Positions 1 through 64,000 of a stretch of 64,000 nucleotides of DNA are shown piece by piece. The notes below the pieces were generated by a model. The model worked only from the letters and a program-made list of their open reading frames with translations. It had not been told where the DNA came from and did no database searches. Every line of letters begins with the position of its first letter. The first letter of the stretch is position 1. Both the position numbers and the translations under genes were made by a program. Origin of the DNA: Tribonema minus (lineage: Eukaryota; Sar; Xanthophyceae; Tribonematales; Tribonemataceae); the NCBI GenBank assembly GCA_017506865.1, contig JAFCMP010000536.1, positions 372,001 through 436,000 of the forward strand. Reading direction: 5' to 3'.

Positions 1-1477
1 GTCGGTGCTCTGAGCCTCGGTCAGCCACCCTAGATGTCAAATAGACTGCGGGGCTGCAGTGGTGGTGGTGTTACTGTCACCGGTCTGACACAATCGATCC
101 GCTCTTTTTAACTTGCCTGAAGTGTGGGTATGCGAGTGCAAGTCTACGGATGTGCTCAAGCTCTATAAACCCCCAGTAGAGAGCACCGCCACAGCAGCAC
201 CTGTCGCTGTCGACTGCCGTAACACCTACCTCGGCGCGCAGGCAACATGAAACCACTTTGACTTTTTTAGCACACATGTTCATAAATATATGCACATCAA
301 GCACGTGTAGACTTGGAGTATTCATTGCACTGGTAGTACAATTGCAACATGGTAGTAGACGCGAGCACTCGCCTTCTTGACTGCATAGCCAGAGCACGCG
401 CCCAGCACGCCGCCAAACCCAATCTGCCCAATCTGGTCCGAATATCTGTCAATCAGCGCCGTCACAGCGTCATCGCCGTCGTCGCTGTCCAGCGACTTCT
501 TGCGCCCCCCGTCCCCCCTCGCTGGTGCCCCTGGAAACAGTCGTGAACGCCATTCGTTGGGGTCAGGGGTGTCGCTGCCGCTGCTGCGAGCGCAGGCTGC
601 GCGGGTGGGCGCGGTGAGGGCGCCTCCGCAGAGCGCTGCTCCGCACACCAGTAGCTGGAGATTTCGACTGGCGCCTCGGGGTGCGCCTGCGCGCTGCGCA
701 TGTCTGCGGCGCATGGCGGCAAGTGTGTGTGTGGTGTGTCAGCCGTGAACTTACTTCGATGTGTTTCCATTCCTGAGGTTGGGCAAAAGTGAGCGTATGC
801 ATGACATTGTTGGAGGTGACAGCGCCCACTACTATGTGCACTTTAGATCAAGACGTCCGCATCGCCCAGGTTACCAAAAATCTTTGTGATGCAGGCGCCT
901 TTGTAGGCGGCGGTAGTGTCGCACAGACAATTTATGAAGTTCCTGCTGGACAGTTTGAGATACGATGCCGTCAAACAAGGCATGCTTGCACCTCCAGTGT
1001 CGTGGCCGTTTGATGCAACCTTTGTATAGCTTGACCGCTCCTGTACATTGCTACACTCTCAGCTGGAAGACATCACTTCTGCGCCTAACATCAAAAATGT
1101 CATCATGACAGTTCGCCACTCACAGCAATCTGCTGGCCCCCAGGCATGGTTCCAGCACGCCTGATCTATAGAAGGAGATGCGGACTGACCGCGACGCCAT
1201 GCTGGCCCCACCTCGTGTCCAACAACACAACACAACTTGAGTTCAAAGTTCAACACATAGTTGAAGTACTCCGAGTTCATAGACAGGAATCAGGGCCGCG
1301 GTGCACGCGCTGAGCTCGGGAAGGGCTCGGATCCTGGCTTGCAGTACCATCAGCACGCGTTCAGCCTGCACCGTTGGCGACAGGTTGTTGCCGTGATGGC
1401 GTCGTATACAGCAGCAGGCAATCCATTTTCGAACAGGATCTGAAGTGACCAGCGTTTGAAGCTGTCTGAGCGCGAGC
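1..1477. other. Upstream region, no supported gene
   Basis: Only short overlapping frames with no recognisable product are seen. It may hold the promoter and 5' UTR, or unrecognised 5' exons, of the giant HECT gene. One AG-preceded open stretch near 1344-1382 is too weak to call. Confidence 0.4.
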
Positions 1478-2800
1478 ATGGGCAACAGCAGCGCAGGCTG
1501 CGCCACGCTTCCGCAGTATCTGCCGGATCTGCACTTCAGGAAGGGAAAGAAGGCCAGCGGATGCTCCTGTCCGCTTGCAAATGGAGCGGGGACATGGGAG
1601 GGCATGGTCGGCCATCCCGACTTCCGGTCCTACATGCTGCAGCACTTGCTGAATGATGCCTTCATCCTCTCGATCCTGGACCATGGCACTGTGGATCCAG
1701 CTACACAGGCAGTTGCTTCCATCCCCTACTTCAGACACCTCGCTGCCGGGGAGAGAGCCGCGCAGGCTCAGAGGCTCGAAGCCTGGCGACACCTGAGCGA
1801 AGCCGGCCTGGAGCACTTGAGCGCATCGGAGTCAGAGGCGAAGCAACACGCCTGCATGGAATCCGCCTTCGATGAGCTGCAGCTGGCGCGCGCGCCGACG
1901 ACGGCGGGCTTCCTGCCCGTGCTGCAGCGGCGCCTCTGCGCGCTACGCGAGCTCGGCCCGCAGATCGCCGCCGAGCGCCACAGCCGCTGCAGGCCGTACC
2001 GCCTGCGCGAACGCGCGCCGCCGCACGCGGCGACCTCGCGGCAGGGCGACATCCGCCTGGCACTCACGCTTAACGCCATCGCGCTCACGAGCTTGCAGAC
2101 CCTGGTGCAGCTGGTGCCGGCGCTGGAGGCGGCGGCGGGCGGCAGCGGCAGCGGCGGCGGTGGCGCAGCGCTCATCCGCCCCCCCTTCGAGGCGCTGGCC
2201 TCCATGCTGCTGCGCTTCGACGCGCTGTCGCTGCTGCCGCACTGGGCGCCGCCGCCGACGCCGCCGGAGGCGCCCGTGCCGCTGGCACCGGACACCGCCG
2301 CGGCGAGCGCCGCCGCGGGCCTCGCGCGCCTCGCCGTCACGGGCGGCCCGCACGTCGCCTGGCGCAGCGGCAGCGGCTCCGCGTCCGCGGAGCGCGAGCT
2401 CACGTGGGAGTGCGCGCTGGCGGCGCCCGCGGCGCGCGTCGTCGCCGTGGAGGTGCAGTGGGCGGCGGGCGATCCGCGCAGCGCGGCGGGGCAGTACGTC
2501 GCGCCGCGGCGCCTCATCATTGAGGCGCGGCTCGAGGGCGACGCCGCGTGGCGCAACGTGACGGGCGGCGGCGACGGCGTCGTGGCGGTGGATGATGCGC
2601 GGCGCGCGTTCGCGGGCAGCAGCCGCCACCGCTACGCGCTGAGCGTGCCGCAGGGGGAGGGGGGGGAGGGGGGGGCGCCGGTTACGGCGCTGCGGCTGCG
2701 GCTCTTCGGGAAGAGCACGGGGGCGGCGCTGGCGGCGAGCGCGGCGAGCAGCCTGGAGATGTTTGACGTGTGCGTCAACGTCGTGGACACGGAGGTCGAG
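1478..2800 (+). CDS. HECT gene exon 1
   Basis: Residues 1-441. It opens with a Cys/Lys-rich segment and an amphipathic helical stretch (RSYMLQHLL, GERAAQAQRLEAWRHL). Residues about 295-430 alternate like a beta sandwich of the F5/8C galactose-binding type; that reading is tentative. It ends in phase 0 at GTCGAG|GTGAGA. The ATG at 1478 is the first in the frame; a CAG shortly downstream could instead be an acceptor if the true start lies upstream. Confidence 0.75.
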
Positions 2801-5800
2801 GTGAGAGCAGTTGAAGTTTTAAATTCGGCTGAAAGCAGGACTTTGGGGGCACGAGGCTGGTTGTCTGACGCGCTGCGGCATGTGGCAGCAAGGCGCGGTG
2901 CTGCAGCGGGTGTGCAAGGTCGCCAGAGCAGACTGTAGCACGGTGCTGTAGCATGGGTTGGGCTTTGGGCTGCTGTGCGGCAGTCGCAAGCACTCCTGTT
3001 TCTGTAATAGTGTCTGTTATGTCATGATCTTCTGACGTCTGCAACTTCGTGAAATGCGACCAGGACTGGTCTTTGTTGTCATGTGCACAGATGGTGGGTA
3101 GCGTGGGTGTCTGGGACGCTCTCAACTGCAGTCAGCCGACAGTCATTGTCTCAATTCCTGATGGCACACACAGTGGCATATGGCTGAGACACAGAGTATC
3201 CCTAACCTCACCCGAATCTCATGACTGGCATGTCCTACTGCCGTACTGACAGCCAGCAGCTGGTTAAGACTCGCATTTTGTATCAGCTGGCATGCATTGC
3301 AAGTGTTGCCACTTGCGCATGTTCGCTGCACATTCCGGTCAGCTCGAGTGCCAGTGCTAGTGGGACTAGAGCATGTCGGCTGAATACTGTGGTGCAGCAA
3401 TGCCCCAGTAAAGACATCAGTCAATCATCCGGTGCGCCAGGCGACAGTTGACCCAACAGCGTGCACCATGCGGCAGACTGTGTTGTACTTGTTGGGTCTG
3501 TTGCGACTGCTCACCTACAAGTTAAACTTCAAGTCCGCCAGCAGTGGCTAGTTGCAAGGCAGGCATCTCTGTCACAACGCCTAGATACCACTGCAGGCAC
3601 AGTTTTCTCCAGCTGCACCAACAGCAGCACTGCGACCGGTTACCGCCCTTCTCTGGTATAGGGTTAACGTTGGGGTTACAATTAGAGTCATCTGCAGCGC
3701 GCACACTGCCAAGCCAGCGCCAAACGCAACTCTTCATGCGCCTTGCGGCACGTCATCATGATGACATCGTATCCTCCCATCTGCGCCGCTGGCGCCTTTC
3801 CTGAGAGTATGGCTGATCTAGCACTTCAGTAGCAAAGCGATACTTCAGAAGTATCGCTGGCCGTGTCAGCGCTCTGAACTCTCTCCCCCGCGCCCCCCAT
3901 CAGTGCTTCGACGTCCTGGACAGTCTGCGGCGCCTCGAGTCCTTCCTGCTGGACTCGCTGGCAGTGCTCAGCCTCCGCGACACCGCGCTGGCGGCGCTGG
4001 TAGGCATCTGCCGCGCGTCCGGCGCGCTCGAATTCCTGCTGGACCTCGTGCGCGTGCTCATGGACCTGGAGGCACGCGCCGCAGCAGCAGCGCTCGACGG
4101 CGCGGTGCACTCCGCCGCCGCCGCCGGCGGCAGCACCGCCGCCGCCGCCGGCGGCAGCAGCGCCGCCGCGGCAGCAGCGGCGGCTGCTGCGGGCAGCGCG
4201 CCCCGCCCGGTGCTGCCGCCGCCAGCGGGCGCCGCTGCCGCAGCTGACGGCGCTGGTGCTGACGGTGCGGCCGCGACAGCACCGGCAGCGGCTGCAGCGG
4301 CGCCAGTCATCAGCGCCGTTGCCGCGGACGGCCTGGCGGCGCTCGTGGCGGAGGTGGGGGCGGCGGCGGAGGCGGTGCGGCGGCGCGCGGCGCAGCGCGC
4401 GGCGGACAGCGTCGTCGACGACGCGCAGTTTGCGGCAGCGCTCAGCTCGCCGGCGGTGGAGATCGGCGAGGACGGGCGCGTCGCCACGAGCACGGACGGG
4501 CGCGGTAGTTACGCGCTGCTGCGGCAGTCGCTGAGCGGCGCGGCGGCGTGGGCGTGGGAGGTGACGCTGGAGCGGGAGACGCCGGATGATGAGACGACGT
4601 GCCTGGGCGTCGCGCTGCACCCTGTGGTTGACGGCAACTACGAGAGCAGCGACCAGATGTGGATGGTACGTGCCTGCAGTTGAAGTTGGCTGAAGTCCAG
4701 TACTTGAAGTTGAAGTCGGCTGCTACAGTACTCAAATTTGAAGTGTGTTGTGATGAGTGTTGAATTTGTGCGGACAGTAAGGCAACGTGCCTGGGCGTCG
4801 CGCTTCAACGTGTGGTCAACGGCAACTACGAGAGCAGCGACCAGATGTGGATGGTGCGTACATACTTGAAGTTCAAGTTCGGCTGTTGCTACTTGTACTT
4901 GTAGTTCAAGTCCGTTGTGATGATCGTTAAACTCATGCGGACGGTGAGACGACGTGCCTCGGCGTCGCGCTGCACCCCGTCGTCGACGGCAACTACAAGA
5001 GCAGCGATGTGGATGGTGTGTATGCACTTGAAGTGGAAGTTTTTCAGTACTTGAAGTTGAGCTCTGTTGTGACAAGTGACGAGACGACGTGCCTCGGCGT
5101 CGCGCTGCACCCCATCATCGACGGCAACTATGAGAGCAGCGACCAGATGTGGATGGTGTGTACGTACTAGAAGTTGAAGTTTACAGTACTTGAAGTTGAG
5201 GTATGTTGTGAGAAGTGTTGAAATTGGTTGGACAACGTGACGACGTGCCTCGGCGTCGCGCTGCACCCCGTGGTCGACGGCAACTACGAGAGCAGCGACC
5301 AGATGTGGATAGTGCGTACGCCGAATATAGGTTGACTGGCACAGCAATTCAAATTGTAGTCCGTTGTGACGAGTGTTAATTTTGGGCGGACGGTGAGACG
5401 ACGTGCCACGCATCTTTCCCACTCACAACCTATGTACATCACGTGTAACCCCAACATCAACGCCCGCTACCTACCTACCTACCCGCAGGTGCGATGCTAC
5501 AGCGGCGAGACGTACTGCCGCGGCGGGCGCCAGGGCGTGACGGTCGGCAAGGTGCACGCGCGCGACGTCGTGCGCTTCACGCTGGACGGCGCCGCGCGCA
5601 CGCTGAGCGTTGCCATCAACGGCGTGTGCCAGGGCGTCGCGTTTCAGAACGTGCCGCACGGCGTGCACCCCGCAGTGAGCTTCTACGGCGCGCAGAAGAG
5701 CGTGCGCCTGCTGCAGCTGCGGCGGCTCGATGGCGGCGGCGGCGGCGGCGATGACGGTGAGCGCTGCTGGTGTGTGGCATTGCTTGGCGCTCTGTGTGTG

Positions 5801-8800
5801 CCCAACGCTGCTGTATTTTGAGCTAGGCGAAGGCGCGCATGATCAGCAAGATTAGCTGGCCTGCGGATGGATGTGCTGCAGCTGTGGCGGCTTGACGATG
5901 GTGAGCGCTGCTGCTGTGTGGCATTGCTCAGCGCTCTGTGTTGGATTCTGCTCTATTTGAGTCTCCAAACATACGCCGAAGCATGTATGTTGATATGTGC
6001 GCTGTGCCGAATGCCGCTCACTCGGAAGTACGCTTGTCCAGCAAGAGTCGTGGCGGCTCACTGGACGCCATCAATCAACAATTTTGTGTTGTGTTTTTCC
6101 CAACAATCTTGTCTTGTACTGAAAACTGCACCTACACAAGGCTGGTGGCATCTGTTTGACATGGTACCTGTCGCAATCATACCTGCTTACACAGTAGCAG
6201 TACCATCAGCTTCACGCACACCTCCCTCCGATACAAACTTCTCCTCTGTGCGCATCGCACAGTCGAGATGGCACTCTTTTTCCACCATATGCTCTGTACC
6301 AACGCTCATTCGCGCCAGCCATAGGCCTGGCAACCAAATCATCACCAATCCGTGACGTCACCCTCGCAGCGCCAGCAGCAGCCGACGCCAGCGCGCGCGC
6401 GCGCAGCCGCTCCCACGCCAGCAGCAGCGCGCAGCGCGGCAGCGGCGCCGCCGCCGTCCTCCCCCACACGCAGCAGCCGTCGCGCTGCCTGCTGCGCGCC
6501 CTGGCGGCGCTCGCGCGCAGCCACCTGCCGGACACCAGCGAGACCGATGCCGCTGCTGGCGGCGCCGCTGCCGCTGCCGCCGCGGCAGATGAGGCCTGGT
6601 CGACTGCCGCGCCGCCGTGCGACGGCGTGCCGGCCGTCGTCCACTTGCACGTGTCCGCGGCGGTCATGCGCTGCGCGGCGCGCGGCCGCCGCTCCATCGC
6701 CGCCAGCAGCAGGCGCGGCAGCGGCGGCGGCGGCAGCGGCAGCGAGTGGGGGAGCGGCAGCGAGCGCCCCGCCGCCGTGAGCACTGCCGCCTCTGAGGGC
6801 TGGGCGAACGGCGGCAGCGACGCGCGGCAGCGGACTCCGCCTGGCGGCGGCGGCGACAGCAATGCGGCCGCTGCGGCGGCGTCGGCAGCAGCGGCGCCGC
6901 CGCTCGAGGAGGCGTACGTGCTGCAGCCCACGGAGCCCGTGCTGCGCAAGCTGCACGCGCTGCTGGCGTCCTCGCTCGCTTCCGCCACCGCCGCCGCCGC
7001 TGCCGGCAGCAGCTGCAACTGCGAGGAGCCCGCGCTGAGCCTCATGTCAGTGCTCCGCGCCAACCTCGCGCGCCTCGTGGCGGCGCACCTGGCGCCGGCG
7101 GAGGTGGGCCTCGATGCGCGCGGCGGCGGCGTGCTGCGCGACCTGCGGCGCCTGCTGCGCGGCGTCATTCTCGGAGCAGGAAGCGCGGACGCAGCGGCGG
7201 CGGCGGCGGCGGCAGCGGCAGCGGCGCCGAGCGACGCGCTGCGCGTCGCGGCGGCGGACGCCTTCGCGAGCGGCCTGCCGCTGCTGCTGCCGTCGTGCGC
7301 GCACCGCCTGCGGCTGCTGCTGTCGCTGCACCGGCGGCGGCAGCAGCAGCAGCAGCAGCGCGGCGGCGCAGAGGGCGGCGCCGGCGGCGCGGCGGCGCTG
7401 CGCGCGCTGCTGCGCCACGTCGTGCGCCACTTTGCGCGCGCGGAGACGGTCCTGCAGCTGCTGTTGCTGTTTGAGACGGAGCCGCGGGAGCGCGACGCTA
7501 TTGCGGAGCTGCTGGAGCTGATGCTCAGCGCTCTGTCGAGCGCGCCGCCTGCGCGCGCAGCGGGCGGGGGCGAGGAGTGGGAGGAGGGCGCGTTCCCCGG
7601 GGAAGGGACGTTCTCGGAGCAGGGACAGTATTTGGGCGACGCGGTGCTGGCGGAGCCGGAGGTCACGGCGCTGGTGTTCCACATGATGTCGACACTGCAG
7701 CAACATCTCGGTGAGCTGGGGTGCAGGCTGGATTGTCTGCTAGCATAACGGTCATCGTGCATAGGCTCAGTTGTTTATAACACTACAGAATGCCAGAAAA
7801 GAATTTGGAAGAGTGATGATTTTGAGTTCCGCATTACACTTCCAAGAAAGTTCTCGTCTCAACTGCGTGGGCAGCAAACAATGCAGCAGGTCCCGACGCA
7901 TACTATGCACTAAAAAATGTACACAATCGCGCGCAATCCACTGCCATACTTGCCCCTTGACGCGCCTGCTCCCTCCTGCGCCTGCCAGTGTATCTCGTCC
8001 TGGATGATCCTGAGGGCGCGCCGTACGAGCTCCTCCTCTGCCAGTACGCGCAGACCCTGCTGCGCGCCGCGTGCCGCGAGCTCAGCTCTGACTGCGCCGC
8101 AGCTGCCGCTGCTGCCGGCGGCGCGTGCGCCACCGCCGCCGCCGCCTCCGCGACCCCCATCGTCGCTGCGCTGCTGCCGCCGCTGCTGCACGGGCTCTGC
8201 CTCGCGTCGGGCCGCGCGCGCATCGCGGAGGGCGTGCTGCCCGCTGTGGCAGCGCTCAGCCGCGCTCTCGGCGCGCGAATGCGCGGCGGCAGCGGCGGCG
8301 GCGGCGGTGCTGACAATGGCGCTTGCAGCGGTGTCTCTGACAATGACGCTTGCTGTGCCGGCGGCAGCGGCTGCGACGCTGACAGTAGCGCTTGCGACGG
8401 CGGCGGCGGCGGCGGCGGGTGCGCAGCAGCGGCGGCGGCGGCGGAGGCGGCGCTGCGCCGCACGGAGCTGGTGGGCGGGCCCGCTGCGCTGGTGCTGGAG
8501 CCGCAGGGGTGGCGCACGGTGTCGGCAACGTTTGAGGCGGAGGAGGACACGGACAACTACTATGAGGCAAGGAGGAGTTTTTGACATATCAACTTCCCTT
8601 GAACTTCAGCAAGTGGTCGAAGCTGAGGGATTGTGCCGAACTGCGACTGACTGCACACACCGTGTCTTTGAAGCTGTTGAGGTACCAGCGTCACAGGGCG
8701 TGTTGTGACATCCTCCAGCACGCCCGTGACAGTCAACATGTGCATTTCCGCCAAAGGTAGGTGTATGAAAGCGGTTGCGGCGCCTGTGACCGCCGCCGTT

Positions 8801-11800
8801 GCTCGCTGTAACATCGCGCCTGTCAGCGACAATGGCGCGCTGTACACGGCCGTGTAGCCACAAGCAGTTACAGCGGTTACTACGCCTGTAATCGCCGCCG
8901 CCGCTGCTCTCTGCCGCGTCGCGCAGGTTAGCGACAATGGCGCGCTGTACACGGCTGTGCATCGTCCAACACGTGTGCAACAACCACTATTCCAGTGACA
9001 TGACGAGGTGGAACCACAACCATTCGCAGCTCCGCCAAAAGCGGTTACACCTCTTGTACCGCCGCCTCCGCTGCTCGCTGCCGCAATCGTGCAGGTCAGC
9101 GACGACGGCGCGCTGTACACGGCCGTGACGTCCTCCAACACGTGCGCTACGGTCAACGTGTGCGTATCTGCGGGGCGCGCCGCGTGGGAGTTCCTGCTGG
9201 ACGCCGACAGCGCCACGGACGAGTGCAGCGTCTTCGGCGCCGCCGCCAAGCCGCTGCACTCGCGCTGCTACAACTCGAGCCCGTCGCTGTGGATGCGGCG
9301 CGCGTACAACGGCGTCCTGTACTGCCGCGGGCGCCAGCTGCCGAGCTCACGCACCATGTCCAAGGTGAGTATGTATGGGTATGCATGGGAATTAAGTGTG
9401 AGCGCGCGTTTTGGCACGGCTGTAATTGCGTTCTGTACTGCTGCGGGCGCCAGCTGCCGAGCTCGCGCACCATGTCCAAGCTAAGTAATGGGGGGGGGGG
9501 GGGGGGGGGGTATGTATGAGTACGCATGGGTATGTACAGGTGTGAACCGTCAGCGCGCGTTTCAGCTCAGCTGTAACGGCATCCTGTACTGCCGTGGGCG
9601 CCAGCTGCCGAGGTCTCACACCATGTCCACGTCAAGTTCAAGGGCATGGGTAGAAATGGCTATGTTTGGTCCTTTCTTCGACCTGATTGCGGCGTTTGCA
9701 ATGTCGTGCTGCCTGTAGGCCTAGCACTCCCTGTAGTGTTCAGTTTCTTAAACGCAATGCAGACCAGATTGCTGCATAGGGTGCAAGCCCTACACGAACG
9801 CAAGTCCGCGAGTACTGCTCACCCTGCTGGTTCGTTGCGGCTCGCAGATCCAACCCGCCTCTGGGGCCTTGATTGACTCTAAGATCATCAGTACGTCTCC
9901 CTGTGCTGAATTAGGCCTTCATGAATACAAGCCCGTCGGTCCTTCTTAATGCGCTGGTTCCTTGCGAATCGCAGATCCATGCGGGCGACAATACTCCTCA
10001 ACGTGCTGGTCTCTTGAGGCCTTCATGATCACAAGCCCATCAGCGCCACTCAATGTGCTGCTTCCCTGCGAGTTCTCTGCGAGGCGCAGATCCATCCGGG
10101 CGTCGTCGTGCGGCCTTCATTAATACAAGCCCATCAGTACTTCTCAACGTCATGCGGCCTTTATGAATACAATGCCATGATGTATTACCATCAGCACTAT
10201 CTGATGCGCTGGTTCCCTGCGATGCGCAGATCCATCCCGGCGACGTCGTGCGCTGCGAGCTGGACATGGACGAGGGCACGCTGCGCTTTGCCGTCAATGG
10301 CGAGGCTCAGGATGGCGGCTTTGACGGCATCGAGGGGGAGGTGTACCCCTGCGCTGGCAGTTACAGGGCGGGCGTGAAGATACGGCTGTTGAAGGTGAGG
10401 AGGGTGACATCGCAGGTGATGTGAGTAAATGAATGGTCTGCGGTGAAGGGTAAGCAATTGAGGGGGGGGGTGTACCCCTGCGCTGGCAGTCACTGGGCGG
10501 GCATGAAGATACGGCTGTTGAAGGTGAGTGGGGCGACATTGCAGGCGATGTTGGTGAATGCATCATCTGATGTTTTGTTGGTGAATGAATGATCTGCTTC
10601 GAAGGAGTAATCTGCGGTGAAGGGTGAGGGGGGGAGGTGTACAGTACCCCTGCGCTGGCAGTTACAGGGCCGGCGTGAAGATACGGCTGTTGAAGGTGAG
10701 TAGGGTGACATTGCAGGTGATGTTAGTGAATGCATCATCTGATGTTTTGTTAGTGAATGAATGATCTGCTTTGAAGGAGTGATCTGCGGTGAAGGGTGAG
10801 GGGGGAGGTGTACAGTACCCCTGCGCTGGCAGTTACAGGGCGGGCGTGAAGATATGGCTGTTGAAGGTCGGGCAACATTGCAGGTGATGTTAGCATACTT
10901 ATAATAGGCTGCTTTGAAGGGTGAGCAACTGAGATGGGGGGGGAGGGGAGTAGGGGTAAGTCAGTGAGTGATGACTGACAACGCTACCCCTAACCTACCC
11001 CTATTAAGGGCCAGCAATGGAGGTACAAGCAGGGCCTCGGACTCCGGGGCGCCATATCATGCATCAGTCTACTTCTTGGTGGAGCATAGGCAGTCAAGTC
11101 GCCGAGGCTGTTGGTCAACAGCGCAGCCTGCGCTGCCGTGGAAAAGAGTTGTTGCTGGGAGCAGCTGGCGCAGCAGCAGGCGCAACAGGTGCAGCTGGCG
11201 CAGCTGCAGGCGCAGCGGCACACGGCAGAGGTAGCGGCGGCTGCACAATACGCGCAGCGGCAGGCTCAGCGGGAGTTGCAGCAGCGGCAGCAGGCTGGGC
11301 AACGGCTAGTTGTGCCGCCATCGTTGCAGCAGCAGCAAGAGTCACAAGCGCAGCGGCAGCAGCAGCAGCAGCGCCACCACCACCAACGCCACCACCCCCA
11401 GCAGCGGCAACAGCAGCAGCAGCAGCAGCACAGCAGCAGTACGCACAGCTCAGCATTGGGTCTGCAGCGCACGTTCACCCTCAGATGATGCCGCAGGACG
11501 CAGCCTTCGCCGTGCAGTGGGTACGTTCCCCAAACTGTGACTTGGTGCCCATTAGTAGCCTTGACTGGGGCACCATCGAGGACCACATGCTTGCCGGCGC
11601 CGGCGCCGCCGCAGCAGCAGCGGCGGCGGCGGCGTCATATGGCCAGTACGGCGGTGGCGAGGTGTTTGAGCCTGCAGCTCAGGATCGCGGTGCACAGCAG
11701 GTGCGCAGCAAGCGCGGCCACATGCGGCGTGGACAGGGGCATTGCGGCGCCAAGAGCCATGCCGCAAATTGAGCTGCCGCCGCTGGTGCCGGCGCTGCTG

Positions 11801-12744
11801 CAGCGCTGGTGAAAAACTGGCCGCAGACATGGTACGGGGCGACGCGGTGCCTCGGGATGGTTTCCAAGACACAAGCCGAAGCAGCAGCAGGCAGCGCCGC
11901 AGGCATTAGCGGCGCGGGGCCTGGCCTGGCTGCGCAGGCAGCGGTTGCAGTGAACCACCAGGGAACGGCCGAAGCACCAGCTGCCAGATTGAAGCGAACC
12001 CGCAATTGTGGTTCGCTTCAAGCTGGCAGCTGGTGCTTAGGCTGTTTCTCGAGGCCTACAGTAATCGGTAGCGGCGACGCCTGCTACCCGCAGCTAACAC
12101 CCGTACTAGGCCAAAATAGTGCGAAAGCTGTCAGAAAGCCGCTGGTGCAGTCAACTGCCTTTACTAGGGCAGAGCCCCAAGTGAAGGCAGGATTGCGGTT
12201 CGCTTCAATCTGGCAGCTGGTGCTTCGGCCGTTCCCCGGTGGTTCACTGCAGCCGCTGCCTCCGCAGCCAGGCCAGGCCCCGCGCCGCTAACGCCTGCGG
12301 CGCTACCTGCTGCTGCTTCGGCTTGTGTCTTGGAGACCATCCCGAGGCACCGCGTCGCCCCGTACCATGCCGCAAATTGAGCTGCCGCCGCTGGTGCCGG
12401 CGCTGCTGCAGCGCTGGTCAACTGAGGCCGCATGGCTCTTGGCGCCGCGGTGCCCCTGTCCCCGTCGCATGTGGCCGCGCTTGCTGCGCACCTGCTGCGC
12501 ACCGCCATCCTGAGCTGCAGGCTCAAACACCTCGCCACCGCCGTACTGGCTATATGACGCCGCCGCCGCAGCAGCGGCGGCGGTGGCGTCGGCGCCTGCA
12601 AGCATGGGGTCCTCGATGGTGCCCCAGCCAAGGCTACTGATGGGCACCAAGTCACCGTTTGGGGCACGTACCCACTGCACGGCGAAGGCTGCGTCCTGCG
12701 GCATCATCTGAGGGTGAATTTGTGCTACGACTACTGCTGCTGCC

Positions 12745-12775
<31 letters not shown>

Positions 12776-15700
12776 CTGCTGCTGTTGCTGCTGCTGGGGG
12801 TGGTGGTGGTGGTGGTGGTGGCGCTGCTGGCTGCTGGGAGACAAAACCTGATATACCCTGTTAACGCGCCTAGATCTGACCCTTGTGGTGAATGCAAGCG
12901 CATGCAGCAGAGGCGACTGGCCACCTGCATACCATAATGGTGCTTGGTGCGTAACTCATTGCAGTTGCGCCTCATGCAGTCCAAGACGGTGAGCGCCACG
13001 CACGCAGGCTAGGTCGCCAGGGCTACCGCAGCCGCGTCAGCGCGTGGCGGCATCAGCAGTGCTCAGCAGCAGCGCCGGCGGCGGCGATGCGCTACGAGCA
13101 TCCCCATGCCCATCCTCCCTCTCACCACGGAAGCGCCTGTCTTTCACATAGCGCGGTCACCACTCTCCGCCTTGCTGACTGCTGTCACACCACGTAACGC
13201 AGGTCGAGGTCATGGGCGGCACGCTCGCCGGCAGCACCGCCAGCGCCGCCACCGGCACCGTGGCGCTCGGCATCGGCGGCGGCGGCGGCAGCAGCGGCGG
13301 CGCGGCCGCAGCGGTCACGTGCCGCTGGGAGCCCAACGCGGCGACGCGCGCGCTGCGCGGCTCGCTGCTGAGCGTTGACAAGAAGGCGCTGGAGCTGCGC
13401 CGCATGGGGCGCATCCCCGCGGTGCTGTTTTCGCCCGCTGCCGCCGCCGCTGCCTCTGTTTCAAACGCTGCGTTTGGCGGCGGCGGCGACGACAGCAGCG
13501 GCGGCGGCGGTGATGTTGAGGGCGGTGATGCTCAGCAACTGGGGGGTGGCGGAAGCAGCGGCGGCAGCGGAAGCAGCGGCGATGGCGGGGGGCTCGAAGA
13601 CGCAGCCGTCAGTGGCGCCAATGCGACTGGTGCCTATGTGAAGGTGTGTGGTGATGATCAACTGACAACCAACTTCAAGTAAGCAAAGTTCAAGTCATTG
13701 TTGCAGCACGTCTGGATGGGGACATCTCGTGGACCGCTCCAACATTACATTCCGCAGCAGCCTCGACGCTGCGTTCTGCAATCTGGCGCTCCACTGGAGG
13801 CAGCTCACTCTGACCCTGAGTCCTGTGCACGCAAAAGGCCCCACGATGTTGGAACGTCACCAGATGTTGCCCCCTACTTCAACTTGAACTTTCATTGCCG
13901 CGTGCAGGCTGACGTGGAGTGGGCGACCGCGCGCGCCTCGCCAGCCCTCGGCCCCGGCGGATGTCACTGCGTGGAATTTGAGCTGGCGGTGAGCGCCTCT
14001 GCTGCGCGCGGTGCAAGCTCAGCAACGTCTGCGCCCACAGCAGGTGCGCAAGACCCTTTCTTTTGGTGTTTCCATTTGCAATGTGCCCACGTTCTGTCTC
14101 ATTTTGGTGCAAGAAGTCTGGCATTGCATGCATTGCGTTGTCCGGAGATTTGTGATCGCCTGCCCCAAACTTTCTTGCAGTTCTGGTCGATATGCTCGCG
14201 CGTATGATGCCCTGCCATTGCTGAGTTGAAGTTGTTTGCGCTGAGCGCTGCCTCCCGGCGTCATACACGTGGTTGATCTGAGAGCGCTGTAGCATGACGC
14301 CGTCGCTGCGATTAAGTAAATGACATCCCCCACACACAGCGGCCAGGAAGCTGCTCACATGCACACGTCGAATGAACTTTGACTCTCATCTCATCTCTTG
14401 CAGCCACACACAGGCTCATCCCCCCCCCCCATCCCTCCCCCTCACCGCAACCCCCAGCGCACCAGCGGCGGCAGCTGCTGGCCTTCGGCGTGACGCGGCG
14501 CCGCCGCCCGCCGCCGCATGCGCCGCTCGGCGCCTTCCGCGGCAGCGCGGCGTGGTGGAGCGACGGCACGCTGCATATCGACGGCGCCGCGGCGTGCGCC
14601 GGCGACGTCAGCAGCTGCGGCACGGTACGCGCCGCTGCCGCCGTGCGCGCCGTGCAGCCGTATGCCGTGTACGGCGCCGCGCTGCTGCCGCTGCGCGAGC
14701 GCGACGTCGTGGCGGCGCGCCTCGACGCGGCGCGCGGGACGCTCGCCTTCAGCGTCAACGGCCGCGACGCAGGGGTCGCGTTCGGCCCCGCCGGCAGCGG
14801 CGCGTGCGTCGTCACGGACGTGCTGCTGGACCCTGCAGCGGCGGGGGGGGCGCCGCAACTTCCACTTGAAGTTGAAGTTCCACTTGAAGTTGGAGTTAAA
14901 CTTGAAGTCGAGCGGAGCGGTGGTGCGGCGCTGCAGAGGAGCGGAGCCGGTGGGTTGCGCGCCGGGCGTAACCGCCACTCGCATAACTGTCACGGGCGTA
15001 ACCGACAGCACGCGAGGTGGTGGCCCGCGGCGAGCCTGACGTGCGAGCGTCAGGCGCTGGAGGTGCGCGCGGCGGGGACAGTGGGGACGCGCGTGTGGCC
15101 ACTGGAGATGGACCTGCAGCACGTGGCGGCGTCGCTGGGGGGGCGTCTGGCTGCGACCATGATTGCTGGCAGCGCTCAGGTGACTTGCCCTATTTTCAGG
15201 GTTAGGGGGTAGACAGAGTCCTCTGCCTCATTGATGCAGCACATTGCGAGGTAACTTGCCCTGTGTTTAGGGCTAGGATTACACCGTGCCAGGGATACGA
15301 TTGACTTTGTCACAAGAGAAAGGTCAGGAAGTATGAGCCTTGCCCCTGCCCTGTCTCTCATTCTATTCGCTTGAATGTGCTGTAATGAGTAATGATGTTG
15401 CCGGAGATGGGCCTGCAGCATCGCCCTCAGGTGCACAAACTTCGGAATTGTCAAGCGTACGACCTCAAAGCTCGCAGTTGGAGGCATGAAAACCTCAAGT
15501 GCATATTTGAAGCATCATAAACGTCGCCTCATGCATCCCACATCACGAGTTGCGCACGTGCGAGAAGCACATAACCCTAACCCTTGACCTAACCCTAACC
15601 CTAAACCGCTGCTGCGCACATAGGATGACAATGAGGTAGCCCTAGGGCCCTGGCTGCGCGCGCCCGTCATGGCCGGCGGACTGCGCCAGAGAACGGAGCT

Positions 15701-18700
15701 CGAGGAACACGCCTGGACCGGTCTTCGGCGCCGGCGCTGGTCCTTCGCTTGGGACGCCGAGATGCGCGGCAAGCAAGTGCGGCAGCGGAGCTTTCTGGAC
15801 TGGTGCGATGCGGGCGAGGGGGGGGCTTCGGGGGACACCTCCGACTTGGGGTAAGTTGAACAAGTCTTGTTGAAGTTGTCTCACATTGTCATGGTCCAAA
15901 TCGCTGCCGAATGATCGAGTTGGAGCCTCGCGCTTGGTGGTTTTGTGATTTGCTGAAGTTGAAGTTCATAGATGTCAGAACTGGCAATACCGCAACACAG
16001 TGACGCTCCTGTCCCCCCCCTTTCCCCCTCCCCCCCGCATCGCAGCGCGCCTACCCCACCAAGACACAGCAGCAGCAGCAGCAGCAGCAACGCCCTTGCG
16101 AATGCAGCGGCGACAGGCCCCGGCGGAGCCCTTTGCCTGACCTTCCACGGTGCTACCGAGCTGCGCGATTTTGACTTTTTTGAGGCCGAGCCTCCGCGCT
16201 TCCGTTTCGCGATAGTAGACTACACGCAGGTAACTGCGGAGGACGCGGCGGCAGCAGAGGCGCCGGTGCTGCCGCCGCCGCTGCCGCCGCCGGAGCTGAG
16301 CGCTGCGCACTCATATGCGGAGTGCACATCGCCGCCCGTGGCGAGCCTCGGCGGCGCGGCGCTGCTGCGCGCAGAGAGCGGCGGCGTCGGCAGCGGCGCC
16401 AGCGGCGACGCGGCGTTCCATGCGGTGCTGCCGCTGCCGCGCGGCGGCTGCGCGCTGAGCGTCGAGGCCGTTGCTGCCGACGGCGCCGTCGTCGCCGCCG
16501 CGCTGCTGCCGCTGACGCCGCACGAGGCGGCGCCGCTGCTGCCACTGGCCCTGGACAGTGGCGGCTTTGCCCACCTCGATCTGGAGTACATACCGCCTAC
16601 TGCCACGGCAGCAGACGCGCAGTCGCTGCCGTCGCCGGCCGCAGCGCCGCCGCACCCAGAGTCCCTCGACGCGCCGCACGAGACTGCGGCGCCACGCAGC
16701 AACGACAACGGCAACGGCGCCGCCGCCGCCGCCGCCGCTGCCGCTGAGCTGGCATTCTTGGAGCGCATCGCGGCCGGCGGCGCGGACTACGAGCGCGCGG
16801 CAGCATGGCTCAGCGCGTCGCACCCGGACCCCCAGTCGCTGCGGCGCGCGCTGGAGAACGCGCGCGCGTACGCGTTCCCCGCGGCGGAGGCGCCGTTCCT
16901 CGCGGCGCTGCTGCTGCACGCGGGCCTCGCCGGCGGCGCGCGCGCCGCGCTGGAGGGCGGCGGCGGCGGCAGCGGCGGCAGCAGCGGCGGCAGCGGCGGC
17001 GGCGTTGACAACAGCAGCGGCGGCGGCGGCAACGGCAGCAGCGGCGGCGGCAACGGCAGCGGCGCGGAGACACCGCCGCCGCCGGAGCTCGCGCGCGCGT
17101 GGGGCAAGGTGCGGCAGCTGCGCGCCCACCTGCGCGCCACCAAGCAGCGCTTCAAGCTGGCGCAGGTGGAGACGGCGGAGGCGCAGGCCGACGGTGACGC
17201 TGCCGCTGCTACTGCCGCCGCCGCCGCCAGAGCGTCCCCTGAGGCGGCGGCAGCGGCGGATGCGCCAGGGTCCCCGACGCCGGAAGGGCCGCCGGCAGCA
17301 GGTGATGACGGCGCGGGCGCCGCAGCGCCGGCGGCATCGGCGGCAACAGATGCGTGGCGCGCCGCCGCGCCGCAGTGTTTCGACAAATACGTTGCGGAAG
17401 TGGGGGCGCGTGCGCGCTTCCTGCTGGAGCTGGCGCCGCCGCTGTCAGCGGCGGGGGGAGGCGCGGGGGCGAGCGCTGCCGCGGAGCTCGTCAGCAAGTG
17501 AGTGTTTGCGTAGCGCTGAGCGTTGGCGCAGCTGCAGGTGACGCGCCTCTTTGCGGGCGGGCGTATGAATGTCGCGAAGACTTCCGGTCTTTGCGGGTGT
17601 ATCCACTTGTGGAGAGCGCTGCGACTTGTTGCACACAGTGCTGCAGCGAGACTGCCTGAAATGCATGTGGCAGAGAGCTTGTAGAGCGCAGCAGCACTCA
17701 CCGTGCCCAACCCCGGCTCTTCACTTTAAACCCCCAGGATGGCGTGTGAACCGTCGGCCCTGCAGGACGCATGCATTCTGACGTCCAATCCCAGGCGCGC
17801 GACCCGGCTTCTCACCCTCACCCACTCTCCTGTCCCAATGCTATTAACCTAGCCCTGGCCCTGCCTTAACCCTTATTCCAACTGTTGCGCACACCTAACT
17901 GCGCTCCGGCCCTCGCTGGTCGCCGCCGCGCGCGGCAGGATGGCGCGCGAGCTGTCGGGACTGCCGGACGCACCGCCGCTCGACGCGCAGCAGGCGCGCC
18001 TCCTGCGCTGGCGCAGCGAGGACGTCTCCGCCGCCGCCGCCGCCGCCGCTGCCGCCGCCGCCGCCGGCAGCAGCGGCGACAGGCGGCACGGCGGCGCCGC
18101 CGCCGCGGACGCGCTCCTGCGCTTGCAGCGCCGCATCACGGCGCCGCCGGTCACCATGCCGAGCGCTGGCACTGCTGCGGCTGCTGCTGCCGCGGCGGCG
18201 GCGGCGGCGGGGCTGCTGCTGGCTGACCCTGCGGCGGGGGCGCCGTCGGATGAGGGGGGGGACGGCGGCGGTGATGGTGGCGATGATCCGCTGGCGCCGA
18301 CGGCGGGGTCGCCCGCCGCTGCCGCGATGCAGGTGCGCGTCAGACACGCTTCACAGATGCTTTCAAAGCTCCAATATGGCACTTGAAACTCTAAGATCAA
18401 ACTGTAGAAGTTGTTAGCATTTGAAGGTTTGGCTGACTTGTTTGGGCCTCTGGTGTGTGCGCGATTGAGCGGGCCGAGCATAGTATTTGGGCTCTGCTGG
18501 TCGTTACTGCACTGTCACTTGCTGGCACCGCACTGCCACCAAGGGTCGTGCTGACGAATCACGTACCTGCTGCTGACGCCTGACTGCACTTGTGTTGCGT
18601 AGGTATTGCTGACCATATCTTCTCCTTTTATGCACCAAGCACAGCGGTGTCACCGTTGGGTGCGTCGATGATGGCCTCCTGGATCGGGTCCAAGTACTTG

Positions 18701-20382
18701 GCAAGTTCAACTACGTCGAAGTATGATTTGTGTGGCTGTAACTGATGCGCAAACTGCGAGTATTGTTCCAAGGACAGACAATGCACAAGGACCATGTCAT
18801 TACTCCACAGTATATAATACATCATGTGTTGCGTAGGTATTGCTGACCATGTCTGTCATTACCCCACAGTTCAACATGAGTGATGTGGGTGCCGATCTTG
18901 CACGCACAGGCAAGCAGCGCTGTGCGCGCTCAGCGCGCCGGCAACACCACCAGCAGCGCTTTGTGCAGCGCCATCGCGCAATGACCAATGCGATCATAAA
19001 TCATTGACCTGGTTGCCAATCGTTCATCTGTGTTTGTGTGCAGGCGACGGCGCTGTACGTGCTGAGCGGGCCGGCGGCGCCGCCGGCGGCGCTCCGCGCG
19101 GCGCTGGCGCAGCGCGCGCGCCGCGCCGCCTCGCGCACCTTCGGCCTGCGCGCCCTGTCAGCGCTGCTCGACGCTCTCATCGGCGCCGACGGCACCACCG
19201 CCAGCGGCAGCAGCAGCGGCAGCGGCGGCGCGCACCGCTACAGCGGCCTCACCGCCGCGGCCGAGGCCCTGGTGTTCCTGCGGCCGGCGTTCCGCGGCCT
19301 GCGCAGCAGCGGCAGCAGCAGCGAGGGGGAAGACGGCGGCGGCAGCGGCGGCGGCGGCGGCGGCGGCGGCGCGGACGACTCGGAGGCGCGGCGGCACCAC
19401 GCGGCGGGGCTCGAGGGCGTGCGCGGCGACGCGGTGAGCGCGGCGTTCGAGGGCCTGTACGCGCGCCTGGTGACGCTCCTCGCGGCGGCGCTGCGCGGCG
19501 CGCGCCCTGCGCTCGCGCACCTCGTGATGACGTGCTGGGCGCTCGACCACGGCGCCGGCGCGCGCGACGGCGCGTTCCTCGTGCGCAGCGGCCTGCTGCC
19601 GGCGCTGCAGGGGGTCGCGTCGCTGGCGGCAGCGGCGCCGGCGGTGTCGGTGGCGGCGGCGGCGCGGGCGCAGCGGCGGCCCGAGCGGCAGCGCGCTGCG
19701 GCGCAGGTGAGTCTGCGACGCCTGCAGACTGTTTGCATGACAGGCCGTAGGAGGTGTAGGCTAGTTGCCACATTTATAGTTGTGGGTGTGTTGTGCCCGT
19801 TTCCAAAATCCTGTAGGTCCTTTTGTGCATTCTGCATCTGCAGAGCGTTGCGGCAGCAGCGCTAACCTAACCCTGTGCTAACCCCAACCATAGACCTAAC
19901 ATCCGCTGCGGCGCTGGCGGCATCATGGCGCGCATGCAGCTGAGTCTGAGGTGTTGTTACAGCTGGAGTGCGGGCAGTCTCGGCGGCGGCCTGATATGCT
20001 AATGTACCTTGGTAGCAACAGGGTAGTGATGCCATTGCGAGCGAGTGCACACACCTTGCAAGTGCGCAAGTACTGGAGGCATAGCAGCCAGAAGTGCTGA
20101 AAGGCGACATAGCGCAGCAGCACCTCCAGCCGCTGCCAAAGTGCCAGCCTCACTTGGGTTCAGTATGAATGTGAGTCCCCAAGAAGCAGCAGCAGTGTGT
20201 CAGCGCACGTGAGGGCAGCAAGTGCTTCTGCCGCGCTACCTCCGGGATTTCAAATCCAGGGTCCCCCGCGCGCTGACCCTACGGATTCTATGCACATCCA
20301 TTCATGGCGTGGCACAAATCAGCAAGCATTGCCAAACAGAGTAAACTACAGCAAAGAGCGATTTCAAGGCGGAAGACACTGA

Positions 20383-20435
<53 letters not shown>

Positions 20436-23400
20436 CGCCGCTGCTGCTGCTGCTGTCCATGTCTCACGCGCCTGCTGCGCCGGCGCAGTGGCAGCCATGG
20501 TCCCTGGATGCGGTGCGCGAGGCGCTGCTGCGTGGAGCGCTGCTGCACCGCGATCTGGCACGTCACATCTCTGAACTTCCGCCCGGCACAGTTCCGCCTC
20601 AGGTACTGCTTCATAATAGGGTTAGGCTTAGGGTCAGGGTTAGGGTTTGGGATTGGTCAGGGTTAGGGTTAGGGTTAGGGTTAGTGCAGTACGTCCGCTG
20701 CTGTGGGTTTAGGGTTTAGTTCGTCTGAAGTGTCAAAACTCTCGCGCCATGTCACAAGCGTCCGCTGCAGCATTGCTCATCAATGGGTTGTCTAGTCGCA
20801 CCTGAGGTGCCATCTTTAATTGCACGTGTTTGTCGAAAGCGCGATGATTACAGTAATTGTATGGACGTCATGAGATTCAGGTGTTGTGCTCGGATGCCTG
20901 TAGAGAAACGGAGAATGCCGGTACGTACCTATTGCGATACTGGTACATACCTTAACATGCTCCGCACAACGCACGGTATCAGCACTGTGTGCTACCCACT
21001 GTACGTACCTAACCTGTGTGCGGATGCTCGAGTGTAGGGGTACTCCGCACAGCGCACAGTTTCAACACCACTTGAAAAGCGCGCTGCACTGCGCGTCTTA
21101 TCTCACGAAAGTGCTCCAGTTTCTGGTGCATTTGTAGCTGAACTTCAAGTGCTTGAGGCTGGGGTACAATCACGCCCACGGCATGGCGCCTGCACAGACT
21201 CGCGCGAAGGCGGCGTCGTGTACGCCATCACTGATCCTACGGCATCGGCCGCAGCACACCCGCATTCCCTGACGGTCGCACTCTTCGCACGACGTCCATG
21301 CGCTGTTAATAATCAGGTTCTGGAAGACACAGGCCTCGCCCCCAACGACGGCCTCGTTTGGGAGCCTGGCGCGGTGGCCAGCTGCTCTGAGCTGATGCAG
21401 CGGCATTCAGTCGGAGTGCTGCTGACAGCGTACGGCGCGTTGGTAGAGGCTTTCCTCGCGCAGGTGAGCACGACTGGAGCGTCACTTCAAACCCTAGTAC
21501 CACCACTTCAAACCCTAGTACCACGTGTACGCAGTGAAATCCATACGCATCGACACCCTTGGGAGCAGATGGTGACCTGCGCGTAACGGCTTCTGTGTTG
21601 TAATCCGCGCGTCGCCCCCCAGTGCTCAGTCGAAGGCGCAGGTCAGCATGGCTGGAGCCTCTCTTAAACCCTAGCCCTATTGTGGGTTCACCTCACAGCT
21701 TTTGCAGTGAAGCGTCATGTTTCACGGTTGTATTCTGACAAAGTAGACCTGGTCAGGGGCTACTAAACATGCTGCAAGGCATGCTATTCTTTATATTCTT
21801 GAGAGAAGACAGGAACCCGCACGTAACGGCTTCCATGTTGTCGTCCGCGCATCGCCTACCGGTGTCCAGTCGGAGGCGCAGCTGCGGCGGCACGTATGTA
21901 TGTATGAAAACGAATCAAAAGATCGTAGAGTGTATACTCAGCGTGCCTTACCATCACATACTTTTGAAGTATGCCTTGGACACCGACGGTATCGGTGCGC
22001 TGTCACTGAAATTTAGTCATCCGTCTGCCGTGTGTCCAGTCGGAGGCGCGGCTGCGCGCGGAAGAGCGCGACGCCGAGACGCGCATGGCAGCGGCATATA
22101 TGTATAGACTACTACGCACACCGTAAAGCATGCTTTTACAGTCCTGTATGCCCTCGGGGGCAGACCGCAACGGCTTCCATGTTGTCGCCCGCGCGTCGTC
22201 CCCCCGGTGCCCAGCCGGAGGCGCGGCTGCGTGCAGAAGAGCGCGCGCTGGCAGTAGGTAGTCATAGTAACCCTGTCTGACAAGCACACATGTACCTTGG
22301 GAGCAGGCTCTACCCCAGTGCAACACGCCGCACCCCCCCCCCTGTGTGTCGACCACTTCTTGCTCCGCATCCAGTCGGAGGCGCGGTTGCACGCAACGCC
22401 AAGGCATTCGCGGCGGTAGCATGCGTGTACATTGTATATACTCGGCGTGCCTTGCCATGACATACTTGAAGTATTCCTGGGGAACCAACGGTACACGTGC
22501 GCTGTCCTTAACATTTAGTCATCTGCTTGCCCTGCGTCCAGTCGGAGGCACGTCTGCGAGCGGAAGAACGCGACGCCGAGGCGCGCCGCGCAGCGGCGGA
22601 GGGGCTCGTGCACCAGCGCGTGCGGGACCTGCGCGCGCGCGGCGTGCCGCTGCTCGACGACGACCCGTCCATGAAGGCCAAAGAGGTGAGTTAGTGAATT
22701 CATTAAATGCATGAACGAATGAATGAGTCCATGTACAACCAGCGCGTGTGGGACCTGCGTGCGCGCGGCGTGCCGCTGCTCGACGACGACCCATCCATGA
22801 AGGCCAAAGAGGCGCTTTTTGTATACTTCGAAGTATTCAGTATATTCATGAATGAATGAATGAATCTGAGAACAATCTGGGGACCTGCGCGCGCTCGGCA
22901 TGCCGCTGCTCGACGACGACCCGTCCATGACAGCCAAAGAGGTTAATGAATTGTGTCGTTCGCCCAATTCATGCATGTCTTGATGACACCTGCTGAGCGA
23001 CGCTGCCCGACGGCGACCCAATGATGAAGGTCCATAAGGTGATTTACTGAGTTCATGTATGTGAAAGAATTGCTTTCATCTGCTGTTGATGTGTCGCACG
23101 CCGCTGCTCGGTGGCGCAAACTGTGAACAAAGTCAAGGAGGCCAGTGTGAATTCATTCAGCGTCTCATTAATGCACGAATATGTGATCGCCGCTGTCCTG
23201 CAAGACGTACGTGCATGGCGTCTTATCGATGCCATCCATGAAGCTTTATACGCTTTGGACAAAAGCGCGCAGGTGGTGCAACTTCATGTCTGGATTAAGA
23301 ACCTCGTGTTTACCCCCCCCCCCCCCTTCCCCCTTTTTCGCATCCCCCCTAGGTCATCCTCTCCGAGCTCTGCACGGTGGCCGGCGTGGCAACCGTCGAC

Positions 23401-26400
23401 TCCGTGGCGTGCGTCTTCATCAGCGGCATTCGCCTCTTCCTCGGCAGCCCGCACCCTACTTCCCCCATCCTCGCCGCCGCCGCCACCAGCACCTACTTTG
23501 AAGTTACCGTCCTGCACCCTGGCGAGAAAACTTCAATCGGCGTGGGCGTCGCCAACCCCCTCATGTTCCCCACGAACAAGATGCCGGGGTGGGTGGAGCA
23601 CTCGTACGGCTACCACGGGGATGACGGGCAGAAGTTCGGGGCCAACAAGACCCCCGGGCGGTGGGCCACGTGGGCGGAGGGGGACGTCATCGGGTGCGGC
23701 GTCGACACGGAGCGCCGCGCCATATGGTAAACCCTGACCCTAACCCTGAGTTGGTAGCCCCAGCCCTAGCCCTAACCTTAGGACCAGCCCTAGCCCTAAC
23801 CCTAGGACTAGCCCAACCTTGGGTGCGGCGTCGACACGGAGCGCCGCGTCATATGGTAAATCCTAACCTTACGACGGTAGCCCTAGCCCGGACCCTAGGG
23901 ACTACCCCAAACCTTGGGTGCGGCAAACATGGTAGAGCCTGACCCTAAGACGGTAGCCCTGGCGCTAACCCTAGCCCTAATCCTAGGACTAACCCCAACC
24001 TGGGGTGCGGCATCGACGCAGAGCGCCGCGCCATTTGGTAAAGCCTGACCCTAAGGCGGTAACCCTGGCCCCAATCTAGCCTTAATTCTAGGACCAACCT
24101 CAGTCTTGGGTGCGGCGTCCACGCGGAGCACCCCGCGCCAACCCTGCAACGATGACCCTAGCCCTAACCCTAGGACACGCCCTGTGGTAACCCTTAGGGG
24201 GAGCCCTAGCCCTAGGCAAGGACTAACCTTGACCGTAGGACTACCCCCATCCTAGGCCGTAGCCGTAGCACTAGCCCTAACCCTAGGACCAACCTTAACC
24301 CTAGGATGGGACATGCCCGTGCACGTTGCAGCCGCAGCACCACTCCGATGCGTGACTGACTGTAACGGGCTAAGATGTCCACTGCTTCTGACAGTCGAGG
24401 AGAGTTTTTATGAGCCATGCGCAAGCACAACAGCGAAATGCCCCCTCCCCTCACTCCTCCCCAATCTGCAGTGTCATCCAGCGCACAAAGATGCTGCGAG
24501 TGCGGGCAAAATGCAAGTCCAACGACAGCTACATGCGCAGCCCCGCAACTTCAACTGCACATCTCAACGAGATTCTGCGGGACCCCTGCCAAACAAGTAC
24601 AGATACGCTCCTCGCGCCTCTGACCGCGACTGCGCGATGCGAATGCTGTAATTGCCGCCGCTGGTGTACACCCGCAACAGAGCACTGACGCCACGCCAGT
24701 CATACCTACATACCCTGACCGCAACCTATGCAATGCGAATACGCGCATCGCCCCTTAGGTTCTCAGACGCAACAGAGCGCTGACTCCACGCCAATTATAC
24801 CTACATACCCTGATAACGATCGTGCGATGCGACCGCAGGTACACGCGCAACGGCACGCTGCCGGGCGACGCCTTTGCCAATCATGCATACATGCCCTGAC
24901 CGCTACCGTGCGACGCGACTGCCTCCGCATTGCCCCTTAGGTACGCAGACGCAACAGAGCACTGACTCCACACCCCTTATACCTACATACCCTGACCGCG
25001 AACGTGCGACGCGGCTGCATGTACACGCGCAACGCCGCGCTGCTGGGCGACGCCTTCAACGGAGCACTTACTCCACGCCAGTAATACATACGCACCCTGA
25101 AAGCAACCTATGCAATGCGCATGCGCGCACCGCCGCCGCAGGTACACGCGCAACGGCGCGCTGCTGGGCGACGCCTTCACCAGTCATACATACATGCGCT
25201 GACCGCCACTTGAGACGCGACTGCCTCCGCATCGCCGCCACCAGTACTTGCGCAATGGCACTGACTCCACGCCAATCATAATCATACATACATACCCTGA
25301 CCGCGACCGTGCGACGCGACTGCAGGTACACGCGCAACGGCACGCTGCTGGGCGACGCCTTTGCCAATCATACATACATGCCCTGACCTTGACCGTGCGA
25401 CGCAAATGCCCGCGTCGCCCCTTAGGTACACAGCCGCCACAGAGCACTGAATCCACGCCCCTTATACCTACATACCCTGACCACAACCGTGCGATGCGAT
25501 TGCAGGTACACGCGCAACGGCACGCTGCTGGGCGACGCCTTTGCCAACGTCACCGAGGACCTCCTGTGCCCGGTGGTGGGGTTCCACAGCAACGGCGAGC
25601 GCGTGCGCATCAACTTTGGCCTCACGCCGTTCGTCTACGCGGGCCCAGGGGCGGAGGTGCAGGCGCCCGTGCTGGAGGCGCGCGCGCATCTCGCCAAGGT
25701 ATGTAGGCACCTATACGTGTACTTCAACTCAATACATGAAGTTTACGGGCGAGCTGGAGGCGCGCGCGCATCGTCAAGGTACGTAGGTATATGTGTACTT
25801 CAATACAATACATGAAGTTTGCTGGCCTGCTTGGAGGCGCGCGCGCATCTCGCCAAGGTACGTAGGTATACGCGTACTTCAAGTACAAGACATGAAGTTT
25901 ACTGGCGAGTGCAAGCGCATCAGCTTTGGCCTTATGCCCTTTGTTTTGCAGAGGTCCCCGGGGCAGCTGTGCAGGCGCCTGAGCTGAAGGCACGGGTGTT
26001 TCACGCCAAGCTTATGTATTTATCTTGACGTATTGAATCATATGAGCGCGAGTTCACAAAACAGTACACCCATACACAGCTTGCGTCGCGCCCCGCTCGC
26101 CAACTGCAGGAGGGCGCGCGAGAGCTGGCGCGCGAGGCGGCGGCGGCGGCCGCGGAGCCCGAGGACGACAGCGCCTCCGACGCGGCGCTCAGCTCAGATT
26201 CTGACTCAGAGTCCGACTCGGCGCGCCGCCGTGCACCCTCGCCGCCATTGACCTCCGGGCTTGCGGCAGCGCCAGGCAGGCACCGACAATTACCGTCCAG
26301 CGCTGCTGAAGGTGAACGCAGCGCCCTCCGGCAAGGCGCGGAGCAGCAGTGCTCAGCAGAGGTCGCGCAGGAGCTGGGCGTCCCCGCAGAGGCCCTGCAG

Positions 26401-29400
26401 CCGACGCTCGCGCTGCTGCGCGGCAGCGCGCGCGCGCTGCTGCACTTCCTGGTCGCCGCCGCCACCTCGCGCGACGGCGGCGGCGGCGGCGGCGGCGCTG
26501 CGCGGGCGGCGGCGGCGGGCGGCGAAGCGGCGCTGTCGCCGCCGCTGCCGCCGCTGCTGCCGCCAATGGACTTGCAGCGCGAGCTGTTTGACGTGCTGCT
26601 GGCGGAGCTGGAGCTGGGGGCAGCGTGCGTGGAGCGCGTCACGGAGGCGCGGCGCCAGCGAGCGGTTACGGCGGTTACGGCGGTTACAGCTGGCCCCGGG
26701 GCCGCGGAGGTGGACAGCAGTGCTGGGGTTGTCAAGGTGAGTCGCGCGTGTGGACCAGGCAATCAGCTGGTGATATTGCACGATGCGTTGGTCGGAACCC
26801 AACCCTAGCAGCAGTCACGTATGAGTACACAGAAATCAGCTGGTTGTAATGTGTGCCTGCAATGCATCTCTGCAGAAGTATGGGACGCCGTTGGTGTTGT
26901 ACACGAAGTAGTGACATCAACTCACGACAACATGAACTCACTGCAATTCTCTCTGCCGTCCCGCCCCCGCCAATCAGCCTTTACTGACCCACCGTGTTGC
27001 CATTTGTATGTCGTCTCACTGATCTATCTATGTCGTTTCATCTCTCGCACAGCCGAGCACTTCAGCATCACCCGCCGGCAGTCCTGCAACGGGCGGCGGC
27101 GGCGGCGGTGGCGGCGGCAGTGCGCTCGAGGCAGGAGAGGTTGAGCCGCACGTGCACCGGCTACTGCTGCTGCTGTGCGCGCTGCGGCGGCGGCGCCCTG
27201 CTGCGTTGCAGACGCCTGGCGCCTTGCGCAGGTATGTATGTAAGGTGTTGCACTTCCTACCTACCTACCTGCTGCTGATGCTACCGCTAGTGTGATGCTG
27301 CTGCAGCTGCAGAATGCTCCTAGCAACAGAAGTTATCATTGGCTCCTGCGGCGCCGTTGGATCTGGCACTGTCACGTCTCGAATGTACTCGGAGTAGTGA
27401 CGTCAACCTGCACTCTCAAGTACCCCAAAACGACTCATCCCCCCCCCCCCCCCCCCTACCCCCACCCCCGCACCGTGCAGCCTTCTGTCCCTGCTGCGCT
27501 GCGGCTCGCCGCGCGTGCAGCGGTGCACAGTGCTCATCCTCGAGGCGGTGCTGCCGCCGCTCGACCCCGCTGTCGTGGACGCAGCGCTGCCTGCCGCGTG
27601 GCGCGCGCCGCTGGCGGCGGCGGCGGCAGCGGCGGCACCGGCGCCCCCCGCAGCGCTGTCCGCTTTCGGCGCCGCAGCAGGCCGCAGGTGAACCACACGC
27701 ACTGCAGTGGCATGTATTGGAGATTGGTTAAGGATGTGTGGGGGGCGCATGTTCTGCAGCGCTGCAGAGCGCTGCTTCCCCCGCGTGTCGCCTTCACTGC
27801 GGCGCGCTGATTGCGTAGAGGGGGCGATGCCTTGCGCGCTAGCAGCACGCAGTCAAAGTGGATTGGAGCCCATGCACGCGCGTCACCGGATGACAACACC
27901 TCAAACCAACACACTCGCACCTACTGACTTCAACAGCCCGAGCGCTGACTTCATTGCAACGCGCCTGTGGCACGTAGTGGACCCGGAACGGAGTGCATGC
28001 ACGCATCGCCGAACAAGAGCACTTGAAACCAACACACTCGCACCTACTTACTTCCAACAACCCGAGCGCTGACTGCAACCGACGCCGCGCCTCCGCCGCC
28101 GCTCGCACACGCCCAACTGGATTGGAGAGCATATGCGTGCCTCGCCGGATGACGACACTTACCACCAACACTCACACCTACTTCAACATTTGAGTGCTGA
28201 CTCGAGCCCATGACTCGTCGTCGCTGTCGCCTGCGCGTGCGCAGCCGCCACGACGGCGGCGGCCTCGTAGGCATCCTCTTCGCCGCCGTCCGCAGCGCGC
28301 ACGCCCCCGCGGACCTGCCGAGCAACAGCGTCGCCGCAGCAGCGGCAGCAACGGCGCCGCCGCTCGCGCCCAACGTCGACGCCGCCGCGTTCGGCGCCGG
28401 CCGCGCCGCGCTGCAGCTCGCCGACCAGTGCGCGGCGCTGCTGCGCGCGCTGCACGCGGCGGCGGCGTGGCGCGAGCACGTCGCGCGGCGCCTGCTGCTG
28501 CCGCTGCACGCCGCCGCGGGCGCGCTCGCCGCGCTGAGCGCCGCCGACGCCGACGCCTGCGCGGGTGAGCACTTCAACCCTGCTTTGCGCATTTTGTTTG
28601 AATCTTATGGGCGGGTGACGTGCATTTGCGGCGTATCACGCGTGCGGGGTTATTAAAGTTGATTTGAATTGGTCTGTTAATTGATGGGACACGGGGGGGG
28701 GGGAGAGCGCTGCGCTGCTGCTGCTACGTGGGCGCGGCAATTTCTAGCCCAGCAGATGCAGCTGGCCTGTTTTGCTTAGAGCTCAGCGTTTATTTGTTTA
28801 GCTTCTGCGCAAGCAGGGTTTATCGCCTTGCTATAGGGCTTCGTTGCTTTGCCTTCAACACCACCTGCCGTTGCCATGATGAACAAAAGCACGACCATGG
28901 CCAGGGGCACGAATACGAGCTTACACATGACCTTCGTTCAATGGTAACCGCTGCGCCACTGCATCAGTGCGACGGTGCCACTGGTTTTCCCAATGGCACG
29001 CCCTGTTCTGCTCACAACAGCACCCGCCGCCGTCACATACACCAAAGATACCACCAAAAGCCAAGCTCGCACACCGCCGCCTGACACCCGATCTTCCCCA
29101 ACGCTGCGGCCGCCGCTGCAGCGGACGCAGCAACCGCCCCCTGGTGGACAGCGCGCTGCGCAGCAGCCGCGGCAGCCCTCAGCATCATCGCCGCGCCCGC
29201 CGGCGCCCTCTACCCCGGCGCCGCGGTGCTCAACACGCGCACGCACGCGCGCGGCACGGTCGTGCGCTGCTGCGGCAGCAGCGGCGGCGGCGGCGGCGGG
29301 CACGTCACCGTCGTGTACGCCGGTTCAACTTCAAGTGAGGACGCGCGCGTGTGCGACCTGGAGCCCGGCGGCGGCGGCATCGCCGATCCCGATACCCCCG

Positions 29401-31676
29401 CGCAGCCGGTCACGCTGCAGCTCGTGGCGCTCGCGCGCCGCCTGCTGGAGCGCGGCGCTGCTGCGGATGCGGCGGCGGCGGCAGCTGCGGAGGCGCCGCA
29501 GCCGGCGGAGACGGCAGCGGCAGCGGGGGGGGCGGCGGAGCGGCGGCTGCTGCTGCTAGCGCTGGCGGCGCTGCTGTCCGTGGCGGCGACGCGCCCCGAA
29601 GCCGTGGCGGCGGCGTGCGCGGAGGAGCAGCAGCACCGCAGCAGCGGCGGCGGCAGTGACGGCGGCAGCAGCGGCGGCGCTGGCGGCGGGGAGGGGCTTA
29701 AGGCGCTGCTGCTGCACGCCGGCGGCCGCGTGTCGCCGCTGCCGTGCCTGGCGACGCCCGGCGCAGTGCAGCGGCGCTGGCGCGCGCTGCAGGCGCGGCT
29801 GCTCAGCGCGCGGCACGTGGGCGCGCCGTTCGACTGCCTGGAGCCGCTGGAGAGGCGGGCGCCGCCGGCTGCAGCGGGGGCGGCGAAGGGGGGGGCGGGG
29901 GGTCTCGGGGGAGGGGGGGTGCGCATCGTGGAGGAGAGCCCTGAGTCGCCGAAGCCGCGGCGCGAGAAGCGGCGCAAGACGCGCGTGCGCGAGGTACAGT
30001 CAGTGCTCACCCTCGTGTACTGTGTACTGTACTTGCATGTACTGTAGTGTACAGAGCGTCGCAAGACGCGTGTGCGTGGGGCACAGTCAGTGCTCACGCT
30101 TGTGTACTGTATTGTACTGTATGTAGTGTACAGTGCAGTAGTTGACGAAGCCGCGGGGGGAGCAGCGGCTCAAAATGCGCGTGCGTACTTGAGGTACAGT
30201 CTGCTTGTTTGCCTTTGTGTACTGTGTGTGTACTGTGTGTGTACTCTAATGTACTGCATCTGCAGTTCAACTGTGCAGTATTGTCACCACTGCTGAGCTG
30301 ACTCGCCATCAAGAGTTTTGGGTGCACGGTGTCCACGGCAATGTCCATCATCCTGCCCCATACATCTCTCGCTGTTAATGCTCAAGGAGGAAAGCAATGT
30401 TGCTCCTTGATATCCATATTGTCGTGTGCTAGATGCTCCAAATTGTGATGCACAGCTGCTCTTGCCGTAGAAACAACCAACAGGCTGACAGCACCCCCAC
30501 CACTTGATTATACACCTCTTCCCTCCGTGTGCTTTTGCTGGCAGGTGTGCGGCAGCAGCCTGCCGGTCGCCCAATCCATACCGCCGCGGGAGCTGAGACT
30601 GTCATCAGCTGCGGTGGACATAGACACGATGATGGTTGGCTTCGACGATGCTATCACAGAGGAGGACGTCTTGGGCGTGGATGCGGGGGGGCATGCAGGG
30701 GAGGGGGACTATGCGCGCAGCAGCTGCGGGGCAGATGAGGTGGGCTGACTTGCGGTTTCTGGTGCAGTTGGCAGCGTTGCAAGCCGTTCACGTTGCAGGG
30801 TGAGGGTTGGCGCTTATGGCTTGTGATGCGGTTTGCAGCATTGCCAGCCGCCACATTGCAGGGTTAGCGCCAGGACTTGCAGCTGGTGATGCAGTCTGCA
30901 GCGTCGTTTGCCGCCCACACTGCAGATTTAGGATCAGGGCTAGGGTTAGGATTAGGTTTTTGAGGCATGTTGGCACAAAGGTCGCTTCAGTCCGCATGTG
31001 GCCGCTTCACGCACGCTGCAGCGCAGCGCACGAGTACAGTTGGCATTCCAGTGTCTCGCGCAGAACATCACCCGCTTTGGTGCATATGTGCGCTCGGAGT
31101 ACAGCCCTGATGCTACGCATACGCACGTCGCGGATCATGCTGAGCGCTGCTGTCACGCGTAGCGCTGCGCGCGTCACACAGTCAGTCTAATCCTACACAT
31201 ACCTACCCATTCGCAACAGGAGGAGGACTCCACGTCGCACGACAACCTCGCCGACTCCTCCGAAGCGCCGCTGCCGAGCTCGGCGGCAGTCACGCCGTCG
31301 CCGCCGCCGCCGCCGCTGCTGCCGCTGCCGCTGTCGCCGCCGCTGCCGCCGGCTGCGGAGCGCGCGCTGACGCACGTCCTGGACATCTCCGCGGCGGCGC
31401 GCGCCGCGCGCGCGGCGGCGGCGCTGCCGCTGCAGACCGAGCTCGGCGTCACGCGCGCGGCGGCGCTGGCGGCGGTGGAGGCGGTGGGCCCCGGCGACGC
31501 GGGCACGCTGGATCGCGCACGCGCACGGCTGTGCGCCGGCAAGCGCATCGTTGCTCTGGGCCCCGGCGCCGATGCCTTTCTTACGGCCGCCATCGACGCT
31601 GGCGTCGGCGGCCGCTGCGAGGCTGCTGCGGGGGGTGGCGAACGGCGCGCATCCGCTGCTGCTGCTGCTGGCGGCA

Positions 31677-31725
<49 letters not shown>

Positions 31726-34700
31726 TGCGGCTGCTGCTGGCGGCGGCGGGCCGGGGCGGCGCGCGCGCTCTCAGGCGCAGGTATGTTTGAATTGCACCGG
31801 GTTTGATGCCCGCTTGCTGAGGTTTGTCATGTATGATGACCATGGAATGCTTGGCTGGTGTCGCAGCGTGGAGTCATGCTGCTTGGGATTAGGATTAGAG
31901 TTGGCGCCAAAAGGCGCGGCCCGATTGTAAACTTAGATCGCGACGACCCTCAGCAGATGCTGTTCCGCTGCAAAAATGTTGATACGCCTGATGAAGGCCC
32001 TCAAGTCGTGCACAATGAGGTCCAATGCTGCGGCGCTGCACATACCCAAGCCCCAACACCAACCCTTTGCTCAGTGCGATGCCCTAATTTCAACAATTAT
32101 GCCTTGACTTCAGCTGCAGCAGAGGTGCAACTGCACTTACTCCAGCTTCAACGCTAACCCATCGCCGTGCGTGTTGCGAATGCGTTCACTTCAACACCAA
32201 TGCCTCAACTTCAACTGAAGCGTTGTGCACCTGCACTTCCGCCAGCTTCAACGCTGTCCCCACGCCGCGCGTGCTGCGAATTCGCTAACTTCAACACCAT
32301 GCCTCAACGTCAACCGCAGCAGGCGGCGATGACGCCTGCGGAGGAGACGGTCTGCGCGATGGTGGGCGCGGATGCCATGGCGCTGGCAAGGCAGCACCGC
32401 TCAGCAACGGACCGCAGGCGCACTCCGACAGGTGCTTTGTTGCCCTCAGTTTGTTCCATGCTCGCAGACACTCCTGGGTGTGTCGTGCTGTAAATTTCAT
32501 CAACAACTAGAGTCTCCTGGGTGTGCCGTGCTATAAAGTACATCAACAAGCCCTAGTTGGTACATCAACAAGCCCTAGTTGGCAACGCTCAGAGGGCAGT
32601 GCTCAGCGCCTGGCTTCAGCGCACATGCGTTGTCTCAGGGCCAAGAGGTCATTGAAGTAAGAAGAGGGAGTGTCACGGCTTGAAGAGGAGCTGCCACCGG
32701 GCAAAATGGCGTTGCTCTCCAACATGCATGCGCTCGAAACACGCGCGCTGCACTGCGCGCTGAAAACCATTACCAATACAAGGAAGTGCCTGTCGCAGAA
32801 GCAGGCAAACGTATAGTGTGAAATCGTGGTGATCACTTAGGTGGCAAGCCAGTACCTCACACACGCCTGCCCTATGTGTCGCTCCTGTTTAACCTTTCTT
32901 GCGTCACGTCAACCACGCCTTCGGCACCAACACTGCTGCGCGAATGCATGCCCTGGCTGTGCTGGTGCAGTCTCACACCTCCCCTGAATGGGTAGCGCGG
33001 AGTTCCTGATGATGGCGAGCATACTTACGGCGTCAAAACCGCCGTGTGAATGCACGTCCTGGCATGTTAGCGTAATCTTGCACCTGTACACAACTATACG
33101 AACATACACCACCTCTGAGTACATACCTATGCGTAACCGCCTGATGATATACAGGAGCAGCAGGGGAGTCTGAGGGGACGCCAGATGACGACGGCGGCGC
33201 CGACGAGCTAAGTGACAGCGCTCCTACGGCAGCGGTGGTGGCGATGGCGCAGGCGTCGCTGCTGCGCGAGGCGCGCCTGGAGGGTAAGAGCACAGTGCTC
33301 AGCTATCTTACGCAAGTACGGTAGTCTACATGCAGGATTGCAGTGTGGAGTATGAATTTGATGAAACCTTTTCTGGTCGCGTCGTGATTGCGGGTGCCTC
33401 ACCAGCAGGTGAGATGCCTGTTTCACAATGCTGTCGACAGATGCGCAATGACTGCACCTTCTTACCTGGCCTCAGATATCACCTGGCCTCAAGTAAGCAG
33501 GGGATATGTACAGTTGCAACTGCTGCTGGTCACATATTTCTCGTTGCACACGCAGCACCACTCATCACAACTTCACTCTCAACTGAAATCAGTTCTCGAT
33601 TCTCAATATCGCATGAATCTCACTCTTGGGCCATTTGGCCGTGATCGCCTGCGCCACACCAGGCGGCGCGAGCAGCGGCGGCGGCGCGCCAACAACAGGC
33701 GGCGGCAGCAGCAGCGGTGACGCCGCGCCGTGCATCATGGCGCTGGCGGCAGACAGCGGAGTGCTGCTAGAGGCCGACCTGCAGCCGCTGCTGGCGCTGC
33801 CGCGACCCCCAGAAGACCCCTCCGCTGCTGCTGCCGCCGCCGGATCCCCGCAGCTCGGCAGCAGCAGCAGCGGCAGCAGCGGCGCCGTCATAACGACGCC
33901 GCTGGTCGAGGAGTATGACTGGCTGACGCCGGGGCGCCTGGTGACGGTGTGCGGCGGCGGCGAGGCAGCGCTGGCGGCGGTGCACGGCGGCAGCAGCAGC
34001 AGCGGCGGCGGCAGCGGCGGCGCGTTTGCGCGCGCGGACATGCACCTCACAGTCGATGTTCTCGACGACGAGACGGGCGTGTGCCTGCCGCGGCAGGTGC
34101 CGCTGGAGGACGTGCGCGCGTCGGACCTGCTCTTTGGCATGCCGCTGCGCGGCGGCGGCAGCAGCAGCGGCGGCGACGGCGGCGGCAGCGGCGGCGGCGG
34201 TGGCGGCGGAGGCGGCGGCGGCAGTGGTGGCGGCGGCGGCAGCGGCGCGGCGGCGCTGCTGGCGCTGCTGGCGGAGACGGAGGAAACGCTGATCGCGATG
34301 CGCGCGCGCGTGCTCGTTGTGGGGCTCGCGAGCTGCGGCGGCGACTGCGGCGCGCCGCGCGGCGTGCTGCGGCTGATGCGGCTGCTGGCCGCGCAGGACA
34401 TGGCGGCGGGGTTCGACGTCAGGTGCGTACGGGGGTATGTAGGTATGCTGGTGGCACGAGCGCGGCGCGGCGCGGCGCTGGCGGCGTGCAGCGCAGCGGC
34501 CTGCTGCGTTGTCTGTTGCGGGTGCATTTGACGGAAGGTGTGCGCAAGCACGTACTTAGAATGAATGAATACGTAGGTTGGCACGACTGCTGTGGGCAGC
34601 TGGCGGCGGCGCGCAGCGCTGCGGCCGACTGCAGCATAGTGCTGCCGCTGCGCTGCAGACGCAGGCGCGGGCACGGCATAGTTGCGCCTGCTGTGCGACA

Positions 34701-36612
34701 TTTGTTTTCTGAAATTCCTGGTGTTCGGCACTTGTTCATTACTCTATGCGATCAGGTCGTTGCGCTGCCGCTGCAACAGGGCGCTCGCGCGTGCCGCTAG
34801 GCAAGGTACAAGATCAGCACATTTGGTTTAAACGAAGGCAATGGCGTGTGATGCCCAGTGCTAACGGGCAGGACACGTGATGCGTGCTACGTCATGGAAC
34901 GCACATGTGCCGTTGTGGCGTAGGGCGGGGGGGAAGCGAGGGCGCAGATTTGCTCTCGCGGCTCGCGCCGCGTCGCCTGCGGCTCCGCGGCTGCCGGTCG
35001 CTGGCCACTGTACAGAGTACGCAATTCGCAGGCCTCCAAGTGCGGAGCCCAGAGGACTGCTTGTGTGTGTGCGTATGGAGGGCGCTGCGTATGGGGCATG
35101 ATCGTATTATGTATGTGTCAAGTGTGCTGCTCGCTGCTGCCCCTGATGCCGGCATGGTCCTTGTGACACAGAGAGAGAGCCATGGCAGTATCTCTACCAC
35201 TGTGACTGACGCCCCCCCCCCCTCCCCCGTCCTCCCCCTCCCCCCCCTTACTTGCAGGCCCTTTCCGTCACCCTTGACACCCCCCTGCCCTTTTGGGGGA
35301 CTGACAGGCGGCGCTTACCCGCCCTTACCTTCGCATGAGTGGCCCTCCGTGCCTGTAGACGCACCAGCCCCTGCCCCCTATTCAGCACTGGGGGCACCGG
35401 GCGGAGCGCCGCAACCGCTAGGGGGCACAAAGGGGGTTGCGCTGCTCGAAACGCTGCTGCACAAGGTGTTGGTGCCGCCGCAGTCGCTGCCGCCGGCCGA
35501 TGGCGCTGGCGGCAGCAGCAGCGGCGGCGGCAGCGGCGCGCTTGCGGCGGGGCACATGGCGGAGGATCCCCTCGGCAAGCTTCTCACGCAGGAGGCAAGT
35601 GTGCTGTGCTGAAGTGTTGAATGTGGGGCACAGCCTGCCTGACTGTGGAAGAACATCTCAAGCGTGTCTCAAGTGTCTTGTGCCATTGAAGTCGTGCGAA
35701 TGCTGGTCACGGACCGCAGAACCGAGGGCTCTAACAGCCTTCGCAGGTTCAGCAGCTTTTTTTAGGAAGAATGTTCAATTGGGGTAGACGGGCGCAGTTG
35801 TGCACGGCTCAGAGAGTGCCACCCTGCTGGACATGATTTCAGGCAAATTGTATTCCAACACGTAGGCTGACAGGCCTGACCTGCACCATCAGGTTTGTTT
35901 TGAGCATTGTCTTTCGTGTAGAGGCCTCAAAGCACCGTACTGTAGTGGGCACTGAAATGACAGTTTACTGAATCTGCAAGCAGGGCTAGAGTGAGGGTTG
36001 GGGGGTCAGGGTGATTTGATGGACAACAGTAGCAGTACGTATTCATATCAATGCAGACAGGGTCCTGCTGCGTGCGCTGCAACTGCCAGCGCCACTGCGC
36101 GCTTCTGGTGCGACGAGGGTTAGGGTTAGGGTTAGGGTTGGGGCCAGCACTACCGCACTAGGCGCCGTGCACATGCCCGTATTCCAACCAGGGCGCTGCG
36201 TCATGCGAACTCCACCAAACCTATCCTGCACCAACACCTTGCATACCATGTTATACATGTACTTGAACTTACAATAATATCCCCTTCATATGCACTCACA
36301 ATTGTGTGCTGACACACAATGAACCATCGCTGCAGGTGCTGGACGCTTTCGGCGCCATGTGCGCCCCCCCCGCCCCCTGCCTCTCCGGCCCCGCCGGCGC
36401 CGCCGCCGCCGCCGCCACCCCTGCCGTCTTCGAGCACGAATCCCTGCACCCCCTGCCTGCCCCCCTCGCGTATGGCGGCCGAGCGCTGCTGCCACCAGGC
36501 GCGATAGGGTGCCTTGTGAAAGTGGACGCGCGCAGCGCCACGCGCGACGGCCGCGGCGCGCAGCTGCGCTTCTACACGAGTGCTGCTGCCATGCACGCCG
36601 GCGGCAGCGGCG

Positions 36613-36646
<34 letters not shown>

Positions 36647-39600
36647 AGGCGGCGGCGGCAGCGGAGGCGGCGGCGGCGGCGCGCTGCGCATCATGTGCGG
36701 CTGGAGCCACGACCGCATCGCCAAGGCGCGGTCCAAGGGGCTCGAGTTTTTTAAGGTGGGGGCTGGTCGTGTCGCTGAGCGCTGTGGCGGAGACAGCATG
36801 TAGGTATTGGCGCTCTGACCACTTGCAAGTATTTGCGCGCGCGTGTGTCACCTTTTCGGGTGCAGTGGTGGCTGTGCCTGAGAGAGTGTGTTTCGTGTTG
36901 TGTTTGCATGGAGTCAGGGTCAGGGGGTCGAGTGTACGTGTGTTTGTGGCGTGGCTTCAAGGCACCTGCTCGCCGCAGCTGCTGCAGAGACATCGCTCAG
37001 CTCGATACTCACTGCGTACCCCTACCAACTCTCCGCCCCCGCCAATGCATACCCATACCCACAGGTGGAGGACGCAGACAGCCTGATAGCGCCGCTGCAG
37101 GCGGCCCCCGTCGCAGGCGTCGTGCCGTCCTCAACTTCAACTTCCTCAACTTCAACATTGAAGTCACGTGGCGGCGGCGGCAGCGCGCCCGCCGCGCCGC
37201 CCGCTTCCTGCACCCTGTTCCGGTCCTTTGTCGTCCACAACATCAAGGAGCTGTACTTCCGAGTGGACGCTCCTCCGGGGTCAGATCGCCCCCCGCTGAG
37301 ACTCGCCCCCGTCCGGATGCTCCCGTGGGGGGACAATGGGCCCACCCCCCCCGATAGCCAGGCTGCTGCCCTGCACTCGAGGGGGAGTGTGGGGGTGGTT
37401 CTCAAGGGGGAGCCTCTTGAGGCGGTGTTGGATGAGTGCGAAGAGGATCTGTCCCTGGGGGGGCGCAACCTGTTCAGCGAGGGGGATGTGAGCAGGTGCG
37501 TTAGGGGTCCATGCAGTAAGCGGTGCATGTTACTGTTTGATAGCATGTGAATGCTCAATGCAGTGAGGCTGCAATTCACTGTCTGATAGCATGTCAATGC
37601 TCAACATTTACGCAGTGAACGCTGCATCTCACTGCCTGATAGCATGTCAATGGCTCACCACTAAAGTGTAACTTCAAGGCACTGTGTTGGATACTGTGTT
37701 TGCTCGTGCAGACACATAAATAACGCACAGAGTGATGTTTTTAACAGATTAGGGTTATGTAAAGGTGACAGTCAGGTACCAGAGTGTGTTGGGATGATTT
37801 ATGTACCATGTTAAGGCCAATGCCTCTTCTCACCGCTGTTACCAGGAGGACGTAGTCTACGTCAATGCGCATGCGCTCCAAGGCGTGAATGAATGAATGA
37901 ATGAATGTGCCGCTCTCCCGTAGTCATTGGTGTACAGTTTTGTGAGATACACCCCGTTTTGTACTTTCTGATGGGTGCAAGTTTTGATTGCTGTGGGTCC
38001 CACCCGTGGGTGATTAGCCTTGCACTTCGATACTTGAGTTTAAACACACCGAAGTACACATCGTGTGTTTGCGGTCATGTGTGCACACAATACTTCAAAG
38101 TGTACAAATCTCAACTTGAACTTGCGCCAAAACTGACACATGACATGTCTCTGTGAACGGACACACATACCTACACGCAGGGAGACGTCCATAGAGGCAG
38201 CGCGGCTCTCCACGCCCCCGCCGCCGCCGCCGCTAGCGCCCGTGGCCATCGCCATCTTCACTGGCCGCTGGCTCTTTGAAGTCAAGCTGGAGCCGCCGTT
38301 CGACGCAACAGCGCTCGGCAGTGACGCCGCCATCGGCTGGTACCGCGACGGCAGCGCAGACGTGCCAGACGGCGGCGGCGGCGGCGCGACGGGAGCGACC
38401 GACGCAAACGCGAGGTGCCGCTCGTGGTGGCTGACGAGCAGCGGCTGCTGCAACGGCTGCGGCGGCAGCGGCCGCGGCGGCGACGGCGGCGGCGACGGCG
38501 GCAGCGGCGGCGGTGAAGGCACAGCTGAGCAGCGCTGCCGCGTGACGCGGCCGTGGGCGGCCGGCGACGTCATCACGGCGTTCTTCGACGCGGATGCCGG
38601 CGCGGCGCGCTTCGCAATCAACGGCGACTGGGGGGAGAGCGGCGGCAGCGCGCAGCGCCGCGGCGGCGGCAGCGGCAGCGCGCGGCCCGCGGCGGTGCGG
38701 CCGTGCGTCGTTGCCGTGCCGGGCGCGACGCGCATGGTGGCGAATTTCGGGCAGCACGCGCTGCGGCACGCGACGCCCGCTGAGCATCCGCGCTTTGCCG
38801 GCGCGCGCCCCGTCGCCGACTGGTACAGCGGCGCCGCTGCTGCCGCTGTGGGCGGCGGCGGCGCGGCGCCAGCGCCAGCGAGCGCGCATGCCAGTGGCGG
38901 CGGCAGCGATGAGTGCGGCGGCGGAGACGGCGGCAGCAGCAGCGTTTACGGCACTGCGGCGGGAGAGAACCCGGCAAACTGGGGTTTCCGGTTTGTGGTG
39001 GAGCCTCTGTTTGGCATCCAGTATCAGGTACTTGACCGGCATTTTCTGTAGAAAGCAGAACATCTGTGATAGTCCCCCGTGAAGCTTTTTCAGGCCCATG
39101 TTGCTAAGATTGGCGGGGAGGACTGAGTAGCCTGTCTTGCACCGTGTTCCCCTCAAAGCTCAAGTCGAAGTCTCCTTGCCGTCTGTCTTCGCATTTTGTC
39201 GAGAGTTGCGCCAATTGGACCCCCTTTCTTCAGCCAACCGCTCCTGCTCTGGTACATGCACTCCTTGGACCTCTGCTCATGAGAGGCAGACAAGCTGCAG
39301 GCGTGATCTGTTGGTGGAGAACGCAAAGGCTGCACTGGGCCTAACCCTAACCCTACCCCTCCGCTTCATTTACAGTTTACGAAGCTGGCTACATACTGTA
39401 GTCGCATCAGCTTCCTGCAGTGAGCGCAGACTTCGAAGTACAAAAACATACTCGTGCATTGTCAATGGCCGGTAGCACGCTGTTCAACAGCGACCCCCCC
39501 CCCCCCCACTACCACTGCCCCATGCCTTACAATGCTGTTGGACACTCCCCCCCCCCCCCCCCCCCTCCACCCCCTTCCAGGTGGTTCGCGACATGGAGCT

Positions 39601-41033
39601 GGTGTGCCGACTCAGCAGCGCCCCCACGGGCACCCCCCTCGAGCCCCCCTCGGACGACGACGAAACGACTTCATCAACCATCTCCATCTGGCGCCCGAAA
39701 CCGCCAGAGGGGTACTACAGCATCGGCGACATTGCCTGCAGGGGGGACGCGCGCCCCCCTGGGGGGGTTGTCGTGAAGGGGGACCCCCTGGAGGCCCTCG
39801 TGTCGAAGCCCGTCAAGTTCCGGCTCATCTACCACGATAAGGACACGGGGTACACGGTGTGGCGGCCGATGCCACGGCGCGGTCAGGTGCGGCCCGGAAG
39901 GTTCTGGAATGTTCTGGCATACACTCTCCTTCAAGTAGCGGCTGCACTCTTGGGTATACGTGCGTACTCAGCAGCCATTTGCCTCTGCAATTTTTCTGGC
40001 ATACACTCGCTGTAAATAGTGGCTGCACCTGGTGGTGTGTGTTAGTGTACTCAACCGCCATTCGCTTAGAGTTTCATTCTGCAAGTGTTGTGGCATACAC
40101 TCAGGAGATGGTGACTGCACTGGTGGTTCTTGTTTGTGTACTTGACCGCCATTCGCTAATACTAGTTTGATGCTTTGATTGTCCTGGCATACACTCTCTG
40201 TAGCTAGCGGCTGCACTGGGTGGTTCTTCTTGTGTACTGGACCGCCATTCGCTTAGTATTTCATTCTGCAAGTGTTCTGGCATACTCTCAATCGTAAACA
40301 GTGGGTGCATTGGTGGTTCTTGTTTGTGTACTCGACCGCCATTCGCTTAGAGTTGCATTCTGCAAGTTACTGGCTGCATTGCTGGCTCTCGTTTGTGTCC
40401 AGACTGCTGTTAGTTTGGAGTGCAGTGATAGGACCCAGAGGTAATCTCATCTCCCGGGTCAGTCTGGGCGAGGCTCATTGACAAGCACTCAAATGCAGCT
40501 AGTGAAGCCAAAGTATTGACCTAGAGGTTTCACATCCGTAATGGCACCTACGCACACAAAATTCACGCGGTGGTGGCTGTTTTGTGCACTGCGGTTACTG
40601 TTACAGGTGGCCCTGGGTGATCTCGCCTGCCGCAAGAAGGCCAACAAAGGCAACATGGCGGGTGCCATCAGGTGAGCCCATGCGAGCAGCACTTGGTCAG
40701 GGTTAGGGTTAGGGTTAGGTCATGTTAGGGCTAGGGTTAGAGATATCATTCGTGCGCACGCCGCTGCTGCACACACCCCTTCAAGTGCTTCAGTGTATAT
40801 GACTTGTGTGTCATTGACACCTGCCAACAGTCTGCTGACATATGATATGACTAGGATATCGTATGAGTCTAGTTGATGTTTGACGCCGCCCCGATGGTGG
40901 CAAATCGACCAGCAACTCGTAGGCAGTTAATATTCGCCCACCTTTGTGGCAGAACCGGTGAGAGACGTGCGCGAACGCTCCCTTACAGCAATGTGCCGCT
41001 ACGGGTGTCTCTCTGCATATCTTCAACATCCAC

Positions 41034-41067
<34 letters not shown>

Positions 41068-42406
41068 TTCATTGCATGCCTCAGGTGTGTCGCAGACTGG
41101 GCAGTTGATCGCTGCCCCATACTGCGCCGCATCTGGAGGGAGTCGCGCGCGCCCGCGGCGCCGGCGCTGTGGGCGGTTCAGAACGGTCTTGGAACGTTCT
41201 TCGCTTCTCAGACCGGCGCGCGCGTGGGGCACCGGGAGACGACGTGCGTGACTTCAACTGGTGACGTGGAGGATTCCGGCGGCGTCTCCGCCGCCACTGC
41301 CACCGAGCCATCTACTGACGGTAGGCCGCTCGCCTGTGGTGGCTATGTGCTTGTGTTGCTGCGTCAGTTAATTTGGGCCCGGCTTTTGACAACTTTATGA
41401 TGGGCTAGCGCACAGACAGGAGTTTCCTGATGTGCCCTCATGTTTACGAATGTCTCACGAGCGTCTCGTCAGCATGCATTGCATGTGAGTTACAACGGGG
41501 TATGTATACAGTATGCCATAGCGAATGCTCCTGTTGGTTAAATTTGACAATCACTACGCTGACAACAGGATCCATGTCTTGGACGTGAGTAGCTCCTCAC
41601 AGCCAGTCATGCAGTAGGCATTGCCTTGCCCTGGCGCTTTCATGTTTCTCATTTTCAAAGTGGCAGTAGCTGTGTTTGTATGCCAACTGCATCTGCATAC
41701 TTTGGAAGTATGGAAGCATCTCCCCACCAAGCGGAACGCAAGGGCTGGCAGCGCACATGGGCAACTGCTTCCGCTGTGCATACATATCTGCCTTGCAAAC
41801 TGACCAGTGCGCACGCCACGCCAACTGTCGGAGTCTTCCAGTGCGTTTCTTACCCCATTTCGCTCTGTGCAGAACATCAAAACGCCAACAATGCGCACTG
41901 AGCACATCGCATCAAACAGCGGTGTCCCTGCTTTATTAGTGCATGTCTTTATGCCTTTGTGTTATTAGAGCATGTCTAGTAGTCAGTATCTACATGCCCA
42001 TGCACCATCTCGGAAAACTCGTCTACGTGCCTTTGTGTCATTATAGTGCACGTCTAGTAGACAGCGTCTACATGCCCACGCACTATCTCGAGAAACTTCA
42101 CAACACATACTGCCTCACCGCTGGCTCACGCCAACAGGCAGAGAGCGGCGCCGCAGCGGCGGCAGCAGCCGGCGGTCGCGGCGGAAGAAGCGTTCTCCAC
42201 GCAGAATGGGCGGCGCCGGCGCTGGAACCGGGGAAAGCGACGCAGAAGGGGGAGGAGGGGGCGGCGGCGGCGGCGGCGCAGGCGAGGGCACCGAGAGGGT
42301 GAAGTTGAGGTTAGGGGTGGGCACAGGGTACCGCCTGAAGGGCGTGAGCGCTGCCGCCATCACAAACGAGTGGTGCTGCGAGGCGGACGTGGTCGCCGCG
42401 GACGGC

Positions 42407-42437
<31 letters not shown>

Positions 42438-45400
42438 GCGGCGGCGGCAGCATCTCGTGGGCCACGTGGCTGCTCGCGTTCCTGCTGCGCGACGCGCGGC
42501 TGCAGCCGCTGGCGCTGAGCGCGGACGTCTTCGCCGTCCTCGCGCGCTACCTGTGCCTGCGCGGCACGCTGCGCAGGCGCCGCGTGCTGCCGCTCATCGC
42601 GGCGCTCGTGCGCCGCGCCGCGCGCTTCGCGCCGCCGGGCCCCGACCTGTCGCTCCTCGACGGCGTCACGGCAGCGGCGCTGGCGGTGTGCGAGGGGTAC
42701 GTGGAGGCGGCGCGCGCGGCGGCGGCGGCAGCGGCGCCGGCGGCGTCCCTGGCGGCGCTGGCTGCGCGAGCGGGGCAGCCGCTGCTGCAGCTGGCGGACC
42801 TCGCGCTGGCGGTGGCGGTGCAGCAGGCGGCAGCGGCGGCGTGGACGACGGCGGCCGCGGCAGCGGCGGCGGCGCCGCCGGCGCGCAGCGCGCTGCCGCC
42901 GTCGCTCCTGCCGCGCAACTTCCCGCTGCCGCCGCACGTGCCGCTGCGGGCGGCGCAGCAGACGGCGCACGTGCGCGTCGCGCTGCCGCGCTTCGGCATG
43001 CGCTGCGGCGAGGCGGACGAGGTCTGCGCCGAGGTGCCTCCGGCGGCGGCGGCAGCGCCGGCAGCGGCGGCAGCAGCAGCAGCGCCTGCGGCAGCGCCAG
43101 CAGCAGCGCCAGCAACTGCTGCAGCGGACACGCAGCGCGAGCCCCCGCGCGTACTCGCGCACCTCCTGGAGACGCGCGCGGCGCTGGCGGCGCTGCGGTG
43201 GGGCTGGCCGGCGCCGCCGCAGCGCGCCGCTGCCGCGCCCGCTGCCGCCGCCGCCGACGCCTCCGCCGACGCCTGCGCCATCCTCGACGCGCTGCTGTGC
43301 GAGGCGTGGGCGGACGCGTTCGAGGCGGCGCGCGCCGTCGAGTCGCCGCACCCCATCGGCCGCGCCGCGCAGCGCGGCGCCGTGTGCCTGCCCGGCGCGA
43401 CGTCCATCGCGGTGGCGCTCGACCCGCGCTGCGCGCTGCCGCCGGGCGCGACGCTGCGGCTGCGCGGCATGCAGCGCGGCGCTGCGGCGGCGCCGCTCGT
43501 CCTCAGCGGCGCGTGCGGCGGCGCCGCGCAGACGACCTTCTCCTTCGCCGGCGACAGCGTGCGGTATGAGTACCTGGGAGGGGGGGGGGCGGCGGCGGCA
43601 GAGGGGGGCTCTGACCCTAGCGCTAGCGCGGAGGAAGGGGCGTGGGGGTTTGGGCTGTTTGCGGTAGCCGCGGGGCCGGTGTGGGTGGGCACGCGCCACG
43701 AGTCTGTGCATCCGCTGCCGCGGCGCGAGGGCGGCAGCAGCGGCAGCAGCGCTCAGGTGCCGTCCGTGGAGGTGTGCGTGCCGGGCGCGCGGCGGCTGGA
43801 GGTGCGGTTCGATGAGCGCTGCTGCCTGCCAGATGGTGAGTGCCATAGGGCTAGGGTAGGGGTAGGGTTAAGGGTATGTTCCGCATTGAGAATGCCGGTG
43901 AGGGTCAGTGAAAGGGTTAGGTTTCGGGTTAGGGTTAGGGTTAGGGTTAGGGTTAGCTCGCTTCCCGATGGACAGATGGTGAGTGCCGTAGGGCTAGGGT
44001 GGGGTTAGGGGTCGGTTACGCGTTGAGGGTACCGGTGAGGGGTTAGGATTAGGGTTAGGGTTAGCGCGCTGCCCGTTGGAGAGTGCCATGAGTCGGGGTA
44101 GGGTTGAGGTGGGAGTAGGGGCATAGGGGTATGGTTAGATCAGACCACGACTTAGAGTCAAATGGCAGGGGCCGTACGCTGGGTGCAGGCTGTATGCTGG
44201 GTGTTGGGTTTGACGGGCGCTGAGTTAGGGTTAGGGTCAAGGTTAGGGCTGGGGCATGGAGCCGGCGCCCGAACGTCATCTACTTGGAAGTACTGTACTC
44301 GTGCATGCTTTGCTAGGGGTACTGCAGCTGGAGGTGCAGTTTGACGGGTGCAGTTTGATTGCTGATGAGCCATTTAAGCTGCTGGTTACTGCTGATGATG
44401 CAGGATCCCGAAGCATTGCCTTTTAGCAACATAAACAGGCCTGTTTACGGGCCCTGTATGTTGACATGTGTACCACAACATAAGCGCCGTGAGCTGCACA
44501 CTTTTTACAGCCTCCCTGCGCTTATACGCAACCTCAACTCCATCTGTGTTGCAGGCTGCGAGCTGGTGATCCAGAGCGCCGGCGCTGGCGCCAGCGGCAG
44601 CGCTGCCGCTGCGGCAGCGGCGCCAGCAGACGCTGCGCCACCGACAAGCGAGCCCTCAGAAGTGCGCTTGTCCTCATGCGACGACTTTGCGGAGCCGCTA
44701 AAGATCCCCGGCGACACGCTGCGCTTCTGGCTGCAGCCCGGCGGCGACGGCAGCAGCGGCGGCAGCAGCAGCGGCGGCGCCGCCGCGGTCGCTGCAGCAC
44801 ACTCCCCTAGGCAGGCAGCGCGCACTGCGCCAGCAGCGGCTACAGCGGCGGCGGCGCCTGCCGTGGCGGTGGCAGCGCCGCCGCGGCCTGCGGCAGCGGC
44901 AGCGGCGGCAGCTGCGGCGGCAGCGCCACTGACATCGGAGGAAGCGGCCGCAGCGGCTGCAGGAAGTGTGACACACGCTGCGCTGCCGCTGACGCCGCCG
45001 CCGACGGGGCTGGCTGCTGGGGCTGTGGCACAGCCGGCAGCAGCGTCCGCGTTGCTGTGCATAGAGACGTTGGTGGTCGATGCTGGCGAGCCTGGCCCAG
45101 AGCCGGCGGTGGCGACGACGCCTCTGGCGGACTGGGCTGTTGCCACAAACGTCACGCCGCCGCAGCAGCTCGTGGTGAACGTGATCAGGTAAGCGCTGCG
45201 ACGGGAGCTGAGTGCTGTTGTGGTTATAGTATCTTTTCAAGCTGAAGCGAATGCAAGCCGCGCATGCGTCAGAGGTCTGCGGTTTACAATGTTCACCTTG
45301 CGTGCGTGGTACTGCTTCTATAGGCTGGTATGTATAATGTTGTGCGCCGCAATCAGCCTGTACGGGCTGATGTCTGTTGTACAGACAGCTGAGCAGCGCC

Positions 45401-48400
45401 ACCATCATGCACCCTGCAACGTTGCTCCCGGCAGCTGCGCCCTCGGCAACAGCACTGGCAGGTCTGATGAAACATCTATTAGCACGACCCACACAGGTGA
45501 TGCCCATATGATTATGCTGCATTGGTATGCCATCAGTGGCGGCACCCTCTGAAGAGCCTTCCCGTTTTTCAATGCACTACTTCGAAGCATCAACCCCCTC
45601 CCCTCTCCCCGTGCCGCGCCCCCGTCGCAGCGGCAGGAGCGTCACCGCCGCCAGCAGCAGCAGCAGTGCTCCGCGCTCAGACGCGCGCTTCCCCTTCCCC
45701 CTCCAGACCAGCGACGCGGCGCACCCCGCCGCCGCCGCCGCCACTGCCGCCGACCCTCTGCGCATTCGCACCTTCTCCTTCAGCCAGCTGCCTGCGGCCA
45801 ATCCGCAGCTCGACCCGCGGCGCCGCATGGACCACGCCGGAGCGCTGCTGCTGCGCGACTCGGAGGCGTCAGCGCACTCGCAGTCGGGCGCGGGCGGCGG
45901 CACTGCCGCCGCTGCCGCCGCTGCGATGCTGGCTTTCGGGGCGGCGGCGGCGGCGGCGGCGGCGCCGGGCGAGCGCTCGCTGACAAGTGAGGGTGACTTG
46001 TGTGTCGGGGCGAAGGTTGTTGTGAGAGCTGAGGCGCGTGATGCTCATATTGATGATGCTGAGGTTTGCGAGAGTCGCATCGGCCGCGGCGCAGCACGGC
46101 GGCGGCTCGAGTCAGAGGCGCCTGTCTGCGCACGCAGTAAGCGGTTCGCGGCGGCAGCAGCGGCGGCGCAGCCGCGGGTCCCAAGGGCTGGGGCTCAGTG
46201 TCAGGGTCGTCTCGGGGGGACCACTCGCAGGCTGCGCTTGTGTTTGTTGCGGTGGCTACACTGTACTTAGCGTGCGTTATCGACGCACTGTCTCACGAGA
46301 GTCCCGTGGACCGTGCTGAAGCGTGCTGCTGCTTAGGGCTAGGGGTAGGGTTAGGTGTGTGAGATGTCCTAGTGCTTGCGATTCGCCGCGAACGGACAGC
46401 GATGCCGCTGTCAACATGCTCCCCACTTCGTGGGCTTGGGGCTAAGGTGCTGGCGCAGGAGCACCGATCATGGGAGCATAGATCCCCTTTGGATGTGTTG
46501 ACGAACCTCGTGATCCACCTCATAATCCAAACACAGAGCTCATGGAGTCTTGTGTTTTTGCGTGCCGCCTCCGCAGTTGACTACGGCGCGTCTGTCGTGA
46601 TTGGCGGAGAGTCGGACAGCGACACTGAGAGCGTAGCAGCAGCCATGCTTGCAGAGGGCGCTCCAGAGCCTGGTGTCAGTGCTGACAGCGGTGGCAGCAG
46701 CAGCAGCGGCGGCAGTGGCGGCGGCGGCGGCGACGGCGACGCCACAGGCGGCAGTGGCGACGCCACAGGCGGCAGTGGCGGCGGCAGCAGCGGGGTGGCC
46801 ACTAGCGGCTGCACCAGCGGTCTGGCGTGCGTTAGCAGCAATGACGTGCTTGGTAGCAGTGGCACTGGTGGCGGTGGCGATGGCGATGAAGGCGGCAGCG
46901 GCGCTGATGCCAGTGTCGCGGCGGTCAGTGGCGGCAGCAGCGGTGAGCCGGATGGCAGCGGTGAGTTCATGCGTGCGCCGCCGCGCAGTATGTATGGCGG
47001 CACTGTTTGACTCGTGGCCCATTGCTGCAGCAGCGGCGACCACGGTTATTGGTGGAAGGCATTCAATTTGACGGCTAACCCCACCTTGTCACCTAGCGCT
47101 CTACGATGTTGTAATTCGTTTTCATGTATGCACTTGGTATGTGTAAAGTATAATTTACATAGTATTCATGTGCGCGTTCCCCTGAAGTTCCACCACGTGC
47201 GTGACACTGAGCCGCTCCGTACAGGCAACGTAGAGCGCAAGCGTCACTCTCTGTCTGTACGATAGTGCCTTGAGCCATCAGCGGAAGCAAGTTTGCGCCC
47301 GCGACCGTAGTTTACTACACCCATCACGGGCAGCAGCGAGCACTGCTGAGGCACAGCTGATGCCTCGTGGCACGGCGTGGCAACGCTCTGTCGATCCTCA
47401 CTAACCCCCCCCTCCCCACCCACCCCCTCCTTTCCAAACGCATCGCGCGCAGCGCCCCAAAGCCCGAAGCGCAGCGACATCGAGACCGCCGCCGGCGACA
47501 ACGACTGCGCGGACGCCTGGGGCTGCGGCTTCACCGTGCGCGGCCTCGGCTTGACGCGCACGCAGCGGTTGCAGCTGGCCCTGGCGGGGGCGGGGGTTAC
47601 GCCGGGGGGCGTGGCCTGTATGGCGGGGGTCATGCCGCTGGAGGTGGCGCGCGCCATGATGGCGTTGTGGACGCCCGCGCTGGACCGCAGCCTGGTGGAG
47701 TGCCTGGCGGAGGTATGTATGTAGTGTATTAATAATAAATATTGATGCGTAAATACTATGCAAGTATTTGCGTCGGGGTCAAGGGGAGGTGGGGCTTGCC
47801 GAAAGCATCGCCTTGCCATGTTTGCGTGGGTACCTCCTGCGCGCACGGCCTTGAGCTTGTCCCCTGGCTTGTACGGCTTGCCGTGACTGGCGACCGAGGT
47901 TGGTGACGGAAGATAGCGCAGGACCGCAGCCTTGTACAAGTGGTGAGCGTCAGGGTATCGGTCAGCTAGGGTTTGCCAGAAAAGGTTTCCCACATGAATG
48001 TGTGCTCACAGTTACGGGTCAGCTACTACCATGTGCACAGTTACCACCCACGTTGTCTTGGTGGAGCAGCGTCGTACACCAGCGCCGAGAAACAGGAACG
48101 CGCTTGCTGCATGTGACGCCGTCGAACAATGATTTATTTGAACAACGGCACAAACAGAAACCGAAATAAAACGGACGTGATACAAAGTGCTGTGTTTTGA
48201 AGGTGTATCTGTGCTGCCGATCATGGCCCTGTCTCCCATCGCAGGTGGGCAAGGCGGCGGCAAAGGAGGGGGAGGGGGCGGTGGCGGCGGCGCTTGCAGC
48301 GGCAGCAGCGCTCAACCCCTGGTGCGCGCGCATCTCGCCGCAGGACGCCGCCTTCAAGCACGCACAGGCACGTCACCTGTTGAAGTTGTAAAAAAAAATC

Positions 48401-51400
48401 AGGCTTGTCAGCGGGAGTCTGGTGTAGCCCCATGCGATGCATGCCTGTGCGTTATCAGTGACACTCTGTGTGCGGGGCGATATTAGGGTAGGGTCCTTGT
48501 TTGTGCGCCCAATTCTAACCCTAACCCCTAACCTTGCCTGTAGCTGCCAGGCAGCAATGGTAGCGGCACTCTGCACCGCCGCTGCTGCGTGGTCATGCAT
48601 GATGGGAATCTGTTGACTGGGTTCGGAAATTTCAAACCTCAAATTTGTTGTGCTTCACGATGTGGCACATGCAAGCACAGGCCCTGCGATACTCGGCTCG
48701 GCATGGGGGTCTTTCGCGCTTCAAGTGAGCATTCATGTATAGTTCTTCTACTTCGAAGTATGCACTTTTTCACTCATGACTGGCACCCCTGCAACGCTGT
48801 CCGGCGCACATGCTGCATCTGCCGCCGCAGCAGGCCGGAGTGCACCTTGCGCCTTTCTCAACTAGAAGTACAAGTCGTTCGCACACTGACCGACCGAGGA
48901 TAGTTGGGCATCAAGTCCAACAAGTCCAGTATCCCAGTATTAAAACGGTTTTTCAAGCACGTCGTTTGTGGTAGCTAACACACCTGCACCGCTCCCTGAT
49001 GGAACACCGTGTCAGCCGCAGCCAGCGGGAGCCGCCGTGCGTGCGCACGATGGGGAGACAACACCGGTATTCAGTCTCTCTACGAGCTTTCGTGACTCGT
49101 GACTGACACGCCTTTCCTTCACACCTTTTCTTTCAACAAATTGCTGTACGTTGTACATGCTGCATCCGCCGCAGCTGGCCGGAGTGCACCTGGCACCTGG
49201 CGTTGCTGTGCTTGCGCACGATGGAAGACAACATCAGTGCTCAGTTTCTCTATGCGCCTCTTTGACTCATGACTGACACCTCTGCAACGCCGTCCGTCGC
49301 ACACGCTGCGTCCGCCGCCGCAGCTGGCTGAAGTGCACCTGGCATCGCCGTGCCTGCGCACGATGGAAGACAACATCATTGCTCAGTTTCTCTATGCGCT
49401 TTTTTGACCCGTGACCGACACCCGCCTTGCTTCTTTGTCTCACAACAACAAGCTGTCCGCTGCCACTGCTGCATCTGCCCTGCATCCACCGCAGCTGGCC
49501 GGAGTGCACCTGGCTTCGCTGTGCCTGCGCACGGCGCTGCTGCTGCGCCTCAACGACCGCATCTCCTGCCTGCTGCCGGTGCTGGACCTGAGCTCACAGG
49601 ACCCAGATAACCTCGGGTACCAGGTGCGCAAAGCGATGGGCAGCGCGAACAAGGGGGTCACAAGAAAAAAACGGGGTCGCAACTCCCCCCCCCCCCCCCC
49701 CCCCCAATACACATATCCCCGTACAAACGCGTTGCGGACTCAGCCCTACAGTGGTGTATTTATTCACAAACACGCGCATCTTCTGAACTGTTTTTGTAGG
49801 GATAAGCCGACCCCAGTAACCTCAGGTATCAGGCGCGGTGCGTGCAGTGCATATTGGTGTTGACATGCATGGATATTGTGTTACGTCGCAGGTGAGCAGT
49901 TTGGTGCCGGTGCCTTGCAATTCCATGTGCAGAGCAATGGACAGCGCAACTGCAACGTGCCCCAGGCTTGCTCAAACCAGTCGCTGCTCACGTGCAGAGC
50001 TGAAGGTACACCACTCCTGCGCAACAGCAGTGCTTCTGCGACAATGCGCACCTCCGCTTGTTTGCATGGCGGTTGCCAATTGCACCGTACACTGCAGACT
50101 TCCGCGCCCGTTCCAGTTTCAGCGCATGCCACCATCGTATTCCGCCACCATACATACATGCGTGCTCCTGATATTCCGCTCGCAACTTTGGCAGCGACAA
50201 CCTTGTCGGCTCTGCAAGCCACCTCATAGGTTCTCAGAGAGAAAAGGGCGCCAGTAATGACAAGTGCAAGCTGGGATGCGGTGCTCATAAACTTCTGTGT
50301 TTGACTCCCATGCACGTGTCACGGTATGTGCTACCACACTACATTTGAAAACAGGATTCGCCAGTGGACATATTTGACAGCTGACTGAGGCCGCCCGGTG
50401 CCTGCTGCCACCCGCAGCTGCGGGCCAAGACCGTGTTCGCAGCGAACACTTCAACTGCGTGGTCTACACTCAATACAATCATTCGTACCGCCTCTTTTGA
50501 TCACCGTGTGGTTTATACCCACGACAAACCCCCACCACCCCCTCCCCCTCGCAGGCCCGCCAGCCCCCCCGCACATTCACATCGACTGCGTGGGTCTCCC
50601 CCCCCCCCCCCCCCCCCCCCTCTCTCGCAGGTCCGCCAGGCCAACTACCTCATCCTGCCGCACGTTCGAGTCGCGCGTGCTGGAGGCAGCGATGCACGCT
50701 TACATAACGTGCTTGGTTCAAAACAGATACACCTCCGCCCCTTTCCCCACGCCCACCGCACGTCAACATTGACCGCGTCATCCACACTCAAAACACATGC
50801 GCCATGCTCCCCCCCCCCGCACCCCCCCATCGCAGGTCCGCCAGGCCAACTACCTCATCCTGCCGCACGTCAAGTCGCGCGTGCTGGAGGCGGCGATGCA
50901 TGCGACGCGCGGCGCCGGCGGCGAGACCCTGGGCGTGACGCTGGACAACCTGCGCGCTGCCGCGAGCCTCGCGCGCGGCGAGACGGACATCGCCGCCAGC
51001 CAGTGCCTGTTTGCGCAGGCGTTCCGCCAGCTGGCGCACCGCGACGCGCAGCTGCTGCGCACCGTGTGGGACGGCGACCGCGTCTTCCAGGTGCGCTTGT
51101 CAGGGCTAGGTGTAGGCATCGTAATGATGACGCCGTGTGTGCCCTTGCCGGGATCATTACGTTCCGTTAGCTCGCGCACCGAGACGCGCTGCTGCTGAGA
51201 ACTGTGTGGGACGGCGACCGAGTGTTCCAGGTGCGCTAGCTAGGGCTAGGGTTAGGGCGGAGGTCGCGGCTGTAGGGGTATGTAGGCATCGCCATGATGA
51301 TCACATGCCCTTTGCGGTTCCAGGTGCGCTGGCTTGGACTAGGGCTAGGTTTAAAGGGTGGGTGCGCCTAGGGGTTGGCCATTGCGACGATGACGCTATG

Positions 51401-54400
51401 TCATATGCCCTTGCGGTTCCAGGTGCGCTGGCTAGGGCTAGGGTGAGGGCGGAGGTTGCAGCTGTAGGGGTAGTAGGCATCGCCATGATGACGGTTATCT
51501 TTGCTCTTGCGGGGCTGGTCGCGCTGCTGTCCGGGTGGGGAGGTATTGGCGGATGCTGCTCTCTTCAGTTTCAGAGGGTTAGATTTAGGATTAGGTTAGG
51601 ATTAGGGTTAGGGTTAGTGCTGAGGTTAGGGTCAGGCTCTGTCGGTGACGCTCGGGTGCTGAAGCTGCTGCTGGTGCGAAGCTGGGAATAGATGCTCCGT
51701 TTGGCCGAGGCCAAGTGCGCCAACCGCCAGCAGGTGCCGCAAATGATGAAACGCGCAGGCGTAATTGCACCTACATACCTCACGCCACATGCGCTCTCAA
51801 ATGCGCGCGCGCATGCCGCATCACACTTGAACCTGTCGAGGAGGGCAATGCTCAGTTGCTCAAGCAAATTCATGAAAACTGTGTTCCAGCGAGTTCACTC
51901 TGTGAACTCGGAGTGAGTTCAGCAAACTCACGCGCGCTGCGCCACCAGGTGAACTTTTTTGGGGAGGACAATGTGAACGATCCAGCGAGTTCATTCAGTG
52001 AACTGGGAGTGAATGCAGCGAACTCGCGCGCGCCACATCACGACCTGAACTCTGTTGGGGAGGACCGTGTGAAAGCTGTTTCAAGTGAAATTTCAAATTT
52101 CATCAACGATCTGTTCCATCATTTTCATCCAGCGAACCTCCCAACGCGCGCGCTGCGTCACCAGGTGAACTTTGTCGGCGAGGACGGCGTGGACACAGGC
52201 GGCGTGAAGCCGTTTCAAGCGAATTCATGAATAATCTGTTCCCAATACTTCACTCAGCGAAACTCTCAACGCGTGCGCCGCGTCACCAGGTGAACTTTGT
52301 CGGCGAGGACAGCGTGGACGCGCACGGCGTGAAGTCGTTTCAAGTGAATTCATGAATAATCTGTTCCCAGTTTTTCATACAGCTCTACGATCTCTTGATT
52401 CGTGTTTTTCATTTCACTCAGCGAACCTCCCAACGCGCGCGCCGCGTCACCAGGTGAACTTTGTCGGCGAGGACGGCGTGGACGCGGGCGGCGTCTTCCG
52501 CGACGCCGTCACGCGCGTCACCGACGACCTCTTCTCCCCGCGCTTCGCGCTCTTTGCGCCGTGCCCTAACGCGCGCCACGCGACGGGACTCAACGGCGAA
52601 AAATACGTGCCTAGTGCGTGTCAGCAGCACAGCGGCGGCGGCGGCAGCGGCGGCGGCGGCGGCGGCGGCAGCAGTGCGCTGGCGCTGCAGCAGCTGGCGT
52701 TCGTGGGGCGCCTCATGGGCATCAGCCTGCGCACGCGGCTGGCGCTGCCGTTCGAGCTGCCATCGCTGGTGTGGAAGCGGCTCATCGGTGCGTGCAGTAC
52801 GTAGTACATCATGCACTTTCAAACCGACACATGACATGCATACTTCAAGCTTAGATACCATTCATCTGGGCTGTTCCCTGAGCGAGAATCAATAAAAAAA
52901 TACTTTGAAGTACATATGCAGTCGGGTGTGTGCAACAGCCTTGGCCGTCAGCAAGCGCACTGCATCGTTGCTGGAGGCGGTGTGGGTGTTGACGTGTGCA
53001 AACGGCAGCGCTCTTGTGCTAAGGCATGTTTGTGCAGGCATGTGACTGGCAGTACTTTATTCGCTCTATGGCTCTTTGCCTCGTAATGCTCTGTTCACTC
53101 GCTTGCCGACAGAGACAATGACTGTCCAGACCCCCCTACCAGCCTGGCACTGACACTCGCCCTTGAGCCCAACAACAGGCCTTCCTGCCCCCCACTCCTC
53201 TAGAAACTCCATCCTTCTCACCTGTTTCACCCCCCTTATGCACGCTGCCGCAGGGCTAGATGCGAATCTGGACGACTTGCGCGCCATTGACAACATCACG
53301 TGCCAGTTCCTGGAGGCCATCCGCACGTGCGAGCACGAGGGCATCCACAGCGACGCCGCGTTCGACGCGCAGTACGGCGACAAGCTCGTCTTCACGTACA
53401 CAGGCAGCGATGGTGAGTCACCGTTTTCACGCAGGCAGCGATGGTGTGTCAACGTCAATCTCAAACTTGAATGTGCAAGCCTTGTATACCTGAGCCGCGT
53501 TCGACGCGCAGTACGTCGACAAGCTTGTTTTCACGTACACAGGCAGCGATGGTGCGTCAACTTCAAACTTAAACTTGAAGAATGTTGAAGCCCATGTACC
53601 TGAGCCGTGTTCGACGCGCAGTACGGCGACAAGCTCGTCTTCACGTACACCGGCTGAGATGATGCGTCAACTTCAACTCGAACCTGGATATCAAAATCTA
53701 TGTACCTGAGCATGAGTGCTGGCAGCATTGGTATGTGCACAACCAGCGGCGAGCATCAGATAGTGTTTCGCTGCACATATAAGCGCAATCACTTGCACAG
53801 CAATACAAGGCGCATCGCACAGGAGGGTGACATCATTGACACACAGGCTGTACTCAGTGCGAAAACTTCACGCTTTGACAACTGGAACGCCACTTTTCAA
53901 GAGCTGCAATGCGCTGTGATGCTTCTCTCACAATAATGATTTGTTGCACGCTTTGATCCTGCATATCGTATGATGTGTTTGCCGGCTGCTGCAGGCGTCG
54001 AACGCGAGTTGATACCAGGCGGGCGCGAGCGGACAGTTACATTCCGTAACCGCCACGCGTTCTGCGACCTCGTCGAGTCGCGGCGCCTGCACGAGTTTGA
54101 CGAGCAGGTGAGGCGCTCATGGACAACGCTGATGTTTGACGCCAAGCTTGCTACGTGCCACTGGCAAATAGGACTATGTTAAAGCTAGGCATGCAACCTT
54201 GAAGTTTCGCAGTTGGTCCCTGCAGTACTTCAGCGTATGGCGCAGGATCTTATATAGCTTGTGGCGCAAGCGCAACAGGTGCGGCTGCAGCTGCTGTCAA
54301 AACACTGCGTTTGCGCGCTGGCTCGAATTTCTCACAGCGCATGCCTCGCGTCTGCTTTCCTCTGTCACCTGCACTTTTTTAGGCATGATGTGGGCATTGG

Positions 54401-55741
54401 AAAGTGCATGCATCTGCAGAAGGTTCATCACTCTGCGTGAAGCCTTCGCAACACGAGTGTTAATGCAATATTGCAGCAATCCTCTTCATTAGTACCGGCG
54501 TGCCCCCTCCCCCCGCCTCCCGCCTCAGATCGCCACAGTGCCACACTTGACACGGGAAGCACGATAATGCCGCCGCAGCGCATTCACCCACTCTCCACCG
54601 ACCGTGTCACAGCAGCGCTCTTCCCCCATCTGTTCCGCGCACACCTCTCTCACCACCTCAGATCGCCGCGATGGCTCGCGGCCTGGGGGACATTGTCCCC
54701 CTGTCAGCCCTGCGCCTGTTCACCTGGGACCAGCTGGAGGTGGCGGTTGCGGGTGACCCCGCCTTCGACCTCGATCTGTGGCGCGCGCACACGGAGTACA
54801 AGGGGTTTGACGCGGATGGCGAGACCGTTGCGCTCTTCTGGCGCGTTCTCGGCAGCCTCACGCCGCAGGAGCAGAGCGGTTTTGTGCGCTTCGCGTGGGG
54901 GCGCAGCCGCCTGCCCCCGCTCGCGCACTGGACCACCAACATGAAGGTACATGCGTGTTTGAATGCCTTGCCAGAAGTCGTGTTGCATGTTGGTGGCACA
55001 GGCGTAAGTATGAAGGTACTGTTGGAATGACTCACCAGGACTCGTGTTCACCGTTGGCACAGGTGCATGTCTGCTTGCTTGTCATTGAAGAACTAAACTT
55101 GCGCAAGTTACATGTGATGTGCCGTATCAGCTGTCACAGGAGCTGCTAGACACACTGCGGCACTGTCATGCTCGCAAACGAAGGGGTTCCAAGCGCATGT
55201 ATTCAATCACTAATCGCCCTTGTGTGCTGTACCTTACTGGAGCATGCGAGTGATTGCCAGCAGGAGTTTACAATAGGGCACTCTGACAGCTGCCTCGACT
55301 GCAACGCAAAGTGCAGCAGCACGCTTGATGTTATGAAGTAGCACACCTTTTTCACTGGTACATCGATAGCAAAACGGCTGCTCCATCATGATTCAAGCAC
55401 TACGCAGTGGCTTGGTTGTCCAGGCATGGTGAGACATTCCCCTTCGGCCCCTTCATGTTTGAAGCCAGCAGCTCGCCTCTCGCGGCTTTCCTGCAGTGCG
55501 TTCGCTCCGGCCTTCTGTGCAGAGCTGCACGTGCTTGCTGATGCAGCCAATGCTTACCATTCTGCCCTCTCTTGTACATTGCACTTGTTGGCAGCTGAGC
55601 AACCGCGGCAACGCCGCCCTGCCCGTGAGCCACACCTGCTTCTTCAGCGTCGAGCTCCCTGACTACAAGACGGAAGACGAGATGCGGCGCGGGCTTCTGA
55701 CCGCCATACACTTTGGCGCGTGCGGCATACTGAACGCGTAG
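1478..55741 (+). CDS. Giant HECT-type E3 ubiquitin ligase, HECTD4-like, 49 exons, about 7,043 aa
   Basis: Transfers ubiquitin from an E2, through a thioester on its own Cys, to substrate lysines; probably cytosolic, as no signal peptide or membrane segment is seen. The 49 exons listed below join with matching phase at every junction and total 21,132 nt, a multiple of three ending in TAG; this closure is the main support for the model. Domain order by residue: F5/8C-like region (about 295-430, tentative), SPRY1 (626-781), SPRY2 (1404-1569), SPRY3 (1717-1865), SPRY4 (3074-3200), ES-HP module (about 4683-4790), SPRY5 (4961-5140), Vps62/DUF946-like (5217-5410), paired ES-HP modules (about 5821-6060) and HECT (about 6690-7043, Cys7010). 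Three introns (5, 30, 42) use GC donors. Human HECTD4 is about 4,000 aa; much of the extra length is Ala/Gly/Ser tract. The start ATG is the first in the open frame, but 5' exons may be missed. The HECT assignment is firm; HECTD4 orthology is inferred from domain order. Confidence 0.85.
3904..4665 (+). CDS. HECT gene exon 2: helical region and first half of SPRY1
   Basis: Residues 442-695. The acceptor is CCCCCCATCAG. A Leu-rich helical stretch (LRRLESFLLDSLAVLSL) and a long Ala/Gly tract precede SPRY1, whose N-terminal half includes AWAWEVTLE and TCLGVALHPVVDGNYESS. The donor is GGATG|GTACGT, phase 0. The last 75 bases are echoed four times in the following intron. Confidence 0.88.
4781..5410. 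repeat. Donor-side echo array in intron 2
   Basis: Four further copies of the last 75 bases of exon 2 plus its 5' splice site lie near 4781-4857, 4945-5017, 5079-5160 and 5237-5317, with a stub at 5392-5406. The unit is about 150 bp and includes intron bases with ACTTGAAGTT motifs. Most copies keep a GTGCGT/GTGTGT donor, and most keep the exon reading frame. Confidence 0.93.
5489..5756 (+). CDS. HECT gene exon 3: second half of SPRY1
   Basis: Residues 696-785. It carries CYSGETYCRGGRQG, then DVVRFTLDGAARTLSVAING and VHPAVSFYG, the usual C-terminal strands of SPRY. It ends in phase 1 at GACG|GTGAGC after a short Gly/Asp run. Confidence 0.9.
5871..5965. repeat. Donor-side echo in intron 3
   Basis: One copy of the end of exon 3 (GTGCTGCAGCTGTGGCGGCT, then GACGATG|GTGAGCGCTGCTG) continues into a copy of the first 60 or so intron bases. 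The copy lacks the GGC run present in the exon. Confidence 0.85.
6370..7710 (+). CDS. HECT gene exon 4
   Basis: Residues about 785-1232, with no named domain. It begins after CCCTCGCAG. Alpha-helical stretches (AVVHLHVSAAVMRCAARG, EPVLRKLHALLASSLAS, HVVRHFARAETVLQLLLLF, ERDAIAELLELMLSAL) suggest an armadillo-like scaffold interrupted by Ala and Gly tracts. Entry and exit are both phase 1. Confidence 0.85.
7989..8566 (+). CDS. HECT gene exon 5: start of SPRY2
   Basis: Residues about 1232-1424. It continues the helical scaffold (APYELLLCQYAQTLLRAACREL), then begins SPRY2 with WRTVSATFEAEEDTDNYYE. The donor is a GC site, TATGAG|GCAAGG; no GT donor keeps the frame into exon 6. Confidence 0.82.
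8696..9094. repeat. Acceptor-side echo array in intron 5
   Basis: Copies of the 3' intron end plus exon 6 start lie at about 8749-8860 and 8869-8985, before the real junction at 9094/9095. A further copy of the exon 6 segment encoding TSSNTCATVNVCV lies at 8696-8750. The unit is about 110-145 bp. The shared core is GACAATGGCGCGCTGTACAC. Confidence 0.9.
9095..9364 (+). CDS. HECT gene exon 6: middle of SPRY2
   Basis: Residues 1425-1514, phase 0 at both ends. It encodes VSDDGALYTAV, AAWEFLLDADS and SLWMRRAYNGVLYCRGRQLP, the central SPRY strands with the Trp-Arg-Arg-Ala-Tyr-Asn-Gly turn. The donor is TCCAAG|GTGAGT. Confidence 0.9.
9420..9640. repeat. Donor-side echo array in intron 6
   Basis: Two copies of the exon 6 end (CTGTACTGC, then GGGCGCCAGCTGCCGAG, then CACCATGTCCA) lie at about 9428-9484 and 9576-9635. 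The donor has decayed to CTAAG and GTCAAG. A run of about 21 G lies between them at 9490-9510. Confidence 0.9.
9725..10229. repeat. Acceptor-side echo array in intron 6
   Basis: Units of about 100 bp contain TTCATGAATACAAGCCC, then GTGCTGGTTCC, then GCAGATCCATCCGGGCGAC. Echoes of the exon 7 start follow CGCAG at about 9846, 9970 and 10090; the genuine junction is 10229/10230. Confidence 0.9.
10230..10394 (+). CDS. HECT gene exon 7: end of SPRY2
   Basis: Residues 1515-1569. It encodes IHPGDVVRCELDMDEGTLRF, then AVNGE and VYPCAGSYRAGVKIRLLK, the classic SPRY C-terminus. It is phase 0 at both ends; the donor is TTGAAG|GTGAGG. Confidence 0.92.
10460..10925. repeat. Donor-side echo array in intron 7
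   Basis: Three copies of the exon 7 end plus donor lie at about 10465-10560, 10626-10745 and 10798-10890. Each repeats TACCCCTGCGCTGGCAGT, then GGGCG and TGAAGATACGGCTGTTGAAG, followed by about 90 intron bases (ACATTGCAGG, GATGTTAGTGAATG). The first two keep GTGAGT; the third has GTCGGG. Confidence 0.93.
11111..11488 (+). pseudogene. Gln-rich fragment in intron 7, possibly a captured gene piece
   Basis: A 125-residue open frame is rich in Gln/Ala/His (WEQLAQQQAQQVQLAQLQAQ, then CAG-encoded Gln runs). A second frame (11460-11770) continues with MMPQDAAFAVQWVR and GEVFEPAAQD. Both overlap the left arm of the inverted repeat. The frames do not join and no splice pattern includes them, so a transposed or retrocopied fragment is more likely than a working gene. 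Family not recognised. Confidence 0.4.
11360..12010 (+). repeat. Left arm of a 0.65-kb inverted repeat in intron 7
   Basis: Pairs with 12190-12840. The arm runs from a CAG/CACCAC microsatellite through the MMPQDAAFAVQW coding fragment to a GAAGCGAACC hairpin at 11966-12047. Identity is high across the arm except for an inner flipped piece and small indels. Confidence 0.9.
12190..12840 (-). repeat. Right arm of the inverted repeat in intron 7
   Basis: This is the reverse complement of the left arm. Its minus-strand frame 12303-12707 carries the better-preserved version of the MMPQDAAFAVQW fragment (135 codons). The spacer between the arms is about 180 bp. Confidence 0.9.
12365..12435. repeat. 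Micro-inversion inside the right arm, flanked by CCATG/CATGG
   Basis: Left arm 11757-11832 and right arm 12365-12435 both read CCATG-CCGCAAATTGAGC...CATGG on the + strand, although the arms around them are in opposite orientation. The inner 61-66 bp has therefore flipped in one arm, between inverted 5-bp CCATG/CATGG ends. Confidence 0.9.
13203..13643 (+). CDS. HECT gene exon 8
   Basis: Residues 1570-1716, phase 0 at both ends. VEVMGGTLAGSTAS and AALRGSLLSVDKKALELRR-like sequence precede a long Gly/Ser/Ala linker. It lies between SPRY2 and SPRY3. The donor is GTGAAG|GTGTGT. Confidence 0.8.
13908..13988 (+). CDS. HECT gene exon 9: start of SPRY3
   Basis: Residues 1717-1743 (ADVEWATARASPAL, then HCVEFELA). 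The acceptor is CGCGTGCAG and the donor CTGGCG|GTGAGC, phase 0. A short exon, supported mainly by frame closure and the SPRY-like strand. Confidence 0.7.
14466..15179 (+). CDS. HECT gene exon 10: SPRY3 and linker
   Basis: Residues 1744-1981. LLAFGVTRR, WWSDGTLHIDG and DVVAARLDAARGTLAFSVNG identify the rest of SPRY3. The phase requires the second of two nearby AGs (CGCACCAG|CGG), 8 bases past the first. Near 14870-14910 the exon includes the ACTTGAAGTT repeat that is otherwise intronic, encoding LEVEVPLEVGVKLEVE. The donor is GCTCAG|GTGACT. Confidence 0.78.
15390..15435. repeat. Weak donor-side echo in intron 10
   Basis: GGAGATGGGCCTGCAGCA, ending CTCAG|GTGCAC, resembles the last 65 bases of exon 10 (GGAGATGGACCTGCAGCA...CTCAG|GTGACT). 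Intronic ACTTGCCCT is also repeated at 15182 and 15252. Confidence 0.65.
15571..15606 (-). repeat. Telomere-type CCCTAA tract just before exon 11
   Basis: Four to five CCCTAA-like units lie within 50 bases upstream of the exon 11 acceptor. Confidence 0.85.
15624..15850 (+). CDS. HECT gene exon 11
   Basis: Residues 1982-2057. DDNEVALGPWLRAPVMAGGL and ELEEHAWTGLRRRRWSFAWD look like a conserved Trp-rich segment; no family is named. It ends in phase 2 at TTGGG|GTAAGT. Confidence 0.82.
16046..17497 (+). CDS. HECT gene exon 12
   Basis: Residues about 2057-2541. Beta-rich LCLTFHGATELRDFDFFEAE is followed by Ala/Pro linkers, helices (LAFLERIAAGGADYERAAAW, faintly UBA-like; LARAWGKVRQLRAHLRATKQ) and CFDKYVAEVGARARFLLEL. 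A (GGC/AGC)n tract fills 16960-17065. Phase 2 exit at AGCAA|GTGAGT. Confidence 0.85.
17939..18332 (+). CDS. HECT gene exon 13
   Basis: Residues about 2541-2672. MARELSGLPDAPPLDAQQAR precedes Ala tracts and RLQRRITAPPVTMPSAG. The acceptor is CGCGGCAG. Phase 0 exit at ATGCAG|GTGCGC. Confidence 0.8.
18590..18862. repeat. Direct repeat in intron 13
   Basis: TGTTGCGTAGGTATTGCTGA (followed by CCAT) occurs at about 18593 and again at about 18826, 233 bases apart. Confidence 0.8.
19044..19706 (+). CDS. HECT gene exon 14
   Basis: Residues 2673-2893. ATALYVLSGPAAPPAALRAA, AASRTFGLRALSALLDALIG, AAGLEGVRGDAVSAAFEGLY and LAHLVMTCWALDHG form an alpha-helical repeat-like region broken by Gly/Ser tracts. 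Phase 0 at both ends; the donor is GCGCAG|GTGAGT. Confidence 0.85.
20384..20456. repeat. CTG microsatellite before exon 15
   Basis: About 20 CTG/CTC-like triplets end 30 bases before the exon 15 acceptor; they may act as the pyrimidine tract. Confidence 0.9.
20489..20602 (+). CDS. HECT gene exon 15
   Basis: Residues 2894-2931. WQPWSLDAVREALLRGALLH then RHISELPPGTVPPQ. Phase 0 at both ends; acceptor CCGGCGCAG, donor CCTCAG|GTACTG. Confidence 0.78.
20617..20719 (+). repeat. TTAGGG tract just inside intron 15
   Basis: About ten TTAGGG-like units with variants (TCAGGG, TTTGGG) begin 14 bases after the donor. Confidence 0.92.
21317..21463 (+). CDS. HECT gene exon 16
   Basis: Residues 2932-2980. 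VLEDTGLAPNDGLVWEPGAV and LLTAYGALVEAFLAQ. Phase 0 at both ends; acceptor AATCAG, donor GCGCAG|GTGAGC. Confidence 0.75.
21620..22541. repeat. Acceptor-side echo array in intron 16
   Basis: Copies of the exon 17 start (CCAGTCGGAGGCGCGGCTGC) lie at about 21623, 21866, 22036, 22208 and 22370 before the real junction at 22541/22542, spaced about 165-170 bp. The 22036 copy extends about 55 bases into the exon sequence. The intronic part of the unit also repeats, including ATACTT-AAGTAT palindromes. Confidence 0.92.
22542..22685 (+). CDS. HECT gene exon 17: charged coiled coil
   Basis: Residues 2981-3028. SEARLRAEERDAEARRAAAE, then RVRDLRARGVPLLDDDPSMK. The charged helix leads into SPRY4. Phase 0 at both ends; the donor is AAAGAG|GTGAGT. 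Confidence 0.88.
22733..23045. repeat. Donor-side echo array in intron 17
   Basis: Copies of the exon 17 end (GTGCCGCTGCTCGACGACGA, then CCATGAAGGCCAAAGAG) lie at about 22740-22812, 22872-22942 and, degraded, 22990-23042. Donors have drifted to GCGC, GTTAAT and GTGATT. The intronic part carries GAATGAAT runs. Confidence 0.92.
23353..23726 (+). CDS. HECT gene exon 18: SPRY4, first two thirds
   Basis: Residues about 3029-3153. VILSELCTVAGVATVDSVAC precedes a textbook SPRY: STYFEVTVLHPGEKTSIGVG, PGWVEHSYGYHGDDGQKFG and WAEGDVIGCGVDTERRAIW. This is the strongest SPRY match in the gene. The acceptor follows a C12 tract. Phase 2 exit at ATATG|GTAAAC. Confidence 0.94.
23727..24310 (-). repeat. Donor echoes mixed with degenerate CCCTAA tract in intron 18
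   Basis: The exon 18 end (GTCGACACGGAGCGCCGCG, then CATATGGTAAA) recurs at about 23829-23862, 24010-24045 and, decayed, 24116-24140. The copies are separated by AGCCCTAACCCTAGGAC-type sequence. Confidence 0.9.
24830..25505. repeat. Acceptor-side echo array in intron 18
   Basis: The exon 19 start (GCAGGTACACGCGCAACGGC, then ACGCTGCTGGGCGACGCCTT) recurs at about 24836, 25019, 25138 and 25322 before the real junction at 25505/25506. Three copies keep the AG; the 25019 copy has AT. Between them, ACATACCCTGACCG and CGTGCGACGCGAC also repeat. Confidence 0.95.
25506..25698 (+). CDS. HECT gene exon 19: SPRY4, last third
   Basis: Residues about 3153-3217. YTRNGTLLGDAFANV, LCPVVGFHSNGERVRINFGL then TPFVYAG complete SPRY4. 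Phase 0 exit at GCCAAG|GTATGT. Confidence 0.93.
25750..26018. repeat. Donor-side echoes of exon 19 in intron 19
   Basis: Short copies (GGAGGCGCGCGCGCATC, then AAGGTACGTAGG) lie at about 25755-25786 and 25829-25866. A longer, diverged copy of about 110 bases of exon 19 (GCGCATCAGCTTTGGCCT through CACGCCAAGCTTATG) lies at 25903-26018. Confidence 0.88.
26110..26736 (+). CDS. HECT gene exon 20
   Basis: Residues 3218-3426. An acidic Ser/Asp/Glu tract (SSDSDSESDSARRR) precedes helices (VAQELGVPAEALQPTLALLR; MDLQRELFDVLLAELELGAA). Phase 0 at both ends; the donor is GTCAAG|GTGAGT. Confidence 0.87.
27053..27231 (+). CDS. HECT gene exon 21
   Basis: Residues 3427-3486. A Ser/Pro/Gly linker, then VEPHVHRLLLLLCALRRRRP. 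Acceptor TCTCGCACAG; phase 2 exit at CGCAG|GTATGT. Confidence 0.8.
27481..27687 (+). CDS. HECT gene exon 22
   Basis: Residues about 3486-3555. SLLSLLRCGSPRVQRCTVLI then LEAVLPPLDP reads as an ARM/HEAT-like helical repeat. The acceptor follows a C18 tract. Phase 2 exit at CGCAG|GTGAAC. Confidence 0.83.
27855..28215. repeat. Three-unit tandem array in intron 22
   Basis: Units of about 125 bp start near 27860, 27985 and 28118. They share GGATTGGAG, GCATGCACGC-like and CGCCGGATGA blocks, then AACCAACACACTCGCACCTA and CGAGCGCTGACT. No exon sequence was identified in this array. Confidence 0.85.
28245..28564 (+). CDS. HECT gene exon 23
   Basis: Residues about 3555-3662. RHDGGGLVGILFAAVRSAHA, LQLADQCAALLRALHAAAAW and REHVARRLLLPLHAAAGALA are amphipathic helices. 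Acceptor GCGTGCGCAG; phase 1 exit at GCGG|GTGAGC. Confidence 0.85.
29122..29993 (+). CDS. HECT gene exon 24
   Basis: Residues about 3662-3952. AALSIIAAPAGALYPGAAVL, then NTRTHARGTVVRCCG and GHVTVVYAG suggest a small beta barrel like those in other giant E3 ligases (inference). Helices (VTLQLVALARRLLERG; LLLLALAALLSVAATRPEAV) and a basic tail (PKPRREKRRKTRVRE) follow. Phase 0 exit at GCGAG|GTACAG. Confidence 0.86.
30050..30260. repeat. Donor-side echo array in intron 24
   Basis: The exon 24 end with donor is copied at about 30056-30092 (GCGTCGCAAGACGCGTGTGC, then ACAGTCAGTGCTCACGC) and 30147-30205 (GAAGCCGCGGGGG, then ATGCGCGTGCGTA and GAGGTACAGTC). The intronic GTACTGT/TGTACAG repeat is part of each unit. 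Confidence 0.92.
30545..30739 (+). CDS. HECT gene exon 25
   Basis: Residues 3953-4017. VCGSSLPVAQSIPPRELRLS then VDIDTMMVGFDDAITEEDVL, an acidic linker. Phase 0 at both ends; the donor is GATGAG|GTGGGC. Confidence 0.78.
31220..31780 (+). CDS. HECT gene exon 26
   Basis: Residues 4018-4204. An acidic start (EEDSTSHDNLADSSE), a Pro-rich stretch, then RALTHVLDISAAARAARAAA and LCAGKRIVALGPGADAFLTA. The last 60 codons form a Gly/Ala tract; a neighbouring frame there (RLLRGVANGAHPLLLLL) looks more protein-like, so an indel or extra intron near 31,600-31,640 is possible. Phase 0 exit at GCGCAG|GTATGT. Confidence 0.72.
32100..32319. repeat. Tandem array before exon 27 in intron 26
   Basis: Two units of about 110-128 bp, near 32108-32215 and 32216-32319, share ACTTCAAC blocks, CTCCAGCTTCAACGCT-like, CGTGTTGCGAAT-like and CACTTCAACACCAATGCCTC-like sequence. 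The second unit ends at the acceptor. Confidence 0.8.
32320..32431 (+). CDS. HECT gene exon 27
   Basis: Residues about 4205-4242. QAAMTPAEETVCAMVGADAM then ALARQHRSATDRRRTPT. Acceptor CAACCGCAG; phase 1 exit at GACAG|GTGCTT. Fits the frames on both sides. Confidence 0.72.
32475..32590. repeat. Short tandem repeats in intron 27
   Basis: CTCCTGGGTGTGTCGTGCT recurs at 32471 and 32515 (one change), and TACATCAACAAGCCCTAGTT recurs at about 32537 and 32562. Confidence 0.85.
33155..33283 (+). CDS. HECT gene exon 28
   Basis: Residues about 4242-4285. Acidic AAGESEGTPDDDGGADELSD, then VVAMAQASLLREARLEG. Acceptor TATACAG; phase 1 exit at GGAGG|GTAAGA. Confidence 0.77.
33663..34422 (+). CDS. HECT gene exon 29
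   Basis: Residues about 4285-4538. Gly/Ser-rich start, then CIMALAADSGVLLEADLQPL, EEYDWLTPGRLVTVCGGGEA, DMHLTVDVLDDETGVCLPRQ and LRLMRLLAAQDMAAGFDVR. A GGC/AGC tract fills 34150-34245. Phase 2 exit at GTCAG|GTGCGT. Confidence 0.83.
35258..35594 (+). CDS. HECT gene exon 30
   Basis: Residues about 4538-4650. Pro-rich PFPSPLTPPCPFGGLTGGAY, then VALLETLLHKVLVPPQSLPP. The acceptor follows C-rich 35213-35248. A GC donor (CAGGAG|GCAAGT) is the only one that keeps the frame. Confidence 0.8.
36113..36140 (+). repeat. TTAGGG tract in intron 30
   Basis: Four TTAGGG units in a row. Confidence 0.9.
36336..36755 (+). CDS. HECT gene exon 31: first ES-HP module
   Basis: Residues 4651-4790. VFEHESLHPLPAPL, PPGAIGCLVKVDARSATRDG, then AQLRFYTSA and IMCGWSHDRIAKARSKGLEF match the beta-sandwich module with ES-HP, PGA and FD-R signatures seen in several giant E3 ligases (pattern recalled, not searched). 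A (GGC)n insertion splits it at 36600-36680. The donor is TTTAAG|GTGGGG. Confidence 0.85.
37065..37495 (+). CDS. HECT gene exon 32
   Basis: Residues about 4791-4934. VEDADSLIAPLQAAPVAGVV, then a Ser/Thr run encoded by TCAACTTCAAC repeats (STSTSSTSTLK). CTLFRSFVVHNIKELYFRVD and LECDECEED-like acidic sequence follow. Phase 2 exit at AGCAG|GTGCGT. Confidence 0.83.
38181..39027 (+). CDS. HECT gene exon 33: SPRY5
   Basis: Residues about 4934-5216. GRWLFEVKLEPPFDATALGS, AAIGWYRDGSA, then WAAGDVITAFFDADAGAARF and AINGDW and TRMVANFGQHALRHATP: a whole SPRY in one exon, split by Gly/Ser insertions. It ends ENPANWGFRFVVEPLFGIQY. Donor TATCAG|GTACTT. Confidence 0.9.
39581..39886 (+). CDS. HECT gene exon 34: Vps62/DUF946-like, first repeat
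   Basis: Residues 5217-5318. SIWRPKPPEGYYSIGDIACR and later YTVWRPMPRRGQ fit the iWRP-P-GY-GD repeat of the Vps62/DUF946 family. This module in a HECT ligase is an inference to test. The acceptor follows a C-rich tract (39550-39580). Donor GGTCAG|GTGCGG, phase 0. Confidence 0.85.
39900..40400. repeat. Minisatellite in intron 34, about 92-bp unit, 5-6 copies
   Basis: Units begin TTCTGGCATACACTC near 39910, 39997, 40089, 40184 and 40277. They share GCTGCACTGGTGGTTCTTG, GTGTACT-GACCGCCATTCGC and TTTCATTCTGCAAGTG. They contain no exon sequence. Confidence 0.93.
40607..40671 (+). CDS. HECT gene exon 35: Vps62-like, linker
   Basis: Residues about 5319-5340: VALGDLACRKKANKGNMAGA. VALGDLAC repeats the GD-AC motif of exon 34 (SIGDIAC). 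Acceptor GTTACAG; phase 2 exit at ATCAG|GTGAGC. Confidence 0.85.
40697..40745 (+). repeat. TTAGGG tract in intron 35
   Basis: TTAGGG-like units begin about 25 bases after the donor. Confidence 0.88.
41036..41067 (+). repeat. Poly-C run of about 32
   Basis: The longest of the C runs, 17 bases before the exon 36 acceptor. Exact length may be affected by sequencing. Confidence 0.9.
41085..41320 (+). CDS. HECT gene exon 36: Vps62-like, end
   Basis: Residues about 5340-5419. CVADWAVDRCPILRRIWRES, then ALWAVQNGLGTFFASQTG, matching the W-V-N-GTFFA ending typical of Vps62-like repeats. The acceptor follows a C32 run at 41036-41067. Phase 1 exit at TGACG|GTAGGC. Confidence 0.86.
42138..43835 (+). 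CDS. HECT gene exon 37: helical scaffold and paired ES-HP modules
   Basis: Residues about 5419-5985, the largest exon. A basic start (RERRRSGGSSRRSRRKKRSP) could be a nuclear signal. Helices follow (WATWLLAFLLRDARLQPLAL; DVFAVLARYLCLRGTLRRRR). The second ES-HP module begins VESPHPIGRAAQRGAVCLPG, then ALDPRC and FSFAGDSVRYEYLG. The third begins RHESVHPLP and reaches VRFDERCCLPDG. Phase 1 exit at AGATG|GTGAGT. Confidence 0.9.
43836..44255 (+). repeat. TTAGGG-rich start of intron 37 with echoes of the exon 37 end
   Basis: TTAGGG blocks at 43848-43960, 44000-44070 and 44225-44250. Between them are degraded copies of the donor region (CTTCCCGATGGACAGATGGT, then GAGTGCCGTAGGGCTAGGG at about 43960-44000; GCTGCCCGTTGGAGAGTGCC at about 44070). 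A further echo of AGCTGGAGGTGCAGTTTGAC-type exon sequence lies at 44325-44370. Confidence 0.85.
44555..45188 (+). CDS. HECT gene exon 38: end of third ES-HP module
   Basis: Residues about 5985-6196. CELVIQSAG, then FAEPLKIPGDTLRFWLQPGG (the ipGD strand) completes the module across Ala/Gly tracts. LLCIETLVVDAGEPGPEPAV follows. Phase 2 exit at GATCAG|GTAAGC. Confidence 0.86.
45631..45986 (+). CDS. HECT gene exon 39
   Basis: Residues about 6196-6315. Ser-rich start, then ADPLRIRTFSFSQLPAANPQ and RMDHAGALLLRDSEASAHSQ. The donor ACAA|GTGAGG is fixed by the phase of exon 40; the open frame itself runs on another 280 bases. Confidence 0.75.
46577..46960 (+). CDS. HECT gene exon 40
   Basis: Residues about 6315-6443. 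DYGASVVIGGESDSDTESVA then a Gly/Ser/Asp low-complexity linker with a repeated DATGGSG. Phase 1 exit at GCAGCG|GTGAGT. Confidence 0.72.
47009..47128 (+). repeat. Dispersed repeat, copy 1
   Basis: About 115 bases match 63507-63619 (GACTCGTGGCC, then CTGCAGCAGCGGCGACCACG, ATTGGTGGAAGGCA, ACTTGTCACCTAG-like). It lies in intron 40. Identity is roughly 80-85 percent by eye. Confidence 0.88.
47453..47712 (+). CDS. HECT gene exon 41
   Basis: Residues about 6443-6529. SPKRSDIETAAGDNDCADAW, GLGLTRTQRLQLALAGAGVT, then PLEVARAMMALWTPALDRSL. Acceptor after a C-rich tract; phase 0 exit at GCGGAG|GTATGT. Confidence 0.85.
48245..48367 (+). CDS. HECT gene exon 42
   Basis: Residues 6530-6570. VGKAAAKEGEGAVAAALAAA, then LNPWCARISPQDAAFKHAQ. 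The donor is GC (GCACAG|GCACGT); the nearest GT would break the frame into exon 43. Confidence 0.78.
48800..49494. repeat. Acceptor-side echo array in intron 42
   Basis: Exon 43's start with its acceptor is copied at about 48822 (GCCGCCGCAGCAGGCCGGAG, then TGCACCT), 49160 and 49318, with a partial unit near 49020; the real junction is 49494/49495. The intronic part (GACTCATGACTGACACC, GATGGAAGACAACATCA, GCTCAGTTTCTCTATGCGC) repeats with it, at about 155-170 bp. Confidence 0.92.
49495..49623 (+). CDS. HECT gene exon 43
   Basis: Residues 6571-6613. LAGVHLASLCLRTALLLRLN, then CLLPVLDLSSQDPDNLGYQ, a helical segment before the HECT domain. Phase 0 at both ends; donor TACCAG|GTGCGC. Confidence 0.9.
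49810..49965. repeat. Weak donor-side echoes in intron 43
   Basis: AACCTCAGGTATCAGGCGC at 49817 and GTGCAGAGCAATGGACAGCG at 49928 resemble the exon 43 end and first intron bases (AACCTCGGGTACCAG|GTGCGCAAAGCGATGGGCAG). Confidence 0.6.
50590..50835. repeat. Acceptor-side echo in intron 43
   Basis: An 80-base copy of the exon 44 start with its C tract and CGCAG lies at 50592-50700 (GTCCGCCAGGCCAACTACCT then CATCCTGCCGCACGT). It differs from the real copy (50836 on) by one inserted T and two substitutions. The intronic ACCTCCGCCC... context and CACAT-GC-CAT-C blocks also resemble each other. Confidence 0.92.
50836..51090 (+). CDS. HECT gene exon 44
   Basis: Residues 6614-6698. VRQANYLILPHVKSRVLEAA, LGVTLDNLRAAASLARGETD, then SQCLFAQAFRQLAHRDAQLL and VWDGDRVFQ. 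This leads straight into the HECT N-lobe. Phase 0 at both ends; donor TTCCAG|GTGCGC. Confidence 0.92.
51160..51445. repeat. Donor-side echo array in intron 44
   Basis: The exon 44 end plus donor recurs at 51170-51236 (GAGACGCGCTGCTGCTGAGA, then GTGTGGGACGGCGACCGAGT, GTTCCAG|GTGCGC). Shorter copies (GCGGTTCCAGGTGCGCTGGC) lie at 51314 and 51413. TAGGGCTAGGG sequence follows each. Confidence 0.92.
51565..51645 (+). repeat. TTAGGG tract in intron 44
   Basis: TTAGGATTAGGG-type units, perfect in the centre (51600-51617). Confidence 0.88.
51870..52453. repeat. Acceptor-side echo array in intron 44
   Basis: Exon 45's start (CACCAGGTGAACTTTGTCGG, then CGAGGACGGCGTGGACGC) is copied after about 51948, 52045 (AG lost), 52163 and 52289; the real acceptor ends at 52453. 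Units are about 100-165 bp and include TTCA-TCAGCGAAC and CCAACGCGCGCGC blocks. Confidence 0.95.
52454..52787 (+). CDS. HECT gene exon 45: HECT N-lobe
   Basis: Residues 6699-6810. VNFVGEDGVDAGGVFRDAVT, DDLFSPRFALFAPCPNARHA, KYVPSA, then LAFVGRLMGISLRTRLALPF and ELPSLVWKRLIG. These are the diagnostic GE-G-D-GG-R and FvGrlmG motifs of HECT domains. A Gly/Ser tract is inserted after KYVPSA. Phase 1 exit at ATCG|GTGCGT. Confidence 0.97.
53254..53412 (+). CDS. HECT gene exon 46: HECT N-lobe, E2-binding region
   Basis: Residues about 6810-6863. LDANLDDLRAIDNITCQFLE, then YGDKLVFTYTGSDG. Acceptor GCTGCCGCAG; phase 1 exit at GATG|GTGAGT. Confidence 0.93.
53425..53690. repeat. Donor-side echo array in intron 46
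   Basis: The exon 46 end (CGCGTTCGACGCGCAGTAC, then GACAAGCTCGTCTTCACGTA, then CAGGCAGCGATG|GTGAGT) is copied at about 53496-53556 and 53608-53668, with a short copy at 53432-53450. The 53496 copy has GTGCGT and the short copy GTGTGT. TCAACTTCAAACTTGAA-type sequence follows each. Confidence 0.94.
53995..54107 (+). CDS. HECT gene exon 47
   Basis: Residues about 6863-6900. VERELIPGGRERTVTFRNRH, then FCDLVESRRLHEFDEQ: the strand-turn-helix of HECT domains (eL-pgG-~~VT--N~~~y~~lv). Phase 0 exit at GAGCAG|GTGAGG. Confidence 0.94.
54508..54545. repeat. Acceptor-side echo in intron 47
   Basis: CGCCTCAGATCGCCACAGTG resembles the exon 48 junction (CACCTCAG|ATCGCCGCGATG), about 135 bases upstream of it. 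Confidence 0.65.
54662..54946 (+). CDS. HECT gene exon 48: HECT hinge and C-lobe start
   Basis: Residues 6901-6995. ARGLGDIVPLSALRLFTWDQ, then FDLDLWRAHTEYKGFDADGE, VALFWRVLGSLTPQEQSGFV and RFAWGRSRLPPL. The TEYKGFDADGE, F-FWRV and RF-WGRSRLP motifs are canonical. Donor ATGAAG|GTACAT. Confidence 0.97.
54941..55070. repeat. Donor-side duplication in intron 48
   Basis: ATGAAGGTAC plus about 55 intron bases recurs at 55011-55070 (GTCGTGTT/CTCGTGTT, GTTGG, TGGCACAGG shared). Confidence 0.75.
55595..55741 (+). CDS. HECT gene exon 49: catalytic C-lobe and stop
   Basis: Residues 6996-7043 and stop. LPVSHTCFFSVELPDYKTED holds the active-site Cys (residue 7010, codon 55637-55639) in the invariant HTCF context, 33 residues before the C-terminus. 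The tail AIHFGACGILNA keeps a hydrophobic residue four from the end, as active HECT ligases do. The enzyme therefore looks catalytically competent. Confidence 0.97.
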   Translation: MSNRGNAALPVSHTCFFSVELPDYKTEDEMRRGLLTAIHFGACGILNA

Positions 55742-56639
55742 TGCGCTGCGTGCCCACTGCCGCCGTAGCAGCGCTCTGTGCTGGCAGCAGCACAGCAGCA
55801 GCGCGCCGTAAGACCCGCAGCGCGCAGTGCATGCCGCACCTGCCGCGAGCCTCCTGCCTGGTGGGAGCCCTCTGCGGGTTGACGACACGTCACCTGAGGA
55901 AGTCAGGAGCTGCGCTGACGCTGCAGGCACAAGCCTGTGGTTCCTACTGAGGGCACAAGGCTTGTGGAGGGTTGCTGACATGGGCTGCCGTGCTCGGATA
56001 ATTGCATTTTTGTGTCACACCACATGTTCTTACACATCACAAACATAGCGGCGGTGCAGCGCGGGCAGCGATAGATGCGGTCAATATGGTGTCAGATTTC
56101 ATGACATGGCGGTTGCTGAGGACCTGCTCTATCATGTACATACTGTTCAAAGCTCTCACTGAAGGCTTACTTGCGAAATTGTCACCGTCCGTTGCGTTGT
56201 CTGCCAAGCTTGCTGTACTGCTGTGCCGACAATGCCTGCCAGGTTACCATTTGAATCAGCATAGTGTAGTGTACCTGCGATTCCCTGCAGCCATGTCAAT
56301 GCCAGAGTTTTTTTTATGTTCAGGGGGACCTTGATGTTAGGGAGCTGGTTGTGCGTGCGCCCTGGTGTGAGTTTGCTTCATAAAGACACGGAGCAAGCAG
56401 CAGTGCACCACACACCACCACATCCATGCAAAAGCGAGTTATTATTCAAAAGCTGAAGGCAGTTGGCTCCCACTTGTCACTGCTCAGCAAGCCCTGAGCA
56501 TAAAGTGCATGCTACCCCCCCCCCTTCCCCCCCCCCCCCCCCCGGCGTTGGCGAATTGCGGAAAACCAGCGAGCTGTTTAGAGAGCACCCGCATCAGCTA
56601 GCTGTCACTACCAAGCTCTGCACTGCTGCTCCTAGGCAT

Positions 56640-57180
56640 GTATGTGGGCACAGGCGTGAGAACGTGCCCAACGCCAAAAGAGCACAAGTGTGATAAAATG
56701 CGAGCAAGCGCAACGACGCACAGGCGCGCCGCCGCATGTGGGCAGCGATGCGTGTGCGCGTCGCCGCCAAATAAGGGCGGCAGCGCGTACACTGCAAGGG
56801 CGGCAGCGCGTGAGCGCGCCGCTGCCGGCTGCGTGAAATGGTCATGGAACTGCTGGTTGCGAGGGGCTGGCCTGCTGGCGACCACTGGCACGACACGGCC
56901 CGCCAAAGTGAGCATAGGCACCGCCCGCCCGCGCGATACGACCCGCCAAAGAGCGCAGGTGCGCGCCGCCAGAGCGGTACGGCCCGCCAAAGAGCGTAAA
57001 CGCCCCCCCCGCGACGCAGCGCCACGTGCCAAAAGAGCGCGCCGCAAGCTGCAGCACCGCCCGCCGAAGGAGCGCGCTCCGTGACCGCCGCGCCGCCCGC
57101 CAAAAGGGCATAGGTAAACGCCGTCACCGCATCGCGGCCTGCCAAAAAGAGCGTAGGCGCGATCACAGCGCCGCCCGCCA
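56640..57180. repeat. Diverged tandem repeat rich in CCCGCCAAA
   Basis: CCCGCCAAA lies at 56899, 56942, 56983 and 57096, with near matches at about 56669, 56762, 57060 and 57138. Flanks (AGAGCG-AGGCGC) repeat too, at about 35-55 bp. The reverse complement TTTGGCGGG equals the E2F consensus; a regulatory role is only a possibility. Confidence 0.7.
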
Positions 57181-57605
57181 TTGATGAGAGCTGCTGCGAC
57201 CTGGCTCCCGAGCCCGGGGGTCCTGCCTGCAAATGTATGTCAAAGCACGGGGGCCTTTCGGCCCACAGAGGGCTACTGGCCAACAAGGAGAGCAAGTGAA
57301 CGCAATGATCAAGTTCAAGTGACAAGTTGCTTAGGGTTAGGGTTTCTTTTTGGACGCTTCAAGCTTCAAGGGGCAACGTCACTCTTCTGAAGAGCCACCA
57401 AAAGGTTGTACGGGCGGAGACGTTTGCTGTCGATGATGGCGCTCTGAAGACCCACTCTCTGGCCGCGCAAGCTGAAAGCACACCGCTTGCATGCCGTACA
57501 TCCAATTGGGTTGCGAAAAAGTCGCTGTGGCCATCTGTGCAAGACATTCTGTCTAATAAATGCATCGCCGCTTCAATGTCTCTCTTTCTTTTGCGTTGAT
57601 GAAAA

Positions 57606-57708
57606 GATTGAAGGCGCTGCCTTTCAGCCCCGCATGGTATAGTCTGCATTGTTGTTGATGGAGATTGAAGGCGCTGCCTTTTCACCCCGCATGGTATAGT
57701 CTGCAGAC
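57606..57708. repeat. 56-bp direct duplication
   Basis: AGATTGAAGGCGCTGCCTTT, then CCCCGCATGGTATAGTCTGC, occurs at 57607 and 57662. Confidence 0.92.
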
Positions 57709-58284
57709 TCTCAGACAGCAGACTCTTCTCAAGCTGCAGCTCTTCCAAAAATTGTCGAAGGTGGCCTCCCACGATTGTTGCTGAACCAGTTCAGAACCAC
57801 ATCGCGGACCTCCCGGGTGAGTGATGTTGCTGTAGGTTACTCCATCCGTACGCTCGTGTGTTACTGCCTCCGCGCGCCGCTTGCGTGTTGCACCCGCAAG
57901 CATCGTATCGTTGCGCTTCTAGGCCTGTCTGTCTGCCTGTACACCGAAGGTCAACGTGCTCTGGCACAACTGTGCAGTTTTTGTAGTGTCCGGCATCCTT
58001 GACATCTGCTACTCAGCCTTGCGCTGTAAATTGGATGCTGGCTGACCATCCGCGCTTCCCTCTTGCCGACTGCCGTTTGACGCACCTCGCCTGCTCCAGC
58101 TTGCCTCTGTTCCAAGATCCGGGGACGCTGATTTTCAGCGCGTCAACAGAAAGCGCGCTTTGCTGCCTGCGTTGCTGCGCGGCGGCAAACGTACTGAGGC
58201 GCAATCAACTTTACGGCCGCTGCCTGCGGAGGCACTGCGGTAGAATCACCTCCACTGCTAGCCAGCTGCTGCGCAGAAAGAGCG

Positions 58285-58868
58285 ATGTGCCAGTCCGACT
58301 GCCGCCGCCCAGAGCCGACAGCAGTACGTTTGGGGACAGTGCCACCCTCGCCCGCCGCCGCGCCGTTGAGCTCGCCTCACCCTACGTGCGCCTCGAGATC
58401 TGCTTTCGGTCAGAAAACGGCTGGTGCCGCACCCTCCCATGGCAGCTTCATGTTCCACAGCGCCGCATGCGAGAGTCTCACGCCCGGTGCATCTGCGGGC
58501 CGGTGGAAGATCAGCGAGTGCATCGCGCGCGGCTCCTTCGGCGGCTCCGTCCACATAGCCCTCGACCAGCGCAACGGCCAGCTCGCGGCCGTGAAGCTGG
58601 TGCCGCTGCTGCTGCGGCAGCGCTCGGACCGTGACGGCGGCGGCGGCGGCGGCGCCGCGCGAGCGTTGTTCCACGAGGCAGCGCTCATGCGCCAGCTGCA
58701 CCACCCGAACATCGTCGGCTTCCTCAGCGTAGAGATCCGCAACGCTCACATGTGCATATTCCAGGAGTTGGTGCCCGGCGGCAGCGTGGCGGCGCTGCTG
58801 CAGCGCTTCGGCGCGCTTCCGGAGGCCATGGCGCGGTGCTACGCGCGGCAGGCGCTGGCGGGCATCGA
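58285..58868 (+). CDS. Kinase exon 1: N-lobe
   Basis: Residues 1-195. RWKISECIARGSFGGSVHIA, AAVKLV, LFHEAALMRQLHHPNIVGFL, then MCIFQELVPGGSVAALLQRF. A Gly run sits in the beta3-alphaC loop. Phase 2 exit at ATCGA|GTGAGT. Confidence 0.9.
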
Positions 58869-60787
58869 GTGAGTGAACTAGAGGTTGAACTTGAACTTCA
58901 TGCGGCATGCGCAGTTAGAGGGTAAGACTTGCACTGATGCGCATGTCATCATGAGGTTGACATGCTTCGGCGCAGGGCATGTTGAAGTTTGAGCCTGGCT
59001 GCTGTTCGGCAAGTAGATGGGCGTGTATTTCGCCGCGATGCCAAGGATGTCACGTGACGCGTTGTCTGTCGCCTGCTTTCAGCCTGTTGAAGGGAGTCTC
59101 ACACAGGCCTCTGCACTTCATCACATGTAGTACATGACAGTGCATTCCATGGCCAAATGCGCTTTGTGAAATGTAAGCGCCTCACGAATCCTCTGCGCCC
59201 CTCCTTCCCCCCCCCCCCCCCCCCCCACAGGTACCTGCACAAGTGCCGGATCGCGCACAGGGACCTGAAGGCCAGCAACATGCTGGTCGATGCTCACTCC
59301 GTCCTCAAGCTCGCAGACTTCGGCACCAGCGTCCTGCTCCCCGACTCGTCGAGCCTCGACTCGCACTCAGTCTCACTCACGGCCAGGACCTGTGCCATCC
59401 CCGCCTCCGGCGCTGTTCATGGAACACCGTACTTCATGGCACCAGGTGCATATGCGACGTTGACTTCCAAAGTCGTCGAGCTCTCATCAACAGCGCTGTT
59501 GAGCAGGTGACCGTTAGGCACGATGGGTTGACCAATAGTCAATCACAAGTTGAGAGCGCCTTGATGCGTCTAATTGTCAGCATGATTCTACTTCAATTTT
59601 CAATTTGCCGAGAACCCTCGGAGGCTTCATCATGGCTGATGCAACAGCGCCATCGCCGCCGTCGCCGCCGCCGCTGCTTTATCGCACCAGAGATGCTGCA
59701 GCGCCAGGCGCACGGCCTCGCCGTCGACACCTGGGGCTTCGGCGGAGCGCTGCTGCAGATGGTCAGCGGCGCGCCGCCGTGGAGCGGCGCAGGCGTCAAG
59801 TCGCCGGCGGCGCTGCTGCGGCACATGCGCGCGCGCGATGGCGCGCCGCCGCCGCTGCCGCCGCGCGCATCGCCGCCGCTCCGCGCGCTGCTGCGCGCGT
59901 GCTTCCGCTGGGACGCCGCCGCGCGCCCCACCGCTCAGCAGCTGCGGCGCCACGAGTTCTTCTGCGGCGGCGACAGCGGCGCCGATCGCTGCGCGACGGC
60001 AGCGGCGGCAGCGGCCGCCACGGCCGGCGGTGTGCCAGTTGAAGGCTTTCTCAACGCTGCTGCGCCAGCGGCGGCGCCTAAGGCTTCAGCGCCTGTTACA
60101 GGCGATGTGCGCAGCGTCGGCATCATGCGCGGATCAACTGCGCCGTCAGCAGTGTGGCAGCCATGGCAGCACGCCGATGAACAGGAGCCAGCGCCACAGC
60201 GGGCCTATTTGTTTGTAAAGGAGCCATCTGCTGCTGCAGCGCTGCTGCCGCCGCCGCTGGATCAGGTCACGCCGCTGCCACCATTCGCCGCCGCCTACGA
60301 GGGCGTACCCCTGGATAGGCTGGCAGCCTCTGCCTTCTCGCCAGGGTCCGCTGACGACGACGCCCCAGCCGCGGCAGCAACAGCAGCGCTCTTTTACAGC
60401 ATGCCTCAGCCGCCGCCAGCAGCAGCAGCAGCAGCAGCAGCGGCAGCAGCAGCAGCAGCAGCGCTCAGCCACAGCGCCGCTCCGCTGCTGCCGCCGCCGG
60501 AGTGGCCCGCGTGGGCGAAAAGCAGGTACCTGACGCTCTGCGCGCGCGCGGCAGCAGCGCAGCAGCCGCCGCCGCTGTCTGCTGTACCCCCGTGCAGTCC
60601 GTTGAGTCAGCGCTCGTGCGCCTTGCAGGTGCAGCGCCAGCACATGCGGCTGCTGCAGGGCATGGCCGCGACGGCAGCAGCAGCGCCGCCCGCTGGCTGC
60701 GCCGCTGCTGCCGGCGGCGGCAGCGGCGGTCAAGGGCGCGGCTGCGCTAGGGCCGGCAACCCCTTTGCTGGCCGCCGGCTGCCGTAA
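58285..60787 (+). CDS. MAP3K-like Ser/Thr protein kinase, three exons, about 631 aa
   Basis: Phosphorylates Ser/Thr, probably a MAP kinase kinase or similar target. Exons are 58285-58868, 59231-59445 and 59691-60787. The catalytic domain spans residues about 74-355: glycine loop ARGSFGGSV (first Gly is Ala81), Lys104 (AAVK), alpha-C Glu131, HRDLKASN (Asp206, Lys208, Asn211), DFG (Asp224), GTPYFMAPE (Glu267, split by intron 2), then DTWGFGGALLQMVSG and RPTAQQLRRHEFF. GTPYFMAPE favours the MAP3K (MEKK/ANP) group. The N-terminal 73 residues and the Ala/Pro-rich C-terminal 275 are low complexity. The start is the first ATG after an in-frame TGA at 58195; upstream exons are possible. A GT...AG pair at 60526-60628 (103 nt) could be a facultative intron that would change the C-terminus. 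Confidence 0.9.
59231..59445 (+). CDS. Kinase exon 2: catalytic loop and activation segment
   Basis: Residues 195-267. YLHKCRIAHRDLKASNMLVD, KLADFGTS, a Ser-rich activation loop, then HGTPYFMAP. The acceptor follows a C-rich tract (59209-59227). Phase 1 exit at CACCAG|GTGCAT. Confidence 0.93.
59446..59690 (+). other. Kinase intron 2, flanked by a 14-bp direct repeat
   Basis: 245-bp intron. The exon end CTTCATGGCACCAG and the intron end CTTTATCGCACCAG match at 12 of 14 bases, like a target-site duplication around an inserted intron. Confidence 0.75.
59691..60787 (+). CDS. Kinase exon 3: C-lobe and low-complexity tail
   Basis: Residues 267-631. EMLQRQAHGLAVDTWGFGGA completes the kinase, up to about residue 355. 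The tail has Ala and Pro runs, including about 16 Ala at 60413-60465. Stop TAA at 60785-60787. Confidence 0.85.
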
Positions 60788-61065
60788 CAGCTGCCCACTG
60801 CAGGGCCACCGGGCCACTTGGTGGCAGGCGTTCATCGCCGCCTGTTGCGCAAACGCCGACGACCGTAGAGACGATACATGCCGTAACTGAAGCTCACAAT
60901 CAGGACTCGCTGGGCGAGTCCGCTGCTCCACAGTGATCGCTCGCCTGTGTAAAGCCTCCCCCCCCCCCCCCCCGCGCCCCCATGCCCCCCCCCCCCCCCC
61001 CACTCTCTTGCAGACCCCCCCCCCCCGTGCCCCCCGTCCCCCCCCCCCAAACACTCTCTTGCAGA

Positions 61066-61160
61066 CGTTTCGGCGTCACCTTTTTCACAGCACAGCTGAT
61101 GATTTGCTTGCCCATGGCAGTGCCCCCCGCCCCCCGGCGGAAGAATTTGTTTCGATGTCA
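61066..61160 (+). CDS. Possible exon after a C-rich acceptor
   Basis: Begins after the second CACTCTCTTGCAG; reads TFRRHLFHSTADDLLAHGSA then PPAEEFVSMSH. No donor or partner exon could be fixed. Confidence 0.25.
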
Positions 61161-63111
61161 CATACACTTTCACAGCACGAGCTGCTGAGTTGCCCGCCCT
61201 GGCGTGCGCGCGCTGGGTGGATGCCTTCACCTACCAGTACCAGTACCAGTGAATTTCACTTTCCTCAGGCTTCTGAGTATGGCCACGACAGTCCTGACCA
61301 CACACACCGGTTTGAACTACAGTACTCACGTGACCTCGAGCGGTTGACGCGACTGCCGCGCGCCCCGAGCAGGCCACTTTGTAATATGGTGTACAGTGGC
61401 GCGCACAGTAGGGCAAGTTGAAGTCGCTCCTTGCGCAGCCCCGCCCCCTTGAAGTTGAACGCGCGTGTGTGACTCTCGCCCCCCCCCCCCCCCCCCCAGA
61501 TTGTCCAGTAAGAAAGCCACCCCCAGCCCTCCCTCAGTCTTCAGGGCAAGGTCGCTGACATCGTCATTGGCCAGAGATGGGTTTCAATCCTCCCTGGATG
61601 TAGTGCGTCAAGGCATGTGCGTATGCACCTATGGTAAAAGGTCGCACCGAACCGCGCCGAGTGGGCACCAGCGCTGCGATACCGCAGTATTTCGTAGGCA
61701 GCAGCGTATGTGTGACTGCTGTCACCGGGAGCTGGTCAATGTAATCACCACTGGGTTGTGTTCTGATGTACTTCGTAATGTCTCTTTATTCTGCCTGCAC
61801 TTGCCCATGTATCTCATGTGCATACGCTCCAAGCACACGTGATTCAGCGTGCATATCGCTCGTCCTCTTGGTGCATGTCACACTGTCTGCTTGCATTTTA
61901 CCTGCATTTGAAGTATGTTGCACACACGCGCGTTGCACCTCTCCTGCATGTGCGCAGCAGCTGTGTATGCAAAAGGCAGCACACATTGTCCAATACTTTG
62001 CAGAGTGCCGACACGTGCATTCACACAAATGATACGACATGGATGTGAATACCGAACGTTGTATCATGATCATAGGAGTTGCTGATGAAGTACAACTGTA
62101 TGCTGATATTATTGTTGACAGTTTTTTTGTGCCCTGAGAGCTATCGATACACCCAGAGTACATCCGTGCTACTGCTCTTCTCATGTCCACGTCACCGTTG
62201 CACCTCACCGATTGCAGTGTGCTGATATGTGAACAACTGTGTCAAGGACCATATTTTTGCATGTATGCACAGCATTAACTCCCTCAACGCTGACACACAC
62301 AGGTGGAAGCGATAGTGAGCATCACTCGAACATACAAGTCCGAGCTACTCTGTGCAGTGCATGTGCGGATTTGTGCAACACAAGTGCAACATGTATGAGC
62401 GGTCATACAAAAGCCGTGACTTGTGCAAGCATGCCAGCAGTGTAGTATTTTAATGCGCGTCAAACGCCCTTTAAAACGTCACCACAAGATACTTTGTGAA
62501 GTACATGTCGATGATGGTAGCAAGCTCAACATCCACAATCTGGGCCGTTCGCGCCCAAAGCGAGAATTAGTAGAGAATACTTCACTCCATCCTCTATCAA
62601 AAGGGTTCACCCCTCAAGCAACAATAACTGGAATACTTTCTATAATTGAGGCACTGACAAAACTATTGCAGAGCTGATGATTACCTTGAAGCTCTGCAAG
62701 GTGTTTGAAAAAGAAAAGCAGTCCCAAAAGGTGACAAGGCAGCGGCGGCAGCCACGCTTTACAGTAAACAGAGATGATCAGCGAACAACAACGGTTCCAT
62801 GACTATTAAAAACTGTGCCCATGGGGGGAAGTATCACTTGTACCCCTGTATGTGATACTGTACATGGCAGGGGCGCACAGCCTGTTCAAGACACAGCCGA
62901 GGGCCCCGTGCACCAACTTCAAGCGCATTCGTGTGCATGCTGCCTGTGAAATTACCCAGCCAGCCACCCGCAAAACAGCCGATGCGTGTGAGGCGAAGGC
63001 GCAGTAGTAGGGCTGGCATAGAGGATAGCCCATCAGGGTGCCGATAGCCCTAGCCCTAACCCCAATCCTAGCCGTGGCTGAGGACTTGAGCAGCGCCGCC
63101 GCGCTACGCCG

Positions 63112-63155
63112 TTTTTGAGCGGATGCTCAGGAAGAGACGGTCGACGCGCCGCTCG
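63112..63155. repeat. Downstream copy of the minus-strand exon end
   Basis: On the minus strand this reads CGCGTCGACCGTCTCTTCC, then TGAGCATCCGCTCAAAAACG and GCGTAG. It copies the last 45 bases of exon 63190-63303, including a stop codon (TAG for TAA). Confidence 0.9.
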
Positions 63156-63189
63156 AGCATCACTTGAAGACTTGAGGAGCGCTAATGCA

Positions 63190-63303
63190 TTATGCCTTTT
63201 TTGAGCGGATGCTCAGGACGAAACGGTCGACGAGGCGTTCTGCTGCCATGCGCGGCCCGAGCACGCCCTTGGCCAAATCGCCCTCCATCTTGCTCGCCAA
63301 GGC
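63190..63303 (-). CDS. Terminal exon of an unidentified minus-strand gene
   Basis: 37 residues and TAA: ALASKMEGDLAKGVLGPRMA then AERLVDRFVLSIRSKKA. On the minus strand it follows ATCACAG and opens in phase 0. The exon call rests on its amphipathic, charged sequence and on three echoes of its edges (63112-63155, about 63447-63466 and 63797-63825), a pattern seen around the certain exons of the HECT gene. The rest of the gene would lie beyond 64000. Function not recognised. Confidence 0.55.
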   Translation of the reverse strand, partial: ALASKMEGDLAKGVLGPRMAAERLVDRFVLSIRSKKA

Positions 63304-64000
63304 CTGTGATGAGGGTTGTACGAAAACATATTTGCATATTTGACCACACAAATACCGTGCATTTGAGGCGTATTTGGCAACCAGGAATACGTCGTGAGCA
63401 AACCTCAACGAAGGGCGTATTTGTGAGGCATGTGGCGAGTCTGCTTGATCGCCAAGGCCTGTGATCATCATGATTGAGGGATGCAGGGGGGGTGGTCACA
63501 ACATGAGACTCGTGGCCAATGACTGCAGCAGCGGCGACCACGGTCATTGGTGGAAGGCACTCGCGGCTCACCACACTTGTCACCTAGAGCTCTACGGTCT
63601 TTTGATTCGTTTCCATGAGAGTAGGTCCGGCCCCGCCGAGACGCACTACGATTTCATCTGTGACCGCTCCTGCACCACCTTCGAACGTTATCTTGTGACT
63701 GTTTTGCATCAGGCGCTGTTGTTTCGTCACGCCCTTTTGTATGCCAACAACTCAGTGAGGGATTCACATCGGTGCGCGCAAATCACTTGAGCTTCATCTT
63801 GCTCGCCGAGGCCTGTGGTCGCCATGAGTGACGGTAAAGGTTGGACGGATTCGGTTAGGGTTAGGGTTACTCCTCCCCTAACTCTTGGACGCAGGGAGCG
63901 GTTGAGATGTGAGAGTGGGTTTGTAACAACACACTGCACTTAGACTACACTGTGACTGCTCCTACACAATTATAGAGCTCTGGCCAGGGTTGCACCGTCA
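63304..64000 (-). other. Intron of the minus-strand gene with acceptor-side echoes
   Basis: Minus-strand ATCACAGGCCTTGGCGATCA (63447-63466) and ACCACAGGCCTCGGCGAGCA (about 63802-63821) copy the acceptor and first bases of exon 63190-63303. A TTAGGG tract lies at 63855-63870. No other exon is clear. Confidence 0.55.
63507..63619 (+). repeat. Dispersed repeat, copy 2
   Basis: Matches 47009-47128 in the same orientation. Its + strand frame (DCSSGDHGHWWKALAAHHTC) is open for 109 codons but is not supported as a gene. Confidence 0.88.

Follow-up and report, generated by a model that had tools for sequence, protein, structure and literature searches.

The introns of a HECT/SPRY gene in Tribonema minus, a yellow-green alga (Xanthophyceae), carry extra copies of the edges of their neighboring exons, here called echoes, in which an exon end or exon start is repeated together with the adjacent splice site. 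At a probability of about 0.72, we consider these echoes to be what remains of local tandem duplications that occur often in the T. minus genome and are filtered by selection, with tandem duplication as the presumed molecular event and selection as the presumed filter. Under this reading, a segment of ~80–200 bp would be duplicated in place; a duplication inside a coding exon would be removed by selection, and one lying wholly within an intron or across a single exon-intron border would be tolerated. The true junction (the first donor or the last acceptor) would still work, so that the extra copy would be intronic and spliced out and would lengthen the intron, and repeated rounds would build arrays from one or both intron ends. 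The true exon would stay under purifying selection, and the copies would drift, losing reading frame and splice sites, with about half keeping a plausible decoy site.

The gene occupies most of the window, by which we mean the whole 64 000-nucleotide stretch of DNA analyzed here, G000:C533:372001-436000. A purpose-built HMM gene finder followed by hand curation yielded 48 exons and 47 introns; the gene finder itself called several echoes exons. SPRY matches fell in exons 3, 7, and 18 and a HECT match in exon 47 (54662-54946) among the eight exons scanned, and a protein search returned eight matches at 34–46% identity, none of them a near relative. Near the 3' end our intron numbers run one below those of a first-pass annotation of the same DNA (its introns 42, 43, 44, and 46 are our 41, 42, 43, and 45). 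Introns 29, 31, and 39 were left out of the counts made after the exon-edge 40-mer scan described below, except that the GT/AG retention count (22 donor and 20 acceptor echoes) omitted only intron 39 and edges without a tabulated exon phase (e.g. the intron 37 donor). The gene and its arrays are as follows.

1478..55719, + strand: HECT/SPRY gene, 48 exons, 3' end partial; HMM gene finder plus hand curation, edges of introns 29, 31, and 39 uncertain
4583..5410, + strand: intron 2 donor array, four copies of the end of exon 2 with its GT
5722..5941, + strand: intron 3 donor echo, a single weak copy
8768..9150, + strand: intron 5 acceptor array, two echoes
9308..9637, + strand: intron 6 donor array, two echoes, both without GT
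9812..10252, + strand: intron 6 acceptor array, three echoes
10334..10943, + strand: intron 7 donor array, three echoes
21558..22597, + strand: intron 16 acceptor array, four echoes
22612..23056, + strand: intron 17 donor array, three echoes
23692..24303, + strand: intron 18 donor array, three echoes
24620..25547, + strand: intron 18 acceptor array, four clear echoes, with a 69% relative on C24
25594..26018, + strand: intron 19 donor array, three echoes
29944..30254, + strand: intron 24 donor array, two echoes
43830..44121, + strand: intron 37 edge repeat, only 5–6 exon bases in common with the donor
48765..49533, + strand: intron 41 (formerly 42) acceptor array, three echoes
50604..50903, + strand: intron 42 (formerly 43) acceptor echo, one close copy; weak copy at 50529-50566
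51020..51491, + strand: intron 43 (formerly 44) donor array, one complete echo and repeats of intron sequence
51885..52494, + strand: intron 43 (formerly 44) acceptor array, four echoes
53355..53711, + strand: intron 45 (formerly 46) donor array, three echoes

The window holds other features as well. Putative protein-kinase-like exons lie downstream of the HECT gene at 58446-60029 and include HRDLKASN, which we take to be a kinase-type motif. Intron 7 contains inverted arms of ~650 bp (87% alike) around ~185 bp at 11360-12836, with a foldback or MITE-like look, and TTAGGG-like (telomere-type) interstitial tracts occur in introns at 20617-20684, 40695-40740, 43913-43956, and 51575-51636.

Matches to exon-edge 40-mers within the adjoining intron reached a score of at least 30 at 11/47 donor and 9/47 acceptor edges (of the 11 donor edges, that of intron 39 is low-complexity sequence and that of intron 40 is marginal), against 0.51% (donor) and 0.46% (acceptor) of pairs when the same 40-mers were compared with other introns. 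The first-pass annotation had listed fifteen echo-bearing introns, and copies were recovered in all of them (2, 3, 5, 6, 7, 16–19, 24, 37, 41, 42, 43, and 45 in our numbering), those in introns 3 and 37 being weak. Its three additional weak cases (10, 47, and 48; here 10, 46, and 47) found no support, with own-intron scores of 12–19, and weak single acceptor copies appeared in introns 12 and 13, which it had not listed.

Because the match signal drops with distance into the exon, the echo units straddle one junction. At depths of 0, 20, 40, 60, 80, and 100 nt, donor signal was found at 11/47, 10/47, 7/46, 3/44, 2/43, and 0/39 edges, and acceptor signal at 9/47, 6/47, 1/46, 1/44, 1/43, and 1/38, with 0–2 of 114–141 in controls at matching depths. 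Exon similarity fades by about 60–100 nt, so whole exons are not duplicated. The claim that each unit spans a single junction is therefore correct, and much of this is expected from chance duplications of ~100 bp in short introns combined with selection against exonic ones. The 37 arrays found in 57 introns consist of direct copies on one strand at short regular spacing, the arrangement of tandem duplication (median unit 116 nt); those that straddle a junction have units of ~80–205 nt including ~20–105 exon bases. In several two-copy cases (introns 3 and 42) a spacer of unmatched sequence separates the copies, which are not head to tail. Exon sequence makes up about one third of the unit in the 11 straddling acceptor arrays, and their intron share never falls below ~46 nt; that of donor units goes down to ~23 nt. 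The larger intron share on the acceptor side would reflect a demand of splicing, since the last acceptor must carry its own branch point.

In their coding content the echoes resemble decaying DNA. In those window arrays that hold two or more echoes, changes confined to one echo were spread over the codon positions as 26:34:36, whereas those private to the true exon stood at 1:1:7. Private changes affected 96/1688 exon-derived echo sites (5.7%) and 60/824 intron-derived ones (7.3%), compared with 9/626 real-exon columns (1.4%) and 13/326 master-intron columns (4.0%). Since the private changes fall evenly over codon positions and the two echo rates are alike, the echoes are non-coding and decay nearly like intron DNA; they behave as decaying duplicates, not as alternative exons. 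Tandem (mutually exclusive) exon duplication involves whole exons under coding constraint. The echoes share with it the repetition of exon sequence in the adjoining intron, and differ in that a single edge is copied and constraint is missing (the 26:34:36 distribution), and we rejected it as an explanation on both counts.

The splice sites follow the same course. Aligned echoes retained GT in 17/22 donor and AG in 17/20 acceptor cases, about as predicted from 11% divergence; in a wider set of 61 echoes at 32 junctions, where gaps put some copies out of register, GT was present in 23/37 and AG in 18/24. Many echoes do keep usable sites, as the first-pass annotation had claimed, with 16/37 donor and 16/24 acceptor echoes scoring at or above the 10th percentile of real sites. 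Together with the long exon matches of many copies, these scores would suit a functional role, in which the copies would be retained for use as alternative exon ends or as splice sites, whether alternative or decoy. We regard such a role as very unlikely, given the even spread of echo-private changes over codon positions, splice dinucleotides no more frequent than neutrality predicts, and reading frames that a 5-base gap interrupts in intron 2 and a TGA in the echoes of intron 45. A supply of splice sites, which had been proposed as a possible role of the arrays, thus holds as a by-product and not as a kept function.

Annotated proteins bear on the same question. Joined at its true junctions, the HSP70 gene of C190 equals an annotated T. 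minus protein at 100% over 556 residues; introns 1, 3, 4, and 5 (4/6) of its model carry echoes, and the protein is free of echo sequence, which again argues against functional echoes. The joined protein aligns with a solved HSP70 chain with three gaps of one residue each, including one where exons 4 and 5 meet. For a light-harvesting complex (LHC) protein of C1, all 253 residues after the exon start match an annotated T. minus record, and its paralog on C79 is 95–96% identical; the annotated protein fits splicing into the true acceptor, next to which an echo array lies. We infer that the copies are likewise spliced out in the HECT gene. The two protein matches also identify the genome as that of T. 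minus.

Divergence within the echoes is uneven. Both parts of a unit had been said to stay similar; over 61 echoes this is true of the exon-derived 40 nt (10.9% differ) and fails for the intron-derived 50 nt (23.8%, with many gaps). The exon part was the less diverged in 24/26 and 13/15 groups, and the ratio of intron- to exon-derived divergence was 1.9–2.6, exceeding the ceilings of 2 for master-echo and 1 for echo-echo comparisons under the simplest neutral model. As Jukes-Cantor (JC) distances, the ratio was 2.4 overall and, in a second alignment set, 2.58 between master and echo and 1.90 between echoes, the last from pairs whose exon side extended into intron-derived columns. These ratios describe copies picked by exon similarity, and unrelated intron parts align at only 36% mismatch under the same scoring. 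Such ascertainment probably accounts for part of the excess. Special preservation of the exon-derived part was accordingly dropped as evidence for conversion, the polarized count differing only as 5.7% versus 7.3%. Repeated copying from the exon, or conversion by it, could still have contributed to the similarity; one echo on contig C112 matches its exon at 58/58 sites, and its adjoining intron part matches poorly.

The divergence also speaks to the assembly. Arrays of this kind are hard to assemble and were judged here from the assembly alone, so an assembler might have inflated them; with echoes differing from one another by ~12–14% in their exon-derived parts and the pattern present at many loci, we give this explanation almost no weight.

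The pattern recurs well beyond the HECT gene. Two HSP70 loci (L039 and L041), selected by Pfam HSP70 match and blind to arrays, contain 11 arrays in their 13 introns, nine of them straddling and two interior; a third (L040) also shows repeats at exon edges, and its poorly resolved exons kept it out of the array counts. Two further HSP70 copies, on C522, have alignable introns with no repeats within the parts examined, so arrays are not universal. Contig C112 gave an independent 200 kb sample, in which echoes occurred at 9/75 donor and 5/74 acceptor edges of predicted exons, against 1/300 and 0/296 in non-adjacent controls. This edge set was limited to exons of at least 80 nt that scored 22 or more, and to edges with the expected GT or AG and 150 nt of flanking sequence. 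It still holds many false exons, because reversed C112 sequence yields 54 exons at score 20, compared with 64 and 79 on the real strands; we think that these dilute the echo signal, as the non-adjacent control stays near zero. The C112 sample also contains highly similar multi-copy tandem arrays away from strongly predicted exons (L028 5824-6641; L029 363-938 and 5355-6141).

The LHC paralogs indicate when one array arose. An acceptor array is present in the C1 copy and absent from the C79 copy, and the C1 echo is closer to its own exon region (89.7% identity over 116 nt) than to that of the paralog (84.1% over 88 nt). The array is therefore younger than the gene duplication. The LHC family is large in this assembly, with 92 matches to Chloroa_b-bind exons (L038, L035-L037, and many more loci); RuBisCO gave two short matches, each with an internal stop. 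Identical match scores at paired places in contigs C179/C90, C70/C489, and C355/C551 suggest that these pairs are duplicated or allelic.

Assembly searches with two arrays, by a method that skips common words, found the intron 2 array only at its own place, and the intron 18 array at its own place, in its neighbor, and in one 69% relative on C24. For these two arrays the copies are confined to their own locus, and a dispersed element (an introner or transposon-borne intron) was rejected, with no similar copies over unrelated genes. The C24 relative (L044 1501-1745; G000:C24:1104402-1104646) is itself arrayed and has an exon-like piece inside; array material may thus have moved between loci. 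This confinement, the recurrence in other genes, and the LHC paralog difference support the earlier suggestion of a local duplication process that grows introns.

Whether exon borders themselves attract duplication can be asked of array placement. Under a null model with medians of 116 nt for the unit and 428 nt for the pre-growth intron, and with duplication tolerated in introns or across one border, 15.2 of 37 arrays should straddle a border and 26 did (p ~1e-4); a repeat lying inside an exon next to intron 26 and three transposon-like matches in intron 7 were left out of the counts. Tandem clusters likewise straddled a predicted exon edge in 11/27 cases in C112 (3.4 expected) and 16/25 in the window (5.6 expected), and 16 of the 27 in C112 lay away from predicted exons. 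Such an excess would follow if the border (through a composition step, nucleosome edge, R-loop, or splicing) promoted local copying, so that arrays mark a border-directed process. Exon-anchored copies are, however, recognizable for longer: were straddlers visible twice as long, 20.3 would be expected (p 0.03), and at three times as long 23.4 (p 0.21).

Masking the exons removes this visibility bias (intron 7 was set to a length of 1108 with its transposon-like middle masked). In the window plus HSP70 set, 14/32 arrays then lay 8 nt or less from an edge (11.0 expected, p 0.16), 21/32 within 20 nt (12.4 expected, p 0.001), and 24/32 within 40 nt (14.8 expected, p 0.0006). The excess at the two wider distances favors a border process, as does C112, with its imperfect exon set, at 40 nt (8/25, 3.3 expected, p 0.007). 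It is non-significant at 8 nt, in the HSP70 genes alone (4/8 within 20 nt, 2.5 expected, p 0.19), and at 20 nt in C112 (4/25, 2.9 expected, p 0.31), and the window was selected because of the pattern. With the masked excess weak in C112, a border hotspot is possible, suggested rather than demonstrated, and on balance unlikely. If it were true, introns would grow from their ends inward, steadily receiving ready-made splice sites.

Alternatively, the introns could have been born when an exonic AGGT segment was duplicated in tandem, with the arrays as what is left of that event. AG|GT does stand at 17/57 joined exon edges, compared with 0.16% AGGT in the exon background, a pattern also expected of any intron at a proto-splice site. 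Under this origin, the first bases of an intron should be similar to the start of the exon that follows it, and the last bases to the end of the exon before it; at score 24 we found 0/57 and 0/57, with mean scores equal to control. Old introns could have lost the trace of such a birth, and we consider this origin highly improbable for the arrays.

Zhuo et al. in 2007 reportedly described introns from tandem arrays in human genes, and Gao and Lynch in 2009 are said to have treated internal gene duplication; their common ground with our case would be a link between intron structure and tandem arrays or internal duplications. Three papers treat the gain of introns by tandem duplication (PMC2891723, PMC4974935, PMC3488318). 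In potato RdRp, a new intron arose when an upstream intron-exon structure was duplicated in tandem (PMC4974935). The echoes resemble that case in that a local tandem duplication spans an intron-exon border and the copies carry over the splice signals of their parent; unlike that one event, which made a new intron and added exon sequence, they are many copies in existing introns and leave the protein unchanged. With the Rogers model and intron-gain duplications, as the cited papers present them, they share intragenic tandem duplication yielding extra splice sites; that model involves exonic duplication and a unit-size intron, and the sequence relation it predicts is missing here (PMC2891723, PMC4974935). 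Among the titles and abstracts listed by our literature search, none concerned junction-straddling copies stacked inside introns. The data leave room for a system apart from known tandem duplication but do not require one; they fit mostly ordinary local duplication plus selection, unusual in extent.

We favor local tandem duplication filtered by selection because echoes in their own introns far exceed control and recur at independent loci, because polarized changes, neutral-like GT/AG loss, the LHC paralog difference, and the HSP70 protein match all point that way, and because acceptor units keep at least ~46 nt of intron and clusters away from exons exist. The excess of straddlers, the spacers between copies, the excess intron-part divergence, and the 58/58 C112 echo count against it.

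For gene prediction the echoes are a warning, as the gene finder used here mistook several of them for exons. In T. minus, this would be a little-described route for introns to grow and to gather spare splice sites, and one in which intron growth can be watched, each array being a duplication series anchored on an exon of known evolution. Intron lengthening without transposons becomes open to test here, as does the way the spliceosome handles several near-copies of a true site ~100 bases away.
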